From Erodium maritimum (Eukaryota; Streptophyta; Magnoliopsida; Geraniales; Geraniaceae), in NCBI GenBank assembly GCA_963921825.1, contig OY997590.1:51539039-51603038 (forward strand): a stretch of DNA of 64,000 nucleotides. The letters run 5' to 3'. This document shows positions 1 to 64,000 of this stretch, piece after piece. Made by a program: the position numbers and the translations under genes. The stretch's first letter is position 1; each line of letters begins with the position of its first letter. The notes beneath the pieces were generated by a model. It saw nothing but the letters and a program-made list of their open reading frames with translations, was not told where the DNA came from and ran no database searches.

Positions 1-1444
1 ACCATTACCAACAATGATAGAGCGATTAATATTTGACTTAAAATAAGAACTTAGAGTACCTGAGTTCGATGTCATGTGGGATGAGGCTCCGCTGTCCATG
101 TACCAACTCCCATCAGGCGGCTGTTGCATCGATAAATTGGCCATAGCAGATGAAATATCGGTAGGCACGGCAGTATGGGCCTGAGGAGCAGAATTGGGCC
201 GAGGGCCCAGAACACCCTGCTGGTGTGTGGTTGGCGTGCGTATCCAAGTACCAGGAGCAGAGGGGAATGGGAACGGAGGAAGACGCGGCTGCTGCTGCTG
301 TGGTGGACTGGCCCAGGGCCCAAGCTGACCGGCCCAAGAAGAGACGGGCGGGCCTGGGCAGAACTGAATCCCTTTCCAATAAAATGGCTGGGCCGACCAG
401 GGGTGTTGAGCCGATCCAGAAGCTGCGGAATCTCGATTGGAATGGAGACCTCCACGCGATCTGGGTTGCTGACGCCCACAGTTTGAGCCACGTCCACGAG
501 GTGCTGGCCGGGGCTTGTCACCGGCCTCCTTAGGTGACAGAGTGGCATATAGAGCATTGGAAGAAGCAATAGCGCCCGAAAACTCTTGCTTAGACTTCCT
601 CGTTTCCTCCAAAACGAGCTTTGATCGGGCTTCATTAAAGGGGGGAAGCGGATCACTTTGTTGGATCAGAGAGTCCGGCAACCATCTGAAGAACCAGATG
701 GTTGTTGGACACAGGAGCTCCCATATCAGAGAGCTGATCAGCAATAGTTTTGAGCTCCTGACAGAAACTTGATGCGTTTGGAAAGTCATCAAGTTTCGTA
801 GAGCAAAACTGATGCTCGAGGTACACCGCCTGTGTGTGTTTGTTGTCCTGAAAGAGAAGACGAAGAGCATCCCAAGCATATGCAGCAGTACTATCCGGAA
901 CAATGATTGTTTGCAGTAAATCATTAGAAATAGTACCGTAAATCCACTGAAGGACTGTGGCGTCAAGGCGATCCCAAATGTCAGCCGGGACCAAAGATGA
1001 ATCAGTGGAAGCAGCCACTTGGGCAGCCGGAGTGGTGGCTGTGCCGGAGGCCGGAGCAGCGTCCGTCGAGCTCGGGTCCGAAGCAACGTCATTACCCGAG
1101 GCCGGATCTGTTGAAGAAGAGTCTGCGGAGGGGACCGGAGCCGAGTCCGGCAAGATGTGGTGCAAAACCTTGTAAACCTGGCAGTGGATTTTGAAGAGTT
1201 CGGCCCACGAGGAATAGTGACCCTTGTCCATCTCGAGGGTGCTCGGAATCGACCCCCGGATGTTAGCCACTGCAAGCGCCGGATAAGAACGGAAATCAGC
1301 CATGAATGCAACCGGAGTGGAGCAGAAGGAAGGACCGGAGTTGCTGGCGTGTTGGGGAAGAATGCCGGCGCGAGTCACTGATCTGATGTACAGTGAAACC
1401 GGCAAGAGTTTGCAGAAGAAGTGTCTGCGCAGGTTCTGTGCCAA
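1..1444 (-). pseudogene. Copia retrotransposon gag and start of pol (partial, frameshifted)
   Basis: Read on the minus strand from 1444, the first segment is a UBN2/retrotransposon-gag-2 type Copia Gag: a start-like region (LEMDKGHYSSWAELFKIHC) is followed by the YLEHQFCSTKLDD...F(CQELKTIADQL) pattern. The frame hits TGA at about 653-655 within ...LSDPTK; the continuation of the same protein (SDPLPPFNEARSKL) is one base out of frame, so I read a single frameshift. A low-complexity Gly/Pro/Gln linker follows, then the protease start motif DSGASSHMT near 75-100. The protein runs off the left edge of the window. It follows LTR and primer-binding site in the correct order. Gag packages RNA, and the DSGA motif is the aspartic protease active site. 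Sure of the family, less sure whether the frameshift is biological or a sequencing error. Confidence 0.88.
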
Positions 1445-1523
1445 AGACGCATGAACGCAAAAAGAAAATAGAATAGGGTAGTGCGGTAACGATTTCGAAA
1501 TTGAAAGTGGGATTAGAAATCGT

Positions 1524-1535
1524 AATCTGATACCA
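1524..1535 (-). other. Primer-binding site of the left Copia element
   Basis: On the minus strand the sequence next to the LTR reads TGGTATCAGATT, matching the usual plant Copia site TGGTATCAGAGC over its first ten bases. Such sites pair with the 3' end of initiator tRNA-Met to prime reverse transcription. It abuts the LTR directly. Confidence 0.8.
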
Positions 1536-1688
1536 TGATAGAGTTTTAACCCGTGAGTGTTTTATTTATTGTGAATACACATATATAGGGTGTTACAGAT
1601 AACTCAATACAATACATTCAAAACTATACAGGATATACTTTATAGTTTGTTTAACTTTCAAAATCTAGATAATAATCATATCCTAACA
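1536..1688 (-). repeat. 5' LTR of the left Copia element (153 bp)
   Basis: Bounded by TGATAG at 1536 and CTAACA at 1688, i.e. TGTTAG...CTATCA on the minus strand, the canonical TG...CA form. It lies immediately upstream of the primer-binding site and Gag. At 153 bp it is very short for Copia. The possible target duplication copy on this side is GTATC (1689-1693); its partner is outside the window. Confidence 0.85.
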
Positions 1689-3188
1689 GTATCTCAAGTA
1701 CCACTAACTAAAGACAAATCAACAGGTTAATGCGTTCAAGTTGGCGTTCTTTGAGTCATAGGCAACACTTGGTCAGACAACCACTGAATGTAGGTGTTCC
1801 TAGATGTCCGTTAGTACTTAGTAGTACCAATAGAATGTCGGCCAACCCTTCTTGAAACATGAATGGTGGTCGATGGTTCAGGAATGCCCGTGCCTTTCCA
1901 GCTACTTCACCCCTGTAGGTTTTCATGTTTTTGGTTTTCACAGAAAAGACCTTAATGGATCGAATCGGTCTATCCCCATTGTACGGTGAAAATGAAAAAG
2001 ATTTGCGTATTTAGAAAATCTAACCTAGTTTTAATTGAATTGGACCGGGAATAAACCGATTCGGTCTATTCTTGGGCCAATTGACTTAAAATAAGCATTG
2101 TTTGTGTAAATTTGGAAGTCCATTTATTTGTGATCCCACAGTGGGAATAAATCGATTCGTTTTATTTCAAATTTTTTTACAAGTGTAACAAAGTCGATGG
2201 AACGAATTTTTTTATTATTGTTGGAGCTGAGAAACCGAAAGTACAAAACACGAGGGAGATAAAAGACAAAACACGAGCAAGAAAAACCGACCACATGACA
2301 ACCTACATGGAGCTAACTCGTTGTACCGAACCGTCGACCACCACTCATGCTTAGTGAAGGGGTGACCTACATTATGATGGTACTGCCGGTTCACCTCTAG
2401 GAAAACCTTCGCTTCGGTGGCTGTCGGACCGAGTGCTACCAGGGACTCCAATACGTTGTTCTTCTTCTAGTATTCTGTGAGATGCTTATCAAACCGCGGG
2501 AGATGGTGTCCTGTCCCGGGGAAAATGGTATAGAGAGAACAATGAAATGAATTTATGGTATGAGAAAAATATGGAGCCTTAATGGGTTTTTATAGCAAAA
2601 ATCGTTTAAACTTATGATTTTTAATATTGTCTCATCCAGTTCTGCTGGCTCAACATCACGTGGCAGAATCTGCGCACATAAACACCTCATGCGCCAGTCG
2701 CTGTAACGCTTGGTTAAAGTTCTTGTCGTAGATTCGACAACTACTACCGTCTGCAGATTCATAGATTGTTTTTTTTACAGTCCCTTCGATTCGTCGTGGG
2801 ACAAGACCACAATTTAACGAATCGATAACCAAATTCAGCTTTTCAATCGAAACCAATGATCTAATCTGTCTCAAAGAGACGCCACTGTGACTGCTCTTAC
2901 AGATTCAGCTAAAAAGATCAACTAAGAATGCCTTCTAATGAAATGACACAAAAGAAATCTTTATGTTACTTTTTCAACTTGACCGTCCATTAAGTAAAAT
3001 CCTGATAACATGAAAAAAGGGTTTGATGTTCCTTGAAAAGTGATCAGTACAATTGGAATACATGTATAAGGTCATCAGCATCGAGCCTAAATATGTCCAT
3101 CTAAAATAAATTCCCCCCTTGATCTAAGAATCTAGCATAGCTTGTGAGTGAATGAATGTCTATCTCAACCTCGTACTAAAAACATAGT
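1689..3188. other. Intergenic stretch without a recognised gene
   Basis: Only short unrecognised open frames occur, all on the minus strand (about 1756-1941, 2215-2451, 2553-2874). None has a motif I know, a splice-consistent partner or a clear start context. Around 1960-2170 short phrases of the type AAACCGATTCGGTCTATT recur with variations, suggesting an old degraded repeat. An exon of an unknown gene cannot be excluded. Confidence 0.5.
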
Positions 3189-3911
3189 CTAGGGCTTGTG
3201 CAAATGAAACTGCATGATCTTAGGAGCATACTTGACCAATCTTTCCAAGGAGTGAGGAAGGAACTTCCTGGCGAACAAGAAACATATATGAGTGGTCTGA
3301 CCGTTGTACTCGCAGGTGTAGCCGAACCTCAACTTGTCCAAAAACTCATAGGTGACGTCGGTCCGTATATACTTGGAAGGGTGAGGGCCTCCCCGACTCC
3401 AGTCGACCCAAGTCAAGGAGCGACCCGCATTCTTGAGCGGGCACTTGACATGCACGTAGGTTTGCAAGTAGTGCTCGTCCGCGTAGCACGACCCCTCGCA
3501 GTACCTCTTGAACATGGGGAAGAAAACCCGGTCAGACACGATGTCTATGGCCAGCTCCCGGTCCACCTCGAACCACTGCGACCCTTTCCTCCACATTTCA
3601 AGGGTGATGTCCGGCAGCATCTTCTCGCTGTACCGCCCCCGCCCCACGGGCCCTGGTTGGTCGTAGATCTCGATGAAGGTTCTGGTCGAGTTCATCAGGT
3701 ACGAGTAGATGGTCGCGAAGTTGAAGAGAGGTATGCATGCTTCTGATAGAAGGACGAAACGTTGGTTTGATACGTCTAGTAACGCATTCGCTAGCAACCG
3801 TAGCTCTGCCTCTACCATGTTCACTTTTCCCCATCCCACCTTCTACAATTTTTGAATGTGTTCATTGTTAGAAGGGGTAAAACCAGGAATTAACTATCGT
3901 CGGGTTGTGCC

Positions 3912-4194
3912 GCTCAAGAACTTGCTACTGACTTATTAGTCGATCAGATCAGTACCCTTGACTTGTGATAATTTCACAAACTAACATTTTCCGTAAGAAA
4001 TGACGGAAAACATTAGGAAAAACTCCAAAAAAATAACAAGTCTACCGTTAACTTTTGAGTTCAATAGTCATATGATAGTCAGTTCTTGGAGTTTTTTCTA
4101 ACGTCATTTCTAACGGAAAATGTTAGTTTGTGTAATTACCATAAGTCAAGGGTATTGATCTAATCGGCTAATAGGTCATCAACAAGTTCTTGAG
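3912..4194. mobile_element. Foldback MITE in the GT14 intron
   Basis: A 283-bp inverted-repeat unit starting CTCAAGAACTTG and ending CAAGTTCTTGAG. The two arms match for roughly 100 bp each: both carry the phrases TACCCTTGACTT and ACAAACTAACATTTTCCG in opposite orientation. It lies wholly inside the intron (3843-4288). I could not find a convincing target-site duplication, so the superfamily is unknown. Confidence 0.8.
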
Positions 4195-5008
4195 ATGTAC
4201 AAGTCGGAAATAGTTAGTATCATGAGTTTTTCCTTGTTAGAATCTATAATTGAGCTTTCAACTATCAGTTTTGAATCATGAAACTGACCTTACTAGGGAT
4301 TCTTCTGCCGCAAAAGACAGAGCCGACAAGATCAGAGGCATTGAAGGAAGGGTCGGAGTGGACATAGATTGAGTATAGGCCTTGGTTCCCTTGGAAGAAC
4401 TCCTCCCAAAAGGGAGCCAACAGGACGGGGCCTTTCACCAAGAACATGAAGGCCACTTTCGGGACCACTTTGACTGGGATTTTAGGTATCTTGGACACCA
4501 AGCTAGCCCTCCACATCAACTCCTTGTCGCTCATGTCATGCATCACCGGCGGTTGCCTGAGGAACTCCCTCAACCCTATCCTACTCGGGTCATCCCCTTC
4601 ATCTTCTTCATCTTCCTTTGCCACTTCTGCCTCTACCGGAATAGCCAACACTTGCTCTTTTTCCGACAGGCTTGCTTTCATTTGTTCTTCATCCGGTGGC
4701 TTTTGGATTAACGGAACTTCATGTACTGGTTCGTTTTGGATAATTGGTTTTTCCTAAACTTCATGTGCTGGTGCTGGTGGGTTTAGGACGATTGATTGTT
4801 CTGACACTGGAGATGGAAGTTCCTCTGCTGGTGGGTTTAAGACAATTGGTTGTTCGGACGGAAGTTCCTGTGGTTGTGGGTTCGGGACAACTGGCTGTTC
4901 CGACAATGGCGACGAGTTGTTCTTTCCTGACAACAATGGGTTTTCCTTTTCGGGTGCCGAGGGCGCCGGAGGCGACAAGGCGGAAATGGAAACTTGGGAG
5001 ACACGGAG

Positions 5009-5038
<30 letters not shown>
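5009..5038. repeat. (TTG)n trinucleotide repeat coding for poly-Asn
   Basis: Ten TTG units on the plus strand encode the ten-Asn run in the stem of the GT14 protein on the minus strand. Shorter copies of the surrounding phrase recur at 5140-5180 and 5220-5260, so the stem grew by local duplication. Confidence 0.9.
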
Positions 5039-5039
<1 letters not shown>

Positions 5040-5788
5040 CCGGGCAATGGGTTTTCCTTTTCCGGCATGGGGGGCGAGAATGGGCTTTCCTTTTCCGGCA
5101 TAGGCGGCAACAAAGAGAAATGGGAGACACGGAGGTTGTTATTATTGTTTCCCGACAATGGGTTTTCTTTTTCCGGTATGGGTGGCGAAAATGGCACGGG
5201 AGGCAACAAGGGTGCCGTGTTGTTTCCCGACAATGGGTTTTCCTTTTCCGGCATGATCGTCGACAAGTTGTTGTTTTCCGACGGTGGGTTTTCATTTTCC
5301 GAGGCGTAAAACGAGAATTGGGAGACACGGAGGCTCCTGCCATAGATACAGTATAGGATCCCAACAGACATGCCACATCCAAAGAAGATGAAATAGGCCA
5401 AGAGGTTGAAGAGATGGAATTGGACACCGAGCAATTTTGAGGGTATTATCGAATATTGATTCTGGTTCTTCATTCTGAGATTGCATAAATTTCTGGGTTC
5501 AGCTTGAGTCAACCAACGTATCTATTCAGTCAACTCAAGATAATCAATGTACAATTGATGATGAACCCAGAAGGAGAATATTGATTTAAGAAGCTATGAA
5601 CCTAACAACAGTGGATTCAAGAGATTTGGTAAACCATGTTAATTACTTCCCTTTTTCTCTTTAATACCAGAGATCTCCTATCAACCAGAATTAGGAACAC
5701 TTTTTCCGGGTTTGGCTCCAATTTATTCCATCAATTTCTTCACATGTTAAAAATAGCTAAACATCTGCTCATTTCCTATTTTTAACAA

Positions 5789-8700
5789 TCAGCGATTGGA
5801 AATAACACGAACCACGATTACAGCGCAGCCGACCACTGCTCCAGCAGCCAGTATCCGATGCCTTGGAGCAAACCTGCTGCCTAGGTATGCCCAGATCCAC
5901 CGGGTCAGGAAGCCTAGCTTGCAACTTCTTTGGAACTTCTGGATCGAAAATTCCTACACATGTACAGTAATGAATGGTTCATAACAAATCACAGGAAGTA
6001 TGGCATTGCTTCCCCAAGTTACCTTAGGTAGTTTATCTTCCTCAGCCAGATGATCAACATGAAGCCTCACGTTCGACGCAGCGGGGATCCACAGACTGCG
6101 GTCAACCCCGGAGTATACTACTGCAACTATGTCAAACAATGTTTCAGCTCCGTTTTCAATCGCTTTCAAGATGGAAGCTTCTCTACTTCTCCGGTTCCTG
6201 AAAGTAAGAGCATATGCATAAATCAACACATAGAGGAAGGGAATAAGAGTGATTGTGTTTCCTACCTGAGATACCCGCAAAGCATATGCTTTGGCCAGAG
6301 GTTGACTCTCCCGTGCATGGGGATCAAAGTGTGTGGAGAAAGCTCCAACAAATTATAAGTTGACTGGAAGTATTCCTGCAAATAAATAGAGTTCACACAT
6401 TTATTATGTTTGAGATTACCATTCACATTCCATGCAATGTTGAAAGATATGAATATATAAATGTCATCAGTTTGGTTTCTGCACACTCACTGTCATGTTT
6501 CCTCCAGAATTTATGTCCAAAAGTGCACTTCCTTGACTGAGACAAACCCAAAGCACATTGTTAGAGCTGTTTCTATAAAAAATGGGTAAAATACATTAAA
6601 AAGAAATTATTAGAACAGAAATGGGATATCTGTTTGTGGGTGCGCAAAATATCATATTATACATTTAGGTGCATTATAGATTAGTATATTATTCTACCAA
6701 ATCGTACCCCACACAGTGATCGCCTACAATCAGTGAGTTGGTACTGACATGAAGCAGTGCCATATGACCATCGGTGTGTCCCTAAATTAAAAAAAATTAT
6801 ATACTTCAGTGATAGCATTAGGGCGAGCGAATCCCATTTGAGGTCCGTTAGAAAGATCATCGAGTATATAAGAACTGCTACTCAGATACCACATAAATCT
6901 TTTTATCTACATCTTTGAACAAGAAACAATTACCGGAGCAAAAATTACTCTCAGCCTCTGACCACCAATGCAAATGTCTTCAGCTCCAGAAACTGAGGAA
7001 TATCCAAGTGACCACTCCCCTATATGAACCAAGGAAGTTCATTAAAAAGTTAAATAAAACTGAATGCTCCAAAGCCAGTTATCAATCACAATTAATTACT
7101 TTTTCCAACACGGCGCATGGTATTTTCATGTGCCAATAAAATAGCATCGGGATTGTATTTCTGGACAATGGAAAGACCTGAAAGAAACCATATACAGTGC
7201 ATCAACTATATTTGTGAAGTACAGTATCGTATCGTTACTGACAGTACTTGTACAAAACTTACCATCAACATGATCCCGATGGTGATGGGTAACAAAGACA
7301 ATTAACTTTTTTGGCAATGTAGCTACAATTTTCATGAGCTGGGAATGCAAATGGTAGAACTATTAAGAGCATATAGAAATAATTGGCTTTCAGCATGACA
7401 AAACCATATTACTTCAGATAATATGGCTCACAATACATAAATTAATGAAGATAAAAATTGGCATCAATCATTGCCAAGTGCTGAGTTGCATATTCTTCGA
7501 AGTACATTTAGTTCAGAGCTTCGGGCAAAAGACCATACTGATGAAGAAACCAGAGACATAGTAAACTGAACACATCATACCTCTTCATGGCATTCTGATT
7601 TGCAGCCCGGATCCACTATCAATGCATCTCCATGAACAAAGAAACTATCATCTCCACAGTCATCTGACGAATGCTCAGGTGCAAAAACAATGAGGTTTGT
7701 TGTTTTAAAAGGCTTTTGTGTTCTACTTCTCATAGGTACAAGAATAACACCAGGAGGGTACTCCTGGAAACAAGATTAAAGTTTAGTTTTGCAAACAACA
7801 AAGGCTGGCCATTCAGAGCATTACATTCTCTTACTATAGTTTAAATGAACTAGATACTAGAACACAAATACATTTGAGTACTGGGGTTCCGATTTGGCTT
7901 TCAGGAACAAGGAAGGATGAAAACTTGAACGGGGCATCTAAAAACAAGCTACATACTTAACGCATAACCAGTAAGAGCATATCCTTATTAACATAATAAA
8001 TTTGCTCATCTAGTATAAGTGTGAAACAGTCTATCAATAGCAACGGTTAGCTAACCTGGTAACATGAGGCGGGAGGGACTTTTGACTTTGCAGGTTGCAC
8101 ATAGTCATTCAGAAGACCAACCACCACCAAAGGCCCCATGCGATCACTAGTTGGTTTCACTTCCAAGAACCAGTTCAAACAGCTTTGGACAGTCATCCAC
8201 TTGGCGGATTCTGCATATGAAAAACAGCCATATACTGTAATCAACTAACTATTCATGTCACGGGAGCAAGGATATGTTGCTTCCACTCAGAGTTGGGATC
8301 AATAGAGCATATCCAACTTATATAAGCAATACATTATGAATGTAAAGACACCACTAGAAATTAGTTCCAGGAACTAAATTCTTATTGCAACCCAAACACT
8401 ATTATGAAGCAACCTTGTAATTTGTCAACTTGAAGCAATAACTTCCCCACAATGAACACTGTGTGAACAGGGGGTCCAGGTCCGAACTCAGCCTCTTCCA
8501 CATACTTGCAGAACTTCCACTGTTCCACCTCTGTCACCACTCCAAACCCCAATTGTTCAGAAACCTGTGTACAAATCAAAATCACAAGCTACAACTTAAA
8601 ACAACCCACGTCGTTTTTTCTGCAAAAAACGGTTTCTAGTCAGAATTACCTGAGCAAGAGCCGAACCCAAGTCAAAATCCCCCAAATCGATCCTCCCAGA

Positions 8701-8907
8701 ACACAATTCCGATCCTTGGACCACAAGCCCAGACTGGGAACCTCCCAGGCGGGTCAGTTGCGCAGAAGGCAGGTCCCAGAGGTCAGAATCAACGTAAGAG
8801 TCGTACTCTTGGTCGCCGAATTTCGGAGGGCGTTGCTGCCTGAGGACAAGAAATTCATCTTCGCTCAAAGGGTTTCTGAGGACGACAGCAAGTCTGTGAG
8901 TGGCCAT
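5789..8907 (-). CDS. LACTB2-like metallo-beta-lactamase-fold hydrolase, 12 exons
   Basis: My splice model is 8907-8650, 8564-8414, 8210-8056, 7763-7581, 7338-7263, 7177-7100, 7019-6934, 6781-6708, 6536-6491, 6375-6266, 6197-6023 and 5953-5789. All introns are GT/AG, all phases agree, and the total is 1557 nt (518 residues). The family is the plant LACTB2-like MBL group (Arabidopsis At4g33540 type, about the same length). Exon 1 begins MATHRLAVVLRNPLSEDEF, with the typical FGDQEYDSYVDSDLWDLPSA block. The metal-binding core is exon 4 DALIVDPGC, exons 5/6 THHHRDHVDG (HxHxDH motif), exon 8 GHTDGHMALL and GDHCVG, and exon 10 IPMHGR. The C-terminus has a predicted membrane segment (ILAAGAVVGCAVIVV). 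Human LACTB2 is a mitochondrial endoribonuclease; the plant substrate is not known to me. No lesion seen, so this is the one clearly intact host gene in the window. Confidence 0.93.
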
Positions 8908-9145
8908 CGGAAATTAGGACAGGGAGATCGGAGATGGAGGGTTCAGGAGTTGAAGCTCAAGTCTTGTTGAGGACTGTGTGTGTTGGTGGAGAGTTGATGG
9001 GTAGTGAATGACCTGCAATGGTAGCGAATTGAATGTTACAACAATTTGAAGGGAGCTTCAACTCTATGTTTTATTAATGGCCGAAAGTTCAGACTAAGAA
9101 GTCTCATTAACTGAATATTTATTTATTTAAAAAGAAAATTCAAGT
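8908..9145 (-). promoter_or_regulatory. Upstream region of the LACTB2-like gene
   Basis: Between the ATG at 8907 and the tRNA-like remnant. AT-rich upstream of about 9010, with no sharp TATA box that I would defend. It probably holds the 5' UTR and the short promoter, because the transposon stack begins just beyond it. Confidence 0.4.
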
Positions 9146-9269
<124 letters not shown>

Positions 9270-9511
9270 GAGAGCAATCAGGTGCGAACCATGAGTTAAG
9301 GTGCGAACATGCGAACTCAACTAATTTTTTTATAATCAAGTTTATTAATTCGATTTTTTCCGTTTCGTTTCAACTCCGATTTCATTTTTTCTTGCGCCAA
9401 TATTCTTATTTTTTCAAGAGCTTTCTAACAAGTAGTGGATTGCATATATTTTGATGTGTTTTTGAATAAGTGTGTGGATGTGTGAATATGAGTGCGAAAA
9501 AGTGTGATGTG

Positions 9512-9670
9512 TTTTGCGGATTTAGTGTATATGGTTTGCAGATTTAGTGTATATGGTTTGCGAATTTAGTGTATATGTTTGCGAATTTAGTGTGTTTTGC
9601 AAATTTAGTGTATATGGTTTGCGGATTTAGTGTATATGGTTTGCGGATTTAGTGTATATGGTTTGTGAAT
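9512..9670. repeat. 22-nt-step TTTGCGGATT array, left arm of element A
   Basis: The G of each TTTGC core falls at 9516, 9538, 9560, 9581, 9599, 9621, 9643 and 9665. The steps are therefore 22, 22, 21, 18, 22, 22 and 22 nt. The last copy reads TTTGTG. Confidence 0.92.
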
Positions 9671-9999
9671 TTAGTGTTATTTATAGTGTGTCTATATATA
9701 TATGTTATATGTGTGTTGCTCAAAATTGTATCTTTATTGATTCAGTGCTCTCAATGCTGTTGCATCTCCAAATGTCAAAAGTGCTTGTAGTTGTCAACCC
9801 CTGTAACACCAAGTCAGTTACTTAAATCATCATATTAATTCATCATATTAATTGTCTAATACCATATATAAATATATATACTATATTATGCTGATTTGTA
9901 ATATCTTCATCTTCTTGATGTTCAGTGCATTTGATTTGTTTGAAAAATGCTCCCAACATACCAGCAAAGAACTTCCATGCCTTGAACATCACTAAATAA

Positions 10000-10195
10000 A
10001 TTCGCAAACCATATACACTAAATTCGCAAACCATATACATTAAATCCGCAAACCATATACACTAAATCCGCAAACCATATACACTAAGTTTGCAAAACAC
10101 ACTAAATTCGCAAACCATATACACTAAATCCGCAAACCATATACACTAAATCCGCAAACCATATACACTAAATTTGCAAAACACATCACACTTTT
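10000..10195. repeat. 22-nt-step ATCCGCAAACC array, right arm of element A
   Basis: Mirror image of the left array: AAATCCGCAAACCATATACA-type units repeated with a 22-nt step. It reads in the orientation that also dominates element B. Confidence 0.92.
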
Positions 10196-10448
10196 TCGCA
10201 CTCATATTCACACATCCACACACGTATTCAAGAACACATCAAAATATATGCAATCCACTACTTGTTAGAAAGCTCTTGAAAAAATAAGAATATTGGTGCA
10301 AAAAAAAAGTTAAATCGGAGTTGAAACGAAGCGGGAAAAATTAAATTAATAAACTTGGTGGGGAAAAAAAGATGAGCATTTCTAAGCGCGACACGTGTCA
10401 TGTTGTTGTTGAGTTCGCATTTTAAGAGGGGTTCGCACTTGAAAGCCT

Positions 10449-10451
<3 letters not shown>

Positions 10452-10508
<57 letters not shown>
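10452..10508. repeat. (TA)n tract between elements A and B
   Basis: About 28 TA units forming the junction between the right end of A and the left end of B. Confidence 0.95.
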
Positions 10509-10510
<2 letters not shown>

Positions 10511-10575
10511 ACGCTATCAGGTGCGAACCACCTGTAATATGCGAACCTGCGAACTGCATGAGGACCGTTCATCTA
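10509..10575 (+). repeat. Left terminal inverted repeat of element B
   Basis: Contains ATCAGGTGCGAACCACCTG (10516-10534), in which CAGGT and ACCTG are themselves an inverted pair around GCGAACC. Then GCGAACCTGCGAACTGCATG. It pairs with 48490-48555. Confidence 0.85.
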
Positions 10576-11129
10576 TCAGCAGCGCACGCGATCTACGGCT
10601 CAGAGCTAAGCGCGCGAATTGGAACCAATTATGGGCCACGCGCCTCTTCTCAGGGAAAAAAATGGAATTTACCCTTTTAATTTACGCGCGCGGCCCAGAT
10701 TCTCTCGCAAAACAGAATAATTATATACGCAATCTATGCATGTTCTTCTGAGATTTTAATTTGGACCAAATTGTCGTAAATAAAAACTGATAAACACAAC
10801 GCTTGTCGTTTTAAACTGGAAAAAAATTAACAAATTCTGATCCTCAAACAAATTCTTCTATATATGCAAAAAATAATAACAGAGTATCATCAAAAAAAAT
10901 TCTGTCTGCTTTACTTGTCTATCATTTGACCTCGTTATCTTTACAGCAAACAATTTGTTCTTTATCCGCGAACAGATTTCATTTTGGTTTACTTGGTCTA
11001 GATTACATTGTTTTGCAAACTGAATGATTATATTCTAAAACAATAAAAAAATAAAACCACAAAAAAACAACCTATGTACGCTCCTCTTTTGTTCAACCTA
11101 TGTTACGAAGGAAAATATTTTGCTTTGTA

Positions 11130-11310
11130 CTCTGTCAATATTCGCAAACTGGGATTCCTCTATTCGCAAACGACATTAACTGTTTCCTCATAAAACAATT
11201 CTGCAAACTAAAAATCAAAAACGGATTTTTCCTCTTTAGCTTATACGCAAACGATTTGTTAGTTATCCGTAGAAAATTATATCGTTATCCGCAAACTAGA
11301 AAAACTGTAT
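11130..11310. repeat. CGCAAAC motif cluster
   Basis: Copies such as ATTCGCAAACTG, ATTCGCAAACGA, TTCTGCAAACTA and TATCCGCAAACTAG, spaced mostly about 20-30 nt. Less regular than the arrays further right. Confidence 0.75.
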
Positions 11311-11392
11311 ACTCATTTGAGATACAGATGAAACAATTAAAGATTAAACATGTTTAGGGACCCACCAATCCAACTAAACCCTACATTTTGCC

Positions 11393-11401
11393 TATATATA
11401 C
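11393..11401 (+). promoter_or_regulatory. TATA box of small gene 1
   Basis: CCTATATATACAG lies 84 nt before the ATG at 11477. A CCAATC box (around 11365) precedes it by about 30 nt. Confidence 0.65.
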
Positions 11402-11476
11402 AGAAAAACTGCGCAAACAAAACATAAACTCAACATCAACTCTTAGCAAACCTCAACTCTCTCCCAATTATAAACA

Positions 11477-11791
11477 ATGAATGCTTGCAACACCGAGAAG
11501 GGTAAGAGCACGAACATCAATCTTCTAAATAAGGAAGAGGTGCTGAAGAGGGGAGATGCCATATTCGTAAAATACAACGTTCTTCTTAATGTTGAGAAGG
11601 TTACAATGAAACACAAGAACTTAAAGGTGATGATGCTGGAGGCAAAACTTGATATCGATCTTCTTGTGGTTGAGACAGCCAAAATCGCCGATAACGACAT
11701 GTCAGGTGACTGCATAACTATAGCCAAAGACCTCTTGTGCAGAGTGACAGAAGTTAACAGGGCACTGGATGTTGCTGTTGGTATGTTGTAG
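11477..11791 (+). CDS. Small gene 1 of element B (type II, 104 residues)
   Basis: An uninterrupted frame with its own TATA box. I do not recognise the family. It is Lys/Glu/Leu-rich with a long predicted helix (residues about 20-100). Its C-terminus (RVTEVNRALDVAVGML) resembles that of small genes 5 and 6 (KITEVIIAVNKAMKLVV), and all three carry MKHK- or IKHE-type segments, so I group these three as type II. Unlike genes 5 and 6 it lacks the RKRK-type basic head, having only TEKGKSTN. Function unknown. It is the first gene inside the left end of the giant element, and its position and family membership make it transposon cargo rather than a host gene. Confidence 0.7.
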   Translation: MNACNTEKGKSTNINLLNKEEVLKRGDAIFVKYNVLLNVEKVTMKHKNLKVMMLEAKLDIDLLVVETAKIADNDMSGDCITIAKDLLCRVTEVNRALDVAVGML

Positions 11792-11924
11792 TTGGGTACC
11801 AAAGAGTAAAGATGGCTTTCTTCTACTCCTTTTTTGTATGGTGCTCTTTTGTTCAACCTGTGTTTTGAATGAAAAGATTTCCTAGAAATATCATTTGCTC
11901 TATTTAGCTTTTCTGCAAACAATT

Positions 11925-12075
11925 TGTTCTTCATCCGCAAACTCTTATATCGATATCCGCAAAAGGCTTTCAGTTTGGTTTACTTTTTTGCAAATTGGAA
12001 TGATTATCTACGCAAACTGGAGTTCTTGTATTCGCAAACCAAAACAACTGTATCCACAAACCAAAATTAATCTTA
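11925..12075. repeat. CGCAAAC motif cluster
   Basis: Copies CATCCGCAAACTC, TATCCGCAAAAGG, CTACGCAAACTGG, ATTCGCAAACCAA and ATCCACAAACC between the small gene 1 terminator region and the acidic gene. Confidence 0.75.
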
Positions 12076-12140
12076 AACATGATTGATTTCATATATTGAA
12101 AATATTTACTTTCCAAATTTTTTTTTAAAAACTACAGTAA

Positions 12141-12755
12141 TTAAGCATCATCATCATCCCAGAAATCTTCTTCATCTTCAACAACTCCTTCCTCAGGATC
12201 CTCCACATATGGGTCTATGTTGTCTTCTTCTTCCTCTTCTCTCTCTTGCTCTTCTTCATCATCCTCTGCATGGACATCTTCTTCATCATCATCCAGCCAA
12301 TCTTCATCAACATAACAACTGTCTTCTTCATCATCCTCTGCTGGAGCAGGTCCGGGGGCAGGTGCGGGAGTAGGTGCGGTCGGAGGTTCTTCTTCTTCCT
12401 CATTCTCCTCTTCTTCTTCATCCTCATTCTTCTCCTTTTCTTCCTCATTGTCCTCTTCTTCTTCATCTTCTTTCTCATTGTCCTCTTCATCTTCATATTC
12501 ATCCGGGGGTGATTCATAATCAGGATCCCCCGGTTGAGGAATGTCGTACTCATTAATGAGAGGGTCATCATCAGAGGAGGAGGAGGAGGAGGAGGAGGAA
12601 GAAGGATTCAGCCTGCGCCTCTTTTAACAGACGTCGTCGTCGTCATCATCACTACTGAAGATTTGTGATGGTAGAGACTTGCATTCGTAAGATTGCCATT
12701 TGTCTCCATCACTGTTAGAATACAGAATAGATGGAGACTTGGGAGATGATGACAT
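12141..12755 (-). pseudogene. Acidic Ser/Asp/Glu-rich protein gene with an in-frame TAA
   Basis: Read from the ATG at 12755-12753 the frame is MSSSPKSPSILYSNSD, then SSDDDDDDVC, then TAA at codon 44 (12626-12624). It continues in the same frame as KRRRLNPSSSS..., DDDPLINEYD, a 60-residue stretch dominated by Glu/Asp, PTAPTPAPAPGPAPAEDD, and ends EEDFWDDDDA with a stop at 12141-12143 (205 codons). A KRRR patch next to acidic/Ser runs suggests a nuclear protein. The acidic tail of such proteins often contacts basic partners, here possibly the small basic proteins, but that is inference. The stop is a clean one-codon lesion, and GC-biased repeats in the region generate many meaningless overlapping frames. 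A smaller remnant of a similar protein lies at 37080-37195. Confidence 0.65.
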
Positions 12756-13340
12756 GGCTACCTACTACGATAGGGATGATGAGAAAATAGTTGATTTGTG
12801 TTTAAATATAAAGATACCAAAAGGGTATCCGAAAATTTGGAGAAATGGAACGACGCCATTAATTTGGGAAGCTTTTCGTTTGGCGCGAAGAGATTTTTGT
12901 AATGATGACAGAAGATATTGAAATGAAAGGGCGAAATGAAAGGGCGGTTGTAGTCAGATCAAAAATGAAACGACGGTTGGGTGTATTCACATCAAAAATT
13001 AAAAAACATGATTACCTTACTTTTTACTGCATCCTTGGCACGTGTTATAACCTGTTGAATTTCGGAAATTAATATTCTGAAAATACAAAATTCTAGTTTG
13101 CGGAAATAATGATTCTGTTTTACGTAAAATGGTTTACCAGTTTGCGGAAATCACAATGACGTTTTGCGAATAATGGACATTCCGTTTGCAAAAAATGTTC
13201 TTTCATCACATTACGTGCGTGCTTGGCACGTGTGCCACCGAAAACCCTAAATCAATACCCCTATAAATATACCAATTCTATCACCGATAAAAAATTATTC
13301 ACTCACATCTCTTCTGAATTATTAGATCATATAGACGAAA
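12756..13340. other. Intergenic: first copy of a tandemly duplicated promoter block
   Basis: 12790-13010 and 13920-14095 are homologous: both have ATTTGG(A/G)(G/A)AAATGG(A/G)ACGACGCC, TTTTCGTTTGGCGC and GATGACAGAAGAT. Both are followed by inverted-orientation GTTTGCGGAAAT motifs (13095-13190, 14180-14280), a GGCACGTGT G-box and a TATA box. The open frame at 12700-12921 in this block is not supported as a gene. Confidence 0.7.
13262..13270 (+). promoter_or_regulatory. TATA box of small gene 2
   Basis: CCCCTATAAATATACC lies 79 nt before the ATG at 13341. A GGCACGTGT G-box-like element lies about 50 nt further upstream (around 13214). Confidence 0.7.
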
Positions 13341-13607
13341 ATGGAATCATCATCAAAAAGACTCAAAATCGAAGTTCTTGACAAAGAACATCTTGCATCC
13401 GTGCGTGAGCTTCGTGACCTGAAGATGTCTATCATCAAATCCCATTTGATTTTAGTACAAAACAAGGTGGCCAAACTGATGGCTGAATTGTATGCAGAAG
13501 ACATATCCAACGCGGATGAAGAACACAAGGAGTGCGTGAAGAGCATGAGGAAGACTCTCCAGTTGTATAAGGCTATAATTGGAACCGTTGTAGAAGAGCG
13601 CATCTAA
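13341..13607 (+). CDS. Small gene 2 of element B (type I, 88 residues)
   Basis: Begins MESSSKRLKIEVLDKEH, giving a basic, nuclear-signal-like head. A helical core follows: LRDLKMSIIKSHLILVQNKV, then AELYAEDISNADEEH and MRKTLQLYKAI. No family known to me. It is the upstream member of a tandem pair with small gene 3 (about 60% identical by eye; ATG-to-ATG distance 1075 nt), and the duplication includes the promoter. The shared type I core pattern (LR or IR, then about eight residues, H, then KV or QV and (A/D)E(L/M/I)) also occurs in genes 4, 7 and 8. The frame is intact. A 3' region with TGTTTTGTGTTGGCTTTTG-type sequence is shared by both copies. Confidence 0.72.
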   Translation: MESSSKRLKIEVLDKEHLASVRELRDLKMSIIKSHLILVQNKVAKLMAELYAEDISNADEEHKECVKSMRKTLQLYKAIIGTVVEERI

Positions 13608-14149
13608 GGGATTACATGAACTTTCCCTTCTGTTTTGATGTGTTTTGTGTTGGCTTTTGGTTCTTCTGTATAATGTCGTTATTTTTGTTGTTCTTTCTGA
13701 CTACAGATGAATCAATGAAAAGCTTTTTTTTAAGTAAATATGCACAAAAATTTAGACAACATAATACAATATACTACCTAGATTGCAAAATGAACACAAT
13801 GATTCCGCAAACAAGATACCTTGTATTCACAAACTCGTAAATTCACAAACGCAAACTTCATAATTCGTTATTGTTTAATATTTGAGAAAATATTTCGTGT
13901 GGCTCAAGAGATATTTACCAAAGATAAAAATATCAAATGGGTATCAGAAAATTTGGGGAAATGGGACGACGCCATTAATTTGCGAATCTTTTCGTTTGGC
14001 GCAAAGAGATTTTTGCAATGATGACAGAAGATTTGAAATGAAATCGCGAAATGAAAGGGCGGTTGCGTATATTCACATCAAAAATTAAAATCATGATTAC
14101 CTTACTTTTTACTGCATGCTTGACACGTCTTCTACCCTGTTAAATTTTG

Positions 14150-14290
14150 GAAATTAGTATTCTGAAAATACAAAATTCTAGTTTGCGGAAATAATCCTTC
14201 TGTTTTACGGAAAATGGTTTACCAGTTTACGGAAATTACAATGACGTTTTGCGTATAATGGACATTCTGTTTGCAGAAATGTGCTTTCAT
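14150..14290. repeat. GTTTGCGGAAAT motif cluster (inverted orientation)
   Basis: GTTTGCGGAAAT, GTTTTACGGAAAAT, GTTTACGGAAAT and GTTTTGCGTATAAT upstream of small gene 3. The matching cluster upstream of gene 2 is at 13085-13190. Confidence 0.75.
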
Positions 14291-14345
14291 CACATTACGT
14301 GCGTGTTTGGCACGTGTCCCACCAAATACTCTAAATCAATACCCC

Positions 14346-14354
14346 TATAAATAT
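14346..14354 (+). promoter_or_regulatory. TATA box of small gene 3
   Basis: CCCCTATAAATATACCCC lies 70 nt before the ATG at 14416, again preceded by GGCACGTGTCCC (around 14310). Confidence 0.7.
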
Positions 14355-14415
14355 ACCCCTTCTATCACCAATGAAAAATTATTCACACTCAAATTATCAG
14401 ATCATATACACGAAA

Positions 14416-14682
14416 ATGGCATCATCATCAAAAAAAATCAAAATGGAAGTTCTAGCCAAAGAACATCATGTGTCCGTACGTGAGCTTCGACATCTGAAGA
14501 TGTTCATCATCAAGTCACATTTGATGATAGCACATGACAGGGTCATCAACCTGATGGATGAAATGGAAGAAGAAGACATATCCAACGCGGATGAAGAACA
14601 CATGGATTGTAGGGAAAGCATGGCGAACAAACTCTTGAAGTATAGGGCTGCACTTAGAATCATTGTGAAAGAGAGCTCCTAA
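14416..14682 (+). CDS. Small gene 3 of element B (type I, 88 residues)
   Basis: Starts MASSSKKIKMEVLAKEHH. I chose this ATG because it aligns with that of small gene 2; an in-frame ATG at 14371 lies within the region corresponding to that gene's leader. The core is LRHLKMFIIKSHLMIAHDRV, followed by DEMEEEDISNADEEH, like gene 2. Basic head, acidic middle, helical tail; function unknown. Second member of the first tandem pair. The frame is intact despite divergence from gene 2, which suggests selection or recent origin. Confidence 0.72.
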   Translation: MASSSKKIKMEVLAKEHHVSVRELRHLKMFIIKSHLMIAHDRVINLMDEMEEEDISNADEEHMDCRESMANKLLKYRAALRIIVKESS

Positions 14683-14849
14683 GGGATTGCTTGTACTTTC
14701 TCTTCTGTTTTCATGTCTTTTGTGTTGGCTTTTGCTTCTTCTGTTTGATGTCGTATTTTTTGTTGTTCTTTCAGACTCCAGATGAATCAATGAAAAGCTT
14801 TTTGTTTATCTAAATATGCATTAAAATTGACACAATATATTACAATATA

Positions 14850-15095
14850 CTACTTAGTTTGCAAAATGTATACAATATTCCGCAAACAAGATACCTTTTT
14901 TTTCTCAAACTCGTAAAGCCACAAACACAAATATCAAATTTCGTTCTTCTTAAATATTTGATAAAATATTTCATGTGGCTCGAGATAAATTCCTAGTATT
15001 CAAAATGTACATTATAGTTCCGCAAACAAGATGCCTTGTATTCTCAAACTCGTAAATTCCCAAACGCAAACTTCATAATTCGTTGTTGTTTAATA
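14850..15095. repeat. CGCAAAC/TCTCAAAC motif cluster
   Basis: Copies such as TTCCGCAAACAAGAT (twice), TTCTCAAACTCGTAAA (twice) and CCCAAACGCAAAC. Part of the block duplicates the 13800-13910 sequence downstream of small gene 2. Confidence 0.7.
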
Positions 15096-15378
15096 TTTGT
15101 GAAAATATTTCGTGTGGCTCGAGAGAGATTTACCAAAGATACTAATCAGACAATGGTGAGATTTGGAAGTGACGCGTGTCAAGACACGATTGTATACTGC
15201 TAAGAGCCTGCGATTTTTATTTTGAGGATAATTTTATAATTGTTTGAGAATTTAATACATATGAAATACAAATCGTCAATATTGGATAAAACACTTGATA
15301 TTCTGACCTTGAAAAGTAACTACCCACTAACCCCATTACTTTGTTGAAGATTACAATAATACCCCCTAGGACCATTGC

Positions 15379-15386
15379 TATAAATA
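15379..15386 (+). promoter_or_regulatory. TATA box of small gene 4
   Basis: GCTATAAATACCAC lies 79 nt before the ATG at 15458. Confidence 0.7.
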
Positions 15387-15457
15387 CCACTACTGAGTAA
15401 CTACTTTCACACATCTTTTACTCTTCAACTCACTTCAACTCAAAAAAAGCAACAAAA

Positions 15458-15718
15458 ATGGATCTTGAATGGTCTCGCATGGAAGCAGAGGCTGAAGCCA
15501 GGCGTTTGGCTTCCATTCACCATTTATGGAAGCTCAAATACACAAAAATCCAATACAATATGATGATGATTGATGCACAGGTGGTGAAGCTCCTGGCTGA
15601 AATAGAAACGGACGAAAACCTTACCTGGAACACAGAAGAAAGAGCTTCGAAAGAACGCATGCTTGAGAAACTGAGGGAGTATCAAGAATTCCTCGGGAAA
15701 ATAACTGTAGATCCCTAA
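15458..15718 (+). CDS. Small gene 4 of element B (type I, 86 residues)
   Basis: Single intact exon. The head MDLEWSRMEAEAEARRLAS is less basic than in its relatives. The core LWKLKYTKIQYNMMMIDAQV, then KLLAEI, TEERASKERMLEKLREYQEF, keeps the type I helical pattern and is probably a coiled coil. No known family. It is the last small gene before the nested Gypsy insertion, which begins 170 nt after its stop and may have removed or displaced its 3' region. Confidence 0.7.
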   Translation: MDLEWSRMEAEAEARRLASIHHLWKLKYTKIQYNMMMIDAQVVKLLAEIETDENLTWNTEERASKERMLEKLREYQEFLGKITVDP

Positions 15719-15888
15719 GCCACATCCAGAAGAAGATTGGTGGTATCTAGTTTTTCATGCATGTCTTCTTTTATGTTTTTGTTTGGTGTTTCACACACCC
15801 CATCTTTTCGTAATGAATCTATAAATATTCTCAAACTAGATGCTGTATTTTCTCAAACCATGCTTTCTGTATTCTCAACATGACTGAC

Positions 15889-17989
15889 TGTAAAGTCCTG
15901 AAAATTTAAATTGCCTTTTACGGGTTTTAATTGACGGGATCGGGAAGCGGTTCGAAAAGTCTGAAAAAAAAAAAAAAAAAACTTTTGGGTCGGACCGGGT
16001 CGGACCGGACCCGGCCCAAGCTGCAGACCCGGCCAGGCAGGACCCGGCTCCCACCTGAGCAGGCCAACAAGCGTTTTGAGCCGTGCGGCCCAAATCCCAG
16101 CCGAGGCCCAACTCGGGTTAGCCCAGGGTATTTAAACCCCACCCCTCCTCCTCAAACCCTAATCCCTCTCACTCTCTTCTCCTTCAGCCGCCCATCTCCT
16201 CTCCCGACCTCACCCTCGCCGGAACCACGTCCGGCCAGCTCCTCTCGCCGTCCAGCCACCACGCCGCCGCCACCACTCCCTCTCCCGTCTCTGGCTCCGG
16301 CGACCCTCACCTCCCACGTCCGACCCTCCTCCCTCTCTGGTTCCTCTCGACCTCGCCGGCCACGGCGTGTCCCGCCGCCACCTCCCTCCTCCACGCCTTC
16401 TTCTTCGTTCACCTCCCTCACCAGTCCGGCCATCGATTCCGGCCGTCCCGAGCCCGAGCTCGGCCATCGATTCCGGCCGTCCCGAGCCCGAGCTCGGCCA
16501 TCGATTCCGGCCGTCCCGGGCCCGAGCTCGGCCGTCTCCGACCTCCCCTTCGCCTCCGTCTTCTCCTTCGTCCGATTCACGGCCACGCCACCGTCAAGCC
16601 GCCGCCCCCGTCTCCTTTCCCCGCTCCGTTCTGCCACCACCGAGCCCGAACAGCCACCTCCGCCCTCACTCAGTGTCTCCGGCCGTGTTCAACGCCGAAC
16701 CCCTCTCGGCCTCTTTCCCCCGTCGGCGCCGGGATTGTCTACCCTAGACAATCTCGCCGAATCTGGTGAGACCCGTCCGGATCTGAGGCGGAGTGCCCCG
16801 CCGAGCCCACGACCACCACCACCGCCTCTCCCTCCGCCGTGCTCCACCACCTCGCCTTCCACGGTGAGATTCTCACCACGAGGTTTGGTCGCCGGCGGCG
16901 TCTCCGTCGGTGGCCGGCCGGTTTCCAAACCGAGCCCCTCGTTTAAGGTTTCCCGTGTTGTTAAATTCGAGTCGATGTGGATCTGATTGGGGGAAGTTAT
17001 GTCGGTTAAACCTGCTAAAGAATCGTTTAAGTTTTAGAACTGATTTTGAATCGAAAAGGGAAATTGTTGAATCAAAATCAGATTATAATAAAAGACGGTT
17101 TTGGATCTGCTTTGGATGGAATCGGAATCAAGGTTTTGGAAAGAAAAGGTTGTAAACGAAAATCGATTTAAGAAAAAGGGGATTTAAAATAAAAAGGACT
17201 TAAAATCAAGTCGGTTTTAAATCGAGGAATTTTGTGAATCTAAGCTGTAAACGGGATTTAGGGACGGTTGTTCAAAAACCGAACCAAATTCATCTTGGGC
17301 TCAAAGATCGGAACAGAATCAGATTTGAAATAAAAAAGGAATTCGTTTTAAAATAAAAACCGTTCTATTTTGAATAAAGGGTTATTAATCGGATGTAGGA
17401 ACGACTCTGGAACTCTGGGTAAAATGAACTGCTATTTAGATTAACCTGGGAACCGCCTCTAATTTATGGCTTTCGTGTTATCCTTAGCGTCTGACTTCGA
17501 TCGAAGTGAAGCCCGGAGGTAGCGAGCCAGAACGTCAGCAGCTAGGAAGCGTAGCGGTTGCTCTTCAGTTGAGGTACGGAAAAGTAGCCGGATCTCGGCC
17601 CAGACTAGGGAAAGTTAACAGTAGAAATTGCATGTGACACCGGGGTGTCGTGGGTTGAGTAGGTTTATTTAATTATTAGAAAAGCATGATACGAGATTGT
17701 AGCGTTTATGAGAAAGGCATGTGACACTTAGTAGTGTCGTAGGATCAGAGAACTTAGCGATAATCGAATTACTGGAGGCATATGACCATGCCCGGAGGTT
17801 GATTGTTTATTTTGGTGTCTTGGGCGGCCTTGAGAGCCCGTGTTTTATTATCGAGTTTTGGGTGGCCTTGAGAGCCCGTATTATTATTGTCGAGTCTTGG
17901 GTGGCCATGAGAGCCCGTGTTATTATACGTGTTTTCTTATTCTAAACGTTCGCGTCCCGAGTTCGGTTTACTGAAATCGGGGCGTGACA
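15889..17989 (+). repeat. 5' LTR of the nested Gypsy element
   Basis: Starts TGTAAAGTCCTG and ends GGGGCGTGACA (2101 bp). It has a TATTTAAA box (around 16128) followed by a CT-rich start region, and a GC-rich part that contains a 33-bp unit (GATTCCGGCCGTCCCGAGCC...) repeated about three times (16432-16530). Further on are repeats of GGGTGGCCTTGAGAGCCCGT (17820-17920). A long frame over the GC-rich part is probably not a gene. Confidence 0.95.
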
Positions 17990-17992
17990 GCT

Positions 17993-18005
17993 TGGTATCA
18001 GAGCT
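17993..18005 (+). other. Primer-binding site of the nested Gypsy element
   Basis: TGGTATCAGAGCT, complementary to the 3' end of initiator tRNA-Met, lying three bases after the LTR. Confidence 0.93.
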
Positions 18006-19354
18006 CGAGGTTTCACACCTCGGACTGTCCGTCAATTAGGTGGGGAGAGTCAAGTCAGTAAAGTCCCGTCGTGCGTTGGGTACGTAGGTCGGGAACCGTG
18101 TGTAAACCCTTAATGTCTTGAGTCTTGTTTTGTCTGTGTGTGTGTACAGTACGGGGCTACTGGCATACTGTTTGTGTGTGCTGCGTGAAACGTTTTTAAG
18201 TTGTCGCGGGTCGACTCAGGAGCGCTCCTGTAGTCGAACGTGACGGTGCTGATGTCAAGTCGGTACAACGTAGTTCGGGGACGCCTGGACCGGGTTGTAA
18301 CCACCTGATGTCAAGAAATGAGGTTTTAATGAAGTAGAGAAAGCTTTAAAAATTTGATTGTTTTGATGTTGTTTGACGTCGTGGGCGTTCGCGTTTGATT
18401 TTGATTGGCCCTGAGGCCGTATTTGATTTTGGTTGGCCCGGTGGGCGAGTGTTGTTGTGTTGTCTTTTGGCCGTGTCGGCTCGTGTTTTGGTTGAGGTTG
18501 AATGCCCTTCTTGGTCTGTAAATCGTGGTGCGTGTGTTTGCTGATTTGGTAGTCAAGCGTGTGTGTCGTTTAAGGCAAATTTTGGGGTTAAAACGGGTTA
18601 AGGTCCGAGTTAGAACCGAGTTTGGAAAACAGGTCTGCGCGAGTGTCACGGATCCTGTCACGGATCCGTGACGGACCAGAGAGTTCTGGCAAATTTTAGA
18701 TCTTCTTCACGACTCCGTGACCCCAACCGTGACGGGGTCTGTCACGAGTCAGTGATCCCTGTCCTTCTCACCGTCTTGTTTGTGCAAGTTGAGTGTTGGC
18801 TTTGCGTGGCGACGTTCACGGTTGTGTTGGGGTATTGAGGTTGTAAGCAATAGTAGTCGCTGATTTGAGAACATAATCCCCATGTCGATGATTCCCTTAC
18901 GTAAAAGAGTGTTTGAGGTGTTGACGACTTGAGTAGTGTGACGTGTTGGCAGTAGGTTTAGGATGGTGTTTGCCCTGACTAGAGTGGTAAGTCCTTGGTG
19001 CGTTACTAGTATGCCATAATCGAACGGGTGTCCGTGGAGGTGGGCATAACGCGCATCTCCTTTACTACTTTTCCCGCAAGGGACGAGTAGCGAACACTGG
19101 TTTGGTTGCGGAAAGTTATAAGTAAGTGCATAAAGGACCGGATGAGGGCTTAGTGTACGTGTGTGTGGTTAAATTTGAGATCTTTCCGCCTTCGTGTTAT
19201 GATCAAAGTATGTTTAGCGTGAACGGTGTGGCGTTTAATAACAAGTACGTTGGGGTAGACGCAGACCGTGTGAACGTTAGTGTGTTCGAGCTGTTGTCCT
19301 TATTTGAGTTCGCAAACTGAACATTTGCGTGTATCCGTGCAGAGGATACCGATT
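18006..19354 (+). other. Untranslated leader of the nested Gypsy element
   Basis: About 1.35 kb between primer-binding site and Gag, with no supported gene. Short GTGTGT-rich and CACGGATCC/GTGACGG-type repeats occur (18640-18770). Confidence 0.75.
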
Positions 19355-20782
19355 ATGGCTCGCGGAAGGCGCGGACGAGCGTCAGGAACACGGGGTCAGG
19401 CTCCCACGCGAGGCCGACGGGGGCGGTCAGCAGGGGCACTAGGGAGGGTGCCAACCGTCGAGCCCGCCGACTACGCGGAGGCACAGGGCACTCCCGTCGG
19501 AGAAGACGGGAGAAGTGATGCGGGGCCATCTGCAGGCACCCCCAGTGTTCCGCCAGTCACAGACCCTCCAGTGATGACTGCCCTGGATGAGCTTACCAGG
19601 ACCGTTCAGAGTTTGGTGGCGGTCATCGCCAGCCGAGAGTCGGCTTCGCCAGCACCAGAGGCAGCCGCAGTCCCGGTGAGGGCCGCTCAGACAGAGGATC
19701 TTACCTCCCGAGCGCTACTCGATTTCCTGAAGCTCGGGATACCTGTTTTTGTCGGGGAGCCAAATCCCGACCTAGCCGAGCGATGGATAGAGCAGGTCAC
19801 ACGAGACCTGGACACTTTGGGTGTCGAGGATGGCCGTCGGAGAGTGTCCTTCGCGGTCCATCAGCTGAGAGACAGCGCCTACCACTGGTGGGGGCGGGTG
19901 AAGGACACAGTCGGATACGACTACAGCGTATTCCAGGAGGTATTCATGGCACAGTACTTTCCCGAGTCGGCTCGGCTGGAGCGACATCGGCAATTCTTAG
20001 ACCTGGAGCAGGGAGAGATGACAGTGGCACAGTACGAGGCCAGGTTCACAGCCTTGACCAGATTCGCGCCAGAGATGGTGATGACCGAGAAGAACCGTTG
20101 CTTGCGGTTCCAGGGAGGACTGAGTCTGGGAATTCGGAACCAGATTCTCGCCTTGAGACTGAGGAAGTACACAGATCTCGTGGACACCGCAGCGACGGTG
20201 GAGCAGGGTATCCGGGATGCGGACAGGACCCGTGAGGTCCGACAGCGGCCGACCAGCTTTGCAGGGCCGTCCGCGTCACAAGACCCTCGAAGACAGAGGA
20301 CCACGGGATCCTTCCGACCACAGGCTCATCAGGATGAACCGAGACAGCAGGGATCGATGGCGTCAGTGGGGCCAGTCGCTTCGAGGAGACAGCTGGGATG
20401 CTTTAACTGCGGGCAGCCAGACCACATGCAGCGGGAGTGTCCGATGAACACAGAGCCAAGGGCCGACGAGACCAGGTGTCACCGGTGCGGCCACGTTGGG
20501 CACACTATCGGCCAGTGCTATGAGCCGTTGGGGGCAACGACAATGCGACAATCACAGCAGTCGCGCCCTCGTCAGAGCCAACGGTCGAGGTTTTCGCAGC
20601 CGTCGACGAGCGGGCCATCTCCGAGACAGCAGCGGAGCTATGGTTATCCAGCAATTAGTGCGCCGAACCAGAGGCAGCAGGCGCCAGCGAGGAGAATGTA
20701 CGCGGTTGCCGATTCCCGGACCCCGGGATCCTCTACCTACCGCGAGACCTATGAGGGTACGTGTTTATTGTGCCTTTTATGA
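19355..20782 (+). CDS. Gypsy Gag with two CCHC zinc knuckles
   Basis: 475 residues from MARGRRGRASG. The order is an Arg/Gly-rich head, a Pro-rich linker, a retrotransposon-gag domain (RWIEQVTRDLDTLGVED, YHWWGRVKD, FMAQYFPESARLERHRQFLD, MTVAQYEARFTALTRFAP), then CFNCGQPDHMQRECP and CHRCGHVGHTIGQCY, both C-x2-C-x4-H-x4-C. The end (MYAVADSRTPGSSTYRETYEGT) is where protease would start in a full Gypsy polyprotein, but the frame then stops after CLLCLL and 3' sequence begins. The deletion junction is therefore just after residue 468. Gag would form particles and package RNA. The frame is completely open, so it may still make protein. Confidence 0.93.
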   Translation: MARGRRGRASGTRGQAPTRGRRGRSAGALGRVPTVEPADYAEAQGTPVGEDGRSDAGPSAGTPSVPPVTDPPVMTALDELTRTVQSLVAVIASRESASPAPEAAAVPVRAAQTEDLTSRALLDFLKLGIPVFVGEPNPDLAERWIEQVTRDLDTLGVEDGRRRVSFAVHQLRDSAYHWWGRVKDTVGYDYSVFQEVFMAQYFPESARLERHRQFLDLEQGEMTVAQYEARFTALTRFAPEMVMTEKNRCLRFQGGLSLGIRNQILALRLRKYTDLVDTAATVEQGIRDADRTREVRQRPTSFAGPSASQDPRRQRTTGSFRPQAHQDEPRQQGSMASVGPVASRRQLGCFNCGQPDHMQRECPMNTEPRADETRCHRCGHVGHTIGQCYEPLGATTMRQSQQSRPRQSQRSRFSQPSTSGPSPRQQRSYGYPAISAPNQRQQAPARRMYAVADSRTPGSSTYRETYEGTCLLCLL

Positions 20783-20809
20783 GTTTGTTCTAAATTTCGC
20801 GGACGAAAT

Positions 20810-20828
20810 TCCTTTAAGGGGGGTAGAC
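20810..20828 (+). other. Polypurine tract of the nested Gypsy element
   Basis: TTTAAGGGGGGTAGAC directly before the 3' LTR; it primes plus-strand DNA synthesis. The related elements on the right of the window have the same arrangement. Confidence 0.88.
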
Positions 20829-22939
20829 TGTAAAGTCCTGAAAATTTAAATTGCCTTTTACGGGTTTTAATTGACGGGATCGGGAAGCGGTTCGAAAAGT
20901 CTGAAAAAAAAAAAAAACACTTTTGGGTCGGACCGGGTCGGACCGGACCCGGCCCAAGCTGCAGACCCGGCCAGGCAGGACCCGGCTCCCACCTGAGCAG
21001 GCCAACAAGCGTTTTGGGCCGTGCGGCCCAAATCCCAGCCGAGGCCCAACTCGGGTTAGCCCAGGGTATTTAAACCCCACCCCTCCTCCTCAAACCCTAA
21101 TCCCTCTCACTCTCTTCTCCTTCAGCCGCCCATCTCCTCTCCCGACCTCACCCTCGCCGGAACCACGTCCGGCCAGCTCCTCTCGCCGTCCAGCCACCAC
21201 GCCGCCGCCACCACTCCCTCTCCCGTCTCTGGCTCCGGCGACCCTCACCTCCCACGTCCGACCCTCCTCCCTCTCTGGTTCCTCTCGACCTCGCCGGCCA
21301 CGGCGTGTCCCGCCGCCACCTCCCTCCTCCACGCCTTCTTCTTCGTTCACCTCCCTCACCAGTCCGGCCATCGATTCCGGCCGTCCCGAGCCCGAGCTCG
21401 GCCATCGATTCCGGCCGTCCCGAGCCCGAGCTCGGCCATCGATTCCGGCCGTCCCGGGCCCGAGCTCGGCCGTCTCCGACCTCCCCTTCGCCTCCGTCTT
21501 CTCCTTCGTCCGATTCACGGCCACGCCACCGTCAAGCCGCCGCCCCCGTCTCCTTTCCCCGCTCCGTTCTGCCACCACCGAGCCCGAACAGCCACCTCCG
21601 CCCTCACTCAGTGTCTCCGGCCGTGTTCAACGCCGAACCCCTCTCGGCCTCTTTCCCCCGTCGGCGCCGGGATTGTCTACCCTAGACAATCTCGCCGAAT
21701 CTGGTGAGACCCGTCCGGATCTGAGGCGGAGTGCCCCGCCGAGCCCACGACCACCACCACCGCCTCTCCCTCCGCCGTGCTCCACCACCTCGCCTTCCAC
21801 GGTGAGATTCTCACCACGAGGTTTGGTCGCCGGCGGCGTCTCCGTCGGTGGCCGGCCGGTTTCCAAACCGAGCCCCTCGTTTAAGGTTTCCCGTGTTGTT
21901 AAATTCGAGTCGATGTGGATCTGATTGGGGGAAGTTATGTCGGTTAAACCTGCTAAAGAATCGTTTAAGTTTTAGAACTGATTTTGAATCGAAAAGGGAA
22001 ATTGTTGAATCAAAATCAGATTATAATAAAAGACGGTTTTGGATCTGCTTTGGATGGAATCGGAATCAAGGTTTTGGAAAGAAAAGGTTGTAAACGAAAA
22101 TCGATTTAAGAAAAAGGGGATTTAAAATAAAAAGGACTTAAAATCAAGTCGGTTTTAAAAACGGTTTTAAATCGAGGAATTTTGTGAATCTAAGCTGTAA
22201 ACGGGATTTAGGGACGGTTGTTCAAAAACCGAACCAAATTCATCTTGGGCTCAAAGATCGGAACAGAATCAGATTTGAAATAAAAAGGGAATTCGTTTTA
22301 AAATAAAAACCGTTCTATTTTGAATAAAGGGTTATTAATCGGATGTAGGAACGACTCTGGAACTCTGGGTAAAATGAACTGCTATTTAGATTAACCTGGG
22401 AACCGCCTCTAATTTATGGCTTTCGTGTTATCCTTAGCGTCTGACTTCGATCGAAGTGAAGCCCGGAGGTAGCGAGCCAGAACGTCAGCAGCTAGGAAGC
22501 GTAGCGGTTGCTCTTCAGTTGAGGTACGGAAAAGTAGCCGGATCTCGGCCCAGACTAGGGAAAGTTAACAGTAGAAATTGCATGTGACACCGGGGTGTCG
22601 TGGGTTGAGTAGGTTTATTTAATTATTAGAAAAGCATGATACGAGATTGTAGCGTTTATGAGAAAGGCATGTGACACTTAGTAGTGTCGTAGGATCAGAG
22701 AACTTAGCGATAATCGAATTACTGGAGGCATATGACCATGCCCGGAGGTTGATTGTTTATTTTGGTGTCTTGGGCGGCCTTGAGAGCCCGTGTTTTATTA
22801 TCGAGTTTTGGGTGGCCTTGAGAGCCCGTATTATTATTGTCGAGTCTTGGGTGGCCATGAGAGCCCGTGTTATTATACGTGTTTTCTTATTCTAAACGTT
22901 CGCGTCCCGAGTTCGGTTTACTGAAAGCGGGGCGTGACA
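20829..22939 (+). repeat. 3' LTR of the nested Gypsy element
   Basis: 2111 bp, TGTAAAG...GTGACA, nearly identical to the 5' LTR. Differences seen include the length of a poly-A run, an extra 16-bp duplication near 22158 and a few substitutions. Confidence 0.95.
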
Positions 22940-22944
22940 CTGAC

Positions 22945-23016
22945 AGTATCCGCAAACAATAACTCATAAATCCGCAACCTAGATATGAAATATCCGCAAA
23001 CTACGTCGAAAATATC
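22945..23016. repeat. Remaining CGCAAAC array of B between two nested elements
   Basis: 72 bp with TATCCGCAAAC (twice) and AAATCCGCAACC, about 22-25 nt apart, between the Gypsy and Copia insertions. It continues as TATCCGCAAACTTTAC at 31480 on the other side of the Copia element, showing that both inserted into one array. Confidence 0.88.
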
Positions 23017-24705
23017 TGTTAGTCTTAGTGCCCGTAGTTCAATCCTAAATGTCCAAATGTATATATCATCGTTAGCAATAAAATTAAAGCGGCTTTATAT
23101 TACTTATGTGTTGGAGTAATATATCGATGTGTGCTCTGATCTATGCCCACCATGCGAATAGAACCATAGATCGAGATAGATCACACTCGATGGGTCCCTA
23201 GTCAACAAAGCTTCACTAGAAGCGACTAGTATGAAAGATGGCTCTTTATGGCTTACGTTCTGTTAGTCATTGGAATGGGATTCCGGAGTCTGATCATAGA
23301 TATCATGTGGGACATGATATTGGACGACCCGCCCTGAATATGTGCCATAGATTAAGTCATGAACATATTCAGTGTTGTAGCTTGTCATGTATCCTTAGAC
23401 CAAGGAGTCTTTGTGATCGCTATGTAGTCAACAACTGAGTTTGACCTGAGCCTAACGTTGTCCGTAACAGGGCTTCCATAACGGCCAGGATTGGCTTGGG
23501 GACGAGCTACATGAGTGACACGAAAGACGGCTAAGGGATTTATCCCTCATACTAAGGTATGGGAAAGATATCGGTTCTCGGCCACTTGATCGAGAGTGAC
23601 TGGAAGAATAACATGGCCATGCACATGATACTGGGTATCATATCTTCAGTCATCTCACATATCAAGGAACGGTGATTGAGAATAATAAGGATGACGGCTC
23701 TATGCCTTATCTCAATCAGGATATCGGAGATAAAAGGATAATGACACGGACGACGGAAAGGTTAGAATCGACAGGGTCGATTCGTTATGTAGTGTCAGGC
23801 AATACTAAAGTCTCGTTAGTTGCCACTTAAATAGGATCAAGTAAAATGGGATTTTACGTTGATCTATTGACATGCATAAACCTAAGGGTCACACCGGAGG
23901 ATGAAACTCATTGACACATTTATGGAGAATGGCCAAAAGGGAGTTGTCTCGGGACATGACCAAAACTGGGTTTTGGGTCATGTGCCCGTAAGTGAATAGG
24001 ACTTTACGGATCGAGACAAGGCTTGGAGTCTTGGGATTGATCGCGTCGGATAATGTTGGACATTTCCTGTATGGAAGGCATGGAGGCGATGAGCGAATCA
24101 CGGGACCTCGTTGGAAATGGTCACGGGCCATGTTCCAAGAGGCCCATGAAAGGCTCATGCAACCAAGGCCCATGGAACTAATTAATCAAGTCTTGATTAA
24201 TTAGTACTAAGTAAGCAAGACAAGGATTAAGGTGTTGGTGATTCACCACCTAACCCAATCTTGTCTTGCCATACTTTGTCCTATTTACACCTTACTTGAC
24301 ACCATACTTGTCCCATGCCTTTAGTTGGACAAGTATGGGTTTTGTTATGTTTAAGTCATCTTTTTTCAACATAACAAACACAAGACAAGAATAGGAAACA
24401 CATTTTCTCTCCCTCTTCCATGGCCATTTCGGGTTTGGCTAGTTTCCTCCTCCATTTTTGTGTTCTTGAGTCCTCAAAGAGAAGAACTACATGGCTTTGA
24501 TTCCCATGTGGATACGTAGGCGTCTTGGAGACTCAAGCCAATCATTCGTTAACCGGTGTTCTTGTTTTGGTAAGAACTAGTGCTGAATTTTTCTCTTGTT
24601 AATCCATTCTTTGTTAGTTGTTTCATGGTTCTAATTGTCTCTTGGTTTTCATTGATTTTCCGCTGCGAGTTGGTTCATCTCCAACCCTACCTCGAGACCC
24701 CTACA
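23017..24705 (+). repeat. 5' LTR of the nested Copia element
   Basis: Starts TGTTAGTCTTAGTG and ends ACCCCTACA (1689 bp). Identical at the great majority of positions to 29791-31477. Confidence 0.94.
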
Positions 24706-24706
24706 G

Positions 24707-24718
24707 TGGTATCAGAGC
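24707..24718 (+). other. Primer-binding site of the nested Copia element
   Basis: TGGTATCAGAGC one base after the LTR, for initiator tRNA-Met. Confidence 0.93.
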
Positions 24719-26261
24719 CGTGCTACCTTCGGGATTCACAAGACGGTGTTCAAAGTTTCGGTTTTGCTTGAAAGTTTCGTTTTTGGCATGTTGTTTTGCT
24801 AAATTGTTTGATAACATGTTTTAAATTATTGTTTATGGATTTAATACATGTAAAATGATTTTTTGAAAATTATTTCAAATCTGGAAATTTTGAAAAAAAT
24901 TTGATTTTTCGGGTCTCGGGAGCGGGACTCTCGGGGAGCCGAAACCGGGACCGAACGGGGCTCCGTTGGACGGAGCTAGGCCAAGCATGACCATTGGATG
25001 GTTGATATGCCAAGGCTAAACCGTTTTGTTAGTTATGACGAGTTTGGAACCGTCATGATGAACTCGAAGATCAAATGTTCAAAAGTTTCATTTTTGAACG
25101 GTTTCGATAAACCGAGCATCAAAAAATTTCAAAACTTGGCTATTAATTAAAACCGGAAAATCACATGATGTTTGATAACATGCTTGTTTGATAACACGAT
25201 GTGTGATGTGATGTTGGCATGGTGTACATAATAGCCCCGAGCTCGATTTAATTATTTATCGCTTTTCACGGCCTGCGAGCCGTTAGAGTTAGCGTGTAAT
25301 TATTCTTTCAAGGTGTGGTCGTCGAACCACTTGTTTGTAATATTTATTTATTCCCGACCTGCGAGTCGTGTATTAAATTGTAATTTTTTACTAAAGACGA
25401 AGAAAGGGCGAAAAGGTCATTTGGTGGCTTTTCGGGTGTTGGCATCGGCTTGGAGTCGGTGGAGCTCAAGAAGCTAGTGGGAGTTAGTTTAGGGGGCTAT
25501 TATGTGCACATTTATCGCTTTATGCTTGGTTTAGTTTATGCATGATTAATTCTATGTGTTTTAGAATTGCATGCTTAACTTTATTTACCGAGCATATCAC
25601 CTCACATGCAAAGATAAAATTGGAATTTTAATCCTTGTGTGTGAACCCTTAGAACCGTCATTGCATTGGATGTAGTTGAAGGGTTCAAAGAAAGAATTAC
25701 ATTGGATGTAATTTGAGGCATCATTGCATTTGGAATGTAGTTGATGTGCTCATCGCATCTAGGATGTGCCAAAGTTTTGAACACAACTGGACAAGTAAAA
25801 GCGGGTCATGTCCGATACCTCCCAATCATCAACACCTTACTACCTCCCCGTCCTATGGGTGTCGTGCGCATTAGCGGAGCATCCATGGGGAAGCGGGGTA
25901 GTAGGTTTGGACGACATATGTGGGTGTCGTGCGCATTAGCGGAGCACCTACATAGTGACGAGCCATAGTTGAAAATTGGTGGACCCGACTACGATTCTCG
26001 GCCTAAGGTTGAGCTAGGGTAACAGATAGGGTAAGTCGTGTACATAAGTACATACCCTAGCCAAGAGTCACATTGGATGTGATTGGATGGAGTCCTACCT
26101 ACATAGCTCGATTAAGTGGTGAGCATTAGTTCAGCTTAATCGAGTGAATCAAGGATCTTGGTTTCAGATTCTAAAGGTTTAGAATCGATTGTTGGTGTTT
26201 AAGCTTGATCTTCATAAAATTTATTTAGTTTACTGATTGAATTTTATCTGTTGTAGATCAA
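24719..26261 (+). other. Leader of the nested Copia element
   Basis: About 1.5 kb with no supported gene. It holds a duplicated GGGTGTCGTGCGCATTAGCG phrase (25858-25950) and several GCATTGGATGTAGTTGA-like phrases (25660-25745). Confidence 0.7.
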
Positions 26262-29200
26262 ATGGAAAATTCAGCGAACATTAATAGTTTGTCATTAAAA
26301 ACCATTCTTGACAGGGTCAAGCTAAATGGGACAAACTATTTGGACTGGTACAGAATTTTGAGGATAATCCTCAAGTCTGAACGCAAAGAATATGTCCTTG
26401 AAAAGGCTGTCTCTAAGACCATATCAGAGTTACATGAAGTGTCATCAGCTGCTGAGAAGAATATCTCAGGGATCTGGGATCCAAGGATATTCTGATGGTC
26501 AACAAGGGAATTGGAAGTGGCAAGGGCTGGGCCCATGCGCACTTGGCAGGAAAGATGAGACACCTGAGAATGTCTGCTTCTACTGCCAACAGCCTGGTCA
26601 TTGGAACCGGGATTACAGGAAGTTCACGGCTGATCTGAAGAAGGGCAGTGGGACTGCGCCTTCATCAAAAAGCCTGGATGATCTGAAGAAGGGCAGTAGG
26701 ACTGCGCCTTCATCAGGAAACCTGGATGATCTAAGGAAGGGCGGTGGGACCGTGCCTTCAATCGGTATTAACTCTATAGAGCTACATCTCTCTACTTCCA
26801 AAGATTCATGGGTATTAGATACCATGACTGAATCTCACACATGCACTAATATATGGTGGCTGAAAGTAGGAGAGATTTGGAAAGCACGAAATGGACCTCA
26901 GAGTTGTGGCAACTGCTGTAGGATCCATGAGTCTTGCTTTGCCAAGAGGCCTTGTCTTAGTATTGTATAATGTATATTGCATACCTACTTTTAGTAGGAA
27001 TATTATATCTGTATCCGTGTTTGACAAGGAAGGATATAATATTAATATTGGAAATGGAGTTTTCAATGTTCTATGCAATGATATGTTTTATACCAGTACT
27101 GACTTGGTTGGAGGATTGTACATATTAGATATGGGTAACAATGCCTCAAGTTCTATATATTCCGTTAATACCAAGAGGTCTAAATCCAACGATTTAAACC
27201 TAACTCTGTTATGCCACTGTCATTTATGTCGCATAAACAAGAAGCACCTATCAGCACTTCAGAAGTGCGGACTTTCAGGTTCATTCGAATTCCATTCGAT
27301 CGATAGGTGCAAGGTTTGTTTGATGGCCAAAATGACTAAAGTGCCCTTTTATCGATCGCGATGAAAGGGCGGGTGAATTATTGGGGCTGATACACTCGAA
27401 TGTGTGTAGACCAATAAGTTCACTTGCCAGGAGGGGTTTTAGCTACTTTATCACATTTACTGATGATTACAGTAAATATGGTTATGTCTATTCGCTGAGA
27501 CATAAGTCTGAAGCTTTTGATAAATTCAAAGAGTTTAAGATTAAAGTAGAAAACCAGTTGGACAAAGGTATTAAGGCACTTCGATTGGATCGAGGTGGAA
27601 AATACTTGACCACAGAGTTATTAGATCATCTAAAAGAGAATGGGATCCTTTTGGAATGGACTCCTCCTAGGTCACTGTAGTTGAAAGGTGTAGCCAAACG
27701 GAGAAATCGGACATTGTTAGACAATGGTCCGTTCCAAGATTAGTTGGACTGATCTCCCAATCTCTTTCAGGGGTTATGCTCTAGAGACGACCGCATTCAT
27801 AGTGAATCGGGCTTCGACGAAGGGTGTGAAAGGGACACCATTTTTAAATGGTACGGGATGATGCCCGCTTTGTCCTTCCTAAAGATTTGTGGTTGCGAGG
27901 CTTATGTGAAACATTTGGTTTCGACTAAGCTCGAACCAAGATCTGAGATATGCACCTTCGTGTGGTATCCCAAAGCAACAAGGGGATACTATTTCTACAA
28001 TCCCAGTGAGAACATGGTGTTCGTCGCTTGGGGTGGGGTCTTTATGGAAAAGAAGTTTTGTTTCCAAAGACGTCATTGGGAGGACTGTGCATCTCGAAGA
28101 AATTCAGGATGGTACAGATCTGTCTAAACCAATTGGCAACCCAGTAGAAAGGAGCCAGAGATTGTCGTAGAGTAAGAACCAATTCCTGTTACAATTCCGG
28201 AAGGTCCAAGGCGATTTGAAAGGATCAATCTTCCACCTCCAAGATATGGTATCCGGAGGTGACAATGAAGTCATGGTGGATCACGATGATCCAGCCACCT
28301 TTCAGGAAGTCGTGGATGGGCCCAACTCCGAGTTATGGCTGGGAGCCATGAGGGAGGAAATGCAATCCATGTCAGACAACCGAGTCTGGGAACCGGTTGA
28401 TCCCATCAATGGTGTGAGGACCATAGGATGCAAATGGATCTTCAAGGTGAAGATGGACATGGACGGCAACCCTCTGACCTACAAAGCTCAACTGGTGGCG
28501 AAAGGTTATAGGCAGATCCAATGGATTGACTATGAGGAAACCTTCTCCTTAGTGGCTATGGTCAAAATCGATCCAAATTCTTCTTGACATAACTGCGTAT
28601 CATAATTACGAGATATGGCAAGTGGATGTCAAAACCGCTTTCCTAAATGGAAATTTGACTGAGTACGTTTGTATGTCTTGGCCCAAAGGTTTTGACGATC
28701 CGAAGAATAAAGGAAAGATTTATAAGTTGTTGAAATCCATTTATGGATTGAAACGAACTTCCCGGAGTTGGATCCTTCGTTTTGATGAAGCTGTAATTGG
28801 ATTTGGCTTAATCAAGAACGAGGATGAATCTTGCGTTTATAAGAAGGCTAGTGGGAGCAATATTACCTTTCTGGTTCTCATTGAAAACGACATCCCAACC
28901 TTGCACGAGACTAAAGCTTGGTTGAGGAAGTGTTTTTCAATAAAGGACTTAGGCGATGCTTCTCATATCTTAAGGATTAAGATATGTAGAGATCGCACCA
29001 AGAGGGTCTTGGATTTAAGTCAAGGAACCTATGTGAACAAGGCATTGAGTAGGTTCTTAATGCTCGATTCAAAGAAAGGACTCTTACCCACTAGTCATGG
29101 CATTCATCTCAGCAAGACTCAGTGTCCTAAGACACCTGATGAGCTGAAAAGGATGATGAGAATCCTATGCGCCTGGGGGCAGGATCGATCATATATGCCA

Positions 29201-29640
29201 TGACATGTATGAGACCAGACGTCTCGTAAGCCTTATGTTGTACCAGTAGACATCATTCTAACCCGGGGGAAAGATGATGTTGAACTAGTCGTCGAAGGAT
29301 GAGTAGACGCTAGTTTTCCAAGACAAATCCAGATGACTTTAGAAGTCAATCAGGATATGTGTTTACGCTGAATGGCAGAGCTTTAGCTGGGAAAGCGTAT
29401 AGCAAGATACCATTGCCGAATCTACGACAGAGGCCAAGTACATGGATGCTGCAGAGGCAGCTAAGGAGGCTATGTGGATTTGGAAATTCATGGCAGGGCT
29501 GGGTGTAATTAAAAACCCATCCAGTCCGGTGAATCCATTTTGCGACAACACAAGGGCCATTGCGCAAGCTAAAAGCCTAGATCGCATAACAAATCCAAAC
29601 ATGTACTGCGGCGTATCCACCTCATCAGATAAATACTGAA
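26262..29640 (+). pseudogene. Copia gag-pol, heavily decayed
   Basis: Fragments in the expected order but different frames: Gag N-terminus MENSANINSLSLKTILDRVK (26262); most of Gag deleted; an altered zinc knuckle CFYCQQPGHWNRDYRKF (about 26573, last Cys lost); protease remnant WVLDTMTESHTC, where the DTG/DSG active site is lost; pre-integrase region HCHLCRINKKHL; integrase core FITFTDDYSKYGYVYSLR; reverse transcriptase VWEPVDPINGVRTIGCKWIF and DVKTAFLNGNL; then FLVLIENDI, where the catalytic YVDD box should stand and is deleted. RNase H follows around 29400-29600 (TTEAKYMDAAEAAKEAMWI). It cannot encode its own replication proteins. With LTRs about 99% alike, the copy was probably already defective when inserted and was mobilised in trans. 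Confidence 0.93.
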
Positions 29641-29778
29641 TTGAGGTGAAGTGAAGATAACCGATATTGCAATAGATGATAACATAGCCAACCCTTTGAC
29701 TAAGGCAGTGTCACTGCCTGAACATGTTAGACATGTAAAGTCGATGGGGACATATTGGAGTTTAGATTGGAACTAGGG

Positions 29779-29790
29779 CAAGTGGGAGAT
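29779..29790 (+). other. Polypurine tract of the nested Copia element
   Basis: CAAGTGGGAGAT immediately before the 3' LTR, the usual Copia form. Confidence 0.88.
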
Positions 29791-31477
29791 TGTTAGTCTT
29801 AGTGCCCGTAGTTCAATCCTAAATGTCCAAATGTATATATCATCGTTAGCAATAAAATTAAAGCGGCTTTATATTACTTATGTGTTGGAGTAATATATCG
29901 ATGTGTGCTCTGATCTATTCCCACCATGCGAATAGAACCATAGATCGAGATAGATCACACTCGATGGGTCCCTAGTCAACAAAGCTTCACTAGAAGCGAC
30001 TAGTATGAAAGATGGCTCTTTATGGCTTACGTTCTGTTAGTCATTGGAATGGGATTCCGGAGTCTGATCATAGATATCATGTGGGACATGATATTGGACG
30101 ACCCGCCCTGAATATGTGCCATAGATTAAGTCATGAACATATTCAGTGTTGTAGCTTGTCATGTATCCTTAGACCAAGGAGTCTTTGTGATCGCTATGTA
30201 GTCAACAACTGAGTTTGACCTGAGCCTAACGTTGTCCGTAACAGGGCTTCCATAACGGCCAGGATTGGCTTGGGGACGGGCTACATGAGTGACACGAAAG
30301 ACGGCTAAGGGATTTATCCCTCATACTAAGGTATGGGAAAGATATCGGTTCTCGGCCACTTGATCGAGAGTGACTGGAAGAATAACATGGCCATGCACAT
30401 GATACTGGGTATCATATCTTCAGTCATCTCACATATCAAGGAACGGTGATTGAGAATAATAAGGATGACGGCTCTATGCCTTATCTCAATCAGGATATCG
30501 GAGATAAAAGGATAATGACAGGGACGACGGAAAGGTTAGAATCGACAGGGTCGATTCGTTATGTAGTGTCAGGCAATACTAAAGTCTCGTTAGTTGCCAC
30601 TTAAATAGGATCAAGTAAAATGGGATTTTACGTTGATCTATTGACATGCATAAACCTAAGGGTCACACCGGAGGATGAAATTCATTGACACATTTATGGA
30701 GAATGGCCAAAAGGGAGTTGTCTCGGGACATGACCAAAACTGGGTTTTGGGTCATGTGCCTGTAAGTGAATAGGAATTTACGGATCGAGACAAGGCTTGG
30801 AGTCTTGGGATTGATCGCGTCGGATAATGTTGGACATTTCCGGTATTGAAGGCATGGAGGCGATGAGCGAATCACGGGACCTCGTTGGAAATGGTCACGG
30901 GCCATGTTCTAAGAGGCCCATGAAAGGCCCATGCAACCAAGGCCCATGGAACTAATTAATCAAGTCTTGATTAATTAGTACTAAGTAAGCAAGACAAGGA
31001 TTAAGGTGTTGGTGATTCACCACCTAACCCAATCTTGTCTTGCCATACTTTGTCCTATTTACACCTTACTTGACACCATACTTGTCCCATGCCTTTAGTT
31101 GGACAAGTATGGGTTTTGTTATGTTTAAGTCATCTTTTTTCAACATAACAAAAACAAGACAAGAATAGGAAACACATTTTCTCTCCCTCTTCCATGGCCA
31201 TTTCGGGTTTGGCTAGTTTCCTCCTCCATTTTTGTGTTCTTGAGTCCTCAAAGAGAAGAACTACGTGGCTTTGATTCCCATGTGGATACGTAGGCGTCTT
31301 GGAGACTCAAGCCAATCATTCGTTAACCGGTGTTCTTGTTTTGGTAAGAACTAGTGCTGAATTTTTCTCTTGTTAATCCATTCTTTGTTAGTTGTTTCAC
31401 GGTTTAATCGTCTCTTGGTTTTCATTGATTTTCCGCTGCGAGTTGGTTCATCTTCAACCATACCTCGAGACCCAACA
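29791..31477 (+). repeat. 3' LTR of the nested Copia element
   Basis: TGTTAG...CCCAACA, 1687 bp, a close match to the 5' LTR. Confidence 0.94.
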
Positions 31478-31652
31478 ATATCCGCAAACTTTACATTAAA
31501 AATCCGCAAACTAAATGTGAAATAGGCAAAGAATCTATTCGCTAATAAAATAAAATGTTTCGATTGAACTTTCAAAATTGAATCGGGTTCGTCCATTGCG
31601 AATAATATATCGACGGTCCTAGATTAGCGCGCGAATTGACCCCAACTTTCTC
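31478..31652. other. Motif array and upstream promoter of the transposase gene
   Basis: Resumes B sequence: TATCCGCAAACTTT, AATCCGCAAACTAAA, then ATTAGCGCGCGAATTG (around 31624-31640). The GCGCGCGAATTG box also occurs near the left end of B (around 10609-10621). Confidence 0.6.
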
Positions 31653-31659
31653 TATAAAA
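31653..31659 (+). promoter_or_regulatory. TATA box of the transposase gene
   Basis: CTCTATAAAACC, 325 nt before the first coding ATG. It would give a 5' leader of roughly 290 nt. Confidence 0.6.
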
Positions 31660-31977
31660 CCTTGAAATTCAAAAACGGAAAGTTCCTAAACAAGAAATAG
31701 GAAATCGAATTAAACAGAGTTACAAAGTCTCTTGAAAAATTCTCTACGATTTTCCAAGTATCAACCCTAGATCGGAGTTTTCTCGAAGAAATCTAGATCA
31801 CGGACAAGATTAAAAGACTGTGATTCTTCGAAACTTGATTCCAAAACAAAATCTCATATCGCACCTGAGATCGCACCAGAGATCGCATCGTGAGATCGTC
31901 GAAATCGCAACAGAGATCGCCGGAGATATTGATTGATATCGTCGGATTTTAACACACCAAACAATACACAAATCGAG

Positions 31978-34900
31978 ATGTCATCTACAATATGTAAGTA
32001 TAGATCTATTCAACAAAATTGATTTTATTCTAGAATCGCTGCAAATTCTAATTTTCCGTTGACCAAAACGTCATGATCATGGTGGTTTTTTTATCCGTAA
32101 ACTAGAATGCCTAGATACTCAAAAAAGTAGTTTGTGTTGTACAATATTTAGCAACATATAATATTTGTTTCTTCTCAAACAATATATAAAATCTCCTCCA
32201 TGACAAACTCTCAAACTAGGTGTGCAGTATCCGCAAACTAACTTGCTTATTTCCGCAAAGCTTAAATAATCTACTTTGCCTGTTACTATATACTACTGCC
32301 TGTGTATCAATTTGAGTATATTATAACTATCTGATTCTATGTGTGTTGTATATGCAATCAGAAATTATTACATCCTCAAACTGATCCTTATTTCGATGAA
32401 TATCAGCTGCAGGCACAGACAGTGACTGTACTGCAGAATCAGATCTCCAAAACACTGTTCTGTTTTCTACTGGAGGAACCAGGATATACTTGCCATCCTG
32501 CCAGCCTGAACGAACGCCGTTTGTGGGAAAGGAATTCAAGACACTGAATAAGGCGATAGATTTCTACCAAAATTACGTTAGACTGTCTGGATTCACTACA
32601 AGAAGGTCTACCGAGAAGAAGGATAAAACAAACAACATAAAGCTAAAGTACATGGTATGCTCCAAACAGGGTGAGATCCCCGAACAAAACAGTCCTCAAC
32701 TTTCAAAGCCTACAAAAAAGAGGAACAGATTGCTCACAAGAATTAATTGTGAAGCAATGATAAGGTTCACATTTGTTTCGAAGGAATTGGGATACAAAGT
32801 ATCAAAATTTGTTGAAGGTCATAACCACCCTATGGTTGGAGCGGAGCACAGACATGAGATGAGAGGTAACCGACACATGGAAGGCAACCATGTTGAGTAT
32901 ATGAACTTTTGCGAGAGATCGGGAATAGGTCCCTCAAAGGCACACAGACTAATCAGTGAAACACGCGGAGGCCCCAACCATGTTGGAGCTTTGAAGCAAG
33001 ATTTCTACAACTACCACAGGGACTTGAAAGTCTATATTGGAGGAAGTGATGTTCAGATAATCCTTGACCAGTTCCGTGACAAGAAGGTAGCCAACAACAA
33101 GTTCTACTATGAGTACGATGTTGACCCAAGCGGAAGCCTCACTAAACTATTCTGGTGTGATGAAATAGCTATCAAGAATTACGAGTTTTACGGAGATAAT
33201 GTTTCCTTTGACACAACTTACAGGACTAACCAGTAAGTATAACTCATATTCGCTAATACATTGAAAAAAGAAAATTTGAACATTATTCTTTATTAACGAT
33301 TGATGTTTTGTAGGTACTCGATGCCATTTTGTCCGTTTAGAGGAGTAGACAACTATGACAAATCTGTGACTTTTGGGCTGGGACTGGTAACACATGAGGA
33401 TATCGAGTCTTTCACTTGGATGTTCAACGCTTTTTTGAAAGCGATGAATGGGAAGCAACCAATGTATCTGGTGACAGATCAAGACCCAGCAATGAAAGTT
33501 GCAATACCGAAAGTCATGACAGAGACTAAGCACAAACTCTGCATGTGGCACATTATGAATAAGATTCGTCTTAAGGTCAGTCTCTATAAGAAAATCATAT
33601 ACTCTATATCCGCATCTTGTAATGCTTGTTTACACAAAACGTTTTATTCTTAATATGGTTCTCATAGTTAACTACTATGCGATGAGTTTATATCTATTCT
33701 CAAACTGTTATGTCTGTTTTCTCAATCTATGAACACAAAATATCCATACGCCACAGTATTGTCAATTTCTATTATTTATTTATTCGACTTTAAAAATCTT
33801 ACGAAAAATGTTACAAGTGCCTGGAAGTATAACAAATGATACAGACTTTGAGAAAAGGTTGGATTGCATAGTATACAACAACCTTATTGGCCCTGATGAG
33901 TTTGATGAAGAGTGGGCTAGCATCATTGAAGACTTCAATTTGCAGGACAACACTTGGCTCAATGGCATATTCGATCTGCGACACAGTTGGATCCCAGCAT
34001 ACCATAGGGATTTCCCAATGGGGTTGTTTATGAGAACAACATCAAGGTCTGAATCAGCCAACCGGGCCTATCAACAACTCACAAATCAGTACCTAAACCT
34101 TGTTCACTTGATCTGGCGGTGTGGAGTGGTGATAGAGAACCAAAGGAGTGAGCATTTCAGTCTTATGATGCACAGCTACAATTCATATCCGGTGCTGAAG
34201 ACAAACACGTGGTTTGAAGCGGATGCTTGGACCGTATACACACACACTGTGTTTGCTGACATACAAAAGCATATAGTTTACGCTCTCAACCGCTGCAGCT
34301 TGCCAGGCATGGATGACACCGCAGATGACACCATTGTCTATAAAGTCAGGGATTCGTCGATTATTAAAGATGGTAAGGAATTCAGGATGACTTGGACGAT
34401 TAGTACAAACAACTTTGAGTGCAATTGCAACAAGCTTCTAACAACGGGCTATATATGTTCTCACATATTCTTTGCGTTGCAAAACACAACGTTAAGGAAG
34501 ATTCCTAGGACGCTGGTAAACCCGAGATGGTGTAAAGACACAAACTTGACAGCTACATTGTCTTCTAATGGTGTTGCACCTGAAGGTCCTAGTCTGAAGG
34601 ACGATGAAGTTATGGATGCAGTGAAAACCAGGTTTACTGAAATGATTGGGACAGAAGATGCAGCAATTTCAAGTATTCGAGGATTGTTGGACACTCTAAA
34701 TCGATACAGAGTTAAGACGGTGGATGACATAGTGAATGAGAATAGACTCAATAGAACAAGTTTCATAGCATCGGTGACAGGGATCAAATTACCAGAAATA
34801 GTCACTGTACAGCCACCAAATATCACAAACACCAAGGGCTCTCGCTTGCGATCTGGGAGTAGAATGATCAGGAATAAAGAAAAGGCAATCAATGCTAGTA

Positions 34901-35010
34901 ACAAGCGAAAACGGCTATGCGCCACATGCCGCACATTGCAAGACCATGACAAAAGGACCTGCCCTCTGAATATGAATAATAAGAAGAAGAAGAATAAGAA
35001 GAAGAAGTAG
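31978..35010 (+). CDS. FAR1/MULE-type transposase, 4 exons
   Basis: Exons 31978-31993, 32407-33232, 33314-33575 and 33757-35010. All are GT/AG and phases agree (2358 nt, 785 residues). The small first exon MSSTI joins cleanly to SAGTDSD. Domains: FAR1 DNA-binding zinc domain (about residues 50-135; FVGKEFKTLNKAIDFYQNY, ending VEGHNHP), MULE DDE domain with D274 (SFDTTYRTN), D336 (LVTDQDPAM) and E467 (SRSESANR), SWIM zinc finger CNCNKLLTTGYICSHIF, and a C-terminal CATCRTLQDHDKRTCP knuckle before a Lys tail. It cuts and pastes Mutator-type DNA elements by binding their ends. No stop or frameshift is seen. The only doubt is the last acceptor: the one used here (33756) adds some 17 unusual residues, while a nearer acceptor would break the frame. 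Related domesticated proteins are FHY3/FAR1 and FRS. Its position inside matching TIRs points to a transposon gene. Confidence 0.88.
33590..33756. repeat. Motif remnants in the third intron of the transposase gene
   Basis: TATATCCGCATC, TATTCTCAAACTG and TTTTCTCAATC-type copies are degenerate versions of the CGCAAAC motif. Introns of B genes thus carry it as well. Confidence 0.5.
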
Positions 35011-35519
35011 AAATGATGTATATTTTCAACTGCGGATTTCGTTGTTTCAATTTGCGAATATAGACAATAAGTTTTGCGAATAAATAAAGACTGTTTGAGG
35101 ATACATTTGTTTGAGTTTTCCGAATTAATAAATTTCGTTTCTACACATGTTTTTATTTATATGAAAATTAATATAATATATTGTACACACATAACGCAAG
35201 ACAAGGACACAAGGACCTGCCCCGCTGAGTAAAAATAGGAAGAAGAAGTGGACTGATGGAGATTATCGATTGCGGATTTGGCTTTTTCTGTTTGCGGATA
35301 TAGGTCATCTGTTTTGCGGGTTCAATACAACAAATTGTTTGCTAATATTTCAAAATTCGTTTACTAAAAAATATATAATGATTTGAGAATTTACTACTTT
35401 CGTTTTGCGTACGCAAGGGAAGTGAAACAGTTTGTGGTAGACCAATCAAATAATGACAGCGTAGAAACGTGGGTGAGAATTAATTGCTCCACTAACCCAC
35501 GACGCCCTACATGTTCCCC
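35011..35519. repeat. CGCAAAC/TTTGCGGAT motif region between transposase and small gene 5
   Basis: AACTGCGGATTTCG, TTTGCGAATATAG, TTTTGCGAATAAAT, ATTGCGGATTTGG, GTTTGCGGATATAG and TTTTGCGGGTTC occur in the inverted orientation. 35170-35240 repeats the 3' end of the transposase gene (AAGGACCTGCCC), a short tandem duplication. A CCAATCAAATA promoter box stands at about 35443. Confidence 0.7.
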
Positions 35520-35528
35520 TATATATAC
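35520..35528 (+). promoter_or_regulatory. TATA box of small gene 5
   Basis: CCCTATATATACCC, 74 nt before the ATG at 35594, preceded by GTAGACCAATCAAATA as in small gene 6. Confidence 0.7.
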
Positions 35529-35593
35529 CCAAATAGAGTATCCTTTTATACTTAACCCTCAACTCTTCGAATACGCAATTTTACTCTGAAAAA

Positions 35594-35911
35594 ATGGCAT
35601 CGTCAAGCAGCAGGAAGCGTAAAAGCCATGAAGATGAACTCGACGAACGCGAAAGGAAGCTGAAGGAGCAGAACAAGAAGGACAGAAAACAAAAACGTCT
35701 CATCAAACACGAGAAGTTCGTGACGAGCTTCAAGGAAATCAAGCACAAGCTTTCTGATATCGAGCTTGAGGTTCAAATATTGGCCTCGGATGTTGGCGAG
35801 GAGCTGTGCACTGACATGAGCACCAAAGAGGTGCTTGCAAACACAACCTTCACCAGGAAGATAACCGAAGTGATCATAGCTGTGAACAAGGCTATGAAAC
35901 TGGTGGTATAG
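35594..35911 (+). CDS. Small gene 5 of element B (type II, 105 residues)
   Basis: MASSSSRKRKSHEDELDERE is a strongly basic, nuclear-signal-like head. A Lys/Glu-rich coiled-coil stretch (LKEQNKKDRKQKRLIKHEKF) follows, then IKHKLSDIELEVQILASDVG and a conserved tail KITEVIIAVNKAMKLVV. Family unknown to me. About 75% identical to small gene 6, with the ATGs 812 nt apart, and the promoter is included in the duplication. The head would fit a DNA- or chromatin-binding protein, but nothing in the sequence proves it. Intact. Confidence 0.75.
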   Translation: MASSSSRKRKSHEDELDERERKLKEQNKKDRKQKRLIKHEKFVTSFKEIKHKLSDIELEVQILASDVGEELCTDMSTKEVLANTTFTRKITEVIIAVNKAMKLVV

Positions 35912-36054
35912 GGATAGCAAACCATATTCTCTTCATTCCTTTTGTCTGTTCTTAACCAGTTTAAAGTAATTAAAAAAATTGTTTTCCTTAAAATAGTTTA
36001 TATTTCACTTTCGATTATATATAATTCCGTTATTTATGTTACACGCGAAACAGA

Positions 36055-36195
36055 TTATTAGAATCAGCAAACCATGATCTCTGTATCCGCAAACCAGAAT
36101 GTATGTTTTCACAAACTTCCGTCCTTAATTATAGTCGCGAAACATAATAAAAGCATCCGCAAACTACAAGATCGTATACGCAAACACCAAGTAAA
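36055..36195. repeat. CGCAAAC motif array between small genes 5 and 6
   Basis: AATCAGCAAACCATG, TATCCGCAAACCAGA, TTTCACAAACTT, CATCCGCAAACTACA and TATACGCAAACACC follow one another every 20-30 nt. Confidence 0.8.
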
Positions 36196-36331
36196 GAGAA
36201 AATACAACTTCGTTTTTGCGTACAAAGAGGAAAGTGGACCGGTATGTGGTAGACCAATCAAATATTGACAGCGTGGAAACGTATAGGAGAATTAATTGCT
36301 CCACTAACCTACGATGCCCTAGATATTCCCC

Positions 36332-36339
36332 TATATATA
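36332..36339 (+). promoter_or_regulatory. TATA box of small gene 6
   Basis: CCCTATATATACCC, 74 nt before the ATG at 36406, the same distance as in small gene 5. Confidence 0.72.
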
Positions 36340-36405
36340 CCCAATACTGTATCCTTCTATACTCATCCCTCAACTCTTCCTATAACCAATTTTACTCTGA
36401 AAAAA

Positions 36406-36723
36406 ATGTCGTCCTCAAGCAGCAGGAAGCGTAGAAGTTATGAAGATGAATTCGACGAACGCGAAATGAAGCTAGAGGAGCAGAATAAGAAGGACAAAAA
36501 ACAAAAGCGTCTCATCAAGCATGAGGAGTTTTTGATGAAGTTCAAGGCAATAGGGCTTCAGCTTTCTGACATTGAGCTTGAGCTTGAAATTTTGGGTATG
36601 GAAGTAGGCGAACAGCTGTGCACTGACATGAGCTCCGAAGAAGCGCTTGCAAACTCAGCCCTGAACAGGAAGATAACCGAAGTCATCTTAGCGGTGAACA
36701 AAGCTATGAAACTAGTGGTATAG
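36406..36723 (+). CDS. Small gene 6 of element B (type II, 105 residues)
   Basis: I took the ATG at 36406 rather than the upstream in-frame ATG at 36265 because it aligns with small gene 5 and lies downstream of the TATA box. It has head MSSSSSRKRRSYEDEFDERE, middle EEQNKKDKKQKRLIKHEEF, then SDIELELEILGMEVGEQLC and tail KITEVILAVNKAMKLVV. It is the second member of the tandem pair. Basic head and coiled coil; function unknown; frame intact. Confidence 0.75.
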   Translation: MSSSSSRKRRSYEDEFDEREMKLEEQNKKDKKQKRLIKHEEFLMKFKAIGLQLSDIELELEILGMEVGEQLCTDMSSEEALANSALNRKITEVILAVNKAMKLVV

Positions 36724-36884
36724 GCATAGCAAACCCTAGCGTCTTTTGTTCCCCTTTATTTGTTCTTAACCAAATCTTATTAATCAATAACAAAATCTTT
36801 TCCCTTAAATACGTTTATATTTCTCTTTCAAGTTATGTATGATTCCATGATTTGTGTTACACGCGAAACAGAATATAACTATCA

Positions 36885-37090
36885 GCAAACCATGATATCT
36901 GTATCCGCAAACCAGAATCTCTGTATTAGAAACTTTAAGTCAATAATAATAGGCAAATTTACAATATTAGTAAACCAGTATATATGAATCCGCAAACTAC
37001 AAGTCCGTATCCGCAAAAAACATGTTAAAGAAAAAAAATAACAATATTAGCAAAACAGGATCTCTGTATCCGCAAACTAGAAGGCCATAT
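36885..37090. repeat. CGCAAAC motif array downstream of small gene 6
   Basis: AATATCAGCAAACCATG, TATCCGCAAACCAGA, AATCCGCAAACTACA, TATCCGCAAAAAAC, TATTAGCAAAACAGG and TATCCGCAAACTAGA, mostly 20-25 nt apart. Confidence 0.8.
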
Positions 37091-37195
37091 ATGACCATTA
37101 TACGCGTCATCGTCTTCCTCCACATTTTCTTTATCCTCCTCTTTCTCATCATCGTCATCGTCACTGATGATAATAGGGCAATCCTCTTTCTATTA
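37080..37195 (-). pseudogene. Remnant of an acidic protein gene
   Basis: On the minus strand a frame reads IIISDDDDDEKEEDKENVEE and then DDDAYNGHIW. It resembles the acidic protein at 12141-12755 (Ser/Asp runs followed by Glu-rich stretches) but has no start or end. It overlaps the edge of a motif array. Probably a broken duplicate. Confidence 0.5.
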
Positions 37196-37209
37196 TGGTG
37201 ACATGACAT

Positions 37210-37612
37210 AATTAAAAAAAAGGTCTATGATGACATGATTTGTATGGTTAAGAAATTGATTTAAACTAAACCAAACGGCGGTGAAAAGACATAACAACGC
37301 AGTAAATGAGATAAGATCTTGGTGCATTCAAGGAGGATTTTAGTAATGATGTACTGTAACCGTGGTAACTTAACCGTCAGATTTTGAAATCATACCATCT
37401 GATTTTGGGGAACGATTGACACGTGTCCTCTGCAAGATCTTATCGTATCACATTCCGATAGACGTAAATCAGCATTTAGTTTGAGAATTATGAGTTGTTG
37501 ATTGCGAAAATAATATATATGTTTTGCGGAATCCTTACCAGTAAACTAATCTATATATAATTAGAACTCTACTTTTAACGAAATAACGATAATGCCACCG
37601 CAAGATTTCAAC
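37210..37612. other. Upstream region of small gene 7
   Basis: Homologous to 38440-38785 upstream of small gene 8: both contain TAACCGT(C)...GATTTT, CGATTGACACG(T/C)GTCCTCT and GTTTGAGAATTATGAG, followed by a GCGAAAATAA(T/G)(A/G)TATATG motif. The CACGTGT box at 37418 is G-box-like. Confidence 0.65.
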
Positions 37613-37620
37613 TATAAATA
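37613..37620 (+). promoter_or_regulatory. TATA box of small gene 7
   Basis: ACTATAAATACCCCCACCCC, 99 nt before the ATG at 37712. Confidence 0.7.
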
Positions 37621-37711
37621 CCCCCACCCCTATATTTCTTAACCCTAGAACTCTTCTTCAATTTCAAAACCTATTCTCTAATAACTTCAAACCACCAGAT
37701 CTGCAAAAGAG

Positions 37712-38059
37712 ATGGCCTCCAACAGGAAACGCACCAGAGCTCAAGTTAACGTTTGCACCGAAGAAGCTGTGGAACGTACCATAGAGGAACGTTCTAAGAA
37801 GATGCGTGAGATGGAGCAAGCGGCTATGGAAACGGCAATGGAGATTCGCAAAGTGAAGTTGGCACTAATCCAATGCCACTTTTTTCTGATGGAGGAGAAG
37901 GTGGTAAACCTTATCCATGATCTGGAAGTGCTTGACATGAGGAACGAGACTGCAAAGCTTAACGAAGACAGAGACAAGATGATGACGGCACTGAAACAGA
38001 TTCAGGATTTCTTCAAAACCATGGCGATAGTAGAAGACGAAGGCACATCCGGCCCATGA
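37712..38059 (+). CDS. Small gene 7 of element B (type I, 115 residues)
   Basis: MASNRKRTRAQVNVCTEEAV is a basic head. A long helical part with heptad character follows (EERSKKMREMEQAAMETAME), then core IRKVKLALIQCHFFLMEEKV, NLIHDLEVLDM, and tail ALKQIQDFFKTMAIVEDEGT. The type I pattern is shared with genes 2, 3, 4 and 8. Upstream member of the third tandem pair (ATG-to-ATG 1172 nt). Intact; a nuclear coiled-coil protein is the most that can be said. Confidence 0.75.
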   Translation: MASNRKRTRAQVNVCTEEAVERTIEERSKKMREMEQAAMETAMEIRKVKLALIQCHFFLMEEKVVNLIHDLEVLDMRNETAKLNEDRDKMMTALKQIQDFFKTMAIVEDEGTSGP

Positions 38060-38189
38060 AGGATGTAATCGTATTTTCACTATTATCATGTCAAGCATCT
38101 TTTGATGTTTTTGTTTTGTGTTTTGAACCCTTGGTTTCTCAATGAAATGATGATTAGTATCTACCTATTCTACTGTTAAAGTAATCTAT

Positions 38190-38445
38190 ATAAATTCGCA
38201 AAAGACATATTATGTATTCTCGAAGACGTAGTTTTAATTTCGTAAATGAGAACATGATTGCTCGCAAACGAAAATTACTGAAATGATAACATGTTTGCAC
38301 ACAACTAGAGCATATCAGCAAAATACAGACAATAATTAAATTCGCGAAACATAATAACAGTATCCGCAAACAACAAGTCCGTTTCCGCAGACAATGATCT
38401 CTGTATCCGCAAACTACAAATCCTTATCCGTAAAACTAAGTGCGA
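38190..38445. repeat. CGCAAAC motif array downstream of small gene 7
   Basis: Regular on its right side: the G of the CG core lies at 38344, 38366, 38387, 38409 and 38430, i.e. steps of 22, 21, 22 and 21 nt. Confidence 0.88.
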
Positions 38446-38785
38446 TAAGACTGACCAACACATTAAATGCGATAAGATCTTCTTGCATTCGATTGGGATT
38501 TTACTAATGATGAAATATAACCGTGAAAATTTAACCGTCTGATTTTCAAATCATATAGATTACATGATTTGTCTAATTTTCGTAACGATTGACACGCGTC
38601 CTCTACAATATCTTACAGAATCACATACCGGTACACGTAAATTAGCATTTAGTTTGAGAATTATGAGATACGGATTGCGAAAATAAGGTATATGTTTTGC
38701 AGAATTATTAATAGTTAACTAATCTATCTATAATTAGAACTCTACTTTAAACATAATAACGATAATGCCACCGCAAGAATTCAAC

Positions 38786-38793
38786 TATAAATA
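38786..38793 (+). promoter_or_regulatory. TATA box of small gene 8
   Basis: ACTATAAATACCCCCACCCC, 98 nt before the ATG at 38884, matching the gene 7 arrangement. Confidence 0.7.
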
Positions 38794-38883
38794 CCCCCAC
38801 CCCTATATCACTGAACCCTACAACTCTCTTTCAATTTAAAATTCTCTTCTCAAATAACTTCAAACCACCAGTCTGCAAAAGCG

Positions 38884-39201
38884 ATGACCTCAAACAGGAA
38901 ACGCACCAGAGGGGAAGGAAACGTTTGCAACGCAGAAGCTATGGAACGTACCAGAGAGGAAGCCGCTTTGGAGTCTAAAATACAGTTACGCAAAATAAGG
39001 TTGGCACTATGCCAGATCCACTTTTTGCTGATGCAGGAGAAGGTGGAAAGCCTTGCCAATGAACTGTAAGTGCTTGACATGAGCAACTCGACTGAAAAGC
39101 ACAAGGAGGATAGGGACATGATGATGGCGACACTGAAAAAGATTCAGGACTTCTTCAAAACAATTGAGGTAGACATGGAGCAGGGCACATCCGACCCATG
39201 A
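38884..39201 (+). pseudogene. Small gene 8 of element B (type I), one in-frame stop
   Basis: Head MTSNRKRTRGEGNVCNAEAM and core LRKIRLALCQIHFLLMQEKV align closely with small gene 7, with an internal deletion of ten or so residues after residue 28. At codon 62 (39067-39069) a TAA stands where gene 7 has GAA. Behind it the frame stays open and homologous to the normal end (VLDMSNS, LKKIQDFFKT, GTSDP, stop at 39199-39201). A one-base change thus truncates it to 61 residues. Confidence 0.72.
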
Positions 39202-39324
39202 AGGATGTAGTTATATTTTCCCTATTATCATGTCAATCGTCTTTTTATGTTTTTGTGTTTTGTGTTGAAAACTTAGTTTCTCAGTGAATGTATGACTAGT
39301 ATCTGCTTATCAATATTAAAGTCA

Positions 39325-39725
39325 CCTACATTTAACTCGCAAACGATATTGCATAATCTGAAACAAGGAACCCCACTTTCTCAAACCAAGGATTGACAAT
39401 TCGCAAAACAGAAAAACAGTTCCGCAAACTAGACACTGTATATTAGCAAAACACAAAACACATAACCTCAAAAAACAGAGGAACCCAGGTTTCGCAAACC
39501 AAGGATAGCCTCTTCGCAAAACAGAAAAACAATACCCGCAAACTAGACACTATACATTCGCAAAACAGAAACACATAACCTCAACCAACAACTTATTTAT
39601 CCTACAATACAGCATATTCAGAAACAAAAGATCTTATAAATTCTGAAAATAGTACACAGATTATTCTCAAACAATATATCATAACTTCTCAAAAAAAAAA
39701 TTGTCATTTCTGAAAACAAACACCA
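39325..39725. repeat. CGCAAAC/CGCAAAAC motif array between small gene 8 and the Ulp1-like gene
   Basis: Dense and two-part: 39400-39460 and 39490-39580 both read TTCGCAAAACAGAAAAACA, then CCGCAAACTAGACACT, then TCGCAAAACA or TAGCAAAACA, then CATAACCTCAA. A higher-order unit of about 95 nt has therefore been duplicated on top of the 22-nt step. Confidence 0.85.
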
Positions 39726-40439
39726 GTAATCAAAAAGAGTAATTCACTAAGCTTTATGACGTTCGCATGGTAATAAGGCTTTATACTTGGCACTAAATTT
39801 GAATGTGGCCTTCTTCTTTTTGAAATAATCTTTGATATTCTCCTCAATTCCTACCCACAGGCTGTTCTTCTCAAATGTGATCAACTTAAAGAGGAATCTT
39901 TTCCTCAATAACTCGATTTGTGCAGCCTACAAAATCAAAATTTAAAGATCAAATCTATACTCATTGCTATATACTGACAAAGAAATAATTGTTGGTTTAA
40001 CTTACATCATTAACGTTCAATTCTCCTGCCCAATTCCCATTGCCAAGATACGATTCCATGTGCCACATAGCATACACCCCACAATCCATATGATTGTCGT
40101 TAGATTCCCATGGTACATGTAACCGATCAATCCTACCGTTGAAAATTTTCTGAGCTAGAGCTTTATCAGTTTTTGATATGACCTTGCAAATTTTAGACCT
40201 CTACGCAAATCAAAAACACCAAAGAAAAATAAATAAAAACAGAAATGAATAGATAGACAGTAATCAAACACATAATGAAAAAAGAATACGTACCAATGTA
40301 TAGTGAATTTTTTCATAACGAACATCATCATCAACCGTTCCTTTCACATTGTCAATAATATTTGAATTTCCATTCTTCATATCGATGCATAACAGTGTGA
40401 AGTGATTGCTCTTAAAAGCAACTATGAAAACCTGTAGAA

Positions 40440-40740
40440 AATATATAAAATGCATCAGCATATTAGCAAAACACATATTCAATATCAGCGAACTACATTT
40501 TCATTATGAGCAACCCAGGGAAACTGTTTCTCAAACCAGGGTGCGCATATCAGCAAAACATGTATTCAGTTTCCGCAAACTTGATAGAAAATATTCGCAA
40601 ACAAGAAAATCCATACCCTCAAACCAGATATTGCGTGTCTCAAACAGGTAAACGTTATTTCTCAAGCAAGGGTGCGTATAGACGCAAAACATACAAACCT
40701 TACCCGCAACCAACATATTGAATATTCTAAAACCAACCAT
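40440..40740. repeat. CGCAAAC motif array in an intron of the Ulp1-like gene
   Basis: TATTAGCAAAACACAT, TATCAGCGAACTAC, TATCAGCAAAACATG, TTTCCGCAAACTTGA, TATTCGCAAACAAGA and TAGACGCAAAACATAC. The array occupies the whole intron between the exons at 40431 and 40754. Confidence 0.85.
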
Positions 40741-41691
40741 GTATTATACTTACCAAGTCCAACTTCTTCCATGAAAAAGAAGGGAACTCCTTAGTTTCAA
40801 ATTTGAAAATTTCGTCAAAAGCTACATCTTTTTTATGTGCCGAAAGCGTAGCCTACAAAATAAAAATCTTAATAACAAAAACATATTAAAATAATTCAAA
40901 CTATAAACGTAATCAACAAAAAAATTGCACAAACTATCCTTACACTAAGAGTAGCTGAAAAGAAGAACCGGTTAGGTGATGAATCACTCTTGATAGTTTC
41001 TAGATGATTCAGATAGTGACACTGTCACGCCCCAATTTCAGTAAACCGAACTCGGGACGCGAACGTTCAAAATAAGAAACACTTTGAAACCAATTCCATT
41101 AAAACACTTACAATACCAGTTTAGTTCAACAAAATAATATTTACAGCTTAAAAATACGTCCCAACACGTGGACAAAAGTACAAGGTATCCGTCACTAGAC
41201 TCAAAAGACAAACCCGGACTCCGCCCCTAGCTCCACAAGCTTCGAGAGCTCACCTAGTCCGTCCCACGAACAGTACCTGTAAGAAAAGCAGCTAGGGGTG
41301 AGCGTTCGCTCACCACCACGGATAACAGACTGACTACGGCATAATTAGCAGACAATGCCGGTAACACCAATAATAAAGTCTAAACCGGGGGACACTGTCC
41401 CCAACCCAAGGACTCTGACTGATCATACACCCACTGTTACCTTCCTTGACCAACTCAATAGTAAATAACACACAACACGTAAAGTAGACCCGACACAACG
41501 ATCACGACCTCTCCCAAGGACTCGAAAGAAACGACGCAACACCAAACAAGATCACAAAGGATCACACACCAAACAAGATCACAAAGGATCGCAAACCAGT
41601 TGCTCAGTAACCTCCCTCACCAGACTCAACCTCAAACTCGTAACGTAAAACCGACACCACCAACAATGACCTTCCCCAAAGACACGAACCC

Positions 41692-41935
41692 GGATCAGGC
41701 TAGCCGAAGAATGCTCAGAACCTGCCGAGCCTCGTACACGGATTAGGCCAGCCGAAGAATGCTCGTAACCTGCCGGGACCCGGTCACGGATCAGGCTAGC
41801 CGAAGAATGCTCATAACCTTTCGGGATCCGGACACGGAACAGGCTAGCCGAAGAATGCTCAGAACCTGCCGAGGCTCGAGTTTGGTCAGGCCAGCTGAAG
41901 AATGCTCGTAACCTGCCAAAATCCACACCACTCCC
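41692..41935. repeat. 48-nt tandem repeat in the solo LTR
   Basis: Five copies of a unit with GGCTAGCCGAAGAATGCTCA and AACCTGCCG, step 48 nt in the first copies. Confidence 0.85.
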
Positions 41936-42059
41936 CGACACACAGTCGGTTCGGGCAAACACAACCACAAACACAAGAAAGTTCAACAAACAGGCACTCA
42001 AGGCCACTCAAGACACCTCAACAGTAAACCTCGGACTCAACAGCCCCACAGGCACTCAC

Positions 42060-42400
42060 GGCTTCCCAAGACACCAAAATGACAATACGGGCTCTCATGG
42101 CCACCCAAGACTCAGCAATAACCAACACGGCTCTCAAGGCCACCCAAACTCGACAATGACCAACACGGGCTCTCAAGGCCACCCAAACTCAACAACAATT
42201 AACACGCAACAACCTCCGGCATAAACAATGCCTCCAACAGTCCTAAGATCGCTAGTTTCACAAACAACCTCCGGGCATGGTCATATGCCTCCAGTACTCC
42301 TAATATCAACAAGTTCACGAACAACCTCCGGGCATGGTCATATGCCTCCAGTAAATCAATTAACGCTAAGTTCTCTGTTCCTACGACACTACTAAGTGTC
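42060..42400. repeat. Tandem GGGCTCTCAAGGCCACCC and CCTCCGGGCATGGTCATATG repeats in the solo LTR
   Basis: Four copies of the first phrase (42085-42185) followed by two complete and one partial copy of the second (42215-42360). The same two blocks occur in the LTRs at 56440-56810 and 60100-60500. Confidence 0.85.
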
Positions 42401-45400
42401 ACATGCTTTTCTCTTAAACGCTACAATCCCGTATCATGCAATTCTAATATTCGCTAACCTACTCAACCCACGACGCCCCAGTGTCACATGCATTTCTACT
42501 GTTAACTTTCCCTAGTCAGGGACGAGATCCGGCTACTTTTCCCTACCTCAACCGAAGAGCACCCGCTACGCTTCCTAGTTGCTGACGTTCTGGCTCGCTA
42601 CCTTCGGACTTCACTTCGATCGAAGCCGGACGCTAAAGATAACACGAAAGCCATAATTAGAGTCGGTTCCCAAGTTAATTTAAAGGTCACAATTAATCCC
42701 GTTTAAAACCGACAGTTGTTCTTTAAATTCGAGCGGGATAAAAGCGGGGTTGCGGCGAATCGGGTTTGAGTACCCGAGCACCGAAACCGGTGCATGCGAG
42801 GCACGGTCCCATGCACGAGGTCCGATTCAGCGGTCCGCTTTTGTTCCTTTTTAAACCCAAATAGCAGTCCATTTTAACAGCCCGATTATTCGTTCCACGC
42901 TCAACAGATCAAGATCCATTTTAAATCAAACCTGATTGTTCCTTTTAAATTCCTTTTTAAAACTAAAGTCGTTTTAGTTCATTTTCCTAACAGATTTGTT
43001 TCTCAAAACTCCTCGATTCAAAACCGTTATTAACACCAAATTGATTTTAATTCCCTTTTATTTTAAAACTGATTTTCCTTTTTAATCACAAAACCGACAT
43101 CTTTTCTGTTTTCCTTTTTGGGATTGATTTTCAAAAGTTCCGATTCACAACAACACTTTGAATCCGAATTCGTTTTATTTCCTTTTCCAATTCTGGAGTT
43201 ACAGGCTCGGGACAAAACAAACAACAACGAAAACGAACGGTACGGAAATTAAACCGGCCGCCGGCGAATACGTCGCCGGCGACTAAACCCCCAGGCACGA
43301 ACCTCACGTGGAGGGAAGGACGGCAGGGCGGTGCACGGCGGCGGTGGACGTGAACTGGAGAGGAGGGAGGACGATGGTGGCCGGATTCGGGAGCTGTGGC
43401 ACCGGCGACCGGAGTTGAGAGAGGGAGATGAGGGAGGAAGGTCGGGTGAGGGCGTGAGGAGAGGACAAAGAAGACGGGGTGAGGGAGGGGTTCGGCTGCC
43501 CCAGAAACAAAGGAGGACAAAAATACTGAGAAGAAACCCTAAAAACGGGTTTTATACCCGGGCCGGTTGTCCTTTGGGCCGTTGGCGAAGCGGGCCTCAG
43601 GCCCAAGCGAGGGGAGAGGGGCCTGGCCGGGCTTGCCTGTCTGGTCAGGCCTGAACGATCCAATCCTTTGTTTTTTTACACGACTAAAGAATTTAATCGA
43701 ATTTCATCCTCGCCTTTACCAAAACCGAATTAGATTTCAACCTCGACGTTCCGAACGATTAAAATTTAATTTAACTAACCTTTTTACCGAAGCGGTCTTC
43801 ACAGACACCACCCATTAATGGTTTCCAGTTCAATCCATGCATCCTTTTTGAAAGAAATAAAGTCCCCCTTGGTAATATAACTTTCAGAGCACTGAAACAT
43901 AAAAGCCCTGCATTCACAGAGAGAAAAAGCCTATTCACTGTATTTGCAAAAATAAAATATGAAAACAAAATAAGGGGAAAAACATATTTTACTTACCAAT
44001 CCTCGGTTTTGCTTTTATTCAGCACCCAATCAGCAACACAATCCTCAACCTCCAGAATATCGGACCAATAATCTGTTTGACGATCAACGTACGGAGAACA
44101 CAGAAATTTAGACGGTGCAATCAAACGAGGTAAAGGTTGTTTGTCTGGGGTTTCCCTTAATAAAGATGCCTTGCTATATCCAATTGACGTAAAACTATTG
44201 CCACTTGCAGTAGGTTTCTTAACAACAGGGGGATTTTTCTTAACACCACCTTGAGCTTTTTTTGCTGCAACAGTACGGGGTACTTTCTTCTCGGGGACAG
44301 CAGCGGGGCCTTTCTTACCGGGTGCACGAGCAGGACCTCTCTTCTTCGGTGGATCAATAATTGAGCCAGGCTCCACATGACCAACACCATCAGTCGACTT
44401 CTTAGGAGGATGCATGAGCCCTTTTTTATCAGGAAAAGGTATGCCAGCAGGGCGTTGTACTATGGATTCACGCAATATTGCCATTTCAAGTTCAGGATTC
44501 TCGTCAACTTTCTCAGAGACCTCTTTCCCACCAATAGAACGATTGATATTTTGGTCAACCCGTGCAGTAACAATTGGCGGGGGTTGAGTCTTGCAAGCTT
44601 GATTAACAGGTGGATCATTGTTGACATTTTTTTCGACAACAATTATATTGAGTGGCTCGGGTTGCTCTTGAAGTGTCTGAAAAAAGTCATTGACAGACGG
44701 AGACCCGTTGACATTTCCTTGACTGCATTCTATAGTAAGTGGGTCTGATTCCACTACAAGAGCCCAACAATCATCTTTGTTAACAACATCGGGAGCTTCA
44801 CATTCCGTGATTGGATTATCAACAACCATGTCACAAGCTTGCTTCCCAATACCATAAGCAACAGAAATAGCGTCAAACTCATCGCCAACACTGTTATTCT
44901 TTTCTGGCTCAGTTTGTTCTGCAACAATATTATCCACAGGGGCTGCATCATTACTTGCGAACAATTTCCGTACCACATTATCGCATTCAGGGCTTGACAA
45001 TGTAGTGGATCCAGCAGGGCATGGTGAAAGAACATTGGCAGGCGATTTTTGGGATGGTGAAAGAAGTCTGAACGATGGTGGAGTAACGGCACGAGCAGGT
45101 GGCTTCTCTCCTCTGTTGTACCCTTCCCCAACGCGTGTTGCTGCTTCAATCAATTTCTCAATGGTCTCAATAACCCCGGGTAGATTAAACCATGAGTCTT
45201 GTGACAGCAACACACTTTGTGTGTCAGGCATGGCATCTTCGGGATTTTTTTTCCCGGTCAAACCATCAAACAGGGTTGACATTGTCTTGAAACACTCAGT
45301 ATTGGGATCAGCGATGTGCCCTTCAACCAACAACTGATGCCATTCCAAAAAACCTTCTACAACCTTATTCCCTGCTATTCGAAACCTTTCTGCAATCCTC

Positions 45401-45429
45401 TGAATACGATAAAAAGAAGCATGTTAATG

Positions 45430-46020
45430 TGATTAAATGCAAACAAATAAAACACAGGGTATCCATCAACTACGAAACACATCTTCAAACCAAAATGTGC
45501 ATATTTGCACACAATAAACCTAGGCACAAATCACATGCAGCAAATACTCAAAACTGTTTCGCAAAACAGAGTGCGCATACTCGCAAAACAAAGAATCACT
45601 ATCTGCAAACTAGGTAAAGCATACACGCAAAACATAAATTCACAATCCGCAAACAGGGTAAGCATATTCGCAAAACATATATTCACAATCCGCAGACTAG
45701 GTAAAGCATATTAGCAAAAAGGTCAATCAATAACAGAGAATGCATCAACTAAAACACCAAAATGAGCATATTTTAAAACTGTTCCTATCAGAGTACGCAC
45801 TATCGCAAAACATACAATCACTATCCGCAAACTATTAAAACCATACTAGCGAAGCAAAAATTCACTATCCGCAAAACACAATATCACTAAACGCAGAACA
45901 TATATTCACTATTCGCAGAACATATATTCACTGTTCGCATAACATAAATTCACTGTCCGCAAACCAGGTAAAGCATATTCGCAGAACATATGTTCACTAT
46001 CCGCAAAAAAAACAAGTCAA
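45430..46020. repeat. Most regular 22-nt CGCAAAC array of B (intron of the Ulp1-like gene)
   Basis: Successive core G positions 45805, 45827, 45849, 45871, 45893, 45915, 45937, 45959, 45981 and 46003 are each exactly 22 nt apart. Units look like TTCACTATCCGCAAAACAT with variation of the CG core (CCGCAA, TCGCAG, ACGCAG, TCGCAT). The stretch 45540-45720 has more copies with slightly looser spacing. Confidence 0.95.
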
Positions 46021-47399
46021 TCAATAAACCTAACTGTACATTTGAAAAACATAATTCCCCCACAAAAAAAATTAATTAAATAATAGAGTACCTCTGCAGA
46101 ACACCTTTCACTATGAAAAGGGGGGGTATTCGGGGCCGGCGGATCTCCACCATTTCTATCACCACTTTCATTATTCCTATTTACGTTAGGTGGTGGATGC
46201 TGAGCGTCATTATCTTCCTCCCTAACACGTGGAGGACCCTCCCTCCGTATGTGACCCATTCCAAATGACTCACACTGTAATTAATCACCGACTCTTCTGT
46301 TCACCAATGCAGTATTCCATCCAATCAAAGACGGCCACGCCCTAGGAACCTCACACGTGCTGACTTCAACACGATCAAGATAAAACAACTGCATCATTGA
46401 AAGGAAAAGACATGTCACATGAATATAACATAACAGTTTATTAGATATAAAATGCAACACGTTAAAATGATAAATAAACTTACCAACAAGAAAGTGATTG
46501 GTCCAGAAAAATTCTTTGAACCATCGGGTTTTAACCAGGCTTGTTTTGTATCCACAAGTCTCTTGACTAAGAACTTGCACCAATTAAAATCTTGTATGTG
46601 AGATACATCAACGATAGAACGGAAGCATGACTGATTCACATAACCATCATTCCCGGAATCGATCATGCAAGTGACAAACAACATCATGAAGTTTCTTTTG
46701 AAATCATCTCCCCCTTCAATTTGCGTCTTCATCTCATCAACCAACTGCTTACTGGTGATAAGACGCTTGAACTCGCCTTTGTCTTTTGTATCGAACTGCT
46801 GCTGCCACAATTTAAGTTCATCAGTGCACAGGGTGGCTCACTTATCTACTATGACGTCGCGCACACCATTTGGAATGCCCAAATTTTCATGCTCTTCATT
46901 CTCTGTGATACGCAATTTGGCATCTGTCAATTCCATTGATGAGCTAAGATGGTTATACTTAGACACCAGGTAATATCCAATCTTGCTTAGAATGATCTTC
47001 ACAGCCAAATGAAGAATGTGCCCAAACCCAATTTCGCGCACTGTTTCTTGTTGGCGTTTATTCAAACTCTCCACCAACTCAACCAATCTCTTTGGAGATG
47101 ACCTGGTCTTCAAAATAGCATCCACGCCAACCTTATCAGATAACGGGACAACTCTATCAGACTCACAACCCTTGGTGCGCTTAACATTCTTCTTCTCAAC
47201 AGCTAATTCTCCACATCTCTTCTTTCCAGCTTTAGCAGGTCGGACAGCTACATCGAGACATTCTTCTTAATTGAAAGTCTTTGTTTATTTTTATTCTTAA
47301 TAGACTTCTGCTCCTTCAACATATTAGCAAGAGTCGTATTTCCTTCACCAATATCAGCCTCTGTGGATGGCCTATCCATTAAAAGAAGAGGTACCACTG

Positions 47400-48060
47400 T
47401 ATCCGGAGTTTTATCTATAATTCGCAAACAAGGGTTAGCATTTCAGCAAAACAGACAATATACAAAAGCATTGCATATTCACGAGAAAGAAAAACAGTGC
47501 CCGCAAACAAGATACTATATATTCGCAAAACATAAATTCACTATCCGCAACTACATAAATCTAATTCGCAAAACATATATTCACTATCCGCAAACAAGGT
47601 AAAGCATATTATCATAACAGGTCAACACAATAACAGGGTATGCATCAACTACAAAACACATCTGCAAACCAAAATGTGCATATATGCATACAATAAACAT
47701 ACTCACATATCAAATGCAGGATTATTCAAAACTGTTTCTCAAACCATAGTGCGCACACTCGCAAAACATAAATTCCTTATCCGCAAATTGGGTAAAGAAA
47801 AATCGCAAAACATGAATTCATTATTCGCAAAACAGAAAAACAAAGTCCGCAAAACAAGATACTCGCAACACAGAAACCCCAAAACCTCAACCAACAACTT
47901 GGTTTTCCTCAAAAGTAGATCAAAATCATCTCATAGTTGAATAATTTCATGGTATTTCATTATTCACTTGAAATGGTATACACTAAAAGCAAAACACAAG
48001 CGCTCTGAAAACATAGCACCTATAAAAAATCCGCAAACTACAAACACTATATTCTCAAAT
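47400..48060. repeat. CGCAAAC motif array at the 5' side of the Ulp1-like gene
   Basis: Many copies (CCCGCAAACAAGATACTATA, TATTCGCAAAACATAAATTC, TATCCGCAAACAAGG, and so on). 47620-47760 is a diverged duplicate of 45460-45580 (TGCATCAACTACAAAACACA, CAAACCAAAATGTGCATAT). No exon recognised here except a possible small first exon around 48060-48125. Confidence 0.85.
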
Positions 48061-48489
48061 TACCTTATTCGCTGTCCCTGTTGCAGAATGTTGTAGATTC
48101 AGCAACCTTGTTCTTCATTCTCTACAAACGGATTACTATAATCAAAAAGCTAGATAACCAAACGAACAAGATTGAATCAAAACCCTAAAAACACCAAAAA
48201 TTGTAACTCACCACAATGAACTATTGAAATTCACTTTGAAATCGCGTAGAAGACGAATATCAAGGCAATGTAAGCTCAAAAAATCAGATTCCGAAATGTT
48301 CGTTTCGCTAAAAACTCGATTCTGCAAGTGTTTTGGTGAGCACGAAACGTTTCTACGCGAACGGGTAGATAAAAGTACGCTTATACCCCCGAACCATAGC
48401 AAATCAGTTGAAATGAATCCCACGCGCGACTTATTTACGACGCGTGCCACTAATGACGCGTTCAAATCTGCGCCATCGCGAAATTCACA
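48061..48489. other. Right subterminal region of B
   Basis: No convincing gene. It may hold the first exon and promoter of the Ulp1-like gene (an ATG on the minus strand at 48117). CACGCGC stands at 48421-48427, and ACGCGT-type boxes occur at 48439 and 48456. Confidence 0.5.
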
Positions 48490-48555
48490 TCGGACGGCCA
48501 TCACGCAGTGCGCAGGTTCGCACCAAATCAGGTGGTTCGCACCTGATTGCACTCC
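48490..48555 (-). repeat. Right terminal inverted repeat of element B
   Basis: Reverse of the left end: ATCAGGTGCGAACCACCTG (48531-48549 read backwards), then GGTGCGAACCTGCGCACTGC. Abuts (TA)n. Confidence 0.85.
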
Positions 48556-48577
48556 TATATATATATATATATATATA
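48556..48577. repeat. (TA)n tract between elements B and C
   Basis: Eleven TA units at the junction. Confidence 0.95.
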
Positions 48578-49942
48578 GGAGAAATCTATTGAGAACCACT
48601 CTTAACATAGGAACCGCGAGAACCAATCATACCCACACTTATCTATGATCCAACACTCATCAAAATGTCACATCATCACCCCAATCCAAGCCAAATTCAC
48701 GCCACTTTCAACCATTCTCACACAAGCAAGGGTATAACTGTAATAGCATGGTGCCATGTGGACAATTGTCCATTTTTTTTCTTCACAAATTCACTAATTT
48801 AATATTTCCCGATTCGTTTGAACTCCGATTAACTTCAAACTTGCGCCAATTTTTTTCTTTTTTCAAGGGCTTTAAATCAAGATCAGTCATGAATATATTT
48901 TGAAGTACGAAAATAAAAATTTATATCAAGGTGATAAAAATAATGTTGAGCGTTGATAAATCTTCACTAATAAATGTTTTATATTGGAGTACCAAACTAG
49001 TGCTAAATGTTGATAAAAAAACATGTAATGGGGTGATAAGAAACAAATAATGAGGTGATAAAAACCATTTTCAATTTTGATAATAAGTAGAGTTTAACGT
49101 TGATAAAAAAAACTTGTGATGAGGTGATAAAAAACACGTAATTCAATGATAAATCTAGTGTTTAGTGTTGATAAAACTGGTGTTCATAAAAAGCACGTGA
49201 TGAGATGATAAAAATCATGATCAGTTTTGGAGAATTGGGTGATAAAACCAGTGTAAAGTGTTGATAAAAACAGGGTAAAGTGTTGATAAACCCAGAACAA
49301 AGTGTTGATAAAAATTACCCATATATAATTCCTTTAAAAACTAGCCCCAAAATAATTTTTTTTTCGTGCTTCAAAAAAACATGTGATGGGGGTGATAAAA
49401 CACACGTAATTTGAATGATAAACCTAGTGTTTAGTTTTGATAAAACTAGTGTTCATAAAAAGCACGCGATGAGGTGATAAAATTATGATCAGTTTTGGAA
49501 AATGAGGTGATAAAACCAGTGTAAAGTGTTGATAAAACCAGTGTAAAAGTGTTGATAAATCCAGATTAAAGTGTTGATAAAAATTACCCAGATTTTTTTT
49601 TTAAAAAAATCAACCCCGAAATTTTTTTTTTTCGTGCTTCAAAATATATTCATGACTGATCTTGATTGAAAGCCCTTAAAAAAACAAAATTATTGACGCA
49701 AGTTTGAAGCCAATCGGAGTTCAAACGAAGCGGGAAAAATTAAATTAGTGAATTGGTTAAAAAAAATAATATGATACTTTTACTAAAAAGCCCATACCAC
49801 TTACTAAAAAGTGCTGTTTTTTTTTTGCAGTCAACAAGTCAACTACTCAATTGCATCTCATCCATCCATTCCTAAAATGGATGACTTAGATTGGTTCTCG
49901 CGGTTCCTACGTTAAAACATGGTTCTCACCAGATTTCTCCTC
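48578..49942. mobile_element. Element C: non-autonomous TIR element flanked by (TA)n
   Basis: 1365 bp. Left end GGAGAAATCTATTGAGAACC; right end reversed GAGGAGAAATCTGGTGAGAA; both continue with TAGGAACCGCGAGAACCAAT. A subterminal block like that of A and D lies at about 48800-48905 and, inverted, 49635-49745. The centre is a GTTGATAAAA array. No coding capacity. The ends differ from those of A/B, so it needs a different or more tolerant transposase. Confidence 0.88.
48930..49600. repeat. 22-nt-step TTGATAAA array in element C
   Basis: Core (T/G)TGAT starts at 49239, 49261, 49283 and 49305 (22 nt each). GAT falls at 49509, 49531, 49554 and 49576 (22, 23, 22). Typical phrases are GTGTTGATAAAACCAGTGTA and GAGGTGATAAAA. 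49130-49250 and 49400-49510 are a larger duplicated block. Confidence 0.92.
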
Positions 49943-49952
49943 TATATATATA
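49943..49952. repeat. (TA)n tract between elements C and D
   Basis: Only five TA units, the shortest junction of the stack. Confidence 0.9.
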
Positions 49953-51043
49953 GGATAACAATCAGGTACAAACCTCACAAATTGGTCAAAACGTAAAACT
50001 AATCTCATCCTTTAAAATATTTTATTGGATGTGTGAGATTTTTTTTCCAATTTTAACTACACGCGCATAAAAATATGTCTAAATTGGCTTTAATTTCGAA
50101 TTTGAGGCTAATTTCGACTTTTTTTTCACCAAGTTTACTATTTTGATCTTTCCCGCTTCGTTTCAACTCCGATTTAATTTTTTCTTGCGCCAATAGTTTT
50201 CTTTTTCCAAGACCTATCTATCAAGTAGCATATTGAATACGTTTTGAAGCAAGAAAAAAAACGATTTACTCAAACAAAAAAAAAGAAACGACATGAATGT
50301 ATGTTTTGTAATTTTCAGTTGTATATGTACCCTAAACTTAATGTATGTTTATATTGTAAAGTGAAAAGTTATGGGTAGTATACATACAAATGCATTTGCA
50401 AAAACATACATTAAGGTTAACTTACACATACAGATGAAAATGGTAAAAACATACATTCAGTTCAGCTTACACATACAAATGAAAATGGGAAGAACATACA
50501 TTAAGTTTAGCTTACACATATGCAGTTGTGAAAACATAAAAACATACATTAAGTTTAGCCTACACATACAAATGAAAATGGCAAGAACATACATTGAGTT
50601 TTAGCTCCTATAAACATACATTAGGTTTAGCGTACACATACAACTGAAAATTACAAAACATACACTAATTTCGTTTATTTTTTTTTTGTTTGAGTAAATA
50701 TTTTTTTCTTGCTTCAAAAAATATTCAATATGCTACTTGATAGATAGTTCTTGGAAAAACAAAAATATTGGCGCAAGAAAAAATTAAATCGGAGTTGAAA
50801 CGAAGCGGGAAAGATCAAAATAGTAAACTTGGTGAAAAAAAACGAAAATAGCAACCAATTTCGATTTCCCACTTGTATTTTACGATTCCCACTATTTTTT
50901 TCCCGAAAATACCCACAAACAATGCGTGTGAACATATTTTGGAATCAGAATTTATCAAAAATCTTAGCCCTTGATTTGCTAAATTGAATGGTGTAGATTA
51001 GTTCTATGTTCTGATCTAAGGGAGGGTTTGTACTTGATTGTTC

Positions 51044-51046
<3 letters not shown>
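49953..51046. mobile_element. Element D: non-autonomous TIR element flanked by (TA)n
   Basis: 1094 bp. Left end GGATAACAATCAGGTACAAA; right end reversed GGGGAACAATCAAGTACAAA. Long arms carry the common block TTTCCCGCTTCGTTTCAACT at 50150-50255 and, inverted, 50710-50820. The centre is an ACATACA array. The end phrase AATCAGGTACAAACC is close to AATCAGGTGCGAACC of A and B. No genes. Confidence 0.88.
50370..50665. repeat. 22/23-nt-step ACATAC array in element D
   Basis: ACATA starts at 50404, 50426, 50449, 50471, 50494 and 50516 (steps 22, 23, 22, 23, 22), then 50542, 50564 and 50587. Two unit types alternate: ACATACATTAAGTTTAGC and ACATACAAATGAAAATGG. Confidence 0.92.

Positions 51047-51083
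<37 letters not shown>
51047..51083. repeat. (TA)n tract at the right edge of the transposon stack
   Basis: About 18 TA units between element D and the LINE. No tRNA 3' half follows it. Confidence 0.95.
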
Positions 51084-51089
<6 letters not shown>

Positions 51090-53461
51090 AAAAAAACTCT
51101 CTTCTAACTCCAAGTGAGGTCCCTTCTACCCTAGCTAGGGTTCAGCCGCCGCCACCATCACCATCGCCGACCACCACCTCCTGCCTCCTCGCCTTCGTCG
51201 TCTCTACACCGAAGCTGCGCTCACCTCCCTCGTCTCATCGCCTCGCCAACTGCTCCCCATCGCTCCGGTCTATCTCCGCCGCCCCCGACGGCTGCCCTGC
51301 GGCCGCCCCTAGCCATTTCCGGCCAGCCAGCTCCGGATCTGCCTCTCCATAGCCACTCCCAGTCGGAAATGACATCAACAGGTCAGATCCAACCCATTTT
51401 GATGTGTCTCATCACGGTCCACCCGACGTGCTAGGGCCTCTCTCCGGCGACCTCCTCACGTCGTCGGTTGAGGCGCTTCCCTCCCCTCCCATGCCGGACC
51501 CCCGGCGGCAGACGGGCCTCCTGGCTCTGAAGGATAAGCCTGGTACGGACCAGGTCGAGTCAAAGGTCTCTGAGGTCCCAGCGACTCTCTCGGACCAGGG
51601 CGGACGTTATCTGGCAGCGAGGGAGTCTCCTTGGGTTCTACTCCCGGCCTCAAACTCCGACGGAGGTGGCTAGATACCGCCCTCCGTCAGATCGGGTACC
51701 TGACACGAACCCTCGGCCATCAGGCGGACGGGGGCCGACGGGCTGCCCAACTGAGATCCAATCGACCCGTATCTCCCCGGTCCCGGATTGGGAGGACGAT
51801 GATGATGAAGTGGTGGTCTCAGAGGAGGGGGTCACACTCTTCACCAAGGGCACGTACCAGTTTTCCCTTGCAGCCAAGGTTGCAGGGGACCGGGTCTACA
51901 ATCAGAATGCCGTCTGTGCGATGATGGTCCAGAAATGGAAGGTGACTGGAATCCAGGTGGAGTTCATGTCCCCGGAGGTTACAAGCTATCATTTCCCGTC
52001 CGCTAAGACGATGGAAAATATCCGACAAAGGGGTCCTTGGAGCTTCAAGGGTTTTCCCCTCTTGATGGAGCCTCTCAGACAATTTGACCGGGAAAATGAG
52101 TTTAATTTCCATCATGTGGAGATCGGGGTCCAGGCGCTCAATATCCTGGGGGTGCCAGGAACGACTACATCTGCGGCCTCATTGCTGACAGTATTGGCAC
52201 CCAGGTCCTATCGGCCCCGATCCCATTGGCTCGCCGGGAGGACATGTTCTTGTGGCTACGTGTCCGGATGGAGTTGCACCGACCTCTACGGAGAAGACTT
52301 CGCCTAAGATTCCCAGGTACCACTACCTCTGCTGTGACTGATTTGCAATATGAGAGGATAGTGGATTTTTTCGCAGGTGTGAAATGTTAACCCACATAAT
52401 TTCGGGTTGCACGACTCAGTTGCCGGGGATTGGTAGGGAAGAGATTCGTTATGGTCCATCTATACTGGCCCCAAATCAGATGAATGTGGATCGGCTGCTG
52501 GGAACGGTCTGGAATACACCCCCCACAGTGACACACCCATCCATCACGTATCTCCTAAGTGATCTGTCCCTGAACCCGATGATTCGCTCCAAGGAAATCA
52601 CTATGGGTGAACATCTACCCGGCGCAGACATTCCGAAGTCTAACAATCTGGCTAAGGTTACCGCAGGAGGGGCAACCAATGACTTGCAGGAGGGAGGGCG
52701 TCAAGCCACTAGACCGCCACTGGGCTTCAGGAAGCCTGACAATCTGGCTAATGTCCACCCTACTGTTGATACTCTAGACCGAGCTGAACCCAGAGATACT
52801 GCAGTGACCGGGGAGGGGAAGGAGAAAGATCCCGAGGGGCAACAGAAAGATCCCCAGGCTGGACTGGAGAAAGGAGGGCCCAGCCGAGGAAAGGGTAAGC
52901 TGACCACCCTGAAGACAAGGAGCGGGTCTTTGTATGCTCGTCCACCGGAGTCGAAGAAGCTGCTGGGTGATCCGAGTCACCAACACCACATAACGGAGTC
53001 GGCCTACCAGAAGGAGGAGAGGGAAGAGTAGTCGGAGGCACTGGTGTCTCCGATGCAGGAATGATCCGACCCGGCAGGGTTGAGTGTAGTCGTCCTCAGA
53101 CTATACCTACAGACCCGAGACAACCAATGCTGGGAGGTCCCAGGCAGCCTGCACACTCATCAAAGTTTATTTATCTATTTTCTTATTATCAGCATTACTT
53201 TTGGGACATTTTATTTCCTGCTTGTTTTCAGACTATTTCTTTTATGTCTCGCTATATTGGGACGATGGTAAGGAGTTGTCTTGAGTTTGTGCCCATGATT
53301 TCAAGAGGGCTATTATTATGGGTCCATGAGCGCCGGGCTTGCTACGTTCGGCCCGGACATACATCTGGAACCCGAGGCAGTCACGCCTCATCATGCTTGA
53401 TTATCTATTTGTATTAATGAAAGTCTCCGATTACCCGTTTCAATATATATATATATATATA
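51084..53461 (+). mobile_element. Non-LTR (LINE-type) retrotransposon lacking ORF2
   Basis: A CT-rich, GC-rich 5' leader (51095-51400) precedes an ORF1-like region (51404-53031), a 3' region, and the end GATTACCCGTTTCAATATATA with a (TA)n tail (53443-53461). No endonuclease or reverse transcriptase is present, so it is a non-autonomous derivative. Confidence 0.78.
51404..53031 (+). pseudogene. LINE ORF1-like (DUF4283-type) protein, frameshifted
   Basis: Three overlapping frames together resemble plant LINE ORF1. The N-terminal linker frame (51404-51673) changes to PDWEDDDDEVVVSEEGVTLF (51666 on), followed by VQKWKVTGIQVEFMSPEVTS and RQRGPWSFKGFPLLMEPLRQ, the DUF4283 core. After GVQALNILG the frame shifts again (ARREDMFLWLRV in another frame). 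A CEMLTHIISGC stretch (about 52382) corresponds to the zinc-knuckle region, and RYGPSILAP to the common end of the domain. The last part (to 53031) is a hydrophilic tail. ORF1 binds RNA in LINE particles. At least two frameshifts make it non-functional. Confidence 0.75.
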
Positions 53462-53620
53462 AGTGCATGATGCAAGCATCTTACACAAATCTTTGTCTAT
53501 AATCTATTTTAAATAATAAGGACATTTACATTACATTACAACACATCAAAATCTATTATTTTTAATCGATAAAAATATTACTTATTTCATCATTAATAAC
53601 CGTAAATTTTATAAGATCTC
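53462..53620. other. AT-rich spacer
   Basis: No gene or repeat recognised; simple AT-rich sequence between two retroposons. Confidence 0.5.
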
Positions 53621-54507
53621 CCCTCGTGAACTCTGTTGGGGTTTTCCCTATGAGCTATGTTAGGGCTTCTTTTGAGCCGCCTCTAGCCATCGTGATGTTG
53701 GCTTCCTTCCGTCCCCGACGAAATGTCTCCCGATCTTGTTCGGTTTTCCCTCTACAACGCTGGTGGTTTTCGTCTGGCTCACGACGTCAATCGACCACAC
53801 CACCTTGGAGTCTCGCGATCTCCTTGTATCGGATGATCTCTTCGAATCGACCCTCGTTGCCTTTGAAGTCGCCACCTACGCGTCCTTCTTCCTGGCCTCT
53901 ACCACCGTTGTCCCGATCCCCATCGTTGAGCCCACAATCGATTCCATCCTCTGAGCAGCCCCCCACTACCTCTAAAGCCGCCATTGAAGGCGTCATCAAT
54001 GGCCTCACATCAGATCATCTCTCTTGATCGACCCCCATTGCCTCTAAAGCCACCCCGGTGCGTCCTTCTCCCTGGCCTCCATCACCGCACCCTCATTCGA
54101 TTCTGGATCTGGCTAATTGAGTGGGTCTTTTTTATGTTATCTAATTTCGTTTTTGCAGGGTTAATAGTTAGTGAGCGCAGATTCAGAGCTTCTACCTAAG
54201 GATTCAGGGACTTTTACCGAGAGGGATCCCTAAATCACATCTACCATCTTCGCTCTCCTCTCGTTGAACTGATGAAAGCAGGTTTTGTCCACTCTACACA
54301 AAGTATGCAGCGTTTAGGCAAAACCTTGAGCAGCCATAGTCAGTTTCGTCATAGTTTACTTGACATATATCGCTTCTTCAACATCGTTTGTAACGGTTCA
54401 GTGTTCTCAGATTTATTTGTCAAGAGACCTTCTAAGGCTCTACACATTGTAATGGCTCTTTTCGTACTATATTAATGAAATATATGCACATTTTCGTCAA
54501 AAAAAAC
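53621..54507 (+). mobile_element. Probable truncated non-LTR retroposon
   Basis: A GC-rich body with no believable reading frame ends in ATTAATGAAATATATGCACA followed by TTTTCGTCAAAAAAAA. The ATTAATGAAATATATGC...AAAA end is a common plant LINE 3' end. The 5' end is approximate and I saw no clear target duplication. Confidence 0.6.
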
Positions 54508-54552
54508 ATCCAGAAGTTTTAAATATAGTTTATCAACTCTCTAATCATATAT

Positions 54553-55581
54553 TTTTTTATCAGTGAAGACAAATTTAAATAAACAAGCTCTTTGAGCAGG
54601 GGAAGAGCAAACTAAGAGCATTCCTTGAAGGAACCTCAACCAAGATCCCTCAACAAACTGAGGTAAGACAGATTACACCAGAATCAGAAAAATATTACAA
54701 CAAGACGCAATAAAAGTACAAGATAGAAAAGCTACCAAGAAGAACAAGAGAAAAAAAAGTTTGAAAACCAAGAAGTAACCACCAATAAGCCCAAGAAAAC
54801 CTTCCAATTCCATGAGATTCCCCTTCCTAACTGAAACAAAAGCAAAGACAAGGTTCACTGTCTGCTCAAAAGAGCCATACACCATATAACGAGAATAACG
54901 AGGCCTTTCGGTAGTCGGCGGCCGGGACCGTAGACGGTTGAGCAAAACCAGTATAGAAAATACTGGATCTCGCAAAACCAACAACCCTAAATCGAATGGC
55001 TTTCGAGGGCAGGGGTACCCAAAGATTTCACCGACGATCAGCACCGAAATACCGGTGAGCCAAAATCATCACAAGGCCGGAAAGAATTGAAGACCAAACG
55101 AAGAGTTTTGGGGAGGGGAGAGAGGATAAAATCAAAGTAAACCTTTGTCAGAGAAGCCAAACCATACCGGCTAGGCCTAAAGACTGTCCCGTAGTCCAGA
55201 TCTAGAGGCGGAGTAGACGAAGGAGAGAAACGCGCATCCCTAGGAGAAAATCCAACCAACGCCATCCTCGGCGAGGAAAGGTGTCCCACTATAAGAGGTG
55301 GAGGAAATTTCCCGGATCTGGGAAGAGTGGCACCACTGCCGCTACCCCGAAGGACCAGACACCAAAACGACATATCCTCAAGCGTCCTCATCGGAGAAGA
55401 TGAGGAAAGTCGTCCCACGTCTGTATCTAAACCGTCTCTTGATTGAGAAGCACCGATAGAAGAAGGGGACGAAGTAAAGAAGTAGATAGGTGAGGGTGAA
55501 AGAGCTGAAAAGGGGAAGAAAGGGAGGCCACCGCCAGCAACCTCCACGGAAGCAGAGATCGCTGGCGGGGGAAAGTGGCTT
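54553..55581 (-). mobile_element. Probable non-LTR retroposon fragment, minus strand
   Basis: Read on the minus strand it starts within GC-rich sequence (cut by the LTR at 55582) and ends GTCTTCACTGATAAAAAAAT, a LINE-like tail. The frames at 54673-55044 and 55038-55547 have no recognised domain and I do not call them genes. Confidence 0.55.
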
Positions 55582-56149
55582 TGTCACGCCCCAATTTCAG
55601 CGAACCGAACTCGCGACGCGAACATTTAAAATAATAAAACATTTTGAAACCTTTTACAATTAAATCACTTTAAAAATCCAGTTTAGTTCAACAAAGAATA
55701 AAATTTACATCTTAAACACAAGTCCCAATAATTGGACAAAACGAGGTACACGTCACTAGACTCAAAAACTCCTAGAACCCACTTCAAGCTCTTCAAGCTT
55801 CAGAAGCTCACCTAAACCAGCCTGTGAACGGTACCTGTAGGAAAAGCAGCTAGGGGTGAGCGTTCGCTCACCACCACAGATAACAGACTGACTAAGGCAT
55901 AATTAGCAGAATAAGCCGGTGACACCAACAACGACTCAAAGACACACACACACGACCAAAGTACTTTCCTCAACCGACTCAACACTCGGACACGTTATGT
56001 AGACCCCACACTACGATTGACGACCTCCTCCAAGACACGACTGACAACCACACAATACCAAACAAGATCACAAAGGATCGCAAATCAGCTGCTCAGTAAC
56101 CAATCTCTGTATCTCTCGCCCTTTACCGATCACCGACGTGGTCAGGCGG

Positions 56150-56335
56150 TCGACCTGTCGCGCAACTTCTCCCGATCCCAGTCGGGAGGCTAACCCACAA
56201 CCTCTCCGCTTCACCCGATCCCAGTCGGGTGGTTAGCCACACCCGCGCGTCCTTCCCCCGATCCCAGTCGGGGAGCTAGCCCACAACCCCTCCGCTTCTC
56301 CCGATCCCATTCGGGAGGCTAGCTACACCACACAA
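56150..56335. repeat. 43-nt tandem repeat in the LTR of Gypsy element 1
   Basis: GATCCCAGTCGGG boxes at 56174, 56217, 56260 and 56303, each 43 nt apart. Confidence 0.9.
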
Positions 56336-56439
56336 CCTCCACCAGTATCAAGTAACCAATCACAATCACAAACAAGTTCAAACAGACAGTAACGACACCG
56401 GTGACAACTCCACAGGCACTCAAGGCCAACAAGACACCA

Positions 56440-56815
56440 ACAACCAAACACAGGTTCAACAACCCTACGGGCCCTCATGGCCACCCAAGACACCAACGGT
56501 ACAGTACGGGTTCACAACCCCACGGGCACTCACGGCCACTAAAACACCGAAACGACAACACGGGCTCTCATGGCCACCCAAGACTCAGCAATAAGTAACA
56601 CAGGCTCTCAAGGCCACCCAAACTTGACAATAAATAACACGGCTCTCAAGGCCACCCAACTCAACAATAAATAACACGGGCTCTCAAGGCCACCCAAACT
56701 CAACAATAATTAACGCACAACAACCTCCGGCATAATCGATGCCTCCAACAGTCCTAAGATCACTAGTTTCACAACAACCTCCGGGCATGGTCATATGCCT
56801 CCAGTAAAACAATTA
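56440..56815. repeat. Tandem GGGCTCTCAAGGCCACCC repeats in the LTR of Gypsy element 1
   Basis: Five or six copies with AACTCAACAATAAATAACAC linkers, then CCTCCGGCAT/CCTCCGGGCATGGTCATATG units, as in the other family members. Confidence 0.85.
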
Positions 56816-57894
56816 TCGCTAAGTTCTCTGCTCCTACGACACTACTAAGTGTCACATGCATTTCCCGTATTCGCTACGTTCCCGTATCATGCATTTCTAA
56901 TATTCGATAACCTAAATAACCCACGACACCCCGGTGTCACATGCAATTCTACAGTTAACTTTCCCTAGTCAGGGACGAGATCCGGCTACTTTTCCCTACC
57001 TCACGACGAAACTACAGCAGCGTCTCCTAGCTGCTGACGACCGGGCCAACGCCGTCTTCCAGGGCGAAGTCCGCGTCTGGATGTAACTCCGGTTTTCCAT
57101 TCGATCGAAGCCGCACTCGTAAGGAAACGGTGGACGGGCGGTGGTCGCGATGCCGGTCGTGGCGGCGGAGCAAGGCGTGGCTCCGCCTCAGATCTAGACG
57201 AGACCGGCGAGGGTTTCGGGTCTGTGAGCGTGCCGGCGAGCTCACCTTGCCTCTGGACGTTCCCGGCGACGGCGAGGGCTCGGTTGCGCGCGGTTGAAGA
57301 CGGTGGCGGCGAGAACTCGTAGAGGACGGCGGGACGAGGGCGCGGCTGCGAGGAGGAAGAGAGGGAGGTCGGAGATGTAGAGATGGAGGCGGGAGGTCGG
57401 AGCTGGTGTGGTCGGGATCGAGAAAACGAAGAAGGGAGAGCGAGGAACAGCCGGAGAAGAAGACGGATGGGCAAGGGGAAGCGGAGATGGTGGAGCTCGG
57501 TGAGGGAGTGGCGGCCGGAACGTGAAGGGGTGGTGTTCAGTTTCAGAGAGGCGAAGAGAAGACGAAGACGAAGAGAAGGAGACTGCGTTGAAACGAAATT
57601 AGGGTTTTACCCTAATTTCGTGCTTAAATAGCACAGAATCAGGCCTCAGATAGTGGTTTGGGCCTCTCGGCCCAACAACCAGTTCGGCTGGGTCAGGCCT
57701 GGCTGGACCTGCGGTTCTGGTCGGGTCTGACCGACCCAACTTCAATTTTTTTTTTTTGCAAAAGCTAATTAAATTCCGATCCGATTTCTTCCCACTACGA
57801 CGTTACCAAACAACCGACCCGATTTTCGACCTCGACGTTCCGATCGATAAAGAAAATTATTAAATTAAACTTTTTAACCGGAGCGGTCTTCACA

Positions 57895-59178
57895 GTCTTC
57901 CCCCCTTAAAAGAATTTCGTCCTCGAAATTTAGAGCGACCGTGCTCACTTAATCCCACCTCAGGGAACGTCCGATTAAAACCCCAGTCACACTCTTTCAA
58001 GCACCGGAAAACACTTAAGTCACTTAGCCGATACCGAAATCCTCCACAGGTGGAGACATCACATCGCCTCACGCAACTTGGTCGAGACTTCCTATACCGG
58101 AATCATCTGTCGGTATAGGTATCATACCAGAACAAAACTCACAACGTACTTAAAACAGACCAACACACGGACACTTCTCTTCGGCTACTCGCTCGTTTAG
58201 CCAAATACTGCGTACCCAACAACAAAAGAAGTCCACCTTTCGTTACTCGGACAGTCGTCACTGGACTCCGAACGTGGTCACGCCCTGACCAACCACCCAC
58301 GGTACACAAGTAAATAACACGCAAACTCAACCAGTTTACAGGTCGATTCACCCTCGTGGTGTCGCCACAACACCAGTTCTAAGCGGACAACCTTTCCGCG
58401 CAGGACCCGCTCTCGTGGATCCCTTTCCCACTTCGGTTTCTCCTTACACGGGACATCACTCGTTGCCTCGACATCTGCCCACTCAATGACGTACTCAAGA
58501 CCTCGAAATGCCCGATACACCGCGAGGCTAACCCGCCTCCGCCGTGGTTGAAACGCATTAGTCCATCTTTCGGACTCACCTCCAGGAATACATGACCACT
58601 GATTGCTGACTCGAGAGGTCGGCGCCGTCTGTCAGCATAGTTCCTGCTGACTCTGCACGGTCTTCAACCGCTCACGCTACGGCAAGACCGACTAAGCTGT
58701 CCCTCGGTCCAGTTCTAGACCCAGTAAACTCTTATTCCTCTCTTTTGCCCAGCACACGGGCGATCGACCCGGCCTACCATATAACGCTCCGAACGGTGCC
58801 ATCATGATACTGGCCTGTAAGATGTTGTGGTAGGCGAACTAGGCTGACAGTTCACGAAACCCATCGTGACGTGCCCCCCATTTCAACTATGCGACCCGCA
58901 GTGGTTGCAGTAAACCAGCGGGATGCTGTTGTTCGGCTCTCACCTGCCGATGAGTGAGGCACCGCGATACCAATTTCGCGACCGCTCTCCGCATCCCGCT
59001 CCACTAGACATGCCACCTGATGCCGCGCTCCTCTTAGTACCATTCACGTGCACTGTTAGATGCGAATGCTGCGACTCTCGCAGCTCGTCGCCTCCCCCGT
59101 CACGCGGTATGTACAAACCTCCGCGATATCGTAACTCTCAATTAGCACAATGATCCCAGCCCTCGGCGTCAGCACTGC
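57895..59178 (-). pseudogene. 3' end of Gypsy pol (element 1), truncated by nesting
   Basis: On the minus strand after the interruption, decayed integrase sequence (59043-58852: VERDAESGREIGIAVPHSSA) is followed by the chromodomain-like C-terminus (MYRAFRGLEYVIEWADVEAT and VLRGKVVRLELVLWRHHEGE, 58520-58310), the typical end of a plant Gypsy polyprotein. Then comes the polypurine tract at 57895-57910. The same segments exist in element 2. The remainder of pol is displaced by the insertion at 59179. Confidence 0.78.
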
Positions 59179-59754
59179 TGTCACGCCCCAATTTCAGTAA
59201 ACCGAACTCGGGACGCGAACGATTAAAATAAGAAAACACTTTGAAAACATTTCCATTAAAACACTTTACAATACCAGTTTAGTTCAACAAAAGGATAATT
59301 ACAATTCAAAATAAAACGTCCCACAAGCGGACAAAAAGGCGAGGTATCCGTCGCTAGACCAAAAGTAAAAAAACCCGGACTCCGCTCCTAGGTCCACAAG
59401 CTTTGAGAGCTCACCTAGTCCGTTCCACGAACAGTACCTGTAGGAAAAGCAGCTAGGGGTGAGCGTTCGCTCACCACCACGGATAACAGACTGACTACGG
59501 CATAATTAGAAGACAATGCCGGTAACACCAACAACAAACTGAACCCCGGGGATCACTGTCCCCAACCCAAGTACTCTGACTGACAAACACCCACGGTGAC
59601 CTTCCTCGAACGACTCAACACTCAAACACGTAAGTAGACCCGACACAACGATCGACGACCTCCTCCAAAGACACGACTGACAACCACGCAATACCAAACA
59701 AGATCGCAAAGGATCGCAAACCAGCTGCTCAGTAACCAATCTCTGTATCCTGCC

Positions 59755-59970
59755 CTTCCGATCCCAGTCGGTACAGGCGGTCGACCTGTCGCGCAACTTC
59801 CCCCGATCCCAGTCGGGGGGCTAACCCACAACCTCTCCGCTTCACCCGATCCCAGTCGGGTGGTTAGCCACACCCACGCGTCCTTCCCCCGATCCCAGTC
59901 GGGGAGCTAGCCCACAACCCCTCCGCTTCTCCCGATCCCAGTCGGGAGGCTAGCTACACCACACAACCTC
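59755..59970. repeat. 43-nt tandem repeat in the LTR of Gypsy element 2
   Basis: GATCCCAGTCGGG boxes at 59805, 59848, 59891 and 59934 (43 nt steps), plus a further GATCCCAGTCGG at 59760. Confidence 0.9.
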
Positions 59971-60099
59971 CACCAGTATCAGGTAACCAAACACAATCAC
60001 AAACAAGTTCAAACAGACAGTGACGACACCGGTGACAACTCCACAGGCACTCAAGGCCAACAAGACACCAACAACCAAACACAGGTTCAACAACCCTAC

Positions 60100-60500
60100 G
60101 GGCCCTCATGGCCACCCAAGACACCAACGGTAAAGTACGGGTTCACAACCCCACGGGCACTCACGGCCACTAAAACACCGAAACGACAACACGGGCTCTC
60201 ATGGCCACCCAAGACTCAGCAGTAAATAACACGGGCTCTCAAGGCCACCCAAACTCAACAACAAAAAACATGGGCTCTCAAGGCCACCCAAACTCAACAA
60301 CAAATAACACGGGCTCTCAAGGCCACCCAAACTCAACAACAATTAACACGCAACAACCTCCGGCATAATCGATGCCTCCAACAGTCCTAAGATCGCTAGT
60401 TTCACAAACAACCTCCGGGCATGGTCATATGCCTCCAGTACTCCTAATATCGATAAGTTCGCAATCAACCTCCGGGCATGGTCATATGCCTCCAGTAAAT
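60100..60500. repeat. Tandem GGGCTCTCAAGGCCACCC and CATGGTCATATGCC repeats in the LTR of Gypsy element 2
   Basis: Four or five copies of the first type, then three of the second. Arrangement as in 42060-42400 and 56440-56815. Confidence 0.85.
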
Positions 60501-62734
60501 CAGTTAACGCTAAGTTCTCTGTTCCTACGACACTACTAAGTGTCACATGCATTTCCAGTAACTACCAAGTTCCCGTAGCATGCCTTTCTAACAAACGCTA
60601 CAATCCCGTATCATGCATTTCTAATATTCAAATAAACCTATTCGACCCACGACACCCCGGTGTCACATGCAATTCTACTGTTAACTTTCCCTAGTCAGGG
60701 CCGAGATCCGGCTACTTTTCCCTACCTCGTAAGCAACTCCAAAAGCGCTCCACTAAACCCGAGATGATCGCAGTCACTCGTCGAGCCTCCCTTTGCCTCG
60801 GTCCGCAGCACGATCTAAAAGAACACAGGTTTAACTCACTTTTAAACTAGTACGAACATGCCAAAGATTAAATAAACTCGACGCCCAAACGTAACCCCGA
60901 CAATGTCGATGAAGGACCCTTAAAGGCCCGATTCGCCCGACATGGCGAATCTGCCCGGGTTTTGTAAATTGCTTTCCGGGCTCTCCCTCGATCGGAGCCG
61001 GACTCTAAATTTAAAACAAAGCCCCAAATTACTAACGGTTCCGCCGTTAAGCTAACGGCTACGATTTGTCCAATTTAAATACGACAGTTGTCTTTTACAC
61101 TCGAACGGGCTAACAGTAGGGTTACAACGAATCGGGTTCGAGCGCCCGCGCACCGAACCCAGATTTGATCTACACCCAGTTAAAACCCCTTTTTAACTTA
61201 AAACCGTCTTTGAACTCCTTTGCTTTGTTTAATTCCGACTTCGAATTTAAAACAAACGATTTCCTTCCGCTCGTTTCCAAACTCGATATTTTTGGTCCAA
61301 AACTCTTATAAAGTCGATTTGATTTCGTTTCCCTTTTTCGCTTTAATCTTAACTCGAGTCTAAACTTAACAATCGACTTTCGCTTTATAACCCGCTTAAC
61401 CTACCCGATCTAGTTTTAACGATAACTATTAAACGTCCGAACGATAAAGATCTAACCTTTATTCTAACGCTGATTTTCATTTTACAACCAGTTTAAACTC
61501 AACTTTTCACACTTAACAGATTCAAAACAAACGTAAAGAACATAATAACGATATCTTATATTTTGTCGTTCTTTACAATTTCAGATTACAACGTTTACAA
61601 TAATCCTTTAAACAAAACCAGATTTTTACGTTTTTCTGTTCTGTTCCTTTCCATTTCGGGAGCTCCGTTCCATCCCGACCGGATCTGAACGAACTCGGGA
61701 ACGGGAAAGCAAAGACGAAGAACGGGATCGGGTTCGATGCGGCCGACCACCGGCGCCGGTCGACCGAGATTCCACGGACCGAGAACTCACCGTAAAGGGG
61801 ACGGTGGCGTGCGGTGGAGATCGGCGGTGGGAGCGGCGGTGGTGGCTCGGCTGAGCCTTCCGGTGGTAGGACGGCGACGGAAGAAGACGGCCGGCGGTGG
61901 ACACGGCCGGGATGGCACCGGCGGTGCACGACCTTCTTCACGGCGGCCTCCACGTTCTCGGTCTCGGGGCCGAGCACAACGCCCTCGGTGACCTCGCCCA
62001 CGGCGGTGGCTCCGGCGGTCACGGCGTGGAGGGAAAGGACGGCGGCGGCTCGGTGGTCGTGAAACGGACAGAGGAGATGGTGGAGGCTGGTGGTGGCATG
62101 AGAGGAGTGGCCGGAGATGGAGGGGCTCGGTGAGGGACGGGATCTGAGAGGGAGGTGGAAGAGGGGCTCGACGGCGGTGGCTACTGGTGTGGGAGGACGG
62201 TGACCGGACGGAGAAGGAGGGGAGACGGGGGCGGCGTGGGGACGTGGTTGGGGTCGGAGAAGAAGGAGGAGGGGGCTCGGCGTGGGGAAGACGGGACGGC
62301 GAAGGCGAGAGCTGGCCGGGTACCTCGCCGGCGACGGCGTGAGGAGGAGGGAGATGAGGATTCGACGAAGAAGAAGGGGAACTCGGGAGAGGGTCGGCAG
62401 AAACGAAGGAGGAGGAGAAATTAGGGTTTCTAAACCCTAATTTTGCGTTTTATAGGGAAGCTGGCAGATGGGCGGGCCTGGCTTCTTGGGCCACTGAAGA
62501 GAGACGGGCCGCACGGCCCAACCGCGACCAACAGGGCCGGGTTGGCCTGACCGGGTCCGCGGGTCTGGTCGGGTCTGCCCGGTCCAATTCCTTTTTTTTT
62601 CTTTTTTTTCTTTTTCTTTTTCTTTTCTTTTCCCTTAGCAAACGATCACCAATTTCAACTCGATTTTCCCACCTCGACGTTTCATGACGATAAAATTTAA
62701 TATTTTGCTTCTTTTAATTTAGCCGATCTTTACA

Positions 62735-64000
62735 ATCTTCCCCCCTTAAATAAATTTCGTCCTCGAAATTAAAAACAGACGTACTTCGGGAATCGAACAG
62801 GTCGGGGTACTTCGCGCGATCCTAGTCCTCGCGTTCCCAAGTCGACTCGGCCTCGTGGTGTCGCCACAACACCAGCTCTAAGCGGATAACCTTTCCGCGC
62901 AGGACCTGCTCTCGTGGATCCCTTTCCCACATCAGATTCTCCTCACACGGGGCATCACCCGTCACCTCGACATCTGCCCACTCAAAGACGTACTCAAAAC
63001 CTCGAAAGGCCCGATACACCGCGGGGCTAACCCGCCTCCGCCGCGGTTGAAACGCATTAGTCCATCTTTTGGACTCACCTCCAGGGATACAGGACCACTG
63101 ATTACTGACTTGAGAGGTCGGCGCCGTTAGTCAGCATAACTCCTGCTGACTCTGCGCGGTCTTCAACCGCTCACGCTTTGGCATGACCAACTCAGCTGTC
63201 TCTCAGTCCAGTTCTACACCCAGTAACCTCTTATTTCTCACTTCCGCCCAGCACACGGGCGATAGACACGGCCTATCACACAACGCTTCGAACGGTGCCA
63301 TCCTGATACTGGCCTGAAAGCTATTGTTGTAGCCGAACTCGGCTAATCGCTCACGAAACCCATCGTGACGTGCCCCCATTTCCACCATGCAACTTGCAGT
63401 GGTTGTAGTAAACCAGCGGGACGCTGTTTCTCGGCTCTCACCTACCGATGAGTGAGGCACCGCGATACCAAATCCGCGACCGCTCTCCGCATCCCGCTCC
63501 ACTGGACATGCCACCTGATGTCGCGCTCCTCTTAGTGCCATTCACGTGCACTGTTAGACGCGAATGCTGCGACTCTCGCAACTCGTCGCCTCCGCCGTCA
63601 CGCGGTATGTACAAACCTCCGCGATACCGTAACTCCCAATTAGTACAACGATCTCAGCCCTCGGCGTCAGTACCGCCGGCAACTAATTCCCGGATCCTGG
63701 TCGTCCACAAAACACCACCACAAACTGATTTAAGAACAGCCGGACTATACTGTTCATCAGGTCCAAGAACGCTGCAGGTGCGTTCGTTAGTTCAGAGTCA
63801 TCACCCAGAACTCGTAATGTTCATAGCATGTCCGGAATGTAGTTCTTGTGACGTCCCCCCTCTTGGACTCGCAACTGGTAGTATCCGGATCGCAGGTCGA
63901 TCTTCGAGAAATACGTCGACCCTCTCAACATGTAGAACATGTCATCAATTTTCGGCATCGGGTATCGGTCATTCACCGTAACCCAGTTCAGTTTCCGTTA
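62735..64000 (-). pseudogene. Gypsy pol of element 2 (partial, decayed)
   Basis: Minus strand. Reverse transcriptase begins at the right edge (about 64000-63740) with [38 protein letters not shown] and ELTNAPAAFLD; one frameshift lies between them. The RNase H region is missing or unrecognisable. Integrase end EFGYNNSFQASIRMAPFEAL, then SPVCWAEV (63370-63230), and the C-terminal FRGFEYVFEWADVEVT and VLRGKVIRLELVLWRHHEAE (63010-62830). It lies directly upstream of the polypurine tract and LTR. The identity as Gypsy pol is certain; it is not functional as it stands. Confidence 0.87.

Follow-up and report, generated by a model that had tools for sequence, protein, structure and literature searches.

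We found that the non-coding DNA of element B, a ~20-kb FAR1/Jittery-type Mutator-like element (MULE) sitting within (TA)n in Erodium maritimum, carries dense and mostly same-orientation copies of the motif CGCAAAC at a step of 22 nt, that phased arrays also occur in gene-less MITEs, and that a second version of the motif, CTCAAAC, and wholly different motifs in adjoining MITEs keep a like step. Reading these arrays as cis-acting sites at which a DNA-binding protein made by the TA-targeting MULE group would dock, likely in a VANC-like anti-silencing role, is a proposal drawn from sequence to which we give about an even chance.

Results

Within the window, the whole 64,000-nt stretch of DNA that was analysed, B is bounded by ~60-bp TIRs carrying GGTGCGAACC repeats, and ten fetched copies are colinear with it, lacking the window's nested inserts and holding other inserts in some cases (Table 1). 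B contains both a FAR1 domain (PF03101) and a MULE transposase domain (PF10551), while the C-terminal transposase exon gave no credible Pfam match; the FAR1 exon was matched at least 139 times in the genome among the hits scored. B and its relatives combine TIRs, (TA)n insertion and non-autonomous relatives, as Jittery-type TA-targeting (MuTAnT-like) elements do. A matching 62-bp gap in the B copies suggests that only a 62-bp remnant of B, which includes sites 22951 and 22995, survives between two nested retrotransposons. Coding status of exons was read by eye from open frames, not from RNA, and a few segment limits are off by some bases.

Table 1. Features of the window, with strand and basis
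Feature	Position	Strand	Basis or remark
MITE1, TA-flanked, B-like TIR	9267..10452	.	22-nt CGCAAACCATATACACTAAATC arrays in inverted arms
Element B	10508..48556	.	TIR alignment and 10 colinear fetched copies; nested retrotransposons interrupt span
Left TIR of B	10508..10567	+	TIR alignment
Motif cluster, 5 CGCAAA	11143..11412	+	
Motif cluster, 4 sites	11936..12033	+	
Motif cluster, 3 sites	13097..13163	-	
Motif cluster, 2 sites	13806..13850	+	
Motif cluster, 2 sites	14182..14248	-	
Motif cluster, 3 sites	14881..15065	+	
CTCAAAC pair, 22-nt step	15830..15873	+	Second motif version
Two 22-nt CGCAAA pairs	31483..32254	+	Ahead of transposase gene
Transposase FAR1 DNA-binding domain exon	32400..33233	+	PF03101, E=1.2e-15
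MULE transposase domain exon	33297..33650	+	PF10551, E=5.2e-21
C-terminal transposase exon	33733..35007	+	CxC..C..H-like and C-terminal zinc-knuckle-like residues, read by eye
Motif clusters, 5 sites	35051..35404	-	Minus orientation
Small helical protein, 106 aa	35591..35908	+	AF2: two long helices, pLDDT 86
Motif clusters, 7 sites	36088..37071	+	
Motif cluster with 22/21/22/21 array	38197..38434	+	
Motif cluster, 7 sites	39338..39564	+	
Ulp1-like gene, several exons	39760..47266	-	Weak Ulp1-protease (C48) C-terminus; exons by eye
Motif cluster	40574..40688	+	Inferred intron of Ulp1-like gene
Main motif array, 10 CGCAAA; ten 22-nt phased positions	45560..46008	+	Inferred intron
Motif arrays, 10 sites	47423..47853	+	Upstream of / in first part of Ulp1-like gene
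Right TIR of B	48497..48556	-	TIR alignment
MITE3, TA-flanked, TIR with GGTGAGAACC	48578..49942	.	TGATAA array, 23 sites
MITE4, TA-flanked, TIR with GGTACAAACC	49949..51047	.	ACATAC array, 12 sites

The original prediction of a CGCAAAC motif stepping by 22 nt through the non-coding DNA of B was borne out. Without its nested retrotransposons (19.8 kb), B holds 83 CGCAAA against a shuffle mean of 11.1 (maximum 24), and 25 pairs 21 or 22 nt apart against 0 in 100 shuffles. Outside B, the stretches 1-9000 and 51100-64000 (21.9 kb) contain 11 CGCAAA where 9.6 are expected and 0 phased pairs; the retrotransposon stretches (17.1 kb) contain 6 where 8.2 are expected and likewise 0 phased pairs, those nested inside the B span included. 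Upon using slightly different limits for B, we counted 81 sites, 76 of which lie outside the listed coding segments (read by eye), and none of the linked sites falls within such segments. Neighbouring sites at most 30 nt apart are spaced by 22 nt (21 times) or 21 nt (4 times) and by no other step. All 13 clusters that had been listed beforehand have CGCAAA/TTTGCG sites within 500 bp of their supposed starts, and the expected alternation of 22, 21, 22 and 21 nt was recovered at 38343, 38365, 38386, 38408 and 38429, where the cores read, in order, CGCGAA, CGCAAA, CGCAGA, CGCAAA and CGTAAA. The main array, thought to hold ten copies over 45805-46003, does have ten positions exactly 22 nt apart, at 45804-46002; nine of the ten read CGCA, and the one at 45848 reads AGCGAAG. 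The phased set as a whole also takes in CTCAAA, TGCAAA, AGCAAA and CACAAA variants. What recurs at ±22 nt in B is the core with a few bases beside it, the linkers being weaker and varying between units, so that B is rightly said not to be a simple satellite. Lags of 34 and 38-39 were seen for other window tandem repeats at the head of the same scan.

The position of the sites bears on whether the FAR1-domain transposase might bind the arrays in addition to the TIR, as accessory sites that raise transposition. The TIR core GCGAACC and the array core GCAAACC are one base apart, the former is confined in B to the two ends, and in MITEs the arrays lie near the ends. Yet, of the 81 sites in B, only one falls in the last 500 bp at either end, and 59 are found at depths of more than 2 kb, within inferred introns and between genes; the array core of MITE3, TGATAA, is unlike its TIR core, GAGAACC. 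On balance, we consider transposase binding rather unlikely. Subterminal repeats of CACTA and hAT elements (e.g., TnpA and Ac sites) also comprise many short motif copies bound by an element protein; they lie near the ends, whereas the sites of B occur throughout the element.

Phased arrays are not a property of B alone, as had been supposed. MITE1 (1.2 kb) has 12 CGCAAA with 7 pairs at 21-22 nt, and the two short MITE families, MITE1 and MITE2 (~0.4 kb), share the TIR core GGTGCGAACC, the (TA)n location and phased arrays, at sizes into which a transposase would not fit. In MITE1 the whole 22-nt unit is a near-perfect tandem repeat, so the statement that the arrays are no simple satellite does not extend to it; its phased variants in the window are TG (5) and CA (1), as CpG decay would give. 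MITE3 and MITE4 adjoin B, and their motifs are unrelated to CGCAAAC but follow the same 22-23-nt step, with TGATAA steps of 22 (11 times), 23 (4 times), 24 (once) and six longer ones in MITE3, and ACATAC steps of 22 (6 times), 23 (3 times), 27 and 48 in MITE4. Hence, given the CGC and CTC types and the TGATAA and ACATAC arrays on a like step, the step is retained across families whose motifs differ. Of the two roles initially offered for the arrays, binding of an element protein and a function linked to small RNAs, the sequence features favour the former, and the latter gained no support. In plants, 22 nt is an siRNA size class, and the inverted-repeat arms of the MITEs could form hairpins, so that 22-nt units might template or receive 22-nt siRNAs. 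This idea draws on the number 22, and nothing observed needs a 22-nt RNA; linkers differ between B units, which would then yield different RNAs, and steps of 21-22 nt in B and 22-23 nt in MITE3 and MITE4 are what a helical step would give. We know of no siRNA pathway that needs a genomic 22-nt periodicity, and we regard a small-RNA role as highly improbable.

Across the genome there are 4,758 CGCAAAC pairs with a spacing of exactly 22 nt, versus 6 for the reversed control, and pairs at 10-40 nt number 6,103 versus 159, so that ~78% of the latter are at exactly 22 nt. CTCAAAC is a second phased version (1,536 versus 38), and GTTGATAAA gave 12,281 pairs versus 0; ACATACA, which reads the same when reversed and so has no valid control, gave a count of 2,769. 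All these counts come from multi-copy families, in which events are not independent, and the reversed-pattern control is blind to copy number. Among the 7 of 16 leading dinucleotides examined (CG, CT and five others), pairs led by AG, GG or TG (333 versus 195) and by CA or CC (376 versus 199) were 1.7-1.9 times control. Mixed CGC-CTC pairs numbered 1,526 versus 3,246 expected by random mixing; the two types are largely homotypic, which could reflect family descent. Linkers of genome-wide pairs were read in C1:1-20.36 Mb, where the listed places start, and MITE2-type linkers there form 4 CGC and 12 CTC clusters, none common to both. A purely structural role, in which short A-tracts every two turns bend DNA or exclude nucleosomes with no specific protein, would be consistent with A-runs spaced by about two helical turns in the CGCAAA and TGATAAAA arrays, with ACATAC fitting less well. 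We consider it improbable, however, as CG and CT lead phased CAAAC words far above the five other dinucleotides and bending leaves homotypic arrays unexplained.

Comparing the best 10 of the 139 FAR1 matches besides the window's own (one with a stop was skipped), we found differences of 1.8% in array cores, 3.4% in linkers, 2.2% in other non-coding DNA and 1.65% in coding DNA, with columns of fewer than five sequences or a majority below 60% dropped. CGCAAA ranked fifth lowest of 26 one-CG words, again with columns of fewer than five sequences dropped, and core conservation among B copies is modest. Small indels show no depletion in arrays (36 in 1.9 kb versus 183 in 17.8 kb elsewhere), and seven of the nine array indels of at least 15 bp measure 21-23 or 43-45 bp, against 7 of 29 elsewhere: arrays gain and lose whole units. 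This gain and loss, the near-perfect MITE1 arrays and the modest core conservation would all suit neutral tandem repeats, in which a 22-nt unit, multiplied by slippage or unequal exchange in AT-rich non-coding transposon DNA, was passed on to MITEs and amplified by them. We nonetheless doubt this explanation, since B units share a core while their linkers are weaker, three unrelated cores (CKCAAAC, TGATAA and ACATAC) all recur at ~22 nt, the CGC and CTC types are orderly, and other tandem repeats in the window have different lags. At 79-80% and 80-85% nt identity, two diverged transposase relatives contain 3 and 2 CGCAAA in 10 kb, and both carry CTCAAAC in place of CGCAAAC, with a few 21/22-nt steps. 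L039 shows a weak 22-nt signal (z between 0.7 and 3.7 over five stretches); L039-41 has a single exact CTCAAA link, and L042 has two.

Candidates for the binding protein are the product of the Ulp1-like gene and the small helical proteins; a duplicated relative of the 106-aa protein occupies the open frame 36253-36720 (repeat D13). Motif arrays sit in inferred introns and upstream of the Ulp1-like gene, whose window copy has an in-frame stop within the 46418-47266 exon. Its product matched C48 at E=0.0094, weaker than the cut-off; the spliced product had no match at E≤0.001 among the 7,994 protein-database candidates scored, and a PDB search with the protease part found no convincing match (best E 0.34). 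Its N-terminal exon, which we had presumed to resemble DUF1985/plant-mobile-domain proteins, failed the single test of that likeness, a profile search in which DUF1985 (PF09331) gave no match to the spliced product at E≤1; DUF1985 is abundant elsewhere in the genome, and B was not among the best candidates, the only ones scored. As the AF2 model of this exon was unusable (pLDDT 40), the Ulp1-like protein cannot be placed by fold. Faster evolution of the Ulp1-region exons, suggested by protein search, was set aside as partly due to frameshift, with nucleotide identity of the ten copies to the window (93.8-98.3%) little under that of the transposase (95.8-98.8%).

Discussion

The constant step with a family-specific core, the lack of phased coding sites, the arrays in gene-less MITEs and the homotypy of the motif types favour protein-binding sites, and we infer that a protein encoded by B binds the arrays and counteracts silencing. 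Each protein unit would recognise a short core, which in B and its MITEs is mainly CKCAAAC (K = G or T). Adjacent units, spaced by two turns (22 bp), would share a helix face, allowing many of them to line up along non-coding DNA. With families keeping the step and changing the core, each protein would find only its own elements, autonomous or not. Its likeliest job would be that of VANC proteins, namely to cover non-coding regions and block or reverse silencing.

In the portions of PMC5735166 and PMC10398659 available to us, VANC21 and VANC6 targets are short motifs in one orientation, in non-coding arrays and two versions, differing between related families; the motifs of VANDAL21 and VANDAL6 show tandem repeat gain and loss, an unrelated element, AT9TSD1, shares a motif, and no regular step is described. 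The motifs of B are similarly short, dense, mostly in one orientation and in non-coding DNA, introns and upstream regions included, and related families or subfamilies carry altered motifs (CGC versus CTC; MITE3/4 cores). Unlike the VANDALs, B is a FAR1/TIR MULE with a (TA)n target, no detected DUF1985 (a domain of VANC proteins), a strict 21-23-nt step and MITE arrays. According to the accessible part of PMC6446971, VANDAL-clade TIRs are absent or short and degenerate, although some VANDAL-group members have TIRs; B, with its FAR1 and MULE transposase and ~60-bp TIRs, is set apart from that clade by features rather than by a tree. It resembles the Jittery clade (MULE group 36), in which FAR1 is N-terminal, TIRs span 39-292 bp and the C-terminus bears a SWIM or CCHC zinc finger; the dicot/monocot subgroup of that clade is listed there with one ORF, unlike B with its extra genes and arrays. 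Like MuTAnT of Medicago (Jittery-like transposase; PMC4486113) and gSaTar/rSaTar of guayule and rice (PMC5907723), MULEs/MITEs that cluster in or around (TA)n microsatellites, B and its MITEs insert in (TA)n and lie clustered around microsatellites; AutoMuTAnT differs in being 4.9 kb with a single ORF (PMC4486113), and the excerpts of these two papers make no mention of phased motif arrays. Among the papers listed by our literature searches, none dealt with phased CGCAAAC or 22-bp arrays in MULEs, though such arrays may have been described before.

More tentatively, and on balance doubtfully, a clan of TA-targeting MULEs and MITEs may carry an address code in the form of a core that differs between families and recurs at every second helical turn. 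Homologous element-encoded proteins, each with its own base specificity, would assemble in phase on the non-coding DNA of their family and, without any link to VANDAL/VANC, shield its members from silencing, whether autonomous or gene-less; the types in question would be CGCAAAC, CTCAAAC, GTTGATAAA and ACATACA. As far as the consulted parts of PMC5735166 and PMC10398659 go, sequence-specific anti-silencing by transposons has been shown for Arabidopsis VANDALs, and the mapping of protein to motif was left to future work. For such mapping, the CGC and CTC types and the further motif families offer ready-made specificity contrasts. If the arrays work like VANC targets, the strategy would be present in another MULE clade, would reach MITEs too short for genes and would obey a fixed geometry with predictive value: from a non-coding word phased at 22 nt in a MULE, one could read off the target of a binding protein.

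Structure of element B

Element B ends in inverted repeats of ~60 bp (GGTGCGAACC...TGCGAACC), which the TIR alignment showed to be flanked by (TA)n on either side, and its transposase combines a FAR1 domain (PF03101, E=1.2e-15) with a MULE domain (PF10551, E=5.2e-21) in Pfam. Upon searching the genome (763 Mb, 40 contigs), whose genes and transposons mark it as that of a plant, we obtained at least 139 scored matches to the FAR1 exon, mostly at 90-97% identity. The ten of these matches that were retrieved for comparison proved colinear with B, without the retrotransposons nested at ~15893-31476 and 41023-43803; other inserts are present in some of them. Hence, judged by sequence, B is a Jittery/MuTAnT-type element of ~19.7 kb. 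The nested inserts include elements of Ty3 type (gag) and copia type (RVT_2), their repeats 99-100% identical where compared; a third type is an LTR-like fragment, kin to repeats at 55.6-60.9 kb.

Features of element B and of the MITEs (window positions unless a locus is named)
Feature	Position	Strand	Remarks
Element B	10508-48556		MULE with inverted-repeat ends
Nested retrotransposon stretches	15893-22900, 23000-31476, 41022-43804
Ulp1-like gene	47266-39760	minus	weak C-terminal C48 match (E=0.0094, cut-off not reached)
Seven small open frames	11474-11788, 13335-13604, 14335-14679, 35537-35908, 36253-36720, 37685-38056, 38815-39066		in B
Small protein	35591-35908		two long helices modelled, pLDDT 86
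Acidic open frame	12144-12623	minus	in B; E and D runs, highly acidic; may be non-coding
MITE1	9267-10452		TA-flanked, B-type TIR core, CGCAAAC arrays
MITE2	locus L001, ~1444-1830 and 1833-2215; also locus L007		TA-flanked, B-type TIR core, CGCAAAC arrays
MITE3	48578-49942		TIR core GGTGAGAACC; TGATAA array, 23 sites, steps 22x11, 23x4, 24x1, six longer
MITE4	49949-51047		TIR core GGTACAAACC; ACATAC array, 12 sites, steps 22x6, 23x3, 27, 48

A phased motif in the non-coding DNA

The original prediction of CGCAAAC arrays with a 22-nt step in B held, with array coordinates correct to within one base: CGCAAA occurs 83 times in B versus 11.1 expected, and 25 pairs are spaced 21 or 22 nt apart versus none in 100 shuffles. 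Neither the retrotransposon stretches nor 1-9000 and 51100-64000 contained a pair at 21-22 nt. Neighbor steps of up to 30 nt were 22 (n=21) or 21 (n=4) and no other value; at 41 of 81 sites, the 6-mer lying exactly 22 nt downstream was CGCAAA or differed from it by one base. When all 6-mers were scanned at lags 15-39, CGCAAA at lag 22 ranked first or tied for first in all three slices of B; lag 22 did not reach the six best entries in any of five stretches outside B, and three of these stretches yielded no entries. Most sites (76/81) fall outside the listed coding segments, no phased site lies within them, and a single one of the 81 is within 500 bp of a B end. The main array sits within an inferred intron of the Ulp1-like gene.

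Information at ±22 nt was highest in the CGCAAA columns (0.3-0.9 bits), lower in TAT[TC] just ahead of them and in a few bases after them (at most ~0.45 bits), and little in the remainder. CTCAAA, TGCAAA, AGCAAA, and CACAAA were the other main phased words. Among core variants in the ten, non-independent copies, the transversion G2T (71) exceeded either CpG-decay product taken singly, C1T (45) or G2A (31); single-step variants in MITE1 of the window were C1T (5) and G2A (1) only.

Genome-wide, with counts summed over multi-copy families and compared with reversed-pattern controls, exact 22-nt pairs numbered 4,758 versus 6 for CGCAAAC, 1,536 versus 38 for CTCAAAC, and 935 versus 10 (CGC-CTC) and 591 versus 2 (CTC-CGC) for mixed pairs. 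Leading AG/GG/TG (nine combinations) gave 333 versus 195 and leading CA/CC (four combinations) 376 versus 199, so that 7 of the 16 leading dinucleotides were covered. Mixed CGC/CTC pairs totaled 1,526, against 3,246 under random mixing. Hence, the main motif is CKCAAAC (K = G or T), and arrays are largely homotypic.

Arrays in short elements and diverged relatives

MITE1 and MITE2 are below the length needed for a transposase, and their array linkers are other than those of B. MITE3 and MITE4 adjoin B within linked TA tracts; their top 6-mer/lag combinations reached 11 and 6 pairs, respectively, with none of 60 Markov sequences of each reaching 4. Genome-wide, GTTGATAAA formed 12,281 22-nt pairs versus 0; the ACATACA count lacks a valid control. 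B, MITE1, MITE3, and MITE4 are adjacent, with only (TA)n tracts between them (9173-10508, 48556-51083), an arrangement reminiscent of the modular arrays known from guayule and rice, and one B copy (C7) has a MITE1-like stretch nearby. Near the cluster, a Core-2/I-branching enzyme domain (3192-3842, minus strand, E=1.4e-58) apparently belongs to a host gene. Additional CTCAAAC arrays whose linkers are of another class (e.g., CACATCTCTCATATT), among them contig C1 48221843-48222606 and 41026778-41026960, probably represent another MITE family.

Two diverged MULE copies, L039-L041 (transposase 79-80% identical in nucleotides, left TIR containing GGTGCGAACC) and L042 (80-85%, with a piece of the Ulp1-like gene 73% identical), are poor in CGCAAA (4 in 22 kb and 2 in 10 kb, respectively), and both contain CTCAAAC. 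Evidence for the 22-nt phase in them is thin: exact CTCAAA links at 21 or 22 nt number two in L042 and one in L039-L041, with more by eye at degenerate cores. Among the ten B copies, cores differed by 1.8%, linkers by 3.4%, other non-coding DNA by 2.2%, and coding DNA by 1.65%, core divergence ranking low, yet not lowest, among comparable words. Large indels were whole units in 7 of 9 cases in arrays versus 7 of 29 elsewhere, and small indels showed no depletion in arrays. As copies should decay neutrally once inserted, these differences and indels neither prove nor refute function.

A possible array-binding protein

If a family-encoded protein were to bind side by side along the arrays, one would expect what is seen: a step that stays constant while the core changes, sites in non-coding DNA that mostly share one orientation within a cluster, and arrays carried by short relatives as well. 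The main rival is that the transposase itself binds them, as the TIR core and array core differ by one base. For side-by-side binding by another family protein, candidates are the Ulp1-like product and the small proteins, of which the one modelled is helical. The small proteins are duplicated in B (six of the seven small frames form three pairs), and a similar frame was seen by eye 3' of the transposase in L039; a Pfam search of the seven returned no credible family.

Experimental precedent for arrayed motifs serving as targets of anti-silencing comes from VANC21 and VANC6 (PMC5735166; PMC10398659); according to a 2026 review (PMC13317346), an Ulp1 domain is present in some of the VANC genes. 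DUF1985 (PF09331) frames are abundant in the genome (150 scored of 841 candidates, all those listed above the cut-off), which may therefore also hold VANDAL/KI-type elements. The features examined in B set it apart from VANDALs: it has TIRs and a FAR1 transposase, and Pfam found no DUF1985 at E<=1 in its predicted Ulp1-like product. We therefore suggest that it would work like a VANC system without being a member.
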